Below, piece by piece: positions 1 to 64,000 of a stretch of DNA of 64,000 bases. The DNA is taken from the NCBI GenBank assembly GCA_009192285.1, contig WBVU01000004.1:2192001-2256000 (forward strand), in the 5' to 3' direction. Made by a program: the position numbers and the translations under genes. This DNA is from Morchella semilibera (lineage: Eukaryota > Ascomycota > Pezizomycetes > Pezizales > Morchellaceae). Positions within the stretch are counted from its first letter, which is position 1, and each line of letters starts with the position of its first letter. Below the pieces are notes generated by a model. That model was given only the letters and a program-made list of their open reading frames with translations. It had not been told where the DNA came from and searched no databases.

Positions 1-3000
1 CTGGGAGTGCAGGAATACCGCTATCCACCCTCTCCTGGTCGGGGCTAGGGTTTGAGCCATCGACTGTCCCAAGCGGAGAAGGGAGATCTTCAATCCTATA
101 CCCTCCCATAAGGTCCTCGTTTTCAGCAAAGTCCAGATCTGACTTTTTGGTAGGCTTCAACCCATCTGAAGCACGCCGAACTTTAACCGTGGGTATATCT
201 TTGTTTATTGGTGTGCGATAACTGGCCGACTTGTCCACTGGTGACCCTGCCTCTGGAGTCTTCGGAAAAACCTCGGTCCGTTGTGGGATAGATGTTTCAA
301 GAGTTGTTGGATCTGCTACTTCGTCAACAGATGCATCAGTAGCCCCTTGGTTCCGTGTCCCATGAGACTTTTGCAGTGTTGGCTTTTTTGATGGTGGGGA
401 TAATCTTTTTTTGGCTGGTGAGGACGAGAGTTTTTTTTGTTGGGGAGCCCAACTTTTTATCTGGCGACACTAGCGCCTTTTTTCTGGGAGAAGACGTCGC
501 CTTTTTTGATGGTGCCGGCACTTTTTTGGGTGAAGGAGTCGACTTCTCGCCATTTATTTCAAGAACTGGACTCATTTGTCTTGGAGTCGGTGTGGGTGTT
601 TTCCTAATATATGGGTCAACAATGTCAAGTTCCCTAGGCTCATTATCATTCATATACCACGGTGGATGACCATCGGTCCAACAGCCCAGCACCGTGGTGC
701 CTGCAGCGGGTACTGACATGTTCATATTGATCAATGGAGGTGATACTCCGTTGATACCCTCCGCCCCCGCCTTTGGTTTCTTCTGGGATGAAATAGACTC
801 TTTGACGAATTGCATAGAAGGCTGGCCATTTTCTGTCTCCCTAATTCCGCTTTTTTCGCTCGGTACGTTATCGTAATCGCCTTCAGCATTTTCGTCCTCC
901 TGGGCATCGTCTACTTGGACATCTTCATCCTCTGCTTCACCATTGTTCTTGTTAAAATCCAGATTATCACTGTTCTCGGTGGTGAAATTCCAACTAATTC
1001 CGTTGGTTCCAGTAAGAATGCTTGCAATCTCGGCAATTTCCCTTTCGTTGTCTCTTTTGGTGTCTGAAATTCTCTGCTGCATAATCGTATCCTCTAAAAT
1101 AACTGCATTAGCAGACATAGATATTGAATCAGTCCTTAAATCTATTTCTTTTAACCCAGCTTCATCCAATAGCGTCTCGACTTGCTTCAATATCCTGATT
1201 GCCGCCTCCTGACTTAGGTCATCCATGTCTTTCTTTTGTTGTAGCATCGGGGGGGTATAAGAAGGTATGTTGAACTTGTGCTCGAGTAATGGCTGGCTTG
1301 GCGCGGAGTTTAATACTGAGAGCATATCCATGGCAAAGGTTTCTACAGTTGGATACAGCCGGTTCTCGATTCGGTCCAGGATAAGTGAGAATCCTGGCTC
1401 AAAGACATGTTCGTGATCCAGACTGCACGCGTACCCCATACTATAACGTTAGCTATGCCGCACTGATCTCACATGACGCCCCATCATGCCAGTGCTCTGT
1501 AAAGAAGGACACCAACCTTTCTGCCTTCTCTAAAATTTCCCTCATTAAAGATACCTCGGGGAAATATATAGAGTCCAATGATTGTTCCAAAGCTTTTGCA
1601 TCCCCTACTCTTTCCTTCTCGCCTATATCGACTCTCATAGTCCCATCCTTTAGTTTACCCAAAGCGCCAATCAACCAATCTGCAAATTCCTTGCGTTTCT
1701 CTAGCTTTTTAGTCCCAATTGTGTGTCCCATCGCTGCATAATTCTTTCTTGTAACCTCCACACTTGTGAAGCTGTTCATCTGCAACTGTAGTCGCTTTAA
1801 TAAACTAGCACCACGACGCGCTTCCCGCTTAAGTGTCCAATATTTGCACGCTTCAGCAACATATTCCTCTTTTTTGCAAACCTTGAAGCGAGAAAGAAAG
1901 TCGATAACAGCGGTATAAATGACATGTGGTATCACAGGCGCACCAGAGGGAAGTTTCCACACGGATTTCGGGTTTGCATTGCGCTTACGCTTATTTCCGA
2001 AAGTTAGGTTTAGGCGGGGGAGGTTCCCTCCAACAAGGATGCCATTGGGGGGGCTGCTTTCTTCCGAAGGGTCTGGAAGAGCCATGGCAGCGGATTGGGA
2101 GTCTCCCCAGCTCCGACCAGCCATTGTCTGATGGTAAAACTCCATGGCATCCATGACAGCTTCATCAACCTATAGGATTGTCAGTGACTGATAAATCGAA
2201 AGCTCTGTATATAACTTACATCGTTTTCCCGTCTCCAATCGGCAGGAACATGCTTGTCGCAGTATGCCTTCAACCCAGATGCCTCCAACTGTGCACCTGG
2301 CCCAGAGGTATTCTTCATTTTCATGTGCAGCCGTGCCCGTCGACCACAAGTAACATGGAAGGCTATAAAACAGCTTTTGTTGCTACATTGGATACATGCG
2401 CCCATTTTTTGCTTGCAGATATAGCATGTCTGTCACACCCGAGGTCAGCAAAGAAATGATATTTAAAATATAGTTGTAGGGTTCAACTAAAATCGAAACT
2501 CACCAGCTTCCATCTACTCTTCGGAACTAACTCCATCCCATCCACTGGTTCCATATAGGCTGGGTTCGCCAATCGAACTTCTGGTATCCAAATAGCACAC
2601 AAAAGATGACTCCACCTTGTTGTGGTGGTCTGCTTAAATGCCCCATCGGTATTTGGACAAAAGATACAATGTGCCGTTTGCCTTGGTATTGTAAGACATT
2701 TTCTACACAGCCATTGCCCCTCTGGTATATATGGAACACCATAACACTCTTGATGTACGGCAAGGTTACAACCATCACAGAAAACAATGGCGTTACTATT
2801 CTCGCATTCTCCGTCATCACAGATTGCGCATTTACTATCCTCAGCTCCTTCCTCTTCCTCCTCATCATCGCCGGCTGTCCGACGACGCCTAGCAGAAAAG
2901 GATGTGGAGTGGGGCTTGGCGATGACCTTAGGGATCTTCTTCTCCAACGCCACCCATTCCTTTTCAATTTTTGTCATTGTTATTTCGAAGACTTCACGGG

Positions 3001-4493
3001 TGATAAGAGCGGTTGAGGTAAGGAGACGATATGAATTAATGGATGTGAGCCATTTATCGTCTTGTTCATCCATGTCATATTCCACGCGGTCTAGAGTATG
3101 GATATTGGCGCTGTTGAGTTCCTCATCGATACCAAGGTCGGGGTCGTCACGGAGGAGGGTATTGGGCAACTTGTATAGCGATGTTTGCTGGTAACCCATT
3201 TGCGCTATAGACCGATCTATTGACCCATCTGTTGGCTCAGGGTGGCGGTTGCCTTTGTCAAATTCCGCGAAATAGGAAGTCTGTGGGTTGTTGAGACCGT
3301 AGGGACCACCAGGCCCAACAGAGGAATCCCATGCAAATTCAGAAAATTGAAAAGGGGTTATCTTGCGATAGCTTGGTTTTGGAAGGTTGAGCTTCTCAGC
3401 TTCAAATGACGCCTTCGTCGCTGTTTGGGTCCGCGGTCGTCGGACTGACTGTGGATGGGCAACAGTTTGACGGAGGGGAGGTTTACCGGCATTTGATCGA
3501 TGAGCGCGGAGAGATGCGAGAGTGGGGCCTTCATCACCCCTTCGGGACGCCCTTACAGGGCCAGGTGTGACAGGAGGACGAGTTGTTGGTACTTCCTCCG
3601 TTGGAGTGATTGCAGGTGTTTGTGGTGCTAGCTGATGATCCACTTGTGAGAGAGCCGGGTCGATTGGGATATGTTCTGATGACGGAAGTGAACTAAGAGC
3701 AGCTAGAGCAGGATCTATAGGGAGGTTGATATGATTGTAAAGGTTTAATGGTTTTTCAACGCCTTCCGCAGTGAGGGTTAGGGTAGGCGCATCGGACATA
3801 TCGATATCTATATCATTCAAGGGTGGCGCGGAGACGGTGCCGTTCGAAGGTGAAGAATATGTTGGAAATGAGGATGTAATGATCTCGGGACTTGTATCCA
3901 ATAATTCATCAGAATTTTGGCCATTTCCATCAAGACTCATTCCCATATCCCATCTCCTCGGACCCGTAGTAGATCTGTCCTCCTGTGGCTCAATCTCCTC
4001 CTTCACATCCACAATTTTTACACTCTTCCCACTCTCAGGGGGCTTATAGCTTGCCCCATCGACATCTTCTGCAGACAAACATTCCAATATAGCCTCCACA
4101 TCTAGATCTGGATGGAACTCTGTATAGCTCTTTTCCTCTCTTGGTTTGTAAACCCCATCCGCCACCGTCACGCTCGGAGTTACCGGAACTCTCCGTCTGT
4201 TGTTGGGAGCGGGAGTGTTGGTGGTGTTGTAAACGTTTGCTGGAACGACCGATCCCGTAGAGTGATCAATATACCTTCCACCACCACCAGCACCTCCTGG
4301 CCTGTAACCATTTTGATAAACAGGTCTTCGACGACCCGTTGGAGTATAGCTTTCTGGAACTGATGCTGGGAGAGATGAGGTACGTCTCCTACCACTGAGT
4401 AGACTATTTTGCACGTCCTCTTAGTCGCGGCCGGCCCCTTCCTCGACCACGAGTTGAAGGAGTACGCCCACCAGAACTAGGGGATGGTGCCAT
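1..4493 (-). CDS. nto1: NTO1-like PHD/EPL1 subunit of NuA3-type histone acetyltransferase (3' end off window)
   Basis: Family role: scaffold of the NuA3/MOZ-type H3 acetyltransferase that reads histone tails in the nucleus. I read four exons: 4493-2504, 2429-2220, 2169-1517 and 1422 to beyond the left edge, with GT..AG introns. The first part is disordered and basic. It is followed by an EPL1-like segment (VEYDMDEQDDKWL), a PHD finger beginning CAICDDGEC near nt 2830, and an extended PHD (CIFCP...WSHLLCAIWIPEV) completed across the first intron by CYICKQKMGACIQC and FHVTCGRRA. After intron 3, LDHEHVFEPGFSLILDRIEN resembles a weak bromodomain. The tail is rich in SPxKK repeats. The frame breaks twice. 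Near 4410 the ATG at 4493 (MAPSPSSGGRTPSTRGRGRG) is one base out of frame with the long exon. At the eight-T run 431-438, removing one base joins the SPTKK repeats to the continuing open frame that runs off the edge. Over 1400 residues, as expected for filamentous fungi. Confidence 0.88.
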
Positions 4494-5578
4494 AATTCCC
4501 GATTTGTTGCGATGGGTGAGCTTATGGTGCTATACCATAGTCCAATAGAACGAACGCGTTATCAATGGTGATTTCGATGAGGAGGACTTAATTGAATGCG
4601 AACTAAAAGTGAGTTTGATGCAAAGAGCGAATTTTCCCTCCAGTACAGTCTTGTGGGGGGGGTGTCTAAGGAGGGTTGAGGTCGCGACCGTTATCAGATC
4701 GCCAAGAGATTTGGCAAATGTGGCCCAGCTGATAGTAAATGATGACCAACCGCCACTACGAGAACTTGAAGACCAAACCCACAAGGGCATAATGTGTTAA
4801 TTTTTGCAGTAGAAACTTGCATAAATATCGAAGTTATTATACTTTAGTCGAGCTCATTAGTAAACGTAGTTTATGTACGTTAAAGGTTATATTGACCTAC
4901 GGTCACAGAAAATATTAAACGCCGTACCAAATTAATAAGAATATCGATCGTCTACTCGGGTGTGAGCATAAGAACCAAGTGAGGATACAAGGATTATTTA
5001 TATGGAGTGGCGCCGCTCTGCCATACAAATAACCCTATTATATTTTCTGGTTCTTTCTCCCATACCCGGGTATCAAGATCGCATAAGGCTGCAGCTCACA
5101 CAAGTGCCCAAACAATGGTGCTTTATGCATTCATTGCACATGAAATTTCAACCAGTTAGACCCTAGGGTAAGTATGGTTCTAAACCTATTCGTTAGCTTT
5201 CTAGCGATCTAAAGTTTTAACTTTTATACGGGCGATCTTGCACGATTCATTAACGTAACTTCTAACATCTGTAATATTCCACCTATGCAGGTACATACCT
5301 GCAGGCCACCGAGATCTTCAGGCTTAACAGCGTCTTGATATCATGGCATCGGTTGATGAGATATTTTGGGCGCAAGCTTCGGCTGTTATTTCGAATCTAA
5401 TTAATGGGCCTCATCCTGAGCTTTAGACTAATACGGCGAGATGAAGCTTTTCAGTCATGATCATGCACGCTCGATATCCCTGTCGGCGATTTTCGCCGGG
5501 ACAACCCCACCAGAGATAAGAGTTCTCTCTACATAAATCTGTTATTGTGCCACGTAATGAACCAGCGATCCAGGCGGG

Positions 5579-5697
5579 TATTAGGCCCTTTGTGCAAAAG
5601 ACTCTAAAGTCTTTTTTCTACTTGTGCGATTGGTTGATGGGAGGATAGGCACCGATCAAGTTACTGGGAAAAGACTCGGAGTCTTTTGCGCAAATTA
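5579..5697. mobile_element. MITE-like element, family A, copy 1
   Basis: About 120 bp. The left arm begins TATTAGGCCCTTTGTGCAAA and the right arm is its inverse around GACTCGGAGTCTTTTGCGCA. The core contains TTGTGCGATTGGTTGATGGG. Two further copies lie at 8401-8483 and 11439-11561. The outer right end has decayed (CAAATTATGG in place of CAAAGGGCCTAATA). It has no coding capacity, so it is presumably a non-autonomous DNA transposon derivative. TA is the likely target duplication, judged only from copy 3. Confidence 0.7.
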
Positions 5698-6117
5698 TGG
5701 AACACTGGATCAGGTGGCTTCCAGAGGGGATGTTTCGAGAGACTTGCGCTTTACGCGTGAGTAGAGTAGTTGTACATGTACCTACATGTATGCCCTACAT
5801 ACATGTAGCATCTCTGAAGTTTATCAGTAGATGCTGACCCACCACAAAATTAAAAAGCAAAGCCAGTTCTACCTTATCTCTCTTATCAAATAGTTGATAT
5901 CCAATACACCCTTTATTTCGGTGGGGTCATCATTGATATGATGTATGCAATATACTTTAAGTACAGTTAGTTGGTAACTAGCGAATGTTATGGACTCTGC
6001 GTGTAATGTTGATCGAGGTGCGGCCGACCGTTTATGTATGTAGGTACATGCATCTACTACACATGTAACTGTAACGGGGCGGGACCCGATCGGTATTTCT
6101 TTCCAATCTTTTAGTGG

Positions 6118-6292
6118 TGTTTGGTGTGGACTAATATACCCGTGTCAGGTTATAAGAACCTGAAAATGCAAGCCGCAAAGCAGGGACCAATTTGGTGTAG
6201 TTTCTTACTAGTAGCGAATCAGAGGTTGTTACCGTTAAAGTCATTTTCAGGTTTTTCTTACCTGACCCGAGTAAAAATACCAACCACAAGAT
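6118..6292. mobile_element. Inverted-repeat (MITE-like) element, family C
   Basis: The inner arms are the 24 bases starting TCAGGTTATAAGAACCTGAA at 6145 and their near-inverse at 6242-6265 (ending TTTTTCTTACCTGA). They differ at about four positions, and weaker pairing extends outwards to about 6118 and 6292. The interior is about 75 bp and non-coding. I see one copy only in this window. Confidence 0.55.
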
Positions 6293-6842
6293 TGGGGACG
6301 TTAGCGGGGATTATTATGACATTGTACATGTATCTAGATAGAGTACATGTCACGCAGCGTGCATACATGTATGTATGAGTGAGTACCATAGGTACCTCTG
6401 GTTTTAGGGTGCTTGGCGCAAATGACGCGATTGCTGACATGGGGTTTTGGGGGTCATGGGGAGTAATCAGCTACATGTAGTTGCTCGTGCTCGAGACGAG
6501 ATCAGCTGAAGGTGAATCCTGTCTAATGGACGCCAAGGGCAAATTAAATTACTGCAAACAAAACCATCAGGCAGGATCCGCCGTTAGTTGCTTGGGCAAG
6601 GAAATTTGGCCCCTGTCTCTGCCATTCTTATGCTGGCAAACGAAGTACCTTATCTTTATCTACATCTATCTAAATACATCTTGCAGCACCCTTTAAAGTT
6701 CAACGCCCAACTCCTTTCCCAAACGTCTATCTTTTTGGTCCAACAAAGCACTCATCAATAATAACAGTTCGCCCTACGAAAATATTTGATTACCTCTGCT
6801 TCCTTAGGCTACGGATACCATTTCAGCTCATCTCCTTGCCAA

Positions 6843-7979
6843 ATGGCCCTTGATTCCCACAACCACTTCCTTGCCCATGTGGTATCACCACTCCTAGGAT
6901 GGTCCTACTTCTTCTGCTGGTCAATATCCTTCTACCCTCAGCTCATATCCAACTATCAACGCCAGTCCGTTACCGGGCTCGCACTTGATTTCTTTGCTGT
7001 TAATGTTCTCGGATTTATTTGCTTCACAATATCGTCGGTTCTCTTTCTTTTCTCGTCAACTGTGAGAGATGAATACGCTCGTCGACATCCTGGTGCTGAA
7101 GAGCCGACCGTAAGGTTGAACGATCTTGCATTCGCTGTTAGTTTGCTGTGTTTATTATAACCTCTCCTATGCCGGGTTTCTCCAGGGGGTCGGGCTGCTA
7201 ATGATAATAGGTGCATGCACTATTCATAAGCTCCATAGGTTTATCGCAGTTTTTTTTCTGGGGTTATAAGCGCCATGAATCACAGAAAATGTCGCGAGCC
7301 ATGACTACTATTGCCCTAGGTTGCCTTGCCGCCATATTCATCTCTGTGCTTCTTGCCCTTACTAGTGCCTGGAAATGGATCGACGTTGTGTGTATTCCAA
7401 CCACCAGCTTAGAGATATGTTGTATCGTGCGGTGGCTAATCTATATGCGTGCCTTGCATGGGTTCCTTTGCTTAGGCTTATACACTGCAATATGTTAAAA
7501 TTCTAATATCCATAGTAAAATGCATCCCACAGGCATATCTTAATTACACACGCAAGGCAACTACTGGGTGGTCAATACATAATATTATTCTCGATATCTT
7601 TGGTGGTGTATTATCATTTGCACAACTCATATTAGATTCGAGCTTACAAAGTGTGTAAACCTCCAACCACACCAAGGCTCCCACGATTATCGAATTATGA
7701 TGCTAAACCACGATTATAGGTAACTGGTCCGGCATAACCGGTAACCCAGTGAAGTTTTGTCTTAGTCAACTTGCGATTATGATCGACCTCCTATTCATAA
7801 CCCAACACTACATCCTTTACCGCCATTCCGAGGACTCTGAACCTAAGTTTAGTTCTATCGAGCAGGGTTACAGCACCATTTCTACGAATCAACTCTCGCC
7901 TTCGGCACGGTCTTCCTTAGATCAAAACTACCAGGGAGGAGAAGAAAGCAGGGGCCTTCTAAGCTCGCATGTGGACTAA
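6843..7979 (+). CDS. ers1: Cystinosin/ERS1-like PQ-loop lysosomal-vacuolar transporter
   Basis: Family role: proton-coupled export of cystine from the vacuole. Exons are 6843-7136, 7211-7387, 7476-7650 and 7720-7979, with consistent phases and no internal stop, giving about 301 residues, the usual family size. Motifs: [20 protein letters not shown] (first PQ loop, after the first membrane segment), [40 protein letters not shown] across the first intron, then [20 protein letters not shown] (second PQ loop) and [20 protein letters not shown]. The last segment, [20 protein letters not shown], is followed by a short hydrophilic tail. I chose ATG 6843 because it leaves the usual short N-terminus before the first PQ segment; an in-frame upstream start would add about 19 residues. 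The introns use slightly unusual donors (GTTAGT, GTGTGT). The gene is divergent from NTO1-like. Confidence 0.9.
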
Positions 7980-8400
7980 AGGTTCAAGTGGTAAACATGT
8001 CTTGTGATTTAATATGTTTAGAGTACGGATTTCATCTCATTTCCCAGATCCACGGAGTATTTTTCAAATTTGATTAACAGCATGTACATTAACCATAATT
8101 TTGGCACTATAAGTATGTTAGTTGCATGGTTGCATACATTATTACATTAGAATTGCTCATACCAGTCTTAAAGACTTATTCACACACGTATGCGATGGTC
8201 GTGTTTAATAATCCATAAGAATATTAATTCTAGCTAACCCCAGCTAACTCTAATGAAATTGTCGAAAGAGGAAATGCCCCCAAATTACTTCGAACCTAGC
8301 AGTTCCCTACCCGACCAGACAAAAATAGTTTACAATTTTGTCCGTACAGCGGTGGGTAGTAAGTCATCGGACCTAGCCACAATTTTGCCGTTTGATGACT

Positions 8401-8483
8401 TATTAGGTCCCGCTTACTTGTGTGATTGGTTGATAAGGTTACCGGGAAAGGGCTCTGGAGTCTTTTGCGCAAAGGGCCTAATA
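8401..8483. mobile_element. MITE-like element, family A, copy 2 (internally deleted)
   Basis: Begins TATTAGGTCCC and then jumps straight to the core TTACTTGTGTGATTGG, so most of the left arm is missing. The right arm GGAGTCTTTTGCGCAAAGGG and the end CCTAATA are intact. Just upstream, AAGTCATC at about 8360 and GATGACTT at about 8394 form a separate small hairpin. Confidence 0.65.
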
Positions 8484-9329
8484 CTACACACCGCCGCTCT
8501 ATTGGAAGTACTGGTACTGTCATAAAATATCACTCGGTCGGATGATCGACTAGTGCCGAATCGATTAATCGATTATATGCATATGGCCTTCCAGATATGG
8601 CATTGTGCTCTAAGCGTATATGGTATGACAAAATGGGTGTGGGATATACTCGACCGATATCTGATTGATATAGGAATCTCGATTAATGATCAGGTTACTT
8701 TGATATCTCCAAGTACTAGTTCCAGAGGCGGGAAATAGCCGTTTTTGTTAGTCGTACAGTCGTAAACCAACTTTTTATGCTTAGAACTTTCTGGGATATC
8801 TGTCACTTCATGATCCGTCACTCGGTCAACATGTGACAACCAAAAGTTTCAACCTTAAAGTTAATTATATATTATTGCTCTTGTTTCCTTAATTCATTAA
8901 TTAAGCTTGGAGGACTCACTCGGTCATCTGATATTCGATAAACTATAGTATGAAAAACGGGGTAAAACCAATACCATATTATAAGACTACCGAATTTAGG
9001 CATTGAAGAAAGAGTAGTATAACTGTACCAATACCGCCCTCTTTTCACATTACTAGTGATCCCGTACCCCCGCTTTTTTGTACCGTAGTTAGATAGTAAT
9101 TTGATTATGCTGAGGTCGATTGCAGCGCGCACGTCTACGAGAGAGTGTGACATGGGGGCCTAGCTTACTCTGATCACCATCCTTAGAGCGGTCGACTCTC
9201 GATGCTTGTAGAGTTGATCAATGGATATCCCCACAGGCTCGGCGGAATAGTATGGGGCCAAAGACACCTAGCACCCACGTGACGAGATAACCAAAGATTG
9301 GTTACTGCCGTTCACGGGGTGATGATGGA

Positions 9330-9440
9330 TACTGGGTATTGACGGATCCCACCAAAGAGAAACAGCCAAGCCTAGTTTATTTTCTCTTATTGGCCGAAAG
9401 GCCCTGTCTGTCAACACCCAGTGTCCGTCAATACCCAGTG
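9330..9440. mobile_element. Inverted-repeat element, family D, sharing a block with 56.6 kb
   Basis: The arms ACTGGGTATTGACGGA (9331-9346) and TCCGTCAATACCCAGT (9424-9439) are exact inverses. A degenerate extra copy of the right arm (CTGTCAACACCCAGTG) sits just inside. The interior includes a 24-base block at 9356-9379 starting AGAGAAACAGCCAAGCC, which recurs at 56625-56648. Non-coding. Confidence 0.6.
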
Positions 9441-9749
9441 AGTGTTAGACGGACTATCGATTGACAAGGAAGGGTATCATATATATTATGAGAAATGGTT
9501 TGGTTTTATAAACCGGATTTAAGAAGTGTTGCTAGCTGTTCCATACGCGTATAAGATCTACATGGATTGACTTACAATACACACCAGATCTTATATTAAA
9601 AGTGGGAGTTGGCTTTCTACATACCTAAGCGATATTGTTGATCGCCCGGCCATGATATCATCATAATATGGCTATAATATAACTATAGCAGTTATATTCA
9701 CGCAAGGCGAATAATTGACCGACGTATGATGTAGCTGCTACTAATTTCA

Positions 9750-9842
9750 TGACGTTTCCGAACACGACTGCTATTGCATACACACAAAAAATTGCCAAGT
9801 CCCCCCCCCTTTATAGTATAATGGTCGTGTTCGGAAACTTCA
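9750..9842. mobile_element. MITE-like element, family B, copy 1
   Basis: 93 bp. The left end TGACGTTTCCGAACACGAC is matched by the inverse right end GTCGTGTTCGGAAACTTCA with one mismatch. The loop holds a run of nine Cs and GCCAAGTCC. The copy at 14430-14528 shares the layout, the TGACGTTT ends, the TGCTATTG/CGCTATTA block and GCCAAGTCC. Confidence 0.65.
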
Positions 9843-10041
9843 TAGGGGCGAGTGGGGTAAATCGCAAATATATGCTAACAGGGCTACATGCAGCACATGT
9901 ATATACACGCATATATAAGTCTTCTATGCTCATACGAACCTGGTTTAAAAGTAGTGTGGTTGAAGAACCGGCCCCAGAAGCTCGAGTCTCAAGCCTGTTA
10001 TCAATGATCAAAAGAGCAGGTCTCCTTCACCGAACGTACTA

Positions 10042-10123
10042 CGGTGTCAAGGGTAGGTGAGTAGAACGTAGCAACGTAAACCGCACCACCGTGTTCAGAT
10101 CTACTCACTTACCCTTAACACCG
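10042..10123. repeat. Inverted repeat, 82 bp hairpin
   Basis: The left arm GTGTCAAGGGTAGGTGAGTA and the right arm TACTCACTTACCCTTAACAC are inverses over about 24 bases with two or three mismatches, separated by about 34 bp. Non-coding, probably a MITE remnant; one copy seen. Confidence 0.55.
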
Positions 10124-10215
10124 GAGTACATGTAATAAATGGTGGATATATATGTATGTATAAGCTTCGTTTATAAAAGAGAACAAGTTATCTAGCTGAG
10201 AATTCAAGTGGGTAT

Positions 10216-10563
10216 GGAGCGGTAAATGTGCTAAAAGTAATTTCACCAACGGTGGTGGTATATATAAGCACTGAATTTCAGTCCTTGTGCCAATACAAAT
10301 GCTGAATTTCAGCCTTTATGCTGCACTATACTATATTAATCATTAGTGCAAATACTTATGAAGGTTTCCCACTAGTGGTGAAATTCACCACTAGTAGACA
10401 ATTAGACTCATATATTGGCATTATATAGCCCCTTTTGGCCAAAATGTCTGTGCTTTTATCCATTTTGGGGTATAAATATTGGTACCGTTTTTCACCACCG
10501 GTGGTAAAATAACTTACCATCGTTGGTAAAGTTACTTTTAAATTTTGATACATTTACCGCACC
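10216..10563. mobile_element. 348 bp element with long terminal inverted repeats (family E)
   Basis: The left end GGAGCGGTAAATGTGCTAAA, continuing through TTTCACCAACGGTGG, is matched inversely by the right end reading GGTGCGGTAAATGTATCAAA on the other strand, then TTTACCAACGATGG. The inner part holds more self-complementary blocks: CACTAGTGGTGAAATTCACC near 10371-10395 and CACCACCGGTGG near 10493. No open frame of note is present. Probably a non-autonomous DNA transposon. Confidence 0.6.
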
Positions 10564-10657
10564 ATAAGAGGGGTCTCCTATTTGCTCGAATTGTTCCATA
10601 GATCGATCCTTATATATAGGACGTATCTAAAACCATATCAACCAGTATATAAGCTTG

Positions 10658-10783
10658 AGCCCATGGCCATGAAGCAAGGCTCAAACCGGCTTAATTAGGC
10701 TAGCTGAAGGACTATCTATAATAGGCTCACTCCCAGCGAGCCAAAACCCGAACCCAAGGTTCAATTAAGCCGGCTCATGGGCA
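10658..10783. repeat. Inverted repeat, about 125 bp (family F)
   Basis: The outer arms are GAGCCCATG and CATGGGC. An inner arm CCGGCTTAATT near 10687 is paired with AATTAAGCCGG near 10763. The left arm carries about 19 extra bases between its two blocks. Non-coding. Confidence 0.5.
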
Positions 10784-11438
10784 ACACTAAATTAAATTAA
10801 TAAATAAACATAAATAATATACAATACAGTACTTACATATATACACACGTATTTACTATATATCAATATATATATCGATTCATTGAAGGGCGTCGTCTCC
10901 GAGTGTTCTTCGTAGTTCTAAGATTATGGTTTTATCACGGCCTCATGCATATTAATTAAATGTAGCATTTAAGTGGTAATCATAACCTACCTGGTTACAG
11001 CTAGCTTGTTTATCATAACGAGGTTAACGCTATAATATGATAATGGCACACGTATACATACTAGTCGGAGATCCGCGGTGTTAAACACGTGTGTTAACGC
11101 TGGCTGCACATTATAATAAGCCCTTTGCCATGTTTCACCCCTCTTCCCAAATCTATCCAGTCTATAGTACGCAAGATTACTCGCAAACTCATACTTATAG
11201 AAAGGGTTTCGACTGAATACTGCTGATATTACATACATACAAAGAACCACCAAGACAGCCTTTTGGTATGGCATGTAGTACCGGCCGTACTGTTCAGAAA
11301 TTCTATGAATTGATGGTACATAAGCACATACATATAGCCCTATAGTGCCTTTATATTTACATATATATGTATATAGCTATATACATTCATATGGTATTTT
11401 TTTTTACATATATACAGCCGTAATTCGCTTTTAATCTA

Positions 11439-11561
11439 TAATAGGCCCTTTACGCAAAAGACTCCAGAGTCTTTTCTACTTGTGTGATTGGTTGATGGAG
11501 ATAGGCACCAATCAGGTTACCGGGAAAAGACTCTAGAGTCTTTTACGCAAAGGGACTAATA
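11439..11561. mobile_element. MITE-like element, family A, copy 3 (most complete)
   Basis: The left arm AATAGGCCCTTTACGCAAAA is followed by GACTCCAGAGTCTTTTC. The core TTGTGTGATTGGTTGATGGA is followed by the right arm GAAAAGACTCTAGAGTCTTT and the end AAAGGGACTAATA. Arms are about 37 bp. Each arm is itself palindromic around GACTC(C/T)AGAGTC, giving a cruciform-like structure. Confidence 0.7.
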
Positions 11562-13587
11562 TGTCTCCCGAAGTACTGGCTATAGAAAGAGTGTCTGCCT
11601 TGTCTATATACTCTAGATCTAAATGACTAGTGGTTGAGATTAATTAAGCTTTGGGATCTCATATATATATATAACCATGTGCTTTAAGTACCTTAAGCTT
11701 GTATTGTTGCGCAGCTGTCTAGATATCCTACTAACAGCCATTACCACCACGACTATTCTGGGAATTTCACTTCTGATCTACAGCCGTTCCAGGGCAGCTG
11801 GGTGCATAGCTTGCCTTAGCTGTGAGATATGCGAGGTGGTGAGATACATTTATATATATATTTACGTCCGATGCACGGTTTTCACCAGGCGACCCTCTAG
11901 AGAACAGATATGCACTCGGAAGGGTTACCGGGCTCGAGATAATAGGTGGGTCCCATAGTTCGCGGTCGTGCATACCGGCTCTCACCTTTCTACTAGGTAT
12001 GGGTTCCTTAAGTTTTTTAATCACTCGTGCGGTGTACGATTAATATATTCCTTGATAAAGGATATTAGCTTAGCACAAGCTTATAATGTTGCACTAGTCT
12101 GAGCCAAGGATAAAAAAAATTCATATTATGGAGATTGTTGATCCCCACGGCCAATAGGGCGAAATAGAGATCGTGTGTGTCTGAATACCAAGCTTTGTGG
12201 CCACAGCCCTATAGTACTCTAGCTAGGTACTAGGTATATATACAATCTGCCAGAAATCGAATATTTCATGAGTTTAGTTAATTAGCCTTTCTGAAATCTA
12301 GGTCGACCAAACCAAACCAATATAGGCTGTCTCTAAAGTACATACACCGGATTAACACCTGTAAATGGCAAGTCAATACATTAGGAAGGTTGTACGTTAC
12401 TTTAATTGAAGAGCAGATGAGGTATAGCGCCTGATCCTCGGGATGGGATATTGGTGGTTGCTACCACTGAAGATTACAGCTGTTTGCATAATATTAGGCC
12501 CAGCTGAGCGTCATAACAGATGGTGCAAATTTCTAAAAGGGTACATAGGCTACTTAATTTCTCACTAGCTAGGCAATCGGCAATCCTGCCGAAACCCTAA
12601 CTTAAGATACCTGGAGGGGTACCAGCATGAGTCCCCTAATGGGGTAATTTTACTGGGCCTTGTAAGAATCGATCTATGTGTTGTAAACATCGATGGGCCT
12701 AAGATTAGGAAATCGAACAAACCAAGGCCAAGGTTTATGTCGAAAACGTATTACTAAATGTAGTTTAGAAGCTACATGTAGTAATGCTCATTGCTCACAT
12801 TGTGATTAACCTCCGCTGCAAGATAATTTGCCTCAAAGGCGCTTAAACGGATCGAGAATTTTGTATCCGTTCATTACCGGGCACATGAAGTTTAGGGTAT
12901 AAAGACCAAAAAAAAAAAAACACATGTGCCACGTACGTCACACGATTATGTGCAGAAAGAGAGTGATGCTGTTGCTCTGAGCCTCAACTCCCTCGAACCC
13001 TGCAAGGTTTGGTTATATTGCTGCAGAGCTGTACCTAATGTTACTCTGAGTACTGTATGTTATTACATGTAACTTCTTAATCTCTTAAAGGACTTGTATA
13101 AGTGCATGTATTTTACAACTGATTTGTGAGTGTGTTCTTGTGCATACGTTACATATACCATGCATGTATGCAATAAAATGCTAGCTGAGTGTACCTGATC
13201 GACGGACTACCGATGTCGATGCGTTTAATCCCTCGCTTAAAGATATGGGTTGAGAATTACGGCAGGTAGATCGATCTCCAGGCGTTTCAAACCTTTTTTT
13301 GAGCCTCGATTTCGTAATCCCATAATAGCGTTTTTAATATGTACGTCAAATCCTTATTCTAGAGTACGGAGCAAAAATTTGAGTTTAGACATGTATCTCA
13401 AATGCGTATCTAAGTGCATACATGTATATTTGCTGCGTCAAATCTATGCCGCGTACAAACCCGTCTAGAGTACATGTAATTAATTGCATCTACTATGTAC
13501 TGTAAAGTGGTCTTTTGCGCGCGCGCTTGGCATGTTACCCTGCCCGCAGCCAGGTACCATAGCAACCCGGAACAAGTATATTACAGG

Positions 13588-13808
13588 CCTACAGGGCAAT
13601 GGGTTTAACTGGCGGGGATGGGGTTGGGGGGGGAGGAGTGGAGAGGGGGGCGGGGGCCTTCGGCCCCCATAACTAACCGTAGAGATGGGATTGCAGGCAA
13701 TGGGGTTAACTGGCGGGAATGGGGATTGGGGAGGAGCAGAGGAAAGGGGGGGGGGGGGCCGGGGGCAAAGGCCCCCATAACTACATGTACGTACCATAGA
13801 GAGAGGAT
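13588..13808. repeat. G-rich tandem duplication, two units of about 105-115 bp
   Basis: Unit 1 (13588-13692) and unit 2 (13693-13808) share GGCAATGGG, TTAACTGGCGGG, a long G-rich centre (runs up to 13 Gs), GGCCCCCATAACTA and a closing CC(G/A)TAGAGA..GGATT. The G runs on the + strand could form quadruplexes. Confidence 0.7.
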
Positions 13809-14429
13809 TTGTCTACAGCTACTGCTGTTCCCTAGGATTCAAACAACTCGCGGTCGCGAGGTGGTAACCCCTAGTGGTGTAGGTACATGTATACATGTAG
13901 GTGGCGGCGCCGGCGGTTGACATGATCTTAGAGGTTAATTTCCCCTCGCAGAACTGCAAGCAATTCGTTTGGAGACTTCTGCATGTAAATGAAATCTGTA
14001 TATAAAGGAGCCCAGCCCGAGATTTGGTCTCGGTGACCGGACCTAATTAAAATCCGTCCAACCAACCTTGAAAAGGTGTGATTTGAGCAGCTCTGAAGAT
14101 AAATAATTCCTCATGCTCTGTTTACAGAAGTCAAGTTTTCTTCCTATCACAGCTGTCGTGTGTGGTTAACTGGATGGATTTCGATTAGGCCTAACCGCCG
14201 AGAATAAGTAACAGCTTAGCCAATCTGAATCGTATGAGAAGATTTTGGTGGGGTGGTATCGTGCGGGCGTGCGGGCGCGGCTCGACTTGATGATTCTCAG
14301 CGATTGATCCAGAGTAGGTAATGACTTGCGCAGTATGAAACTTGTCTCGGCTAGATGCAAACCGATAATTGTAGTACTAGAAAAAAAATACATTAGTAGA
14401 ACACTGAGATAGCATGCAGATACTAGTAC

Positions 14430-14528
14430 TGACGTTTGGAAAAATGACCGCTATTACATGCCATACAAATACGCGCCAAGTCCAAAATTTAGTATGGTAT
14501 GCAATAGTGGTCCATTTTCCAAACGTCA
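14430..14528. mobile_element. MITE-like element, family B, copy 2
   Basis: 99 bp. The ends TGACGTTTGGAAAAATGACC and GGTCCATTTTCCAAACGTCA are near-perfect inverses, followed inward by GCTATTACATGCCATAC and its inverse. The loop contains GCCAAGTCC as in the copy at 9750-9842. No clear target duplication is seen. Confidence 0.65.
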
Positions 14529-17500
14529 GGATCGAAAGTACTAGTAGAGTATTAATACATGCATTTATGGTAGAGTTTCTAGAAGTACATAACCTGCGGC
14601 TCATGATCAGTTCAACACTGACACGTACTGCTGCTACATGCAGAATCTATCGGATCTCTTAATTGATACTGTGGAAATTTTGAACAGAAATACATGTATA
14701 TTTATAGATGCCATTGTACATGCATATACCACAAGTGCTCAACAATAATACGTTGTATAGATCGACGTAATAATACGAAGAATACATGTACTTACTTACA
14801 TGTACTTCATGTATAAATAAACTCTTGTGATCTGGATGTCGAAGTCCTATGTATATAGGAAGCTCTGGTTGACCCAAAGCTTGGCAACTTGTAGTTGAGT
14901 CCTTAGATCGAAGCAAGTTCCTCTAGTATATACTCTGAATCTTTTTTTTTTTTAGATAGAGACCAGATCACGGGAGCATCAATCTCATTCCACGCACGGA
15001 TTTATGTATGTGTAAGTGGTACTCCACATGTTAACTACCGTTGAGGCATACAGCATGAGAAAAGACAGGGATACCAGCCTCTACTCGGCAAGGCGGCTTA
15101 AAAGCGGCTCATCTATGCAACGCTTGAGGCTCTCACATCGTACCTCACCCCACAATCTTAATTTTTGCCAAAATACATCTCACGGGCCTCACCATAGTTG
15201 TTGGTGCGACTCGTGCTAAGGCGAGTTTATATATCCCACATCGCCCTGTCGTGGTCCAGACTTGACAAGTCCATGAGATACTGATCTCCAAATGAGCCGC
15301 TAAATGGCCAGTTACACAAATTTGAACCTTCGTATCATGTCTCAGAGTGCCAGGCCTAGGCTCGTGCCGCACACAATATCTACTATTCAGGATGCTGAGT
15401 GAAACATGCATGTACTCATCAATAATTTCAAGACTCCAAAAAGGGCAGAATGACAGAACTTGAACCATCTGCGCCTATAAACTACAGGACAAGTGCTTAT
15501 ATTTTTAGAGAAACCAAGGTGTAAATGTAGAGGAGGGGTCTCCCCTAAATTTCGGGCACCGGAATAAGGACCCCTTGGATCAAAACTTCGACTTAACGCA
15601 TGGTCTGAATTGGAGAGAGGAGAGTGATCCCATGGGACGCAAATATTTGCCCGGCTCGAAAACCGATCGGGGAGGGTTATGATTCCCTGTATTATAACTT
15701 GGGTATGTTGCACGTCATGCGTAGCAGTTTGACAAGGAATTAATCCTTAGAGGCTCTATGGTGAAGCAGGAAGGGGGAGTTGTGCATGGGGAGAATTCGG
15801 TTCCACTCGAGTCCTTAGGCGCCCTTCCTTTCATCACACCGGTACCCATAAAACAGTTCTTAAAGGGAAATTTCCTATCCTCGAGTGAAAGAAAAATCTA
15901 CGTTCGGCGGGCAGAGGAGGTCATAGATTGCATGGTTTACTACCACTACTACATGCAGTAATAACCCATTAGATTGTTAGGTCGGATGCGAACGTTTGGA
16001 AATCGGTTTTTGTAGGGCGGGGTTTACTTCCTCAGTAGGATGTACCTCGTTTAAAGTTTCACAACTCAACTGTGTTTTGCCGGAGGCCTAGGCTGTGCAG
16101 GATCTCGTGCAAGACATTTTTTTTCCTGCTAATCACCATCCATCAATTAGTATAGTCAAGTACATGAAAGAAATATGGATAAAGGGCCAAATACTATATG
16201 GTAATTAAATTCGTTACTGTGTTTGAATATTAATACTTATCTGACAATTTTGATAATTCTGGAGCCCATAATGACATAGATCTGCTTTCATATGATGCAC
16301 GCGTACATACATGTGCCGATGGTTGAAAGTTCGAGTCTTCACGAAGGAGCTTAATTCATGAAGTGATGAGATGGGGGCCGGTGCTGTAAGATCGACAGTG
16401 GCGATGTTGTTTTTGCGTAGCGACAGGCCAAGCAATTCGGAGCATAAGAGCCCCAAAAGAGCCCCTCTTTTCGCCGCACTAGTGCTGGAAGGCGTGAGGT
16501 AAGGCTTTGGGGGGGTGCACATACGCGGGCTCATGTAACATGATAGAACGCCGAATTAGAGGCTGACATACGTCTCTACAGACCTGAGACGTTGTTTGTA
16601 TTCTCGAGTAGCAATTGCCGAAATCATTAGAGAAATTCGTAAGGCAGAGCACGTTAATATGTAGAAGAAATCAGATCTAAGTAGAGATAGAGCATCATTA
16701 TTATTCTCCCTGAGGCTCAACCTCCATCCAATCCCACTGTTCCCCGAGCTAATCCTCATCTCAACCGCCCCCATCCTTGCTGCATTCTTAACCCTGGTAA
16801 ATGTCTGCTTTTTGAGCCTGCGACATACAGGCTCGTTGCTGCAGCGCGGCTCTTTTCCTAGAGCCGGACCTTCCTTCACGTCCGGTTGTGTCAGATAGGT
16901 ACATGTATTAAGCATGTCCATGTTCATTCTTGTTGAGCAGCCTCAAGCTCGATCCCCCTTGCCCGCCCTGTTCAGCATCACAAAGTAAACGATCCTTGCC
17001 GAAAATTTGAAGCCGCAAACACGCCAGAGCTCCCCCACCTCCACATCAAGGTAGCCGCATTGCTGCAGTGAGAAGAGTTGTGGGTAGGTCTTCGCACAAG
17101 TATCCACTTACGTTGTAGTTCTTTTACATACTTATCACTCACCCTCATCTTCGTTAATTACTGTCTTCTCCATTACTTTACTCTCGGCTCTTAGTACCGT
17201 TTTTTATACGGATATTGTCGACACTTTATAATTTACAGAGCGCCGAACCGAACCCGGAAGTATTGGTCCCGGCCACGGAACCTTACAGCTCCCGCTATTG
17301 CCCATAGTCCATCTACCCATCTACCCCATCAGCAGCCTCATTCCCATCCTCCTATCAAGTTTGAACCAACCATATCTTTCTTATCCATAGTGCAGAGCGA
17401 GGAAATCCAATATTACTCCCACTTGCCTGGCAGTTCCGTTCGTTTTTGGAGCAGCACTCGCTATATGCGGAGCTCGGACCCAGAGGGTTATGCTGGACGT

Positions 17501-17899
17501 GGCTAGATCTACCTAGTACTCAACATAGTAACAAAAAATAATCTTGATTGTCAGCCGCCTTTTTTTTTTTGTGTGTGTTGTATTTCCCTAGGAAACATCC
17601 TGTCTCCCAACGAGACCTCGACCACCCAGTCCCAATTTGACAAGCATTATATCTCTACAAAGGAAAGGGAGGAAATTCAAGGGAAGTGAGGGAGAGGGAG
17701 GAAGAGGTGGTGGAAAGTATACAACATAAGTGAGTGGTGAAAGAACAGAGCTGATCGAATTCACATCTGCGACAAAGGAAGGAAGGGATATAGACACACT
17801 CCCCTTTCTAGACCTGGGCTGATCACCCGACTATTGGCTGCTGGAGAGCCGACCTAACGTAGGTTGTGACGCTAGTCCCTAGACTTCAATAGCGTACAA

Positions 17900-18231
17900 G
17901 TTAAGGTCTCGTCGCCTTGAGCCTCCAAAATCCCGCTAAGCAAGAAGTACTTCAAGAGGTCGCGAACTTAGCCCTCCACCCCTCAACTTACGATCCGTCT
18001 GTCCTGCCACTCCCTTTTACATTTTCTCTCTCCTTTCTCACTCTACTTTCTATCCTCACCTTCTACAACTACAAACAGACTGCCATTCTAAGTTCTTGTT
18101 TCAACTACTACTACTACTACTACTACTGCTACTACTACTATTATTACAACCATTACAACCATTACTACTTCTACTGCTACTTCTACTACTTCTACTTCTA
18201 CTGCTGCTACTACTACTGCTACTACTACTAT

Positions 18232-18262
<31 letters not shown>

Positions 18263-19362
18263 GCTGCTGCTGCTACTGCATGTGCTGCTGCTGGTACTAA
18301 AATACTCTCTTCTCTGTTTTGAGTTGCCCGCTATATCTCTTGATTAGTCCCAAGCCCTCCCCCTGTTATTCTTCGAGGCTCTTTTTACCCACAACACAAC
18401 CGTTGCAGCGACGCTATCATCCGCCCGTCATCCCTCCCCTCCTTTCAGCCTCTCAGCCTCATCATAGTCGTCATCATCACAACCAAAAACTTTTTGTTTT
18501 TGGCTCGACGGAGGTCGTATAGCGGCAAACACTGCTGGGAATTATACGATTAGGAAAAAGCTACGACAACTGTGGTCCGAATTGGTTAATTGAAACTTCG
18601 TTGCTTCTGGAAAGGTTATTATGCTGTGTGCTGTTCGGTGTCATCAGTCGTTGAATACGTCAATTTGTGAGTGTGTTTGCGATTTTCGTCAATTTGACTC
18701 GTTTATTATTATTACTTGTCGTATTTCTCCATTTTGGAGAAAACCTCCGCTGTAACGGCTAAAAAGTGTACTTGGTTGTCGTTACTGTGTTGTGGATTCC
18801 GGTTGGGACGGAGCACGGTTGGTCGTGCTTTGTGGGGCTCTGTGCTTGGTTCAGAGCCTCAGCATGAGCCGCATCTCACCACTCTCGAGGTTGAATCCAT
18901 CAACCCTTTGGGTCCTAAATGAATGGAACCACGTCGGTTATCCTGCTGCATCTCTGTATCTTAACTTGATCGTGTTGCCACTTCTGATGCTCATACCTTT
19001 GTGCTTCTATCTTCCCCATTCAAGTTTACTGCCTTTTTCTTTTTCCCTCTTGGTCCCCCTCTCCTATTGCGCACGTCTATTATTGCGAGTTTCCTCGATT
19101 CCCCCGCCAATTTTGATCGGATAAAGCTGACCTCGGTATCTCACCCTTTCTCCTCGTCGCCTGCATAGCACCATTCGATTCCCCTCCTTTCTCTGTGCAA
19201 CTGCCAAAAATAAACGACGCCCACGACCGTCGCCCCAAGACTGGCATTAGCTTCAGAAAAGTAGACTCGGGTTTTGACGTCCAAATTCAAAAGGATAATC
19301 TCAAACAAATTTGTTGCCTCTTTACTCAAATCTGGGGTAAGTGAACCCCCGTCACCCAGGAT
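17900..19362 (+). promoter_or_regulatory. Probable long leader/promoter region of the C2H2 gene
   Basis: Pyrimidine-rich on the + strand, without a recognised coding segment. It includes the TAC-type trinucleotide tract at 18103-18297 and runs of TTTC/CTCC near 19000-19200. Long pyrimidine-rich leaders are common for regulatory genes in filamentous fungi. That this is transcribed leader is inference. Confidence 0.4.
18103..18297 (+). repeat. Imperfect (TAC/TGC)n trinucleotide microsatellite, about 195 bp
   Basis: About 65 triplets of TAC, TGC, TTC, TAT and CAT type, running from CAACTACTACTACTACTACT to GCTGCTGCTGG. All frames are open, producing artificial Tyr-, Leu- or Thr-rich open frames. 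It lies about 1.1 kb upstream of the C2H2 start. Confidence 0.85.
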
Positions 19363-22037
19363 ATGCGAAGTAAGAGTGAGATCTTGCAGAATCTGATTAG
19401 GATAGACAATTCAGCCGCAGGGTGCCTAGCCCACGGTTTGAAGGACGAATCCATTAGCGGTCTAGACCCCATCAAGCCTAAACCTAAGTACAAGAGACCA
19501 GCAGATCAAACGAGTACTGGTGAAGGACAATACGTTGAGCAGTCGCATGCCAGCTACAGGTTAGAGCATGCGCTAAAATCTCTCAGGCTTGGGACAGAGC
19601 AGCGATCAAAGGACTTCCCTATCCCTTCACACCCCCAAAAATCTGCCGCTCCATCGAATCTCATTCCCTCAACACTACTTCCCGAGGCACTACATCAATT
19701 AACTTGCGTCTCGCCAGCCTCGCCTCCAAATACAAGGTCCAAAAGACAAACCCCCGAGGGCCTGCAATTGACGCCCTCTCAACGACCTTCAACTCAAAAC
19801 GAGAATATAGACAAGATAACTACGCTGAATTCCCATCTTTACGACCCTGGGTCGTTTGACTCGAACCGTTCCACTCCCACCGTGTCTACTACGTCTTCCC
19901 CAGTACTCGAGCAGGCTCACCCGCAACTTTTCCCTGACAATTATCATCAGGGTGAGCGCCGCGATTCCATTGTATCACAGGACTCTACAGTGGCTCCTTC
20001 AAGCCCTCGACGAATTCCGCGCGCATCACGGGGGGACGCCGTCCTCATTAGCTTCCTTGCGCCAGATCAACCTCAAATTGCACTCAAGGCGGGAGAGAGT
20101 CCGTTATTCTGGCTCAGTGGGAGCGAATCTACGGAAACGGAAATGGAGAACGAGGGCGGGGATCATGAAAGGCCTGGGGGTGATGGTGATAATGATAGCA
20201 GGAGTATGAGCAGACAACCTTCTGAGGAAGGTTCAAGCGGGAACGAAAATATGGATAGTGGTGAGGGAAACTCAACGAATGGCGGCACATCTAAAGGCGG
20301 CAGTGGAGGAGGGGACGAACGAAAAGGGAATTCGGGAGATGGAGGGGAAGAGAAAAGAAATGGGGTCAGTGGGGATCGCGGAGAGAACGACGACAAGGAG
20401 GAGGACAAGAAGGAAGAGAAAGAGAAAGACAAGAAGGTCAAAGACCAGGAGCAGCCGACTTCAGATGCTGATGCGATGGATATTGATGAAGGCACTGATG
20501 GGAAATCTGCGAAGGGGGAGCAAAATACCAAAAAAGAGACAGGTGGTACAAATGATGGTGACACATCGATAGGTAGAAAAGACAGCAATGCTATGGAGGT
20601 TGAGGTATCTTCCTCTGAAGGAGCGGTGGGTGGTCTCATGGCTCTCGCGGGGGCGGCGGGTAAGGATCAACAGCCATTTTCATCGGGGGCATCGCTTCCA
20701 GGCATTTTCTCTACCACCAATGGGCCATGGGCGCCCACAGCGCATGCCCAATCGCCTCTTAGCACTGATCGAGGGCCTCCACCATCTTCCCCCAGTCAAC
20801 ATCTTAAATTGCCTCTACCCAACTCATCTCCTTCTCTCCCCTCAATAATGAACACCCCTTCTGCAAGCTCGCCGCCGAACAGTCTTCCTGGAGGCGATGG
20901 AAGGCATACGACTTTACCACCAGTATCATCAATCCATGTTCTTGCAGATATTGCTGAGAAAGAGTCCTCTCATCAACAGCAAGCCACATGGGCTAATAAT
21001 CGTATGGCCCCAAATGCTAGAACGGTCTATCCAACCGTGTCATCCCATGTGAGTGTTACACCTTCTAACAGGCCGGCCCAAGCCGCACAATCACCTGGAC
21101 TCCCTCCTCCTGCGCAGGCAGCCCATGTGTACGAAGGAAACCCTCGCCCACCTATGCACCACCTCTCATTACAGCAGAGACAACTTCTATTGAGTCAAGA
21201 TTATTACCCCCAACATCAGCCTTACCAGTCTCCATATCCACCGATAAAAGATGCAAGTAGCAACGGAAATCCGAACTCATTTAGCCCCAACTTCGGTCGT
21301 GAGCTTCCAGGAATCATAAGTTCACCCCCCCCAGCTGGAGGAGCCAATTTCTTTGCGCAGCCACATAATATGCCATCAACAATAGCTGGGAGAAGAGATT
21401 CAACAACATTTGAGTACTATTCGTCAGAGCATACACCGCCATCGGGTCCAAGTACAGGAGAGACAATGCCCAGTTCGGGAACTGACGATACTGTAACAAG
21501 TCCCAGGAACCGTACAGGAATTCCGTCTGGAACCCAAGGTGCATTATCTGCTGGTGTTTTCAAGTGCGAATTTCCAGGTTGCAAAGCTCAGCCCTTCCAG
21601 ACACAGTACTTGTTGAAGTAAGTCAAAATTTACCAATAAAAATGTTTACTGCGCTGACATTTCTAGTTCTCACGCAAACGTACACTCGTCCGCTAGACCC
21701 CACTACTGTCCTGTAAAGGGTTGTTCAAGGGCAGAAGGTGGTAAAGGTTTCAAAAGAAAAAATGAAATGATTCGCCATGGGCTTGTTCACGATTCACCCG
21801 GATATGTTTGTCCGTTCTGCCCGGATAGGGAACACAAGTATCCAAGGCCAGATAATCTACAACGGTATTATGAACAATCGCTTTGATTTTTGGTTTTAGT
21901 TTTCTAACAAGACATTTTATAGGCATGTGCGGGTTCACCATATGGATAAAGATAAGGACGACCCGCAGTTGAGAGATGTTCTATCCCAGCGACCTGAAGG
22001 GGGAAACAGAGGTAGAAGACGAAGACTAGGGGCGTGA
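19363..22037 (+). CDS. C2H2 zinc-finger protein of the conserved fungal type
   Basis: Probable nuclear DNA-binding regulator. Exons are 19363-21617, 21667-21864 and 21923-22037, giving about 855 residues. The first 700 residues are low-complexity: Ser/Pro-rich, with a Gly/Glu/Lys/Asp-rich acidic stretch encoded at about 20100-20570 and Gln/Pro-rich parts. The C-terminus carries the recognisable part. It reads KCEFPGCKAQPFQTQYLLNS (first finger, split by intron 1), HYCPVKGCSRAEGGKGFKRK with HGLVHDSPGYVCPFCPDREH, then QRHVRVHH after intron 2. The tail is QRPEGGNRGRRRRLGA. This block is strongly conserved in Pezizomycotina proteins of unknown or stress-related role; the disordered N-terminus is not. 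Start ATG 19363 is the first in the long frame. No frame break is seen. Confidence 0.85.
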
Positions 22038-23165
22038 GCTTTATATAAAGAATTGTTACGATATGGGGCGTTTTATTTTCGTCATGCATTCAGCGACTGG
22101 TAATGAGTACATGATTTTCTTCCCTTCTTGCTGTTTCCATATTTATCTCCTTCGGTGTTTTCTCTTTCGTTCTTTCTTTCTTACTCTTAGGTTTAGGCGT
22201 GATAGTTGTAAGGGCTCCGGGGGTGGGTTTTTCCATTGTTTTTATTCTTTCCTTTCTCATCTGGAATACTTAGTGGGGGGGAAAAAAAACTGGAAGAGGC
22301 ATAAAGTGAATTAGGTGATCAGTAAATTATTGAATTCAGCTCCTGGAGAGCAAGGCCAAAGGGGCCATTGTTGGACCGCACTTTACCCGTACCACAATTT
22401 TGGGCCCACTTGAGTCTTGCGTGCAACTTCCTGTAAACTTTGGGCTTTCCTGGTGTGTTGTGTAAAGTCCCACCTAAGGTTTTCGTGAAAGGGCCGTGGA
22501 ACCAGGTTTTAAGTATAGAACCACAACACAATCAATTATAATGATGAACGGAGGTAAAAAGATTTTACCCTTGGGAGAAGCCTTTTTGCACATTTTTGAG
22601 TTAATAAAAAAGAGTGGTTAAGGCGCAATAGAATATTGTAGTGGAGAACCCTGTTACTAGTTATAGGTAGATTTTGTATGAGGTTTCACCATTCAACTAC
22701 CTTTGATTCAAAGGAGTGTACATATATAAACATGTCCTGATACAGACCTCGTCTCACGACCCTATAGACAGCTTGCATAAAATTCGACTCAGTAGAATAT
22801 CGCTGTCCGCCTCGATCTTCACACCTCTGATAAGTCCGTAGAAAGATGGCGGTGCAACATACCAATTACCTAGCTTGGATGGCACCGCCACATGCCTAGG
22901 TAGGTACTAGTAGGTACATGTAGGTACATGTACCTACTAGTACAGTACAAAAAGAGGTGGGATTAATACGGTATTCCATTAATACGGTATTTGTGCAGTA
23001 CTTTCCGGTTTGATTCACTGAATTCCGTACTGATTTCATGATTACTGTTTTCCCTATATTGCCAAGCCATGGGTGTTGCCCCAGCAACATATTTAATCCT
23101 TTCAGTCTATCAGTTTTCACTACTCGTTTACCCTGTCACTCGCGTTCAACCACCACAATTCAACG
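22038..23165. other. Intergenic region, C2H2 gene to ASPM-like gene
   Basis: No gene is supported. The first part should hold the C2H2 3' UTR. A perfect 40 bp palindrome sits at 22904-22943, about 220 bp before the ASPM-like start. Confidence 0.6.
22904..22943. repeat. Perfect 40 bp palindrome built on TACATGTA
   Basis: The left arm GTACTAGTAGGTACATGTA and the right arm TACATGTACCTACTAGTAC are exact inverses around a central GG. It carries two copies of the window-wide TACATGTA motif and lies in the presumed promoter of the ASPM-like gene. Confidence 0.85.
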
Positions 23166-26100
23166 ATGGACGAAATAACCCGTCTTGCTGACGAGACGCC
23201 ATGTCCTATTCGCTCTTTCTCAGGAGGAAGCCAACAACAGTTACAAACTTTCTCCCAACCTGTAGTTTCTGATGATGATGACGACGAGGACCTTGATTAT
23301 ACCAGAGCTCTACCTGATGATTTCCAGCTTTTCCCGAAAAGAGCAAACAAAGCTCGAAAGTCTGGGTTGCACGAACCCCCGAGGCGAATGACAGGGGTTC
23401 CAAAGCAAGATAAAAACATAAATCAGAACATACGACGACAAACAGCGCCCGAGAAGCCCGAGAAGGCCCCGGAGAGAGCTATCGATAGAGCGCCAGAGAG
23501 AGCTCTCCCAGAAAGGGCGCTAGAAAGACTCCTTCCTCAAAGGGCTTCTACCGAGAACAACTTTCAAATTGATGTTATTCAAGCCTTACAGCCACCCCAA
23601 CAGCAGATAAGAGGCCAAGGATTACACCAACAACCAAGAAGGATAGGAGCCGGAATGACAAAAAAGATTGAGACGAAAAATCGACGTAGGGTTAGTACAA
23701 TGCTTGCAGCAATAAAATCCCAGGCTCGGGGTGGGCAGGAGGTTCCGGCCACTACTCCATCGGTTGTAGGGTCAACAAGGCCTTGGCAAGGAAATGATAG
23801 GGCAGTGCCTAGTGATAAGACGAAGAGTGCAACAGGTTCCCAGGCGAAATCAATTAACGAGGTTGTACCGACTGAGAAGGAGTCTTTGTATGTACCTCCG
23901 AAACGGATGCCACTCCATGCTCCGTCGCGTGGTGTTCACCAGCCGGGTGCTGATGTTGCCCGTCGTGGGAATTCTGGGGGAAAGAAAACATCCCCCCTGG
24001 AAAATTCCCCGTTGCGGGAGGTTTCAACAAGAACGCTGGGAGAACATCCAGTGGGAATGAGAAGGAAGCCAAACAAAAACCACAGATAAATGCTAGCATT
24101 GGAAATATGGGACCACCCGAGCGCCATACTTTCAAGGAACCTCAAAGATATGCACAGGGATCATTAAAGCGGGGCAGCGAGTCGATGATACTAGATGATG
24201 ATGATTTTTCTTTCATATCTGGCTCTACACCATCTACAGCAGGGTCTGGGAATTCTTCAAATGTTAGATCCGATAAGCTCCGACTTCTTAAGCGTCGGAA
24301 GCTTGGTATGCAACTTCTACCAACACCGCCTTCCTTAACAAGGGAAGAGGAGGCTGAGTTGGCACCTTTTTCTCTCCCGATGGATCACCTTCAACATGGT
24401 GCCCCTTTTCGAATTTTAGGAGGCAAACAGCCTAAGCAAAGGCTGAATCCAGTATTACAAGAGGGTTTGTTTAGAGCTGAAATGTACGAAGAGTCGTGGC
24501 TTATGGCACAAGAATCCTCGGTTTCTCAACTCCTAAACTCCATTTTATCTGATTCTACTACTCCACCTCATGACCTTGATGTGCGGAAAGACTTTGTACG
24601 AATATACTCAGCCGCTCCCTTTCCGCTACTTTTCAAGCGTTTGCAAGCTAGCCTTCTTTATGGGGCTCTATCTGTACCAAAGGATATCCTCGAAAAGAGT
24701 TCAGCAGCAAGGTTTGGAGGGGCTGGTGTTGGCTACAAAGGCCAGGGTTGGGGTTGGGCAGAAGACATCGCCATTCGTAAAAGATTCATGGCCCTTTTCT
24801 TCGATTGCTACAATCTACCGGCGTTAATCCCGGGGCTGGAAGTCGTAATAGGAAGGGAGATGTTTCCAGACTCATACAAAAATACTACTGAAAAAAGGAA
24901 GCTCGCCGAGGTATTTTTTGAACGATATCTTGTGAAATGTGAAGATGTGTTAGCATCTCCACCAGTTGAAGCTAAACTGAGAGGTGATGCTGCCGCTAGT
25001 TCTCATGGGGATACTGAGGATTGGGGGAGCCCAGCATGGCTATTGAGGAGGAGTTTGCTGAGGAGTTTGCTACTGGTGCTGTTGATGGATAAAGGAAAGT
25101 CTCAGGGCGCACTTGGGAGCTTAAGATTGTTTAAAAAGGCACGCAATCCCTTATTAAACTTTATTTCTCTTCGGGCTGTTTTTAATTATTGCACAGTCTT
25201 CGCCACATAAATCTTCGGCATCAATCCTACAATCCTTTTCGAGGCTACTCCTACCGTCAATAGGAGATATTTTAAGACCATTAAGTCACCTCAGTTATCT
25301 CCCAGAAGTCTCGCAGCATCCGTTAGAAGAGTATGAATACGAAATATCCAACCTTGCAGTAGATATGCGTGATGGTGTACGTCTTTGTCGAGTTGTCGAG
25401 CTCCTACTCTATCCTCAACCTCCGCCAGACTCAGAAAAAACACTAAAGAGTATCAATCAATTGCCACTATCCTCTAATTTGAAGCTCCCCGCTACCACCC
25501 AAACCCACAAACTATATAATGTTTCATTGGCCCTCACAGCCCTCGAGTCTGTTGGGGGGAACCCGCGCAAAGTTACAGCAAAAGAAATCATTGATGGGTT
25601 CCGCGAGAAGACGGTTGGACTGTTATGGGGAGTTGTCAGTAGGTGGGGGCTTGAGCTATTAGTAGATTGGAAAGAAGTGAAAAAGGAAACTAGAAGGCTC
25701 CAACATCGGGCAAAGTTTTTTTCAAGCGATGATGATGAGGAGATGGAGGAACTAACTAATTACACACAATTACTGTACGAATGGGCAGGTTCTATTGCAA
25801 AACTACATGGTTTGTGTATTGACAACCTTACGACAAGTTTCTCTGACGGTAAGGTATTTGCCAAGATTGTGGAAGAGTACGAACAGTTTTTTCCAGTAGA
25901 TATAAAGAGAGGTAAAGGTGCATCACTAGAGGAAAAACTGAAGGCGCTTGGATGCAGTTCGTATTTTGGTAAGACCTACAAAAAGATATGCCCCTAACTG
26001 CATGATGCTAATAGGCTTGGTGATTTCCAGCTGGATTGTTTGCCAACTCAGAGAACGAGAGAATATTTGACGAGGAATTTGTCATAGCTGGATTGGCCTA

Positions 26101-27873
26101 TCTGTGCTCAAGACTCTTCCAGTGGTCTGTCAAGGAACGGGCAGCGGTGACAATTCAAAGGGCATATCGGTCTCATGCTTTCCGTTGCGTGTCTCGCAAA
26201 CGCATTACTCTACTTATTCTCGCTCATGAGTGCGCTATAGTGGCCAATACACGGATTAGGGTTACGAACGCTGCAATCACCATTCAACGGGCCTATAGAG
26301 GATACCTTCACCTTCAAATAAAGAGGCTTGTTAATGGCACGATAAAAGTCCAGTCAATTATGCGTGGCGCTCTTGCGCGTATAGTATTTAAAAAGCGGGT
26401 AACGACGATAATTATGACCCAAAGAACATGGAGGGAGATACGAGAATCTCGGTTCTGGGATAGGATCGGGATTGCAAAGGAGTCAATGATAGGCTTGCAG
26501 GCTGTCGCCAGGGGTGTATTGTTGAGAAAGAGGCTAGAGCAGCAAAATATTGCCGTGAAGGCACTCGAGGAATGGTGGTCAAATCGGCTTATTCAGCGGG
26601 GAATTCAAACAGAATACCTGGCCTTGAGAAATGCAACTATTATGATTCAAAAATGGTGGAGGGTCCAAATTGCGGTCCAAATCCCTCGTCAAGACTTCCG
26701 TCGTATACGAAACGCAATAGTCAATGTTCAGACTATTTCCAGAGGTTTACTAGCACGACATATTTCTAAGCAAAAGGTTCAAGCGGCATGTGTCATACAA
26801 CAACATTTCAAGGCATATAGGGCTGGCCTCGTAGACCGATTAAACTTTCTTGAGTTGAGGTGGGCGACACTTAATGTTCAGCGTCTTCGCCGGTCTTTCA
26901 TCACCACACGGCAGGAGAGGGCACAATTCTTAGCTTTGAAGGCTTGGGCTGTGGTTCTCCAGCGTAACTTCCGGAGAAATATTGAAAGGCGAGATGCGAC
27001 AATTTTGATTCAGAAAAGTTGGAGGAAGTTTGCCTGGCTCGTTAGGTTAAGGAAAATATTTAGAGAGGTGGTCATGATCCAAAGTGTGTGGAGAGGATAT
27101 AAGGTACGAGAGGCATCAAATACCAGAGTTAGGATTGCGCGGCGAAGACTTCAGGGAGCTATATCACTCCAAGTGGCGGATAGTGACCGGCTATGTGAAA
27201 GAGAGAAAAGGGGACTTGATTTGATAAAAACACCCACGGGCTATGGGAGAGGCGCCATGCAGTTAGGTATGCAGTCAGAGAACGAAGAGCTCGTAGTCGA
27301 TGCTAACTACCATTTATAGACACCGTAACTAGATATTCAAGAGAGTGTGCAATTAGGGTCGTCAAGAATGAAGTTGCTATGTTGGCGTTACTCTCGAATA
27401 TCGAAACATTTCTTAGGCAACCACAGAAACACGCCGCACCTGCTGTCGCTCGTAACCTCGCCCTTGCGGTCAGTATAATTCACAACATTTCACAATCGTC
27501 TTATGCGGTCGTAATACTCGCAAAACCACCCCAGAGACCTGCCAAAAAACCAATACCTGGCAATGTTGTAGTCCCCAGGGACGTTTTTACTATAATTTTA
27601 GATCTCATCGATACTATGAAGCTTGCAGCCGCGAATACCCTTCAGTCAGAAATTCTCAACACTTCGATAAACATCCTGAAGCAGGCTGTAGCGAGCAATA
27701 GTGTACGTCAAAGACTCTTGGCAAGGAAAAAGTGGGTGGAGAAACTAGGTTCAGTTACGAGGGGAATCAAAGATGACGAGGAGAAAAGGTCCAGCACCAG
27801 ATTTGGGAGCGGGAAAGTGGAGCTAGCAAAAGCTTCTGTTCTTGAAGGGATCATGATCACTCTGTGTAGCTGA
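23166..27873 (+). CDS. Abnormal-spindle (ASPM)-like calponin-homology/IQ protein
   Basis: Family role: calmodulin-binding protein at spindle poles and microtubule minus ends. Exons are 23166-25968, 26031-27266 and 27320-27873 (about 1530 residues). The N-terminus has DETPCP and an acidic DDDDDEDLDYTRALPDDF block, then basic disordered sequence with APER repeats and a likely KEN box (GKENIPPGK). Then come SSPHKSSASIL and NLAVDMRDGVRLCRVVELLL, typical of the ASPM CH region, and WAGSIAKLHGLCIDNLTTSF before intron 1. Exon 2 encodes about nine IQ motifs (e.g. TIQRAYRSHAF, TIQRAYRGYLH, MIQSVWRGYKV). The C-terminus is helical and repeat-like. Two frame breaks occur. One is near the five-G run 23976-23980, where one more G restores the KENIPP frame. 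The other is at about 25145-25200, before SSPHKSS. The clean flanking exons suggest residual sequence error rather than a dead gene. Confidence 0.85.
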
Positions 27874-30093
27874 TTTTGCCAGTACGGGCTTATGACTACA
27901 ATTTTTTTTTCTTGACCGAGGGGGGCCGGTTTTTTACTTTTTTCACTTCGCACACTATTTTATCTTTTGTATGGCAATATTTTGTTTATTGGCTGGATGG
28001 GATTGCGCCGGATGGGATTGCGCCGTAAACGAACGAAAGGAGTTTGATTCTACGAACTGGTTTTATGGGTGTTGGGGATTAACGGTTTTTATTCTTATTG
28101 AACTGCCTGACGAAATGGGTGTAGGTTTTGATCAATATCTCATCGAAGTAACTATACGTACTTTTATATACTTCATAGTCACATGAATCCCATCGTTGCA
28201 GTTTACATTATTTAGGGATTGCACGTGACCTTATAACATAACAAACGTCAGTGGCGTGGAGGAAGCAACGATTGAGAGAAGAGTCGACAAGCGAATAAAC
28301 ACAAGCCTCGAAGCTAGAGCATCGGTGCCTGTCACTCACCCGGTAAATTTCGAACACGTCTGCGGCTGCAGGTCCCGAAAAAGGTGTGTTACCGAACAAT
28401 TTAAGCTTTTTCAGATGCCTTTTTTTTTTTTTTTTTCCCTTCTTTTTTTTTCTTAGGCATTCTTATTGCCACCCTAGTTCGGCCAGTGATCTCTGGGGCT
28501 ACTTGCTTGGCAGTAATCATAGCGTATCACTCGAGATTGTTTACATGTTACTACAATTGTACTTGTAGTATCATATATGAAAAGCCTGTAAGGAGATTTT
28601 GGGAGAGGATTTTTTTAGGATTTATCTTTATACCCGTTTGAAGCTCTTGTATGCAAGCAGCTAGATTGAATACATGTAATTCCGATGAAAACAATACCCC
28701 TGTTTCTGGGTAGGTACATGTACCTACATACATGTATGTAATTGTTTGCATCACACGCATCATAAAACGCCGCATTGGGACATATGAAAGGCACTGGTTG
28801 GAATGTTCCTAATCTTTGGGAATCTAATGGAAATTGAGCTATGAGTATATAAATATATTAGTGCGCATATAATTACTTAATTAAATTAAAACATCATGTA
28901 ATAAGGTGAAGGTGAAGTGATGTTTCGAAGGATGCCAAGGTGGGGCTGGGAGATACACGATACATGTACCTATGGTGGCTAGTGCAACAGCCCTTGATTA
29001 CAAACACAATTATCAAAGACACAGGGAAGCAAACCTAAATAATAAAATAATATAAAAAATGAAATGAAATACAATGAAGAATAGAATAGTGGGAGCCATC
29101 GTGAAAGAAGGAAAAAAAAAAACATCCAGAGGCTGGCCTTACTAGCCAAATGGACATCGTTTTCGTTACTCTCCCAAGATCACCATTCCCACCTTCCCAC
29201 CTCCCCTCCCCCCTCCCTCCAAACCCCAAGTCGTACCTCACACGAAACTGTGAGTAAATGTATTATATCTACATGTAGGCTTGTGGTGCGACCGTGAGGA
29301 AGTCTAAAAAATTCAAACCTGGTCGGTTCACCTAACTACAATACCAGATATTGTTTTCGTTCTCAAGAGTTGCGTCGCGCGGCTTCCTCCCTGTCGTGTC
29401 TCGTCTCGCCACTCTTCACGCGTCGACCCCCGCGATCTTGATTCTAATTGATAATCAGATTTATCTTCCGCGCTTTTCTTTTCTCTGTTTGTAAGACGCT
29501 GTCGGCGCTCAAGGTATTCGATTTCTCCTTTCCTGCGATTTTTTCCTTTCTTTCTGGACTTACTTTTCCGCTCTCTGTAGTCCTTTGGTAAAGCGTTAAT
29601 TCAGCGTACCTTAGCCACGGATATCCCTTCGCTGCTGAATAAATCATCAATACTCGTTCCCCAGATCCCACTATCGCTGCCACTGCTCTCTCGCGCCCTC
29701 GAAAAAGTGCGTTTCAATCAGAACTGCGATAGTTCTCCTGGTTTGCGTCGTGTCAGAATAATAAAAATAATTTTTTTTTAAAAAATATCTTTTACAAGTA
29801 TGTTGAGGTCCTTGCTCCCGTAGCTCATCCGTATATCACGTTTTTATTTCTAGCTGTCCTTTCACCTGACTTCTGTCCCTTTCCAACCCCCTCAACTTAC
29901 TGCTCCTCGTAGCCTCCCTTCCACACACACGCACGCACGCACATACTCCTTTCCCTCGAACCTCTATCTGTTGATCAACCCTTCTTTCCGTCATACAACT
30001 TGTATAGGTTGGAAATATTTACAATCTTTAGTACGAACCCTTGGTCTCCATTAGGAACTCGTCACTCCCGCCTTTACACCCAGATCGCTCGAA
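27874..30093. other. Intergenic region, ASPM-like to Yta7-like
   Basis: No gene is supported. It contains T-rich runs near 28420-28455 and TACATGTA palindromes near 28674, 28714, 28728, 28966 and 29271. From about 29300 there is a pyrimidine-rich stretch with a short CACG repeat near 29925-29942, probably promoter and leader of the Yta7-like gene. Confidence 0.55.
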
Positions 30094-33000
30094 ATGCCGG
30101 CTCGTAATGCGGCAGCTGCGGCAGCTGCGGCGCGCAAACGGAAACGTCACGAAGACCCCCTCGCGTCAGATCCGGACGATGAGAACTTCCTTGATGCGCC
30201 ATCTCCGAGAGCGACCAGTCGTAAATCAAAGCCTTCTGGCAAGGGCAGGAAGAATACATCCAGTAGTAGGAGAAGAGGTGGAGGCTATGACGACGACGAC
30301 GATGATGAGGATGATGACGAAGACGACATCTCCGATGACATTGACGGGGACTCCGTTGAGGATGATGAACCAGTAGAGATGAGTTCAGCAGGGAGGCCGG
30401 TACGCAGAGCAGCGAAGTCTAGGACTGCCAACTATGCCGAGGAAGATTCAGATGATGTCGACCGCGTGGATGAGATTGAGGACGATGATGAGGACCAGCA
30501 GGCAGCAAAACCAAAAAGTTCAAGAAAAAACGTTAAAACAGAAGCCCTGCCTGCGAAAAAGCTAGTCATTAAGCTAAGGGTGGGTAGGGATCAGCTTAAG
30601 TCGGGGTATGTAACCTCAAACCTTCCCACCAGGAGATCTACCAGGGCTTCTTCAGCAAACGCACAGACGCGTCCAACTACCGCTGGTAAGGCACCTGTAA
30701 AGTCCATAGGCACCCGTGGGGGTAGCGCTGGGCCTTCTACTAGTACCGCTCCGACAACAAGAAGAAGTAGTCGATTAGGACATGACAATGAACCACATAC
30801 TCAACTAGTCAACCCCGGAAAGAACACAGAGGCACTGGGTTATGAAGAGGTTATCTTGGAGGAGGAGGGGGAGAGTTCATTAGAAATATCTGCAACCCAT
30901 ACATCCAGTAATGGCGATTTCAAAAAAGAGGATGAAGGATCCATCCTATCAACGGCGGTTCATAAGAGTTACGATTCTAAAGCTATTGACGATAACGTTC
31001 AGGATGTACCAGCCGAAGTTACTATAGAGGTCCCCGCTACAGATGCCGTCGAGGCTGAAGAGGACCTGGATGCGCCTGGGGACAAAGAAAGCGTACAAGG
31101 GGATCTAGATGCGGGTCACGACGCAGATGAGGATGAAGATTTGCCCAGCAAACGAACCCGCACCAGAAGTATCGGCGGAAGTGGGCTCCGTGACCCCACG
31201 ATCTCCCCACGGACAACGAGGTCAGCCGCAGACAAAGAGCGAGCACTTACCCTGAGTGCTGATAAGAGGAGTCTCAAAGATTCTCCTTCCAAGGGTGGAA
31301 AACGCCTTGGACGGTTGAGGAAAAGCAATCGTGGAGGGAGCCGAAAGGCTGGAGGTCAAAGCGATGAAGACGAGTACCGGGAAGAGGATCCAAGCGGTGA
31401 AGATGATGATGAATTGTCTTCAGACGCGGGCTCGCCTTCGAAGGCACCGAGATCAACACAGGGGTTTATCGTACAAGATGATGACGAAGATTACTCGGAG
31501 GCCAACAATACACGGCGCGGGAGAAGCCAAGGAAAACGGCCAGAACAATCATCTTCCCATCTGCGGAGTAAACGACGGTTGGATTCATCAGATCATGAAC
31601 AAGTGAGTCAGGCCGAACAGCAGGAGGCAGCGGAAGAACTCGAGGAGTTAAGGCCTTCACCTAAGCGGCGAAGGGCAACTAGAGGGTCTGGGCCGTCCGG
31701 GGGCGAAGCTACCGACAGGACCCTTAGAAGAAGAGCCCAACCTGTTGATTATCGAATTTTACGGCCAGAAAACAAGATACTGTTCGATGAGCCTGAAGGA
31801 GGTGCATCCACTCCCTCGAGGAGACGTACTGGGGCTGCTGCTGCGCCAGGGAAATCTCTTTTCGATACGTTTGGCCCATTTGGTGGTGCGAATGGTCATA
31901 TGCCTCTGTTTGGTCGGCCCGGAAAATTTAGTAATTTACCTCTTGATGTTGACTCGGATAGTTCAGATGACGAAAGGATGCAGAAACCTAATGGTGCTGG
32001 AGGAATGGGCGGAATCGGTGGAGGAATGGGTATGACCCCACAACTGCTGCTGGCCCGGGGCTTCTCCCTTCGATAGCCCAGACACACAATATGGACGCAC
32101 TCCAAGGAACACCGGCAAACCTTGGAAAAGTTACGAAGCCAGCAAAGCAAACGCTTGCGGATGCAGATCCATTAGGCGTTGCTACAGATATAACTTTTGA
32201 TAGTGTTGGGGGTCTAGACGATAAAATACATCAACTTAAGGAGATGGTTCAATTGCCTCTTTCCTATCCGGAAATATTTGCTGCAAAGAACATGACCCCC
32301 CTCGCGGCGTGTTATTTTATGGGCCCCCGGGCACCGGTAAAACATTGATGGCAAGGGCTTTGGCCGCTAGTTGTAGTTCTGAGAGCAGGAAGGTCACTTT
32401 CTACATGAGAAAAGGTGCCGATTGTTTGAGCAAATGGGTCGGGGAAGCCGAAAGGCAGTTGAGACTGTTGTTTGAAGAGGCCAAGAATAATCAGCCAAGC
32501 ATTATCTTTTTTGATGAAATCGATGGTATATTTCATCCCCTTTATTTCATGATATGACATCTCACTCTATGTATAGGTCTTGCACCCGTCCGTTCAAGTA
32601 AACAAGAACAGATTCATGCTTCTATTGTCTCAACATTACTGGCCCTTATGGACGGTATGGACGGTAGAGGTCAAGTCGTGGTTATTGGGGCAACTAATAG
32701 GCCTGATGCGATCGATCCAGCGCTAAGAAGACCTGGTAGATTCGATCGGGAGTTCTATTTCCCTCTGCCTACAACCGAGGCAAGAAGAAAGATCATTGAC
32801 ATACACACAAAAGGATGGGAGCCACCTTTGGAGAATGCATTTAAGGATCAATTGGCGGAGCTAACAAAGGGATATGGTGGTGCCGATCTCAGAGCATTAT
32901 GTACTGAAGCTGCTTTGAATGCCGTCCAAAGAACCTATCCTCAAATTTACATGACGCCGGAGAAATTGAAAGTTGATGCGCAGAGTATCAAAGTTTCGGC

Positions 33001-35509
33001 CAAAGATTTCATGGTATCCCTGAAGAGTGAGTAATTGTACCAATATAGTCGTAGAAGATCTCTAACATTCCTAGATATGGTGCCTTCTTCCGAGCGATCA
33101 TCATCGTCGGGGGCATCACCATTACCAAGACACATTGAGCCATTGCTTTCCTCTCAACTTGATTCTATCAAAGACGCTCTCAAATTGATCCTACCTGACA
33201 GGAAGCGCTTGTCTGTTTTTGAGGAGGCACTACTAGAAGACGAGATTGATGTAGATGGGGGCTTTGAGCGTGAAAAAATGATGTCAGATTTTGAAACAGC
33301 TCGGGTCTTCCGTCCACGGTTATTGATCCATGGACCTACGGGTATGGGCCAACACTATATCGCTGCCGCGATTTTGCACCATTTAGAAAAAGTTCACGTG
33401 CAATCATTCGACCTAGCAACTTTAATGGGTGATTCAACAAGGTCGATGGAAGCTGCTATCGTTCAGTTATTCGTGGAAGTGAAACGGCGGAAACCTAGCG
33501 TTATTTTTGTTCCCGAAATTGATACGTGGTACAAATCACTGACTGGTCATGCCCTGGCTACATTTAAGGGCTTGCTACAGAGCATACCCGCAAATGAACC
33601 TATCCTTTTTCTTGGAGTAACCGAACAAGAGGTTAAGGACCTGCCGTATCAAATACTCATGGACTTTTTTGGATATTCTCGAAAGGATCGCTTTGAGCTT
33701 GGGAAGCCAAACAAGGTTTGTTCCTGGTACTTTAAAGCTTATGTATATGTACGGAATTAACGGTATTCTGTAGAATGCACGGTTCCAGTATTTTGGCAAC
33801 GTGATCTCGCATATACGCAAGGCACCGATAGACTTCCCGCCCGATCCCAATAATCGCAAAAAAAGGGTTTTGGAAGTACTTGAAAAAGTCGCACCACCCC
33901 CGCCCCGCGAAATGACAAAGGAGGAAATTAGGGCGCAAGAACAGAAGGACCGACAAATTAAGAACTGGCTTAAGATAAGGCTTAACCCAATGATGGAGTC
34001 TATCAAGTCGAGATACCGCCGTTTTAAGAAGCCAGTCATCGAATATGATCTTATCAAGCATCTACTAGATCCCCCACCCCAACCTGACATCGAGATTATA
34101 ACATCAGATATCCCACCTCAACCAGCACAAGAACGTTACAGAATCTTTTTTGATGAGGTTGATGAGCAACTCAGAGTTCAGGACACGGGGGCTAACAAGA
34201 CATACTACAACCTGGACATCGATGTTATCGAGGAGAGGTTGTCAAACGGGTACTATTGCACTCCTAAACAATTCCTTCACGATCTAGAGCATATCAGATA
34301 CGATGCGGATATAAGTGGCGACAAAGAGCGGAAAATGAAAGCCAATGAAATGCTCACAAATGCCGAGGTTTTTGTTGCCGATGTTGAAATGGATACTAGT
34401 TTTATTGCTCAATGCGAGGATATGTTCCGACGAGAACAGAAGAAAAAGGCAGATCTGCGCGCAAAACTTGAAAGGAAAGCCAAGGCTATGGAGGATGCCC
34501 GTGAAGCTGCTGAAAAGGTGGCATCATCTGCTAATCGCCAAAGTAACGGAAGCCCTGCAAAATCCAAGGCAAATTCTCACGAGAGCCCAAGCAATGGAGG
34601 TTCTTTTAATTCGAATGGTGCTCTTGAAGAAGCGGTTGTGCCGTCCTCAAATCCTGAAAATGAATTGCAGGGTAGCGACCACGCGAACGTGCCTGCGACA
34701 CCGCGGATGGATCTGCGATTGGATATAGAATCGCCATGGGCGCCCTTCCCAAGCCAGCAAAGCGGGCCAAACAGATCAGCGACGCAGTTAGCCCAGATGT
34801 CAGCTGTGGTTGGAGCTTCCGTGGGATTAACTCCATTTAATAATAGCAATGATGGGAGTGGTAATATGATACTTAACTACGCGTCAACGACAACATCCGG
34901 GAAAAGGACAAGTGATGGGACACAGCCAACATTGAATAGTCATTCGAACAGTAATGGTACGCAAAATAGCAATAGCTTTGTTAACACAAATTTTCAAGGG
35001 CCAATGTTCCCAAACCCTGAGCAAGACGATTCACAATTGCCTGACACACAAAGTAAGTTTATCCTTCCGAAGTTATGGGCCTATTTCTAACCTGCTTTTT
35101 AGTTGTTGCCTCCTCATACTCAGAAATCAATAGTAGCCAGTCTCTACCGTCACAATCAACACCTCAATTTTCTACTGGATCACAAGCAATCAGCTTATCA
35201 CAGGGCTCTCAGATTGGTGGCAGCTTTCCAGCACCACCAATATTCGAGCTACCAGCATCGAAAGCTCCAGAGCTTATCATTGATAACGAGAGGATCGACA
35301 CTATACATCACAGGTTATCTGACAGGACATCTGGGTATTCCGTCGAACAACTCGAACAGGTGAATGCTGCGATGATGGATGCCATTTGGAAATCTAGAAT
35401 TCTCTGGAACAGGAATGAAGTTGCGGAAAAAGCGATGGACGCATTTGAAGAAGTTGAAAAGGACATAAGGGAGCTCCAACAAGTTATGGCTACCAGCGGG
35501 AGTTTTTAA
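30094..35509 (+). CDS. yta7: Yta7/ATAD2-type AAA ATPase with bromodomain-like region
   Basis: Family role: hexameric chromatin ATPase acting on histone H3-H4 and nucleosome density in the nucleus. Exons are 30094-32525, 32577-33026, 33075-33715, 33774-35052 and 35103-35509 (about 1735 residues). The first 600 residues are disordered with long acidic runs (DDDDDDEDDDED). AAA1 is canonical: FDSVGGLDDKIHQLKEMV, Walker A GPPGTGKT, Walker B IIFFDEIDG and arginine-finger region NRPDAIDPALRRPGRFDREF. AAA2 is degenerate (GPTGMGQHY in place of a P-loop lysine, VIFVPEIDTW), as usual for the family. A bromodomain-like segment (RYRIFFDEVDEQLR...NLDIDVIEERLSNGYY) follows. Two C runs each look one base short: near 32052-32059 (before PSIAQTHNMDALQG) and at 32286-32291 (NMTPPRGVLFYGPPG). 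Both breaks sit in conserved or linker sequence and look like homopolymer error. Confidence 0.9.
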
Positions 35510-36695
35510 AAGCCTTTCCAAGTATCCTGCTTTTGTATTTTGTTTACCCGGGTTATGTGAAATTTTTGATTTGGGATTTTATATGGGATTTTTCTTGTGT
35601 TTCTATATCTTTGTTTCATTTACTGTACTTGGTTGCCGTAACTTCTAGAGTGTGGTAGAGTTGGTTTGCAACTTCTTTTATCTTTTTCCTTATTGTTTAA
35701 GATCCCGATATTTCACCGCTACTGAAAGTTGCGAATAACGGAATAAGAGGGAGGGAAATCAGTGTGCAGGACGCAGGGATCAGAGTTGGATGAGGGGATA
35801 ATTTAGTAATTTTTTTGACGCTTTGATTTGCTTGTACGATCACGACCCTCTCTATGTTTTGATCCTTCAACTTCCCAGATTTTGCTTTTTTTTTTTGACT
35901 GATCGAGATTCCCTTTGGTGTACCTTCCCCCCCCCCCCCCTTTTTTTTCCCCTCCCCTCTCCCCTCTCCCCTCTCCCAATCATGCTGTATTGTGTCTTTA
36001 TTTTCATTTAAACAAATGCTCTCTGGGTGTGCTACCGACCCGCTTGCGAAATTCGATTCTTCATGGAAAAAAATCCGATGTCTGTTAGTTGTGGTTTGCG
36101 CGCGCTATGTATGATGATAAAGCCAAGGCGAGGATTATTATGTGTGTATCCCGCCTAGGTACTGTTACTGTGTACAAAAGCTTTGATTTAGGTGGTTCAA
36201 TGGTACTTGATGTAAATACATGTACCATCCAGTACAATCATCATGCAAAAGTTCTCCTGGTTTAACAAGGGTCCATGTGCGTTTATAGTTCTGCTAGTAG
36301 AAGCTCAAGATCACAAGGGGTCATACCATGGTGGGGAGTAAGGAGGGGCAAAAAGGGAATGTACCGCGGCGGCTGGGGTTATGGGGGTTTTGTTGGTTTC
36401 GTGGGTGGGTGCCAGAAATCTGGTTTTTCTGTTGTAAATCGAGGCCGGAATGCACTAGACAGCGGGTGTGCTAGCTTGAACGGGCCTTTACTATCGAATC
36501 CCTTGCAGCTGGTTATTGCTACGATATATGGATAGAATTTTCTATGAGGGATAAGTATTTCTATTAATTTCTCTATGCTTATGCGGTCCTGTTGTTCGAT
36601 CTTAAGCGTTGCCCCCATCCCGTGAGGTGTAATTGATGGTCCTTCGAGTGATATTCTGTGTTGTGGCTATATATCAAAGCCACCACCGCCACACA
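35510..36695. other. Intergenic region, Yta7-like to CSN1
   Basis: No gene is supported. It contains a pure pyrimidine tract at about 35925-35979 (11 Cs, 8 Ts, then CCCCTCT repeats) and one TACATGTA near 36220. Confidence 0.55.
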
Positions 36696-38473
36696 ATGCA
36701 CCCCAACCCCAACCAAGCCAGAACAGAGCTTCCCCCACCATCATCTATCACCATAGTTAAACGCGCTACAGATACAGCTATGACTTCAGGTCCCATCAAA
36801 GCGTTTTTCACCCAGCGGAGAGCCGACAACCATCTTGTCGTTGAGGGTTTGTACACTAGCAGTCTTGCACACCCATAGGCTTCAACAAAACTAACCTACT
36901 ACAACCCCACTAGATCTACCAAAGTTCGACCTCGAAAGCTACATCTCCAACTACACTGGCACGGTGATCCTTCGCCAAACAACCCATGGATTGTGGCTAA
37001 TAGAGTTGGTACTGTAGGGCGAACCCAAATCGAGAGACTCTACCATATCGGCCTCCATTCTCCGCCGCTATGCATCGAAGCTCTGAAACTAGCCATCAAG
37101 GCGCTGAAGCAGACGTCGGATGTGTCACGCTATAAAGCCGTAGTTGAGCAGCTCCATAAGCTAGCCCCAGATGATCCGGAGGCTGTGATGGACGAAGAGT
37201 GGGTCGAGAAGACAAGCAGACGGGTTGCCAACAGTACCGAGAAGATTGAGGCAGATTTGAAGAGCTATAAGCATAATCTTATCAAAGAGAGCATCAGAGT
37301 AAGGCCTATGGGCTCGGTTGAGGAAAGCTAGTAGGATGATGGCTAACCGGGGGCGGGGGCTTACGGTGTAGATGGGTCACGAGGATCTTGGCAATCACTT
37401 CTATACTTCCGGGGATCTCATCAATGCTTTCAAGTCATACTCACGCATGCGGGATTTCTGTACAGCTCCTAAACATATCCTTGATATGTCGCTTCAGATC
37501 ATCCGTGTCTGCATTGAGCAAGGAAATTACATGTCTGTCCAATCCCACATTGTCAAGATCCGTAGTCTTTCTCGCTCCCCCGAAGAGGATGAGGCCTTGA
37601 AGCCAAAGCTATGTGTTGCTATGGGTCTCACACAGCTTGCCTTGGGAGCTTTCAAGGAGGCGGCAAAAAGCTTCCTAGAGACCCCCCCAACTCTTGGTGC
37701 AACGTATAATGATGTCATCTCTTCAAACGATGTTGCGATCTACGGAGGGCTCTGCGCACTCGCTAGCATGGAGAGGCCGCAGCTCAAGAAAGAAGTTCTC
37801 GATAACAACGATTTCCGGAACTTCTTGGAGCTGGAGCCACAGATGAGGAGAGCCATCTCTTACTTTTATACTGCAAAATACTCGAACTGCTTGACGATTC
37901 TCGAGGAGTATAGAAATGACTATTACCTCGACATACATTTGGTGAAGCACGTTAATAAGCTGTTTGAGATGATAAGGAGTAAGGGAATCGTGCAGTACTT
38001 TATTCCGTTCTCGTGTGTGGCATTGAAAAGCATGGCGGAAGCGTTTGCGACAGACGAGAATACGCTGGAGAGGGAGCTGGTAGGCATGATTGGAAAGGGA
38101 GTCTTAAATGCAAGAATAGATACAAAAAACAGGGTACGCCTGCCACATACAGTCCCTCTGCCAAATTCCTACCCAACTACACTATTATTTGCTTGCGCTT
38201 AGGCTTACAATGTTCATGTTCCAGCTCCTCACAGCAAAAGAAACCAATCTCCGCACAGCAGTGCACCGGGATACCCTGGCGATGGCGCAAAACTATGAAC
38301 GTACCGCCAGAATGCGGCTGATGAGGATGAATATTCTCCGTGCAGGCCTGGAGGTCCGGGGCCCCAAGGGAGGGCAGGGTCACTCTTCTGGGCCCTCCCA
38401 GGGCCAGCCGTGGATTGGTCATGCCGGGAGAGCGCAAGGGTTTATGGAAAGGTTCCATCACATGGGTTCTTGA
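36696..38473 (+). CDS. csn1: COP9 signalosome subunit 1 (PCI-domain)
   Basis: Family role: scaffold PCI subunit of the complex that removes NEDD8 from cullins; in filamentous fungi it controls development. Exons are 36696-36846, 36914-36958, 37018-37298, 37372-38133 and 38225-38473 (about 495 residues). Signature parts: DLPKFDLESYISNYTG joined to RTQIERLYHIG, IEALKLAIKALKQTSDVSRY, DLGNHFYTSGDLINAFKSYS (helical repeats), LCALASMERPQLKKEVLDN and FLELEPQMRRAISYFYTAKY. The PCI part is VQYFIPFSCVALKSMAEAFA, then GKGVLNARIDTKNR joined to LLTAKETNLRT. The join between NYTG and RTQIE needs a donor at 36959 that reads GC, not GT (intron 36959-37017), or a one-base error. ATG 36696 is the first in frame; ATG 36780 is an alternative start. 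Confidence 0.9.
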
Positions 38474-39369
38474 ATTAAAAAAAATGATTACCGCATCGTC
38501 TTCCTTATTATTATTATATATCTGATGGCTTTTTCATTCAAGTCTTGATTTTATTGACTGGGAAGATGGGGGTGGGGGGGCTGGAGTTTGTTCGTTTTCA
38601 TTTGAGAGTAAATCCTAAAATTAAAAAGAGATTGGGATTGGGTGGGGAGGAGACACTACCACGGGACAAGCCTATTGTGACTAGATTCTTAATCATCAAG
38701 CAGGAGGCGCTATGGTTTGTGGGGTATCAATAAAATGAATAGAATAGCCAGAGTAAAACGGCGGCTCTGAATCACAAGGGATCACTCAGGGCTTGGGATA
38801 CTGTCTATGATTTTTTTTCGGCCATGCGTTGAGGCAAATACTAATAATATATTTACGTTAAAGTACATACATAGGGAGTCCTGAAGGCTGCGAATAGTAA
38901 AAACCCTTCATACATACATGTAGTATGTACATGTATCTAGTTGGCTAGCGCTCCTGCCCCGAGCCACTCCCCGCACGACTGTCTTGGCGGCCGAGTGATC
39001 GGCCTTGATCAAAGTAGTCAGTGGTTTCGTCCATTAGTATACAGGAAATGGGGAGCAGTACATGTAGTCCGTGTAGAAGGGGCCCGCTCTGGTTATACAA
39101 CCATCGATCGAACATAATTCCGGTAGCGGCCTTGACTGCCTATACGTACCAAGTATGTAATTGAGTGTATTTATTTGGATTAACTCCTTTCCTTTTCTCC
39201 TGCCGTGGTTGGTGGGGTATGTATGGATGTAGGTACAAACCCGCGTGGCAAGACAACGACTTGACATCAAAAACCGTGCCTTATGACAAAGATAGCAAGT
39301 ACCTACATGTACTTACACTTCCAGAAATCATAGTATCTACATGTATCTACTCTTTCTCGTCTTGTACGT

Positions 39370-39402
<33 letters not shown>

Positions 39403-39956
39403 GGGGTTTGGTATAGAGTATGTAAATACATGCGGGCGTTGTTTCGTCACGCGAGTGTACTTCTACTTACAGCAGCTACAGTAGAAGCACCTCTCTGTTT
39501 CTGTGAGTCAGGAGCTACAATATGTGTAGGTGTGTCCGGGCATAGGGGTCAGTCGGGTCAGTCAGTCAGTGCCTACCTATAGGTACATGTAGATATAGTG
39601 AGTGAGTCGTGCATTTATGATGGTGACTGGTACCCAGGATATGCAGATCTCGAGAAACCCCGTTATTTTTTTATATTTTATGCAGGGGAGGAACGGCGCT
39701 TTGCGCGCATTGGCCTCCCACTCACTCCCGCATAGGGGGATATCGATAAAGGATAAGCTAAATGCGATACAATCAGTCAGTCAGTCGATCAGCCGATCAT
39801 TGACTCACGAATTGCATCATGCCCAGCCCCCAATATATGTATACATAACAGCACATAATATATGTACCGTCCGTCCGTCCGCAACCTCACAACCACCTAA
39901 AAACACAAAACACAAACACAATATTAGCATTGATTGACACAGTTCCCGGATCCCAA
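38474..39956. other. Intergenic region, CSN1 to F-box gene
   Basis: No gene is supported. It has TACATGTA palindromes near 38917, 38929, 39058, 39304, 39339 and 39587, an ATT microsatellite at 39373-39402, and short CAGT repeats near 39560 and 39775. The 80 bp before the next start include GTCCGTCCGTCC. Confidence 0.55.
39373..39402. repeat. (ATT)10 microsatellite
   Basis: About ten perfect ATT triplets in intergenic DNA. Confidence 0.9.
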
Positions 39957-41565
39957 ATGCCTCCTCTACCCACACTCCCTACCCTCCCGCACGACATCCT
40001 CCGCCTGATAACCACACACCTGCCCACCGCCTCCTCCGTCGCCTGTCTGTCCCTGACGTGCCGCTCCCTCCACGCCTTCGCCACCCTCGAGGGCTGGCGG
40101 GTCTTCGTGCGTACACACTTCCCGGCGTTTCCGGCCGCGAGCGGCGGGACGCCGGCCGACTGGCGCGCGTGGGCGCAGGTGCAGACGGGGGTTGCGCGCA
40201 ACTGGCGGCGCCGCGGGTTCACCGCTCGGATGCTGGAGCCGCTGGTATCTGGTGGAGGTGGAGGTGGAGGTGGTAGGGGGAGGAGGGGGGGTGCGGGGAT
40301 GGGTAAGTGGGCGCCGAGGGGGAGGCAGACGCTGGGGTATGTCCCGGTGCTGGGCCTTGCTGAGGATTTCAGCGGGGGTGGGGAAGGGGAGGACGTTTTG
40401 GTTGTTGGGGCCGGGCCGGACATTGTGGTTCGGAAGCGCGGGAAGAGGGGTATGAGGTGGTGGGGGTTTGAGGATCGGGATGAGGTGGCGGGGAGGGACG
40501 ATATCACGGCGGTGAGGCTCCTGGGGGGCGGCGGGGAGACGGCGGTGGTCGGCAGGGCAAACGGGAGGATGGAGGTTGTGGGACTGGACACGGAGCGGGA
40601 GGCGGGCGGCGTGGCCAGGGCAAGTGTGCTGAGACGGTACGAGACGGGTGGGGCGCAGGTGAAGGACGTGGGTGTGCTCACCACCGGCGGCGAAGGAGTC
40701 GTGTCTGCGGTCCTGGGGGCGTCCAGCATCGCGCTATATCCGCTCCCGGAAACAGAGACGGCGGCGGCGGAGAGCGTCGAGGCGATATCGAGGATCACCC
40801 TGGCGGACGGCGGGATCCCGTGGAAGACGTCGTTCCTGTCGCCGGCGCTCATGGCCCTGGGGGCCACGGGCACGAAGCCAATATCGGTGTTTGCGCTTGG
40901 GCGCGAGGGCCTCCGCGCACAGCCTGTGCGCACGTTCTCGGCCGCAGAGTGTGCGGGCGTCAGCTCGCTGGGCGTGTATGCGCTTTCGCCGCTTGGCTTT
41001 GGGTCTGGCCCCGACGTATTCCTGGCGGGCTGGTACGATGGTGTCTCACGGTTTGTGCCATCCCTTTTCAAGCCTCTTCCCCTTCCTAGTCAGCTAGCTT
41101 ATAGTAAATAATAGCCTCCATGACCTCCGCTCCCCTGCCAACTTCGTGGCAGAGTACAGCGACCCCCTCGACGCCCAGAACAGCATCTACTCGCTCCTCC
41201 CGCTGGGCCACGACCGCTTCCTCACCGGCGGCGGGCGCCACTGCATCCTCAAGGTCTTTGACCTGCGCTCAACCGGCGGCGGCAGCTGGGCCACATATCT
41301 CCAGCCGGTGCAGTACCGGCGGACGCACGGTAATAGCTCCTGGGAGTCGCCGGTGTACTCGCTGGCGCTGGCGGCGGGCGGGAGGAACGTCTACGCGGGG
41401 ACGCAAGGGCAGGTGTGGGAGCTCGATTTTGCGGGGGGGAGACGCCGGGGTGGGGATGGCGGCCCGGGGTTGAGTATGTATGGGTTTGAGGGCAAGAATG
41501 CTGGCAGACTGTATAGGCAGAAGCAGGGGCCGGGGCCGGGCCGGGGGTGGAGAGGGCGGGCATAG
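39957..41565 (+). CDS. F-box protein with WD-like C-terminal region, very GC-rich
   Basis: Probable substrate adaptor of an SCF ubiquitin ligase. Exons are 39957-41050 and 41115-41565 (about 514 residues). The F-box is near the N-terminus: LPHDILRLITTHLPTASSVA followed by CLSLTCRSLHAFATLEGW. A glycine run (SGGGGGGGGRGRRGG) follows. Beta-propeller-like strands include SPLGFGSGPDVFLAGWYDGV joined to RLHDLRSPANFVAEYSDPLD, then GHDRFLTGGGRHCILKVFDL and SWESPVYSLALAAGGRNVYA. ATG 39957 directly precedes the F-box. Third positions are overwhelmingly G or C, unlike CSN1 upstream or the NLR downstream; all reading frames stay open for long stretches for that reason. The arrangement matches fungal F-box/WD-like proteins; the substrate is unknown. 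Confidence 0.8.
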
Positions 41566-42450
41566 AGGGCGGGAGACTGGATAGGAGGTGGCGCCCTGGG
41601 AATGTGGTGCGTCCTGAATTGGCGTAGGTAGATGTAATGTGTGTATTTTCTTTTGTTCGTCTGGGCTCTTCTTTAGAGGCATCTAGATATATTTAGATTT
41701 TTTCCCTAGAGATTGATGAATTTAACCTGAAACACAGAGTCAGCTACGTAGTTAACCGCTCAAAAGGGTTCCACTGTAGGTATCTTTACCTCACCTCTCG
41801 ATACAGGAACCATATGTATCTGCCCCTTCGTCCATTACCGGGAGAGATACTTTTGTACCCGGGGCACATTCCTCAGGCGTGATGTCGATGCCTAATCTAA
41901 TACAGGCCACGAAGAGCACCCTGACCTTGGATTGTCATATCGTGTTGGATACGTGCCTATGAATTGTCGGTCGGCCAATTCTGGATGCGTGCCAAGGATA
42001 TAGTGGCGAGTGATCACCTGTGATCCAATGCCGAAGTTGGAAAGAGGGGAGGGAAACCTTTGTCTCTGTATGTACGTGGGATTAGATATGACGTGGGAGT
42101 ACATGTGTAAAGGTGGAATGGTTATGTAGGTACATGTAGTTGGTGTGGAGTGCGGTGGGTGTGGGTGTGGATGCATGGAGTACGGTGGGGGGTCTCCCTG
42201 AATACAACATGTACCTACATGTACAATGTGCAATGTACGGGTGATTGGGTGTCAGTGTTGCCAGGGGAAAGATCAGGGGCTACATGAAGTCATACAGTTC
42301 AAGGTCCCAGTTGTCCCAATGGCAGCAGGATTGATGATAGGATGGCATACTTAAAGTTCGCTATACACATACGCAGCGAGCCTGCACAAATTACATTGAC
42401 TATGTAAATTCCACACACCAACCTCGTCGCTCTATCTACATACACCCAAT
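41566..42450. other. Intergenic region between convergent F-box and GH51 genes
   Basis: No gene is seen. It should contain both 3' UTRs. Two TACATGTA copies lie near 42132 and 42212. Confidence 0.6.
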
Positions 42451-45187
42451 TCACAACGAAAACTCCAGCACAATCACACTCGCCTTCGGCACATCAAACT
42501 CCCACTCGCTGCCGCTCACACCATCAAACTCCAGTGGCTGTGGCGAGATCGCCGTCTGGTTGCCAATGTAGTTGAACCCGTTGCGCACCTCGTGCGTTAG
42601 GATTGTGCCATTGACGCCCGTGATGTCGCGGTCAAACTCAAGTGTCAGTGGCACGGCGGAGTTGGCGGCGTTGACCAGCTGCGGATGTGTTAGTGGAGGA
42701 AGAAGGGGGGATGCTAGGAGAGTGGGATTACCTTGACGTAGATGACGTTCCTTCCGCTGTCGTGTTGGGCGGCCCACCAGAGGGGGTTGAGCGTGCCGGA
42801 TACGGGCACGATGGGGAGTGTCTCGGTGCCGCGGTGGTGAGAAAAGATCTTTTGTTGGTAGTAGCTTGCTGATAGTGTGGTTTGGTTAGGGTCGGCGGAG
42901 AAGCTGATTAGGTCGGGCTAGATATCAGGTTTGCGTGTTAGCAAGACTTATACCGTCTTAGATATTGGTACGTTCTGGTCTGTAATTACCGTCCACTGGT
43001 ACGAGTTGTAATTCTGGAAGAGTGGTGCGTATGAAGACAGTTTTACAGTGTTTGGGTTACGCTCCATGCCGATGCCAAATATCTTGATACAGTCTGTGTT
43101 AGCTTGGTCCTAGTTGGATTAAGATTACCGGTCCAAGTGTCACTTACAGCTTCACCAATCGCGGCATCCAAGGTGGGGTATACAATCCTCCCGGGACCGG
43201 ACCATTGGACGTTTCCAGAGGAACTATCGACCGAGAGGACAGAGTATTCGCCAACAACTGAAGGCGATAATGTCAGTCAACCTGGAAGGGATAGAAATCG
43301 TCTTAAATATGCCAATACTCACAGATAGTGACGTTTTGGTACGAACTGACGCCAAAGTTGTCGTAAATACCAAACTGTAGCCCATAGGTTAGAAGCTACT
43401 TACACTCACATTTCGGGTTTGTAGCAACTTACATTATTCTTATAAAACTGCGGAGTCTGGTAATAATGAGGGTCCCCTAACCAACGAGCCGATATCAGCA
43501 ATCTATGCTAAAAACATTCATCACAAAATAGCTCAACTTACACATCTCCCCTGCCGGAATGTCCATCTTCGGTGTAATGTCGGGGCCCGCCGTGGCAATG
43601 AAGGTAATATCTGGATACTTTGCCTTGAGCTGCTCATAGTACAATGGAAACCTCCAGTTGTAATTCCCAGAGAACTGGTCCTCGTTGCCAATCTCAACAA
43701 GCTTCAATTTATATGGCTCGGAGCGTCCATGTGACGCCCGCAATGCACCCATGGGCGTGCTGACATCGCCAAGAATGTACTCGAGCTCGTCGAGAACCTC
43801 GTCGATGAAGGGCTGAATGTGCTCACGGGGAACTGTGCTGGCCGGATTGCGCCCGTTGGGGGCGAGAGTGTAGCCGGCGTAGACTGTGAGGAGTGGGTCC
43901 ATCTCCATATCTTCGCAAAAGTCAAAGTACTCGAGCAGGCCAAGGCTAGGTTCTATTAATGGTTTTGAACCTTTTACTTTGGGGAGGTGTCATTGCTTCT
44001 TACCCGTTGGTATTGAAGTACTCCCATTGGCCAACTCGGCCCTTTCTGTACCTCAGGTCTCCAATTGTTTCATTCCATTTCCACCGGGTTTGAATTGAGA
44101 AGCCCTATGAGCGCACTATCAACACCCCTTCCTTCGCACTTGCAAACCCACATAGAAAAAAACTAACCTCAAGATTATTCCCTCCCGGGAATCTCAAAAA
44201 CTTTGGATCCAACCCCTTTAACGCCTCCGCCAGGTCCTTCCTGATACCGTTCGGTCTATCCTTAAACGTCGGCGGGAACAGCGAAACCAGCGAAAAGTAG
44301 AATGTCTGTCCCTTGACCTGTGCCGCGTCCATCGTGATCGCAAACGAGTTATTGATGCTCGGCGCCGCAAACTCCGGCGTCAGTGTGGCCTCCAGCTTGG
44401 TGTAGTCAAACGTGTCCAGCTTCTCCGTGATGGGGATCTCGGTGGTGGTCCATACCTCGCCCGTGAGGTTGGAGCGAAGGGACAGCTTGAAGGCGGTGAG
44501 GGCCCCGCTGTAGTACTGCTCCCAGGGCTTGACGTAGAAGGAGGCGGCGTACTTTTGTGGCCGGACGTCCATGCCCCAGTAGCCTGTGTCGTTTAGTATC
44601 ATTTCATCATAGGGTATGTGTGTGATTTACCTTCGTTCATGAACCCGACTTCGCCGGTGGCACTGTTTCCTACATCGACTCTCAGGACTGCCGGGAGTGC
44701 GTCCGAAAGTGGGTTCATGAGGTCAATGGAGAGCTTGACATCCCCAATTGCACGCCAGGCGTCCAGGTTCGGGCCAAACGGGATAGCCGCTTCCTGAGTC
44801 CCATACGGATACGGGGTTGACCCGCTGTTGAGAAGCTTCACTCCGGAGCCTATATATCTCACCTGGTTAGAGGCCTCAATCGTATCACGAGCACACGAGC
44901 TTCTAATAATAATTACCTTGGAAAGCCCTGTTCCTAATCAACTCGGCGTAGATGCCACCATCACCAGAATGCTTTTTTTGTCCATGTTAGAGCGATATCC
45001 ACGGGGGGAGTAAGCAATTGCTCACATTAATATCCTCAAAGAACAACCCGTAGAGGTTCGGTGCGGTCTTGTTCCTTGCCGCTGTGTCTTCGGTGTTGAT
45101 CTTGAGGTGCACTGGCGTCACGGTCTGGCCCCATGCCGGCCTACTGGAAACGAGCGCAAGCAGCGCAACTAATTGAGGAACGTACAT
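42451..45187 (-). CDS. GH51 alpha-L-arabinofuranosidase, secreted
   Basis: Releases arabinose from hemicellulose and pectin side chains outside the cell. Twelve exons: 45187-45026, 44971-44917, 44849-44631, 44583-44168, 44104-44004, 43945-43542, 43476-43433, 43374-43323, 43257-43148, 43082-42990, 42917-42732 and 42678-42451. All phases agree (about 689 residues, no break). The start MYVPQLVALLALVSSRPAWG is a signal peptide. GH51 marks: NLYGLFFEDIN, HSGDGGIYAELIRNRAFQG and KFLRFPGGNNLEGFSIQTRW. LVEIGNEDQFSGNYNWRFP holds the acid/base Glu and FVGEYSVLSVD the nucleophile Glu. The C-terminal beta domain ends DVPKASVIVLEFSL. Several exons are only 40-110 bp, more than usual for fungal GH51 genes. 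Codon use is GC-leaning. Confidence 0.93.
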
Positions 45188-46809
45188 ATTCTGCAACTAC
45201 TTGCCTCGCAGATGATTGACGAGATGCCATCCCACCCAATCCCCAGAGCTCTCTTTTAAACATTCTGCGGGGTGGCTGCGAGGAGAGTGCGGATAAATCG
45301 ATAGGCAGGTACCAAGGCCGTGAAGCTACAATTGGAATCCGGCTGATCATGGCCGCCGGACCAAGGGGCGGAGGGGGACGAACGAGATGGAAGGTGCTAT
45401 GTGGAAAAAACTCTAATATCTATAAACTTAGATGCCTGCTGTGGAGATCCTCTAGCCTGGCCCTGGTACGGTGTGGGGCTTTAGCGCCTCGCCTGTGATG
45501 TGTACCTGCCGGAGTAGAGTCTGTAGATCATTTTGGCAATTAGCCATGGCCTATAAACTGGGTCGCGCTCGCTCTAGTAGGGGCCGATTCGGGGCGAATT
45601 TTTGCGCGTTACGAGGCGGGCGGATGGAGGGAGGGAAGGCGATGAGATGAGATCATTCGAGATGAGGTTGGAGAGGACTGTGGGGTAGGTGCTGTGCCGG
45701 CTTTTATGGATAAAGGACTATATAGTAGGGCTCGAGATGTGTGGAGTATTGTTACTTACAGCTGGTAAATGGTTAGACTGGTCTTGGGATTATTAGGATA
45801 TATGCGGTTCGGGTTGGGATTCGATATACTCTACTCTCTAGGGACATGGGGATTTGGCGGTAATATCCCTCCGGATTGAACGAGGCGATACAAGATGCAG
45901 GTACAATACTTGATATGATAGGCGGCGTCTTAATAAATAGGATACTATATAACACGGCCGTTGCAATATGGGAAAGACCACCTCGAAAAACACCTGGGAA
46001 ATGAACTCAAAATTCTGGGGTTCTCTGAGCTCCATCTCGACATAATCTCTAATGTCTTTTTAGGTGGTCAAAACTTTTGTCTAATGCCGAGTGGTTTAGG
46101 TCGCTAAACATGGATACTTTGGCTGTAAAAGGTGTATTCTACCAAAACATACGTGTAATTTGGTGCTCCGAGTGATACTACATGTAGCCTGATAAAACAA
46201 AATACCACAACATTTACTTACCACCCCCCCCCCCACACTCAATACCCGGTACCTAAGTTACATACATATCGCGGCTAGGAGAGGGTAAAACATCAGACCG
46301 AAGTACATGTACCTACATGTACCTACATACTCTAGACGCTGAGATAGTTACATATACGTGTATAGAGTACATGTAGGTACATATGGTTATATACATGTAT
46401 TTCGTGCCCAGCCTGTGTCACGATTCGCGGTGCACAATTTGAAAACGAGGCTGCATTATCGTACCATGTACCTACATACTTAATGTGTAGCCTAGCAGGT
46501 CTAGGCGGAGACCTTCCATTCATTCGTACCACACCAACACGCGTCGAAATATCCATCCATAGCTAATCCAACCGAGCTTCATGTCTAAGCATGCGTTCTT
46601 ACCCCGCTACATACATGTACTGCTGGAGTCTCTCCTTCTATCTTTCTTCCTCATTCCGTGATCCTAACTAAAAAAACACCCCAAGGCATATTAAACACTT
46701 TGATTATCCAGATCACATGGTTTGTGCGATTAAGATACAACCGAAAGATTTAGAGAAAGCACAACTAATTAATCTTTAATTAAATGCAAAATCTAGGCAA
46801 AGAATAAGA
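45188..46809. other. Intergenic region between divergent GH51 and NLR genes
   Basis: No gene is supported. A cluster of TACATGTA copies spans 46184-46620, six of them within about 46304-46620. Part of it (ACCTACATACTCTA and TAGAGTACATGTAGGT) can pair as a hairpin. Confidence 0.55.
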
Positions 46810-49800
46810 ATGGCTCCAAACATACCCCTACGTTTCTCCGGGAACTCTACAACCCGCCTGGCATAGAACCTATAGTCGAGTTAGAGCTTCTCCCCTTGGA
46901 AAACATTCAAACTTCCGCTGATTAGTTGACTTTTTAGTATTGTTTTTGTCCATGGGCTTAATCCTCTCAACACCCCAGATTTCGCGGAGAAGACATGGAC
47001 ACATGAAAGTGGAACCTTGTGGCCTAGGGATCTGTTACCTTTAAACGTCCCGGAATGTCGTGTTCTACTCTTCGGCTACAATTCAAACGTCGCATTTGGT
47101 GTCTCCAACCAAGGCATCAAGGATCATGCAAACACCCTCCTAGATAGGTTCGTTAGGAATCGGAAATTGACGGAGGTAAAGTTTGCAATGACTAAAACTA
47201 TAATGACAAAGAGCGGGGGGAGGGTGCCAGAAATGTACCTGGCTAATTGATTACTAAAAATTGAACAGAGATCGAAAACCCGACCTATTATCTTTGTTGG
47301 GCATAGTCTCGGTGGTTTGGTAATAAAGCAGGTTAGAAATAACTCGGGCAGATTTTAATCAAACTAGTATTTAATTTTTTAGTAGAATTAACATACTAAT
47401 ATTTCAGATATTTAGGCACTAATTAACGCAACAAACAACTATGAGGAGTATGGAGTTATCAAAGAAGCCACCCGGGGCCTTGTTTTTTTCGGTACTCCCC
47501 ATAGAGGGGGAAATGGGGCTTCATTTGGCCAAGTTGCTGCCAATATCATCACAGCCGTTTCTGGGACAGATCGAAACGACATACTCAAGTCTTTGAGTAG
47601 CAACTCCATTCTTACAAGGAACTCCAACGATGACTTTAGACATCAATACGAAAGATACCGTGTTCTGACCTTTTACGAAACAAGGAAGACAAAGGTTGAT
47701 AGGTGGCCTAGTGGAATTTTTGGCTGTATCCTCAACGCGGTAATTCATAACCTTATAGATCTGGCCTGGGTCGAAGATAGCTAAGGTGCTAGGTGATTTC
47801 TACAGATAGTAGTTGATGCGGATTCCGCAAAGCTCGGATTAGCTGGCGCACGTGAGAATCAGCTGCCTATCGATGCAGACCACTCGGGGATATGCAGATT
47901 TGAGTCTGAAGATGATGATAGATATGAGCCTGTTGGTGGGTTGATTGAGGAGCTAGTGAGTCGCATAATTCAAGATACAGCAGGGGGAGAGTCTGCGCCC
48001 AACAGCAGAGTTACTGCTTGTACGTAAAATCTTCAAAATTAGCACCCATAATATATTAAGCCCCCCCCCCCCTCCTTCCCCCCCCCCCTCTTTTGCTTTC
48101 TTTCTACGCCCAGCTAATTTTGATCAATAGCTAAAATGCTCCTCAACCGGCTGGATGTGAAGGGGTCCCCAAACTTTTCTGGAAGAGAGGGTGAAATACG
48201 CCGCATACATGAACATCTCACATCATTACCAACGCGATCATCCCGAAGAGTAGTTTTACTTCATGGCCTTGGAGGAAGTGGTAAAACCGAGATTGCTCTT
48301 GCCTATGCTTCCAGGCACCGGGCCGAGTACACTGCAGTCTTTTGGATCGATGCTACCAGTAGGCAAACTGCAATGCTCGGGCATTTTCAGATAGTTCAAA
48401 AACTCATTGATTCCAAAACCATTCATGGGGACTCCACAATCGGCTACAAAAAGATGGCGCAAGACCTGGGTTTATCGGGTCTCATATCAACAGATGGACT
48501 CTTGATTAGTGATTTGGGTGATGATGATAAAGAACGAGTTCTCAAAACATCAAAGAGATTGCTCGAGAGGGAGGAAAATAGGAACGTTCTTATCATCTAT
48601 GACAACTGCGGCGACATTGAGTCGTATAAGCTCTTTGCGGACTTTGTCCCCGATACTGGAAGTATTCTGGTCACGAGCCGGAGAAAAGAAGCCATCTATC
48701 TGCACGGGACGACCATAGAGATCGAGGGGGTTGAAGAGAAAGATGGTATCCAACTTCTTTTGAGCACCTCGCAATATCTGGGATCCCCTGGGCCATGGCC
48801 AGGTATGTATTTACAATCTTATCTTATCTGGAAACCTTCTTACAATTGATAGACAATTTCGAGGGTATTAAAGAAATAAAAATGATTGTCAATATTCTTG
48901 AAAGGCTGCCTCTAGCAATCGAAGCTGCAGGATCTCATATCTTCCGTACAAGGCTAAGCCCTCGCCAATTTCTCTCGACCTTAGAGAATCACAAAAGCGA
49001 AATCCTCCAAGTAATCCCCTGCGGCGCACTTGAAAGATATGGTAAAGATGTATATACATCTTGGGATGTGTCTTTCAATGACCTACAAGACAAAAATCCG
49101 GACGCTATCAAGCTACTTCGATTCTGCTCCTTCATGCACCACAGTGAAATACCGCTAGAACTCCTTAGACGTGGACATGAGGATGAGGATGAGGATGAGG
49201 ATGAGAAGGAAGCCGAGGACAGCAATGAAGACCTAAGGGCGCCTTTTAAATGGCTAATAAAGTTTGTGGGGGACGATCTTGCGTTTCAAAAAGCAATAGC
49301 GGATTTATTCTCTTATTCGTTGGCGCGGCCAAAAAACTCACTAGACCATGAGAATGACATCGTTTTCTCAATCAACCCCCTGGTTCAATTATGGAGTTAT
49401 GAGAAATTGGGAAAGAAAGAGAAGGAACAATATTTTATCTCGACGGTCCTTCTTCTAGGCAGTGCTCTTGATCTCCCAAATACTGCTGAGAATATTCTAG
49501 CCCAACGGAAGGCTCTTCCACATCTAGAGTCTTGCTTTCGTTATTCGATGCCAGTGCAGCAAGTGGGCACCTGCAAGAAAATATCCAGATCTTTAATAGT
49601 GCTTGGAGAAATTATCAGTAAACTAGACAGCTTTGAATTTCGGGGGGTACTTGAATACATACTTCATATGCATGAGACGATTTTCGGTCCGAAACACCCT
49701 GGTACACTAAGGGTGATAAATAACCTGGCAGGTCTATCCCGCAACCAAGGGCAGCACCCCGAGGCAGAAGCTTTGTACATGCGGGCTCTTGGACCGGAGT

Positions 49801-50297
49801 ACCCTGGGATAGCGGCTCGGTGCGAAAAAATGCAGTTACTCGGATCGGAAACCTTGTACTGGCAGGCTCTTGCTAGGCAGGGGAAGTTGCTTGGCCCGGA
49901 GCACCCTAGAGTGCTATCAATAGTAGGCGCCTTGGCGACTCTATGCTTCAAAGAAGGGCGGTATTCGGAGGCGGAAACCTTGTGCATGTGGGTTCTTACT
50001 GGGCTGGAGAAGCTGCTCCGCCCGGGGCACCCTGAGGTGCTGTCAATAGGAAACATCCTGGCGCGTTCATACTACGGACAAAAGAAATACCCCGAGGCAG
50101 AAAGCCTGTACAAGTGGGCTCTTGCTGAGGGGGAGAAGATGTTCGGCCCGAGGCACCCTAAGCTGCTGTTGCCAATGGTAGAAGCCCTAGAAGATCTATT
50201 CTGCAAACAAGGGCGGCATCTCGAAGGAGGAGCCCTCCGAAAAAAATTCAACACCACATGTTCTCAGCTATATCCCTGGCAAGTACCGCCCTCATGA
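46810..50297 (+). CDS. NLR-type protein: alpha/beta hydrolase (SesB-like) - NB-ARC - TPR
   Basis: Family role: fungal STAND receptors, some controlling heterokaryon incompatibility and cell death. Exons: about 46810-46878, 46938-47175, 47269-47331, 47416-47739, 47806-48019, 48131-48802 and 48853-50297. The hydrolase domain has ELYNPPGIEPIVD, IVFVHGLNPL, TWTHESGTLWPRDLLP, the nucleophile elbow VGHSLGGLVIKQ and FFGTPHRGG. The NB-ARC has P-loop LHGLGGSGKTEIALAYA, NVLIIYDNCGD, GSILVTSRR and LERLPLAIEAAGSH. The winged-helix part holds an acidic DEDEDEDE run. The C-terminus has about five TPRs with GPxHP spacers of 42 residues, one shortened (GPEYPGIAARCEKM). The exact start is unclear: the ATG at 46810 is one base out of frame with ELYNPP, so an upstream exon or a base error is needed. 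Otherwise intact. Confidence 0.85.
49179..49205 (+). repeat. (GAGGAT)n coding microsatellite inside the NLR
   Basis: Four and a half GAGGAT hexamers encode alternating Asp/Glu in the segment between the NB-ARC/winged-helix and TPR parts. Such hexamer tracts can gain or lose units without a frameshift. Confidence 0.8.
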
Positions 50298-51014
50298 GCT
50301 CAAGATCAGTGGTCACTAAAAGCCGGATACCACACTCTGTGCGGATATACCTACACCGGGCGTATATAGCCGACGGCGATTGGAAGACGGGGCTTTTCAG
50401 CCGTGTGGGTTTTTCATATTTTCTCGTCGCTCCTTTTTTAAATTTTGGTATGTCTCAGTTAGTTATCCGTCTGTGTGGGCGGTATATATATATGTGGAAG
50501 GAGATATCCACGGTCATGGGGGCGGTCTTTTCTTTACATTGTATCGGTAGTGGCGCGGTTAATTTGTCTTGTTAATTTCCATTCTGTAGAAATTTCGAAA
50601 ATTAAGTTATACCGATCATTGACACGAGGTTCATCGTCCAACCGCCATTAATTACCTGAATCTGAATAGTAAACAGCAACAGGGGAGGGAGTAATATATA
50701 TATAACCTGTTACTCAAAGCCCGCCTCCTCAACCCCGAAAGTCTCATAATATTATAATACTAAAAAAGCCTAACCCACAAACCCTGAACGATCGATCTGC
50801 AACCGCATGCGCGCTCTATATAACCCCCGAGCCACCGGCCCAGCCTCTAACCGTGACCAAAGAACCAAACCGGCAAACTCTAGGAACGCCGGCTAGCTTG
50901 GCATCTGGGTTGTGTGTTTAAATGGTACGTATACACAAGTTTTGATGCGTTGCCAAGGAGATCGATCTTTCCACAAATGAGGGGCTCATAAACTACAACG
51001 ACACAAATAAAAGT

Positions 51015-51092
51015 ATCGTGGCGTGGCCTAGTGGTAATACACTGGGCTTCGTCATATGACCACGACAGGTTCAAATCCTGGTGGGAGCAGTG
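51015..51092 (+). repeat. tRNA-like sequence with pol III A and B boxes, probably a SINE head
   Basis: TGGCCTAGTGGT (A-box consensus TGGCnnAGTGG) at 51024-51035 and GGTTCAAATCC (B-box) at 51068-51078 are spaced as in a tRNA. The T-arm CAGG/CCTG pairs. The acceptor and anticodon arms do not pair well, so a functional tRNA is unlikely. About 150-200 bp of unrelated sequence follows, as in a tRNA-derived SINE; I did not find a second copy or a clear target duplication. Confidence 0.5.
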
Positions 51093-53531
51093 ATGAGAAA
51101 GCCCAATATGGTAGCGACGCTCTTGAGGGATGAATAATACTTCTTCACATAAGTCTTTTGTTGCCGGCTTTTTTTATCATTTAACCGGAACAGTGGTAGA
51201 CAAATCCTCTCTCCACGGTACGTGGTTGCGGGGCGCAAAAGGATGTAATCTAGTACATAGTAGATAGAAAATGTATTTGGATCATTGGATATCACTCGAA
51301 CACCCGCCAAAAAAAAAAGGCCCAGTACCATTTATTACCCACAGCCACTCTGAAAAGCGTCAATGTGACATGTCGGCCAAGTCATAACCAGACCAAACCG
51401 TGCACCGAGATGTCCAAAACCTCAAGCCACCGGTGGGGGGGGGGCTGGGGTCAATATTGGGTGTGGTTCTATAAGATGCTGGGCCCTCCTTGCTCGCGTG
51501 AGGTTGTAGTTTTGGAAGGGGAGAAGTGTTGGTCTTGGTCAAAGGGTTGTTATATACAATGGCGGAAAATGGGGTGTGATTAGAGCAGTATTAATCCTGA
51601 AGTGATGCGGCTTTTATGATCATTAAGCTTGCTCATTCACCTCGGTTTAATTCGGTATTCATATGAATGCTATAATTGTAAACAAAGGTTATTTCATGGA
51701 AATACGTTATCCTAAAAGAACGGCATGCTCAAAAAAGCCGTAACATACTGTACTAATACTATTAGCCAACTGGTCACATAATTGAGTTTCTGTGACCGCG
51801 CTAGTACAAGGTCCATGTAGGGACGGGACTAGGCCGGACCTCCCGTCTACTTCTATACTTCCAAGGATACCCCCCTTATTCCCATCCTTCCAGCAGATAG
51901 CACTGGAATCAATACTATCGATGGAGTAATTCTATCTTTAAGTCCATCCCAACATACACATATTCAAGAGAAATCTTCAGAACACCTACTACATGTATTG
52001 GTTTTTGATTATATATCGGAGACTTACTAGTTTTGAGACCCCTACTATAGTTTTGAAATATTTGGTATTTCAAAGGCGTCCCAGTACAGCTTTTTCTGAA
52101 ATCCCGCTTTTTTCCAAAATGACCCTTTTTGAAAAACACCAGCTCTCTACCATATATCCAAAACAGCGCTTCTATTAAGAAGTATTTTTTTGCAAAGTCA
52201 GCTACTTTATTATTATGGTATCACTACAGTATTTTTCACCGCATAATATTTGTACCGCTTGGATCACACCTCGATTTCCCGTATTGTAGTGATTGGGGTG
52301 CCAACGTATATATATGTATGTATGCCGTCTCCCTTGACACCCGATCCTTTGGCTACTGGACTGCCAGACCTGGGGCAGCTATAGATGGGTCCAATTGAAA
52401 CCTCTCGTGATGACTGACTATTCTATTTAGAATATATGAGTTTGAGGAATGGCTCGTGTGGTTGTACCCCACCAAGCGGCGGGGAGAGGAGGGTTTCCAG
52501 TTCCGGGGCGGCGGTGTGTTTAATTTGATTGAGAGATATGGGCGGGTTTGAGGCTAGGGCTTAGGGTGCATGTCTAAGGATGGGCTAAGTCGGCGCTGTC
52601 CATATATATACCCAAACGATACACTCCGGACCTAGCTAGAACATCTATACTACAATTGAGCAGAATATACACTGTCACCTCCCCCACGCACCCAACTGCC
52701 CCGGGGACCCCTCGAGCCCTTGGCGTCTCAATGCAGGTTTCCCCTTCTTGTGTTTGATAAGAGGATCGGGGTGCGAGATACGCCCCTGGGTTCAACTCGT
52801 AGTCGTCTGTTACCACTGCATGGACTACGCACCAGTTCTGTGTTTACGCAGATGCGTGTATCGATAACTGCGTTGACATCCATTCGACGATATATAGGGC
52901 ATCCTGTGTAGACACAAAGAACACTCACGTGTTGGGACATTCCCCTGGCTGGCCTGACATGACGACCCAACGGGGGTGCCTGTACTTATAGCCGGCGGGG
53001 AGGGTGGGGTGACGGTGCTTGAAAGGGCGGTTCTGAGATACGCCAAGGGCATGCTGTGTTCTAGAAGTAGAGGCCGCAAAGCTCAGGATAGGTAGAGTAC
53101 GGGGTTGTATATACACTTCACGGCACCGGCCGGTTAGTCCAGGAGGGTACTTCGATATCTATCTAAACTAACGCCGACATAACCAATAGTCAAGTACCTG
53201 CATCGGCGAGTCAAGTCATGGAGAGAGAGAATAGCCAATTGTCTCGTGCCCAGGTGCTGTTACTTTACATGTGATCAATTATATATATTGCTGCTACATA
53301 GTTAATATACCCGGCTGTATCTCTACCTGGGCTGGATCTATGCATGGAGTGATTTCTCATGTCCACACCACAACGTCTCCCCGGATCCGGAACAACCATC
53401 GATACGTCCCATGTTTTAGGTTATTACCAGTGGATGGATGGATGCAGCAAGAAGGTTAATACCCCCCGCCCCCCCCGCGCCACATGGAATTCTACCGTCA
53501 AATCAATCGCAAACACTCTGTCGCACGCGGT

Positions 53532-53579
53532 GTAACTTGTGTATCCCACCCCATCGTAACTTGTGTGCTCCATCCCATC
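53532..53579. repeat. 24 bp tandem duplication
   Basis: GTAACTTGTGTATCCCACCC+CATC is repeated directly as GTAACTTGTGTGCTCCATCC+CATC, with three differences. Intergenic. Confidence 0.75.
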
Positions 53580-54883
53580 TCGACCGAACCGGGAAGCCGT
53601 GTATTCCCCGAGCCGATCGCGGAGTAGCGAGTGCCTACTGCAACCCCCACCAGACAAGCTCTCCAAACACAATAGTAATCCCCGTACAGTCAGCTGGCCT
53701 GCCCTATGTCGTTATACGGTGCAAATTTAGCCCCGTATTCGATATCCTGGTCCTTCCATCCCGCCTATTTGGGCTTGCCTGGTCGTACAGACAGCTTCGA
53801 GCCCTCGTTTGAGGTTTCTTCTTCTCGTATCTCATCTCGGGTTCGTGCGGCCTGTATGTTGAAATAAGGGACCATCTATCCGCAGCCCGGTATGTGCAGT
53901 ACTCCGTCCACACACGATTGGCCGATGCAAGTACTTACAAACCACAGCAGAGACATTCATTCTATTGCATGCGAGGAACTCCCGCCGCTGTCAGACCTGC
54001 TGCTAAGAATAGCGCCCGTCCGTTGCTTTGTTTTCCGGGCCGTCAACCAACGCTCCACAACGTGCAAAGATCAACAAAGTGCATGTCGTAAGCATCATCA
54101 TCTTCACGGAAATAATCATCTTTGCACTTTGTTTTTGATCATCCTCTCCTCCTTTCAATCATCATCATCCATCATCTCCTCTTCTCTCCCTCTCTCGCAC
54201 TCACACACTCACACATGTCCTTCTGCCCCCCGCCAACAAACGTCCCTCTACAGCGCCAGCGCTGTTGCAATTGATACGGATCGCCCGTTTCATCGCCTGG
54301 TCGATCCCATCCGTTTGTTACCGTCCCAGCCAAGTATTATTATACATCATATAAATATATTTATATATACATACAATATAATTTACATACAGAGTATTTA
54401 TTCAGAGGCCGGCCGGCCATTTCTCCCCCTCGGTCGTACTCTATCCCCATCGTCGTCGGCTATCTACGTTATCTCACCTTCTTTTCCTCCCCCCCCCCCC
54501 ATCCGGGAACCAGTTTATTGCGTTCCGCCAGCTCGGTAAGACAGCGTCTCACAAGCCCAGCTTGGCCGCGCCCGGATCTGCGCAACCGACGGAGTTGCGG
54601 GGCGGAGAGACGACAGAGCGAGCAGGAAAACTGAAAGCAGCTCGAATAAACGAAAACGAGGGCACATCGAACCACAGCCCGTCAAAAAGAAAATATTTTT
54701 GCAGGGGGAGGGGGTGTAATAAGCTTATTTTTTCTTTCTGGTCAATTCCTGTAAGGGGTGGTGGGGGTGTGCAAGAGTAAGAGTCTAGCTCTACCGAATT
54801 CGGATTCCCTCTTGGGAATTATTACAGCTTTTGATAGAAAAAGGGAATACGGAATAGATAACCCTAGAGCTTATATATTATAA

Positions 54884-54965
54884 TCCCAACAACCTTTTTT
54901 TACCTTTTTTACCTTTTTACCTTTCTTTCTTTTCTTTTTCTTTCTTCTTTCTTCTTTCTCCCTTT
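54884..54965 (+). promoter_or_regulatory. Pyrimidine-rich promoter/leader tract before DUF3431 gene
   Basis: Repeats of CTTTTTTACC type pass into TTTCTTTC/TTCTTTC for about 80 bp, ending about 55 bp before the start codon. CT tracts just upstream of the start are typical of filamentous-fungal promoters. The regulatory role is inference. Confidence 0.45.
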
Positions 54966-55021
54966 CCTTCCAAATATATAAGAGGGCGCCCCCCATCCCG
55001 GGAGCTCCTCTTCTCTCACGA

Positions 55022-56287
55022 ATGGTGACAGTCCAGATGGGTACACTTTCACAGACCCGCTCGTTGCTCTTCAGCTGCCTTCTCACGGCGCTAGTAGTCT
55101 ACACGCTCTCCACGCGGTTCAGCACGCCGCGCCGGAGTGGCTTCATCCCCGCAACCGGCTACAACCCCGAGCAGGGGCGGCCCTACGGCGGGGACGAGGA
55201 GGTCATCCCGCACGGAATCTCCGTGTTCAAGCCGGATGGATACAAGAAGCACCTGGTGCTGCCGAGAATGTCGAATGAGGATGTGTCGTGGCTCACATAT
55301 CTTCCGCCAGAGCTAATGATCACGCCGAAGCCATATATTGTGGATGCCGACCTGAACAACCCCCCTGTGGGGGCCAAGACGACGCCGATAAATAAGGTAT
55401 GTATCATATCAATGTTGAAATTAACAGCGCCCTTTAGCAAAATTCTGATATCATTGCAGGGACATGAGGTGCTAGTATACCTAACCTACATAATCGAGCA
55501 CTACGACCACGCCCTCCCTGACATAGTAATCTTCGTCCATGCCCACTCGGCCACTTGGCATAACAACGACCTCCAGCTCGCCTCAACCCCCGTAATGCTC
55601 CTCGAAATGAACTACCTGCGTGTGATCCGCCACGGCTACGTCAACCTCCGCTGCCACTGGCAGCCCGGCTGCCCGGCCTGGATCCACACCAACACAACCT
55701 CCACCGACATCAACAAGCCCGAGGAGGCCGTCTTCCGCCAGGGCTTCCAGGAGCTCTTCCCCGGCGAGCCCATCCCCCCCGTCTTCTCCACGCCGTGCTG
55801 CGCGCAGTTCGCCGTGACCGCCGCAGTGATACGCACGCACCCCAAGGAGCGCTACGAGCAGTGGCGCCAGTGGATCATCGACACGGAGCTCGAGGACAGC
55901 GTCTCGGGCCGCATCTGGGAGTACCTGTGGCAGTTTGTGTTTTCGGGCCCGGGCCGCGACGGGTCGCTGGAGGAGCGCGCCACCAGCTGCCCCCGGGAGC
56001 ATGTCTGCTACTGCGACGGGTACGGCTACTGCTTTGGCGGCCAGGACGAGTACGAGATGTTTATGGGCCAGCGGCACAAGGCGAACGACCTGAGGGCGCG
56101 GCTCAAGCTCGCGGAGGAGGACACGCAGGCGCTCGTCGACGACTGGAGGAGGGAGGGCATGGATAGGGTGCGGGCCGAGATCAAGGAGATTGACGACTGG
56201 TGCGAGGCGGAGGCGGTCAGGGCTAGGATCAGGGGGCGGGATCCGAGGATGAGGAAGATGGAGCTGGGCCGTGAGTTTTCGGGATAG
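55022..56287 (+). CDS. DUF3431 family protein, single membrane anchor
   Basis: Exons 55022-55396 and 55460-56287 (about 400 residues). The N-terminus has one membrane segment (LLFSCLLTALVVYTLSTRF), suggesting a type II Golgi/secretory membrane protein. Then come DVSWLTYLPPELMITPKPYI and YLTYIIEHYDHALPDIVIFV with HAHSATWHNND. The end of the domain is PCCAQFAVTAAVIRTHPKER, EYLWQFVFSG and CPREHVCYCDGYGYCFGG. This set is the signature of the fungal DUF3431 domain, often compared with glycosyltransferases; no reaction is established. The C-terminal 70 residues are charged and helical. The intron (GTATGT..TTGCAG) is in phase 0. Exons are GC-rich in sharp contrast to the flanks. ATG 55037 is an alternative start. 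Confidence 0.85.
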   Translation: MVTVQMGTLSQTRSLLFSCLLTALVVYTLSTRFSTPRRSGFIPATGYNPEQGRPYGGDEEVIPHGISVFKPDGYKKHLVLPRMSNEDVSWLTYLPPELMITPKPYIVDADLNNPPVGAKTTPINKVCIISMLKLTAPFSKILISLQGHEVLVYLTYIIEHYDHALPDIVIFVHAHSATWHNNDLQLASTPVMLLEMNYLRVIRHGYVNLRCHWQPGCPAWIHTNTTSTDINKPEEAVFRQGFQELFPGEPIPPVFSTPCCAQFAVTAAVIRTHPKERYEQWRQWIIDTELEDSVSGRIWEYLWQFVFSGPGRDGSLEERATSCPREHVCYCDGYGYCFGGQDEYEMFMGQRHKANDLRARLKLAEEDTQALVDDWRREGMDRVRAEIKEIDDWCEAEAVRARIRGRDPRMRKMELGREFSG

Positions 56288-59200
56288 CTGGGGTAAAATT
56301 TGTTTAACTACATGGTGTTTTTGTTTCGTTTTGGGGTTTTCTTTTTTGGCGTGGTTGTAGATGGATTTATTTTTTACTTTGTAATGCATATGGTGTTGTA
56401 TTGATTAATGAGAAGAATACTCCTCATGAAACGACCGGTGTTGTGTAGATAAAGGCAACATCTAGAATCTAGGGTTCCGAGTCGATATATAGGCCCCATG
56501 CATGAAGTATCAATCGGTTGAATCAAATCAAAACCCAAACCGCGTGACTGACAGACGCTGAGACACGAGTGACAACCCATGACTACGAAGTAGAACACGC
56601 CAAGGTCAAGCCCACCACTACCAGAGAGAAACAGCCAAGCCTAGTTTACTTTTTGGCAGTTCCTGCATGCGTGGCCACTCGAACCTCAGGATTGGGGGAG
56701 CTCCGTGTTATTGGCCGCTGCCACAACAAATAGCTGCAGCTAGCTAGCTAGCTAGTAGGGTAGGGTATGCAGGAAAATTCTCCTGGTTCTACGCTAGAAG
56801 GGTGTACACTAGGGCGGTGCACGTGGCTGGCTGGCGTGCAGCGGTAGAGTAGAACAGAGTTGGGTTGAGGAGAGGCGGGGTGCACGTGGATGCGGACGGG
56901 GGGTGGGGGGTGGGGGGTGGGGGTATATATTGGAGCTGGAAGGCTTGTATCTGCGGGAAGGGAGGGGGGGGGGGTATAGTTGGTTGTTGAAGCTTTGTCT
57001 CCTAGCTTTAGAGACGGAGACGTAGACGTACGTGAGGTTAAGGGGAATGGTTTGGTGGCATGTGTGTGCAATTGATAGCGAGTAGCAATATCTGTATTGG
57101 CGGTTGTTGGTGGATATATGTCGTGGATCTACTTTTTGGGTAGGGAGGTTTTAGTTTGTAGGAGTATAGTAGAAACATCATATAACATTGGCCGAGGTTC
57201 TTAAGGGGAATCGGGCAAGCTTGGATTTATCACGGGGTAATGGATAGCCTTTCTAGATAGTGTGTCTGTTGGTGCCCTCTGTTTTTCATACATGTACCTC
57301 CCCCATGTGTGGTTTTGCTACAGAAGCTATAGCTAGAACATTTTATAGAGCTAGTACATGTAGTAACTACTCGACTCGGGGATTGAAATCGGGCTATGCT
57401 TGTATGTAGATACATGTATACTCCACTTGATATTCTTCAAAAAAGAAATGCCCTATGCATGTTACATAGACAGAGTGCGAATACCGTCAATACTATACTA
57501 TACTAACTTATATACTCGGGACTAGAGGGCTGTGGCGAACAACACCAAGGTGTAAATGACACTTCCGTCATCTTTCAGCTACAGACTTGTGTCGTGTGTC
57601 TTTTGCCAGGCTAGATCTAACACACCAGGGCTGAAGCCCTACTGACTCAAATACCAAGTTACCGCGTAAACTACAGTACCGCTACATACAAGCCACACCG
57701 AGCGTAGCTGAAAGCAGTGCTAGCTAGCTGGCAGTACCGGTACCCGCCGCGCATCGCTCCGGTTGATGGCATGCTCCCAAGTATGTACATACACGGAGCC
57801 GGCTGTAAGGCTGAACATGGCCGTGCAGCTAGTCGGGGACTCCGTAAAGAGTAATGGGAGGTTGTCTTAGATCCTATTTCTCACGCTTAAATTGTCGTGC
57901 GCAATGTGTTACACAAGCCCTCTTGACGGTTCGATTTGGGGGTGCTGGCCGGCATGTGGGGAGCCATGTAACTATGGGTGATCGAGACAACCGGCCGGCG
58001 TTGTCGTCCTAGTTCAGCTTTGGAGGTGTATGCGTGTCTGCTCAATACTCCATGTGATCCGAGTATACTGGTAGGCCTCCCATCGGTCAAAAGGGGGGGG
58101 AGGGGGGTGTTGAGAGGATTTGCGCCGGTTGGGCCAATCCGAGTGATAAATCATGATCAAACTGGGAAAAAACACATACATGTATTTATACGCCATACAC
58201 ACTGATCGCAGAAAGATCGAGATCTTTCCCGCCACAGAAAAGAAAAGAAAAGAAAAAAAATTTGAACAATTTCAGAATCTACCGTGGCACGACTCCATGG
58301 AGCTGGGCCCATTGCGTCAAAGCGAATTTATTGGCAGCATGCGCCAGTGGTTGATCAAAGGGTGTGTGTGTAGGGCTGAGGTTTCAATCTTCTTTAGAAC
58401 TTGGATGTCGCTAATTATATCTTTATTCAGCTTGTAGGTACAGATGGAAAAAAAAAAGCAAAAAGCAAAGGTAACATAACATACCTCCCACCACTGTACC
58501 TACTCTCGGAACATCGGGGTCAGCATTTTATTTTTTTCGAGCGGGGTACGCATCCTATCTTCGAAAAAAAAATATCAACACTCCACTGTGGAGCCGAATG
58601 TACCGCCTACAAAGAGGTGGCTTCCTCTTTTTTTTCTTTTCTTTTCTTTTTCCACACCCCGAATCTAGTTGGCCTCAACAAGGGCGCTTACCACCTGTCA
58701 AAATATGCGTCTAGACATCCTCAATACGACCCATGTATGGGCGTTCCCCACGAGTACGTGGCTTTGGTTGTGACCAAATTTGATCTAGTCCAGATTGACA
58801 TTCCTCGAAGTGGACTGTGCAACTGCTGGGATGGGCACCCAACATGGTGGTTACTTTACCAGTTCGGTTATTTGGGATGCGCCAGAAATCGAATGAAAGG
58901 TAACGGCAAAATATGTCTCAGGCTGTTTGGCTCAATGCGGCCAGCACATGCTCCAACGTTTCAAGTCCGGGCCCCACTTAGTAGAGATCGCCCATCACCA
59001 TTCGACCCAACGTCCTGTAAAGCTGCATGTTCTAGTTGAGAAAAAACGAAAAAACGGAAAGAAAAAAAAAACATCACTGTCGATCCTACATAACACACTT
59101 ATGTCTATAACATTGATCAATTGAAAGCTTATTTTATGGGTCTGACCGTGACTTGAGGGGTGAGTGTGTAAAGCCAATCAATGTATATATATATATATGG

Positions 59201-62200
59201 GAGATCTATAGCGGCGTTTTCCCATGAAAGAGCTCCTCCGGGGCTAACAACGGCCCTCTAGGCCTTCTCCATACGCTCAGATGATATTCTAGTAACATTA
59301 GATACACCCCCGATCGTCTCGCACCACTCGAGGACGGCTCTTGTGTGATATATATCTAAAGGACAGGTGCCTAGATAGTTTCTATCAACATTGAGGGTAT
59401 CCTTCTGGATTACGAGGTTGGTGGCTTTCGTTCAACAGTTACAAAACCGCCAATTGTGATCAATCCATGGGATAAGAAGTATGTGAGTTCATGTCTACTC
59501 CTGCCGAGGCTCTATATGTGCACAGTTAACCGTCAGTCTAACCAAGATCTTAAGAAAAACCTTCTTTTCACAATGATTACCCCCATACATGGTCTCGTGA
59601 TCCGGAAACGTTTCAGAATAGCGAGTAGCCTAATCTGGGGCTTTTTCGGCGATTAGGCAGTGGTATGTAGACCCATGATTCATAGTTTCAAAAGCTACTC
59701 TCAAGAGAGAATCCGGACCCGTAGATTGAGCTCTGCTAGAAACAACTCACGGATTAAGGCAGAAGGGGTCACGATAGATGGTATCAATCTTCTGGCCATA
59801 AACAGACTAGACTCTGATCGCTAATGGCTTAAACACCTGATGATAGAGTTGTAGGCCAGACCGGGTGTTCTCTGCCGTGTAGAAATCCTGGCCATGGGGT
59901 TACGTATACGTAATTGTGGACGATTAGACATTGAAACTAGCACTGATAGGCGGTAAATAATAGAGCGTTTTGCCTATCTTTGGGCTTGTTAGTTAAAAAC
60001 GTATGTAAGGACATATTTACAATTAGGAGAACTTAGCTTAAGAAGTGGCGATGTTCGATTCGCAGAATATTCCATCATCAATTACCTGTAGCGCAAGGCG
60101 GACTTGGATGCAAGAAAGTTTTTAGGAGCTGGATAGACCGGGGTAACATGTATATGTATACGCCTAGAGCCAGATCCGTTTTTGAACCGCTACATACATG
60201 CATATCGAGCTAGGAAATAACCCCAATTACTAACTTCTAACATCTCTCAACCGTTATTTTGTGGCTTGAAAAAATGCCCACTTCCAGCCAGCCACAAGCC
60301 AGGGATGGCGCATACCACAAGTCGTGTATGTAGTCAGATAACACTAAACCTGGCCCTTTATCACTGCTCGAGTTTTTTTCTATGGACGTTTAGCACTTAA
60401 TTGGTTAGGTGGAAGGGCTGGAGCTGAGGTTAACTACTCGTTGTGGGCCCGCATAAGCTGAGATATATGCTAAATTGGAATTGAGGGGTCTTGTTAGAGC
60501 CCTCTTATTGTACACTCCAAAGTGGGTACACCTTGTGTGCACATCACACAGCCTGGCTCAATACCCGGCTCTGGCAGTCTGTGTCAATGATCCAACACTG
60601 GGGCAGCTATCCCCGCCGAACCAGTCCTCGGCTAGCTACATGTAAGAGATTTTCGGCCTTCTACTCGTTGTGGGCACAGATCAGTCAATCGTGTCGTGTA
60701 TGCTTGCACAAGAGTCCATGCGCTTCCATTTTCAGCAAAGCTGAATAAAATCATGGCTATCTCCGGCTTACTAGTGTCCTCTCCATTGATTGGTCAAAAA
60801 GTGTTATGGATCTGCGCATAAAATCTCCTTTCGGAGTAGATTTGATATAGCGCTGGCTAGTTAACTAACCTTTCGAGTTTTGCGACCTACTTTATCAGCA
60901 TTACCTGGATCCACGGGGCCCTCGCTCGTATGATATGTGCAGATCCTGTGATTCATGATCGTAGAAGCTTGTTGGTGCTGAGAAAATTGGTGGTTAGCGT
61001 GATCTTATAGGAGGGTGTATACGTACCTGTTTTGGGGGGGTCTTGTAAGATCTGGACGTATGATATTGAGGATATCGATACAATCAGAAAGTTCATATTT
61101 ATATTGGGGTTATAGGTTAGGAAGTTATTTGAGATTGGAAACGGAAATTGAGTGATATTGGGGTCCAGTTAGAGCATGCGCATCAACGACATCTGCTTAG
61201 GTATTCCTGTCATCATCACGATCTGTACCTGGATTTTAATGTTTGCATACGCCATTAAACAATACCTCCATATGCGGCCTCCCTGTAGCATCTCTCAATT
61301 ATTTCTATGCAAACTAGGGCCTTAGTTTTAACGTTATATGTCTATGAGCGAACAGGATCCCAAGAATGTAAACCCTAAAAGGAGTTGAATTAAAGCTTAA
61401 ACTGTGTCCTATCCTTCCGACGTAAGTGTCTTAGAATTAAAGTAGTAAGGCCAAGAGCTTTTTTGAAACCCCTCATGCCTTGGGATTTCCACATAACCAC
61501 CCCTCTGTATCTGATCCGATATTGATCCCATATGCTTCACCGTTTTGATTTAATCTACTAGCACGTATGCTACGGTAGGTTTGTTTGGATACCTAGATAG
61601 GACTGCTTAAAATATTGACCAGTATAATTATATTCGAGCGCTCAGCACACGGTGATAAATTCTTGGGCCAGTCATTGTGAAAGACGGCCCCTGAGAGTCT
61701 CGAGGTTTTAAACACATGTTATTTGGGAGCTTCGTGTTTTGTTCCGATGTCAAACAGTTTTGGCTAGTTTGACTGTACTAGTATGAAACCCTACCAAGAG
61801 TTCTAGGAGATAAAAGACTCCGCCTTCGATGATTCAAGCTTTTTGAGAAGCATAGAAGTATCGTGTTAGCGTGAACGTGGGAGAAGTTCCGGCTGAGAAA
61901 GGGAGGACATCACCTATCATCATACCGATAACTACATGTAAGCGTAATCATTGTACATAAAACGGCTCTTGGCTCCTACCGCTGCTTGGGATGTGGAGGC
62001 TGAGGGAGGATGCGGAGCTATCGAGAGGACCGTATTGGGTTCATAGTGTAGGGGCAATGACCACGCTATTCAATGGTACTGATATTTACCTCAATGGAAT
62101 ATCTGCAGAGTTAGTGGTGTTTTGACTGGTGGAAGATGGTTATCTGCAATTAGGATATAGAGATACATTTCTGAAATTGTAGTTCTGAATGGAGGTGCAG

Positions 62201-63357
62201 ACGGTAGAATCCGTCTTCGGCCCATACCATCATGCATGGCTCCTTGGCATATGCATGCAGATTACCAGCCCGCATATGTACGAATGTATAAAAACGAATA
62301 TGGTCGATTTTTGTACGCCTAATGAGTTGTAGAACCATGCAACTGATCTTTCCTTTCTAGGCTTCGGAAACTTGTCACAGATCGAATACTCCTAGAAAGA
62401 GTTTATTCTCAAGTAGCTGGCATCTTGTCAAATGACGCAGATTCAGACGTAGAGGTGTGCACTAGGAATGAAATGAGATGGCGGATCATCTTAGTCGTTA
62501 TTCTCAAGATTCAATTTCATGAAGTTTATGAAGAGAGCAGCCTTAGCTTGTGTTCGGGGGCTTGGGTTTTCTAGTCTAGCCGTATCCAACGGAAGTACTG
62601 TGTTCAAACACGTGTATGTGTGGTTGCTTAATTCCATTGGGGTGATATTCGTGTGTATTATGGTCATTGTACTAGACTACGCGGGGGACTTGACATATGT
62701 CTTCGTGGAGAATGTTTAAGGTCCCATTGGCCAGAGATATACTTGTTTACATTATATCTAGGTCAGAAGTAAAAAGGAAACTGCAGTACTACTGACGAAA
62801 AAAAGACATCGTTTTCTCTTTACCACTCTTGAATCTTACAAAGCACATCGTTTTCCCAAACCATGGTATTCCTATGTGGTGTTGGTTTACACGAGCTACA
62901 TGTAGTTCAAAGATATATACAGTTACGTACGGACTCCTATATCATATGCGCAGAGAGCTTTCATTAAAAGATTATATACCTACACACATACAAATTAACC
63001 ACGGACTCTAGGTAGACACTGACCTAAAGATTTCAGATACTGTACATGTTGGTGCGCAGGGTCCAACAGCTCGTTGCGTACCAATAGAGAATATTATCGC
63101 CACCCGCCGGCCACATCCATCTCTTTACAGGCCTGTGGTTACACCATGTCACCACCAAAGCCATTCATGTGTTTCTTTTCTTATTTTCTAGGTAGGTAGA
63201 AATGATTCCGTCGGTTTGGTGTGCAGCTAGCCTCTAGCACAGCACTCGATGAGCCGCAGTACATTCGTACGTACTGTCACTCGTTGAACGTACTATTAAA
63301 TACCCACCTCCTTACATACGATGACATTCGCTCGCCGAGCTATCTCAACTATATATT
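56288..63357. other. About 7 kb gene-poor region
   Basis: No gene is supported. A 212-codon open frame at 58401-59039 has no domain and crosses A- and T-homopolymer runs. Seen here: a block at 56625-56648 shared with 9356-9379, GGTGGGG repeats near 56900-56925, AGCT repeats near 56738-56755, and TACATGTA near 57290, 57354, 57411, 58176, 60637, 61931 and 62898. A 15-base direct repeat (CTACTCGTTGTGGGC) sits near 60433 and 60660. Confidence 0.55.
56625..56648. repeat. Block shared with the inverted-repeat element at 9.3 kb
   Basis: 24 bases starting AGAGAAACAGCCAAGCC are identical to 9356-9379, and TTATTGGCCG follows in both (near 56708 and 9385). The terminal arms of the 9.3 kb element are not seen here, so this is probably a decayed or different-length relative. 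Confidence 0.65.
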
Positions 63358-64000
63358 ATGTCTCGTCGGCTCTCACAGTATCAATTCATTGCTCACATGG
63401 CCTACAACACAAACCTACGCCAAAACGAAGGTTCCCCTTCCCCCTCCACCGACTCAGGGGATGATGACCGTAGCAGTATGACGACGTTATCCTCTTCTTT
63501 CGGGGGGTACTCGCCGTACGAGAACACAAGTCGTCAGATATCTCCGGCAAGCGATACGCCCTTCAGTGCTTTTGGTTGCTCGTTTCCTTTTGGTGATTAT
63601 AGCCAAACCGGGCTGGGGGGAATTGGTGGTCAAATCAATTACATACAGAATGTTTATCCGCATGATGGATCTATCGATTACGAACTTTTGATTCCCCGGA
63701 GTACGCGTCTTTCCAGTCAAGAGATATCGTCCCCAGAACTCTTTAAGTATGCCCTCAATGAAATATCTATCGTCCTACTACTATACACCCAGAATCTAAC
63801 ACACTCCTAGCCCATGGCTGCCGGTACCTGGGGTAGAATGTTATTTACCGCAAACAGAGGCCCCCTCCCCCTCTTCCTCCGGTCCTGAATGCACAAACTC
63901 TCAACCAACCGGCCCAAGTAACTCTAAGAAATGCGATGAAGACGAATGTGAAAAGGAACATAGGAAGTAAGTAATGCTTGGAATTAAACTACGATTTCGG
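63358..64000 (+). CDS. Unrecognised protein, N-terminal part (runs off window)
   Basis: Exons 63358-63746 and 63811-63966, then a GTAAGT donor; the rest lies beyond the right edge. Intron 1 (GTATGC..CTCCTAG) keeps the frame, joining SPELF to NPWLPVPGVECYLPQTEAPS. The sequence is Ser/Gly/Tyr-rich and disordered (SFGGYSPYENTSRQISPASD), ending SNSKKCDEDECEKEHR, a charged Cys-containing stretch that might begin a zinc-binding or nuclear domain. No family is recognised. The proper splice sites and reading frame across the intron support a real gene. ATG 63397 is an alternative start. Confidence 0.6.

Follow-up and report, generated by a model that had tools for sequence, protein, structure and literature searches.

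The window, that is the whole 64,000-nt stretch of Morchella DNA analysed here, carries predicted genes, among them a CSN1-like gene and two convergent genes, and in the gaps between them a palindromic octamer, TACATGTA, is iterated. This word is the most frequent 8-mer of the window and occurs exactly 48 times, the number at which the initial annotation had approximately put it, and the clusters placed there near 5.8, 13.4-13.9, 14.7, 28.7, 39, 46.3 and 57.3 kb are real (Table 1). None of the 48 copies falls in predicted coding segments, which are hexamer-based predictions of our own used in place of annotation and cover 23.1 kb of the window at a score of at least 20; chance alone would give about 0.1 copies there. 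A search of the window against Rfam for structured RNA returned no match at the gathering score.

Table 1. Copies of TACATGTA in the window (one copy per line; positions are those of the window).
Position	Remark	Basis
5773..5780	10-bp pair with 5783	window count
5783..5790		window count
5800..5807		window count
6325..6332		window count
6364..6371	ATACATGTAT form	window count
6472..6479	CTACATGTAG form	window count
10127..10134		window count
12773..12780		window count
13064..13071		window count
13419..13426		window count
13471..13478		window count
13782..13789		window count
13884..13891	adjoins copy at 13892	window count
13892..13899	adjoins copy at 13884	window count
14691..14698		window count
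14783..14790		window count
14797..14804		window count
16900..16907		window count
22915..22922	10-bp pair with 22925	window count
22925..22932	within GGTACATGTACC	window count
28671..28678		window count
28715..28722	within GGTACATGTACC	window count
28729..28736		window count
28961..28968		window count
29270..29277		window count
36217..36224	upstream of CSN1-like gene	window count, gene prediction
38915..38922		window count
38928..38935		window count
39059..39066		window count
39304..39311		window count
39338..39345		window count
39584..39591		window count
42131..42138	gap between two convergent genes	window count, gene prediction
42216..42223	same convergent gap as 42131	window count, gene prediction
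46179..46186		window count
46304..46311	opens 10-bp tandem array TACATGTACC x2.5	window count
46314..46321	inside TACATGTACC tandem array	window count
46368..46375		window count
46392..46399		window count
46612..46619		window count
51990..51997		window count
57289..57296		window count
57355..57362		window count
57411..57418		window count
58177..58184		window count
60637..60644		window count
61933..61940		window count
62897..62904		window count

The abundance of the octamer is a property of the whole genome. In the assembly (56,756,124 bases) it was counted 22,206 times, against 3,723 for the reversed-word control ATGTACAT and about 870 expected at even base composition; this total takes in repeated sequence, because some contigs are near-duplicates of each other (in the 10-kb stretches compared, identity is 99.99% for C9/C10 and 99.88% for C12/C13). 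Local counts were made on 292 kb of sampled DNA, 180,666 bp non-coding and 111 kb coding, with the near-duplicate loci L008 and L010 and the loci fetched by match (L001-L006) set aside, except that L001-L004 entered one count only. The comparison of 8-mers with a Markov background, which had been proposed as a check, gave 108 copies in the non-coding sample against about 7 expected at order 3, an excess of about 15-fold. Over orders 0 to 5 the expectations, which are both-strand figures halved, were about 4, 3.5, 5, 7, 20 and 54, and at order 6 the model built on the window predicts 40.5 copies where 48 are present; expectations approach the observed number at high orders because these already hold most of the word. 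In the non-coding sample TACATGTA is the top-ranking 8-mer, and among the 256 palindromic octamers it is followed by TATATATA with 61 copies, the median being 3. The view of an iterated palindrome present genome-wide in non-coding DNA, far above expectation, is thus borne out by both counts.

The excess is confined to non-coding DNA. The sampled coding DNA contains a single copy, against 0.36 expected by synonymous shuffling, and therefore exons are without the excess rather than shown to avoid the word: of the earlier statement that the palindrome avoids coding exons, the absence from the predicted coding segments of the window stands, and avoidance is not shown. Intron-like gaps (2.9 kb) hold two copies. 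By gap type, 42 copies were counted in 44.9 kb of divergent, 20 in 37.7 kb of tandem and 18 in 31.9 kb of convergent gaps, and the resulting preference for promoters is not significant (divergent/convergent ratio 1.66, permutation p 0.17, for 76 gaps delimited by crude gene predictions). In the gaps between predicted genes, 23 copies lie in the 57.5 kb within 500 bp of gene edges and 57 in the 57.0 kb farther away. At six sampled loci with retrotransposon domains only two copies were found in 29.0 kb of non-coding DNA, a trend and not a rule, since the repeat-poor loci L016, L023 and L034 also have none in 8.9, 3.6 and 4.2 kb of non-coding DNA, respectively; the Pfam search of the sampled loci took in 20 long reading frames only.

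The repeated unit is longer than the octamer, being a palindromic 16-bp consensus, TANNTACATGTANNTA, built around the TACATGTA core. Genome-wide, 3,317 of the 22,206 copies have this form on both sides, compared with 251 of 3,723 for the control. Among 218 flanks of the motif, T stands at +3 in 139 and A at +4 in 112, A at +1 occurs in just 20, and TA at +3/+4 is found in 90, against 410 of the 2,538 flanks that follow TGTA generally. The word itself is sharp: its 24 single-base variants together reach 156 copies where 118 are expected (1.3-fold), and their excess consists almost wholly of transitions (77 versus 42 expected, transversions being 79 versus 75). Furthermore, in the first 100 entries of the list of pair matches a spacing of 10 bp occurs 19 times and the next commonest 7 times, with a pattern that detects spacings from 8 to 38 only. 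Left and right flanks are independent of each other as inverted repeats (10 matches in 100, 10.2 expected), and flank dinucleotides are repeated directly in 16 of 100 cases, 8.2 being expected (p 0.006). Complementary arms of at least four bases beyond the core accompany 5 of 109 copies, about 2.4 being expected, and GGTACATGTACC, although an enriched 12-mer genome-wide (91 versus 2 expected), includes only 2 of the 48 copies of the window. The initial annotation had described many copies as extending to GGTACATGTACC or pairing with neighbours as hairpins, and had considered the footprint of a tiny mobile hairpin; the first statement is wrong, the 12-mer being confined to a small minority of copies, and hairpins, mobile or not, are not supported, because arms do not pair at individual sites.

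Replication slippage, together with alternating pyrimidine-purine microsatellites (TACA, TGTA, TATA and TANN repeats), would make TACATGTA a functionless by-product, and there are signs of it: TACATACA and TATATATA exceed expectation about 5-fold, octamers of alternating pyrimidines and purines number 2,562 in all against 1,429 expected, TA-TA pairs at distances of 4 and 6 are over-represented, the flanks repeat directly and a 10-bp tandem array exists. We nevertheless regard this origin as improbable, given that TACATGTA stands at 15-fold where its single-base variants range from 0.6- to 2.3-fold, that CACATGTG shows no excess (TGCATGCA 8 versus 3.4), and that slippage yields direct repeats, not a single specific palindrome. 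A simple microsatellite, already doubted in the initial annotation, is rejected, 104 of the 108 copies lying outside tandem runs and persisting after microsatellite masking, a result that also tells against the slippage by-product; RIP-type mutation was likewise discarded, TpA/ApT being below 1 in 27 of 27 sequences. Both strands of the palindrome carry TGTA and convergent gaps hold copies, as an RNA signal (UGUA, for 3'-end processing or a Pumilio-type element) serving the genes on either side would have it, but the full palindrome is not required for such a signal, and the DNA directly downstream of genes is not enriched (up to 300 bp away, 8 copies in 21.2 kb, versus 6 in 19.2 kb upstream), which leaves it very improbable. 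We give equally slight chances to modification of the DNA or nuclease cleavage at the word, ideas raised for HIP1 in cyanobacteria: its palindromic, sharp and highly iterated character would suit such a target, but it is not enriched in coding DNA. HIP1 (GCGATCGC) is accompanied in cyanobacteria by matching methyltransferases and sits inside bacterial genes too. The likeness to the highly iterated palindromes of prokaryotes thus holds for a single palindromic octamer, sharp and in great excess genome-wide, and fails for its location, the excess in this eukaryote being non-coding only.

A further rival is that the copies are excision scars of Tc1/mariner-type DNA transposons, which we disfavour as unlikely. 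According to this mechanism an element with CA...TG ends, inserted in a duplicated TA, would be cut two bases inside its 5' ends and, with the overhangs kept, leave TA-CA-TG-TA, the TANN..NNTA flanks reflecting target preference. TACATGTA can indeed be written as TA, the CA/TG ends of an element and TA, and passages of a Phytophthora paper describe taCATGta as a rare Tc1 footprint (PMC3520976). Resident elements are at hand, with at least 69 DDE_3 and 96 DDE_1 matches (fragments and duplicated contigs included), and seven of the eight DDE_3 elements read have the ends TA[CA...TG]TA. Two of them (L036 and L038) show the target form TANN-TA-NNTA, the TA that received L042 belongs to a TACATGTA and the one that received L041 to a TACATGTG, and element flanks resemble those of the motif, 14 of 18 having T at +3 and 7 of 18 having TA at +3/+4; the prevalence of transitions among variants also agrees. 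The flanks differ, however, at +1, where C is found in 16 of 18 element flanks and 59 of 218 motif flanks (Fisher p 3e-7), in a table that represents few families (L035/L036 are 98% and L039/L040 88% identical) and leaves aside L037, which lacks the initial CA at its ends, and L043, a DDE_1 element for which terminal repeats were not found. According to the passages available from PMC13148408, Tc1 typically leaves a +4 scar (78%), which we read as TACATA/TATGTA, distinct from the +6 TACATGTA, and a TATATA junction is given for the related ISY100 in those of PMC2170065. Here TACATA/TATGTA number 217 versus 149 after masking, so that the +4 form does not dominate, and the three-base scars TACAGTA/TACTGTA 39 versus 31; moreover, 22,206 copies face 165 transposase matches, a count outside which non-autonomous elements lie, and the retrotransposon loci are poor in the word. 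Among 173 local paralogue alignments, TACATGTA appeared only in a self-palindromic stretch (L031) and in a pair of elements (L035/L036), with no informative case of an empty site, and the contig pairs C9/C10 and C12/C13 proved too similar to serve as haplotypes for such a comparison. Stretches enclosed by TAGGTA and TACCTA number 263 genome-wide versus 60 for the control, two of the 50 places listed being exactly TAGGTACATGTACCTA. A transposon-related product, judged by the resident Tc1/mariner elements, fits only in part, with the CA..TG ends and the TA at +3/+4 in its favour and the C at +1 against it.

Among the causes offered at the outset, a protein-binding site is the best fit to a word that non-coding DNA carries in excess and whose consensus is symmetric and rich in information, and we give roughly even chances to TACATGTA being the putative intergenic binding site of an abundant sequence-specific protein, probably a symmetric dimer. 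We infer that this putative protein would recognise the palindromic 16-bp TANNTACATGTANNTA, with TACATGTA as its core, in intergenic DNA, the eight core bases being presumably kept by selection for binding. The outer TA steps (at 1/11 and 5/15, each pair separated by one helical turn) may reinforce the contact and allow adjacent sites to stack at 10 bp. Because there is no significant promoter preference and sites are denser away from gene edges, the role would be architectural or related to chromatin, such as nucleosome exclusion, a boundary or long-range regulation, and not that of a classical promoter-proximal activator. Against a binding site speak the same want of significant promoter preference and the lower density near gene edges, the number of copies, many for a single factor, the few copies with long complementary arms, the transition-biased variants, as the decay of unprotected sites would give, and the direct repetition of flanks, hinting at 10-bp slippage.

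As to the protein, no candidate emerged: the one Homeobox_KN match that an exon-by-exon search of the genome gave reads WFINARRR, which we take not to be of Irx type; Irx-type TALE homeodomains have a reported preference for TACATGTA, and NACC1, a BEN-domain protein, has been crystallised with a CATG palindrome that contains it. Assignment of the DNA to fungi is backed by a 'Fungal AAA protein' match in Pfam and by the appearance of the KN homeodomain, and a photosynthetic host, thought of since algae are among the relatives of oomycetes, was set aside, no chlorophyll a/b-binding match being found. Among fungal chromatin factors, MoIsw2 of Magnaporthe oryzae has palindromic, mostly intergenic ChIP motifs in the available text of PMC11481914, where TACATG was not found; the likeness is one of description. 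The octamer itself is already known from Phytophthora, where the passages available describe it as a very abundant promoter motif (motif-1 or M93) that passes a between-species conservation filter, correlates with expression and is read as a homodimer binding site (PMC3520976, PMC3597505). Very abundant in non-coding DNA in Morchella as well, it differs in belonging to a fungus, in being spread genome-wide with no significant promoter preference, unlike the expression-linked motif of oomycete promoters, and in its outer TA steps, which those passages do not describe. Among the papers listed by literature searches there was no fungal report of the motif, which is no proof of absence. An excision scar, being lineage-independent, could account for the identical octamer in Phytophthora too.

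With a mean density of one site per 2.6 kb, a protein bound to TACATGTA would have a general part in regulation or architecture and be identifiable by a single pull-down. A more far-reaching and doubtful proposal is that the roughly 20,000 sites, with TANNTACATGTANNTA as their best form, might constitute a grid through which one abundant architectural protein organises intergenic chromatin and steers the landing of TA-targeting transposons, so that eukaryotes too would have their highly iterated palindrome. If the copies were instead transposon scars, they would be the record of thousands of past excisions and the Phytophthora motif would need to be re-read. Under either reading, binding site or scar, the prominence of the same octamer in a fungus and an oomycete needs explaining.

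The palindromic octamer TACATGTA occurs exactly 48 times in the window, which spans positions 2192001-2256000 of contig C20; each copy lies where the initial annotation had placed it, and the word is the commonest 8-mer there. The whole assembly (56.8 Mb, 23 contigs) contains it 22,206 times vs 3,723 for ATGTACAT, its letters backwards, and the window, with 750 copies per Mb vs an assembly mean of 391, is thus a rich region. Duplicated sequence enters these genome-wide counts, since some contig pairs are near-identical (C9/C10 99.99%, C12/C13 99.88%, one 10-kb stretch each; C21/C22 is an apparent duplicate pair, judged solely by parallel transposase matches). The background was a 292-kb sample, formed by the window and 26 stretches from 13 contigs (two near-identical duplicates and six loci chosen for a match were excluded), in which coding segments predicted by a self-trained hexamer score make up 111,334 bp and non-coding DNA 180,666 bp. 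The non-coding part holds 108 copies, vs about 7 expected under an order-3 Markov model (about 20 at order 4 and 54 at order 5, models which already contain most of the word), while the runner-up among the 256 palindromes has 61, and the masking of short tandem runs takes away 4 of the 108. The iterated palindrome is real and robust. The single coding copy compares with a mean of 0.36 in synonymous-codon shuffles, so that the statement that the word avoids coding exons was too strong: coding DNA is without the excess. TACATATGTA is likewise in excess in the non-coding sample (7 vs 0.4 expected), where TA dinucleotides 4 bp apart show a 1.3-fold excess with microsatellites masked.

Placement was evaluated on 110 predicted gene blocks and 76 gaps. 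Divergent, tandem and convergent gaps carry 0.94, 0.53 and 0.56 copies per kb (0.67, 0.20 and 0.52 outside the window). With all gaps pooled, divergent ones are 1.66 times as dense as convergent ones, a difference short of significance (p = 0.17). The 57.5 kb lying no more than 500 bp from a gene edge contain 23 copies vs 57 in the 57.0 kb farther out, counts that cover the 80 of 109 sampled copies inside the gaps; intron-like gaps hold 2 copies in 2.9 kb. At the six loci that carry retrotransposon domains (L009, L014, L015, L019, L020 and L025), 29.0 kb of non-coding DNA holds 2 copies; at the remaining 20 sampled loci 110.5 kb holds 59, although three of these loci lack the word. The word therefore lies mainly in unique intergenic DNA, denser away from genes than close to them, without clear promoter bias.

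The site is sharp and symmetric. Its 24 one-base variants total 156 vs 118 expected, nearly all of the excess being transitions (77 vs 42). Counting outward from the core, T stands at +3 in 139 of 218 flanks and A at +4 in 112, A is scarce at +1 (20 of 218), and the extended form is TANNTACATGTANNTA; genome-wide, TA occurs on both sides of 3,317 of the 22,206 copies vs 251 of the 3,723 controls. Within single copies the arms are hardly more complementary than arms from different copies (0.35 vs 0.28 at +1, p = 0.07; none of the remaining nine positions exceeds chance), complementary arms of at least 4 bases occur in 5 of 109 copies vs about 2.4 expected, and inverted flank matches are at expectation (10 vs 10.2 per 100); the symmetry is thus a property of the consensus, not of stems. 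Directly repeated flanks exceed expectation (16 vs 8.2 per 100, p = 0.006). Copies are clustered (variance/mean 2.2 in 167 non-coding 1-kb bins), pairs with at most 30 intervening bases give 2,666 matches vs 129 for the control, and among the first 100 pairs listed a 10-bp spacing occurs in 19, the next commonest in 7.

A putative protein-binding palindrome explains the sharpness, the symmetry, the independent arms, the spacing and a precedent in Phytophthora. Slippage accounts for the 10-bp repeats, but not for a single dominant word. Excision scars are a live but weaker rival, in which a Tc1-type element starting with CA could, on leaving, yield TA-CA-TG-TA. The genome has 69 DDE_3 and 96 DDE_1 transposase matches, and seven of eight DDE_3 elements read end in TA[CA...TG]TA, two of them occupying targets of the form TANN-TA-NNTA and one inserted at the TA of a TACATGTA. 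The 18 flanks of these seven and of two short elements with like ends, not fully independent as the elements belong to few families, agree partially with the motif flanks: T is at +3 in 14 and TA at +3/+4 in 7, but C at +1 is found in 16 of 18 vs 59 of 218 motif flanks (p = 3e-7). The typical Tc1 scar described in Caenorhabditis elegans is +4 (PMC13148408), and such scars, read here as TACATA or TATGTA, show a 1.45-fold excess. Scars account for the bases of the core and for some of the flank signal, but not for +1, the weakness of the +4 scars or the copy number. The octamer may instead be a landing place for resident elements, whose target preference, short elements included, is ANG-TA-CNT.

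Features in the window and in other loci of the same assembly
Location	Coordinates	Feature
Window	4420-19345	15 kb without long predicted coding segments; 18 of 48 copies; small genes, genes rich in introns or non-coding transcripts may be concealed here
Window	37074-38440	COP9 signalosome subunit 1-like gene; Pfam RPN7 and PCI; best solved-structure matches CSN1
Window	48130-50240	STAND-type gene: AAA/NB-ARC-like NTPase and tetratricopeptide repeats
L025	1276-1390	Short element, 115 bp, TACAG ends; probably non-autonomous mariner relative
L032	4220-4366	Short element, 147 bp, TACAG ends; probably non-autonomous mariner relative
L035	60-1743	Tc1/mariner element, clear terminal repeats
L036	51-1734	Tc1/mariner element, clear terminal repeats
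L038	206-1629	Tc1/mariner element, clear terminal repeats
L039	75-1399	Tc1/mariner element, clear terminal repeats
L040	369-1685	Tc1/mariner element, clear terminal repeats
L041	99-1768	Tc1/mariner element, clear terminal repeats
L042	131-1472	Tc1/mariner element, clear terminal repeats

The precedent is an octamer identical to TACATGTA, described in two Phytophthora studies as motif-1 and M93, which lies upstream of 12,070 genes across three species, has 4,150 copies in the promoters of P. infestans, passes a conservation filter and is linked to expression (PMC3520976, PMC3597505). For that motif a Tc1 origin was set aside and KN homeodomains were proposed as candidate factors (PMC3520976). 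HIP1 is comparable to TACATGTA in abundance, but not in placement. A single KN homeodomain match was found in this genome. It reads WFINARRR, which we take not to be Irx-type. Since no clear promoter bias is seen, the protein-binding reading would favour a role of the octamer in chromatin architecture.
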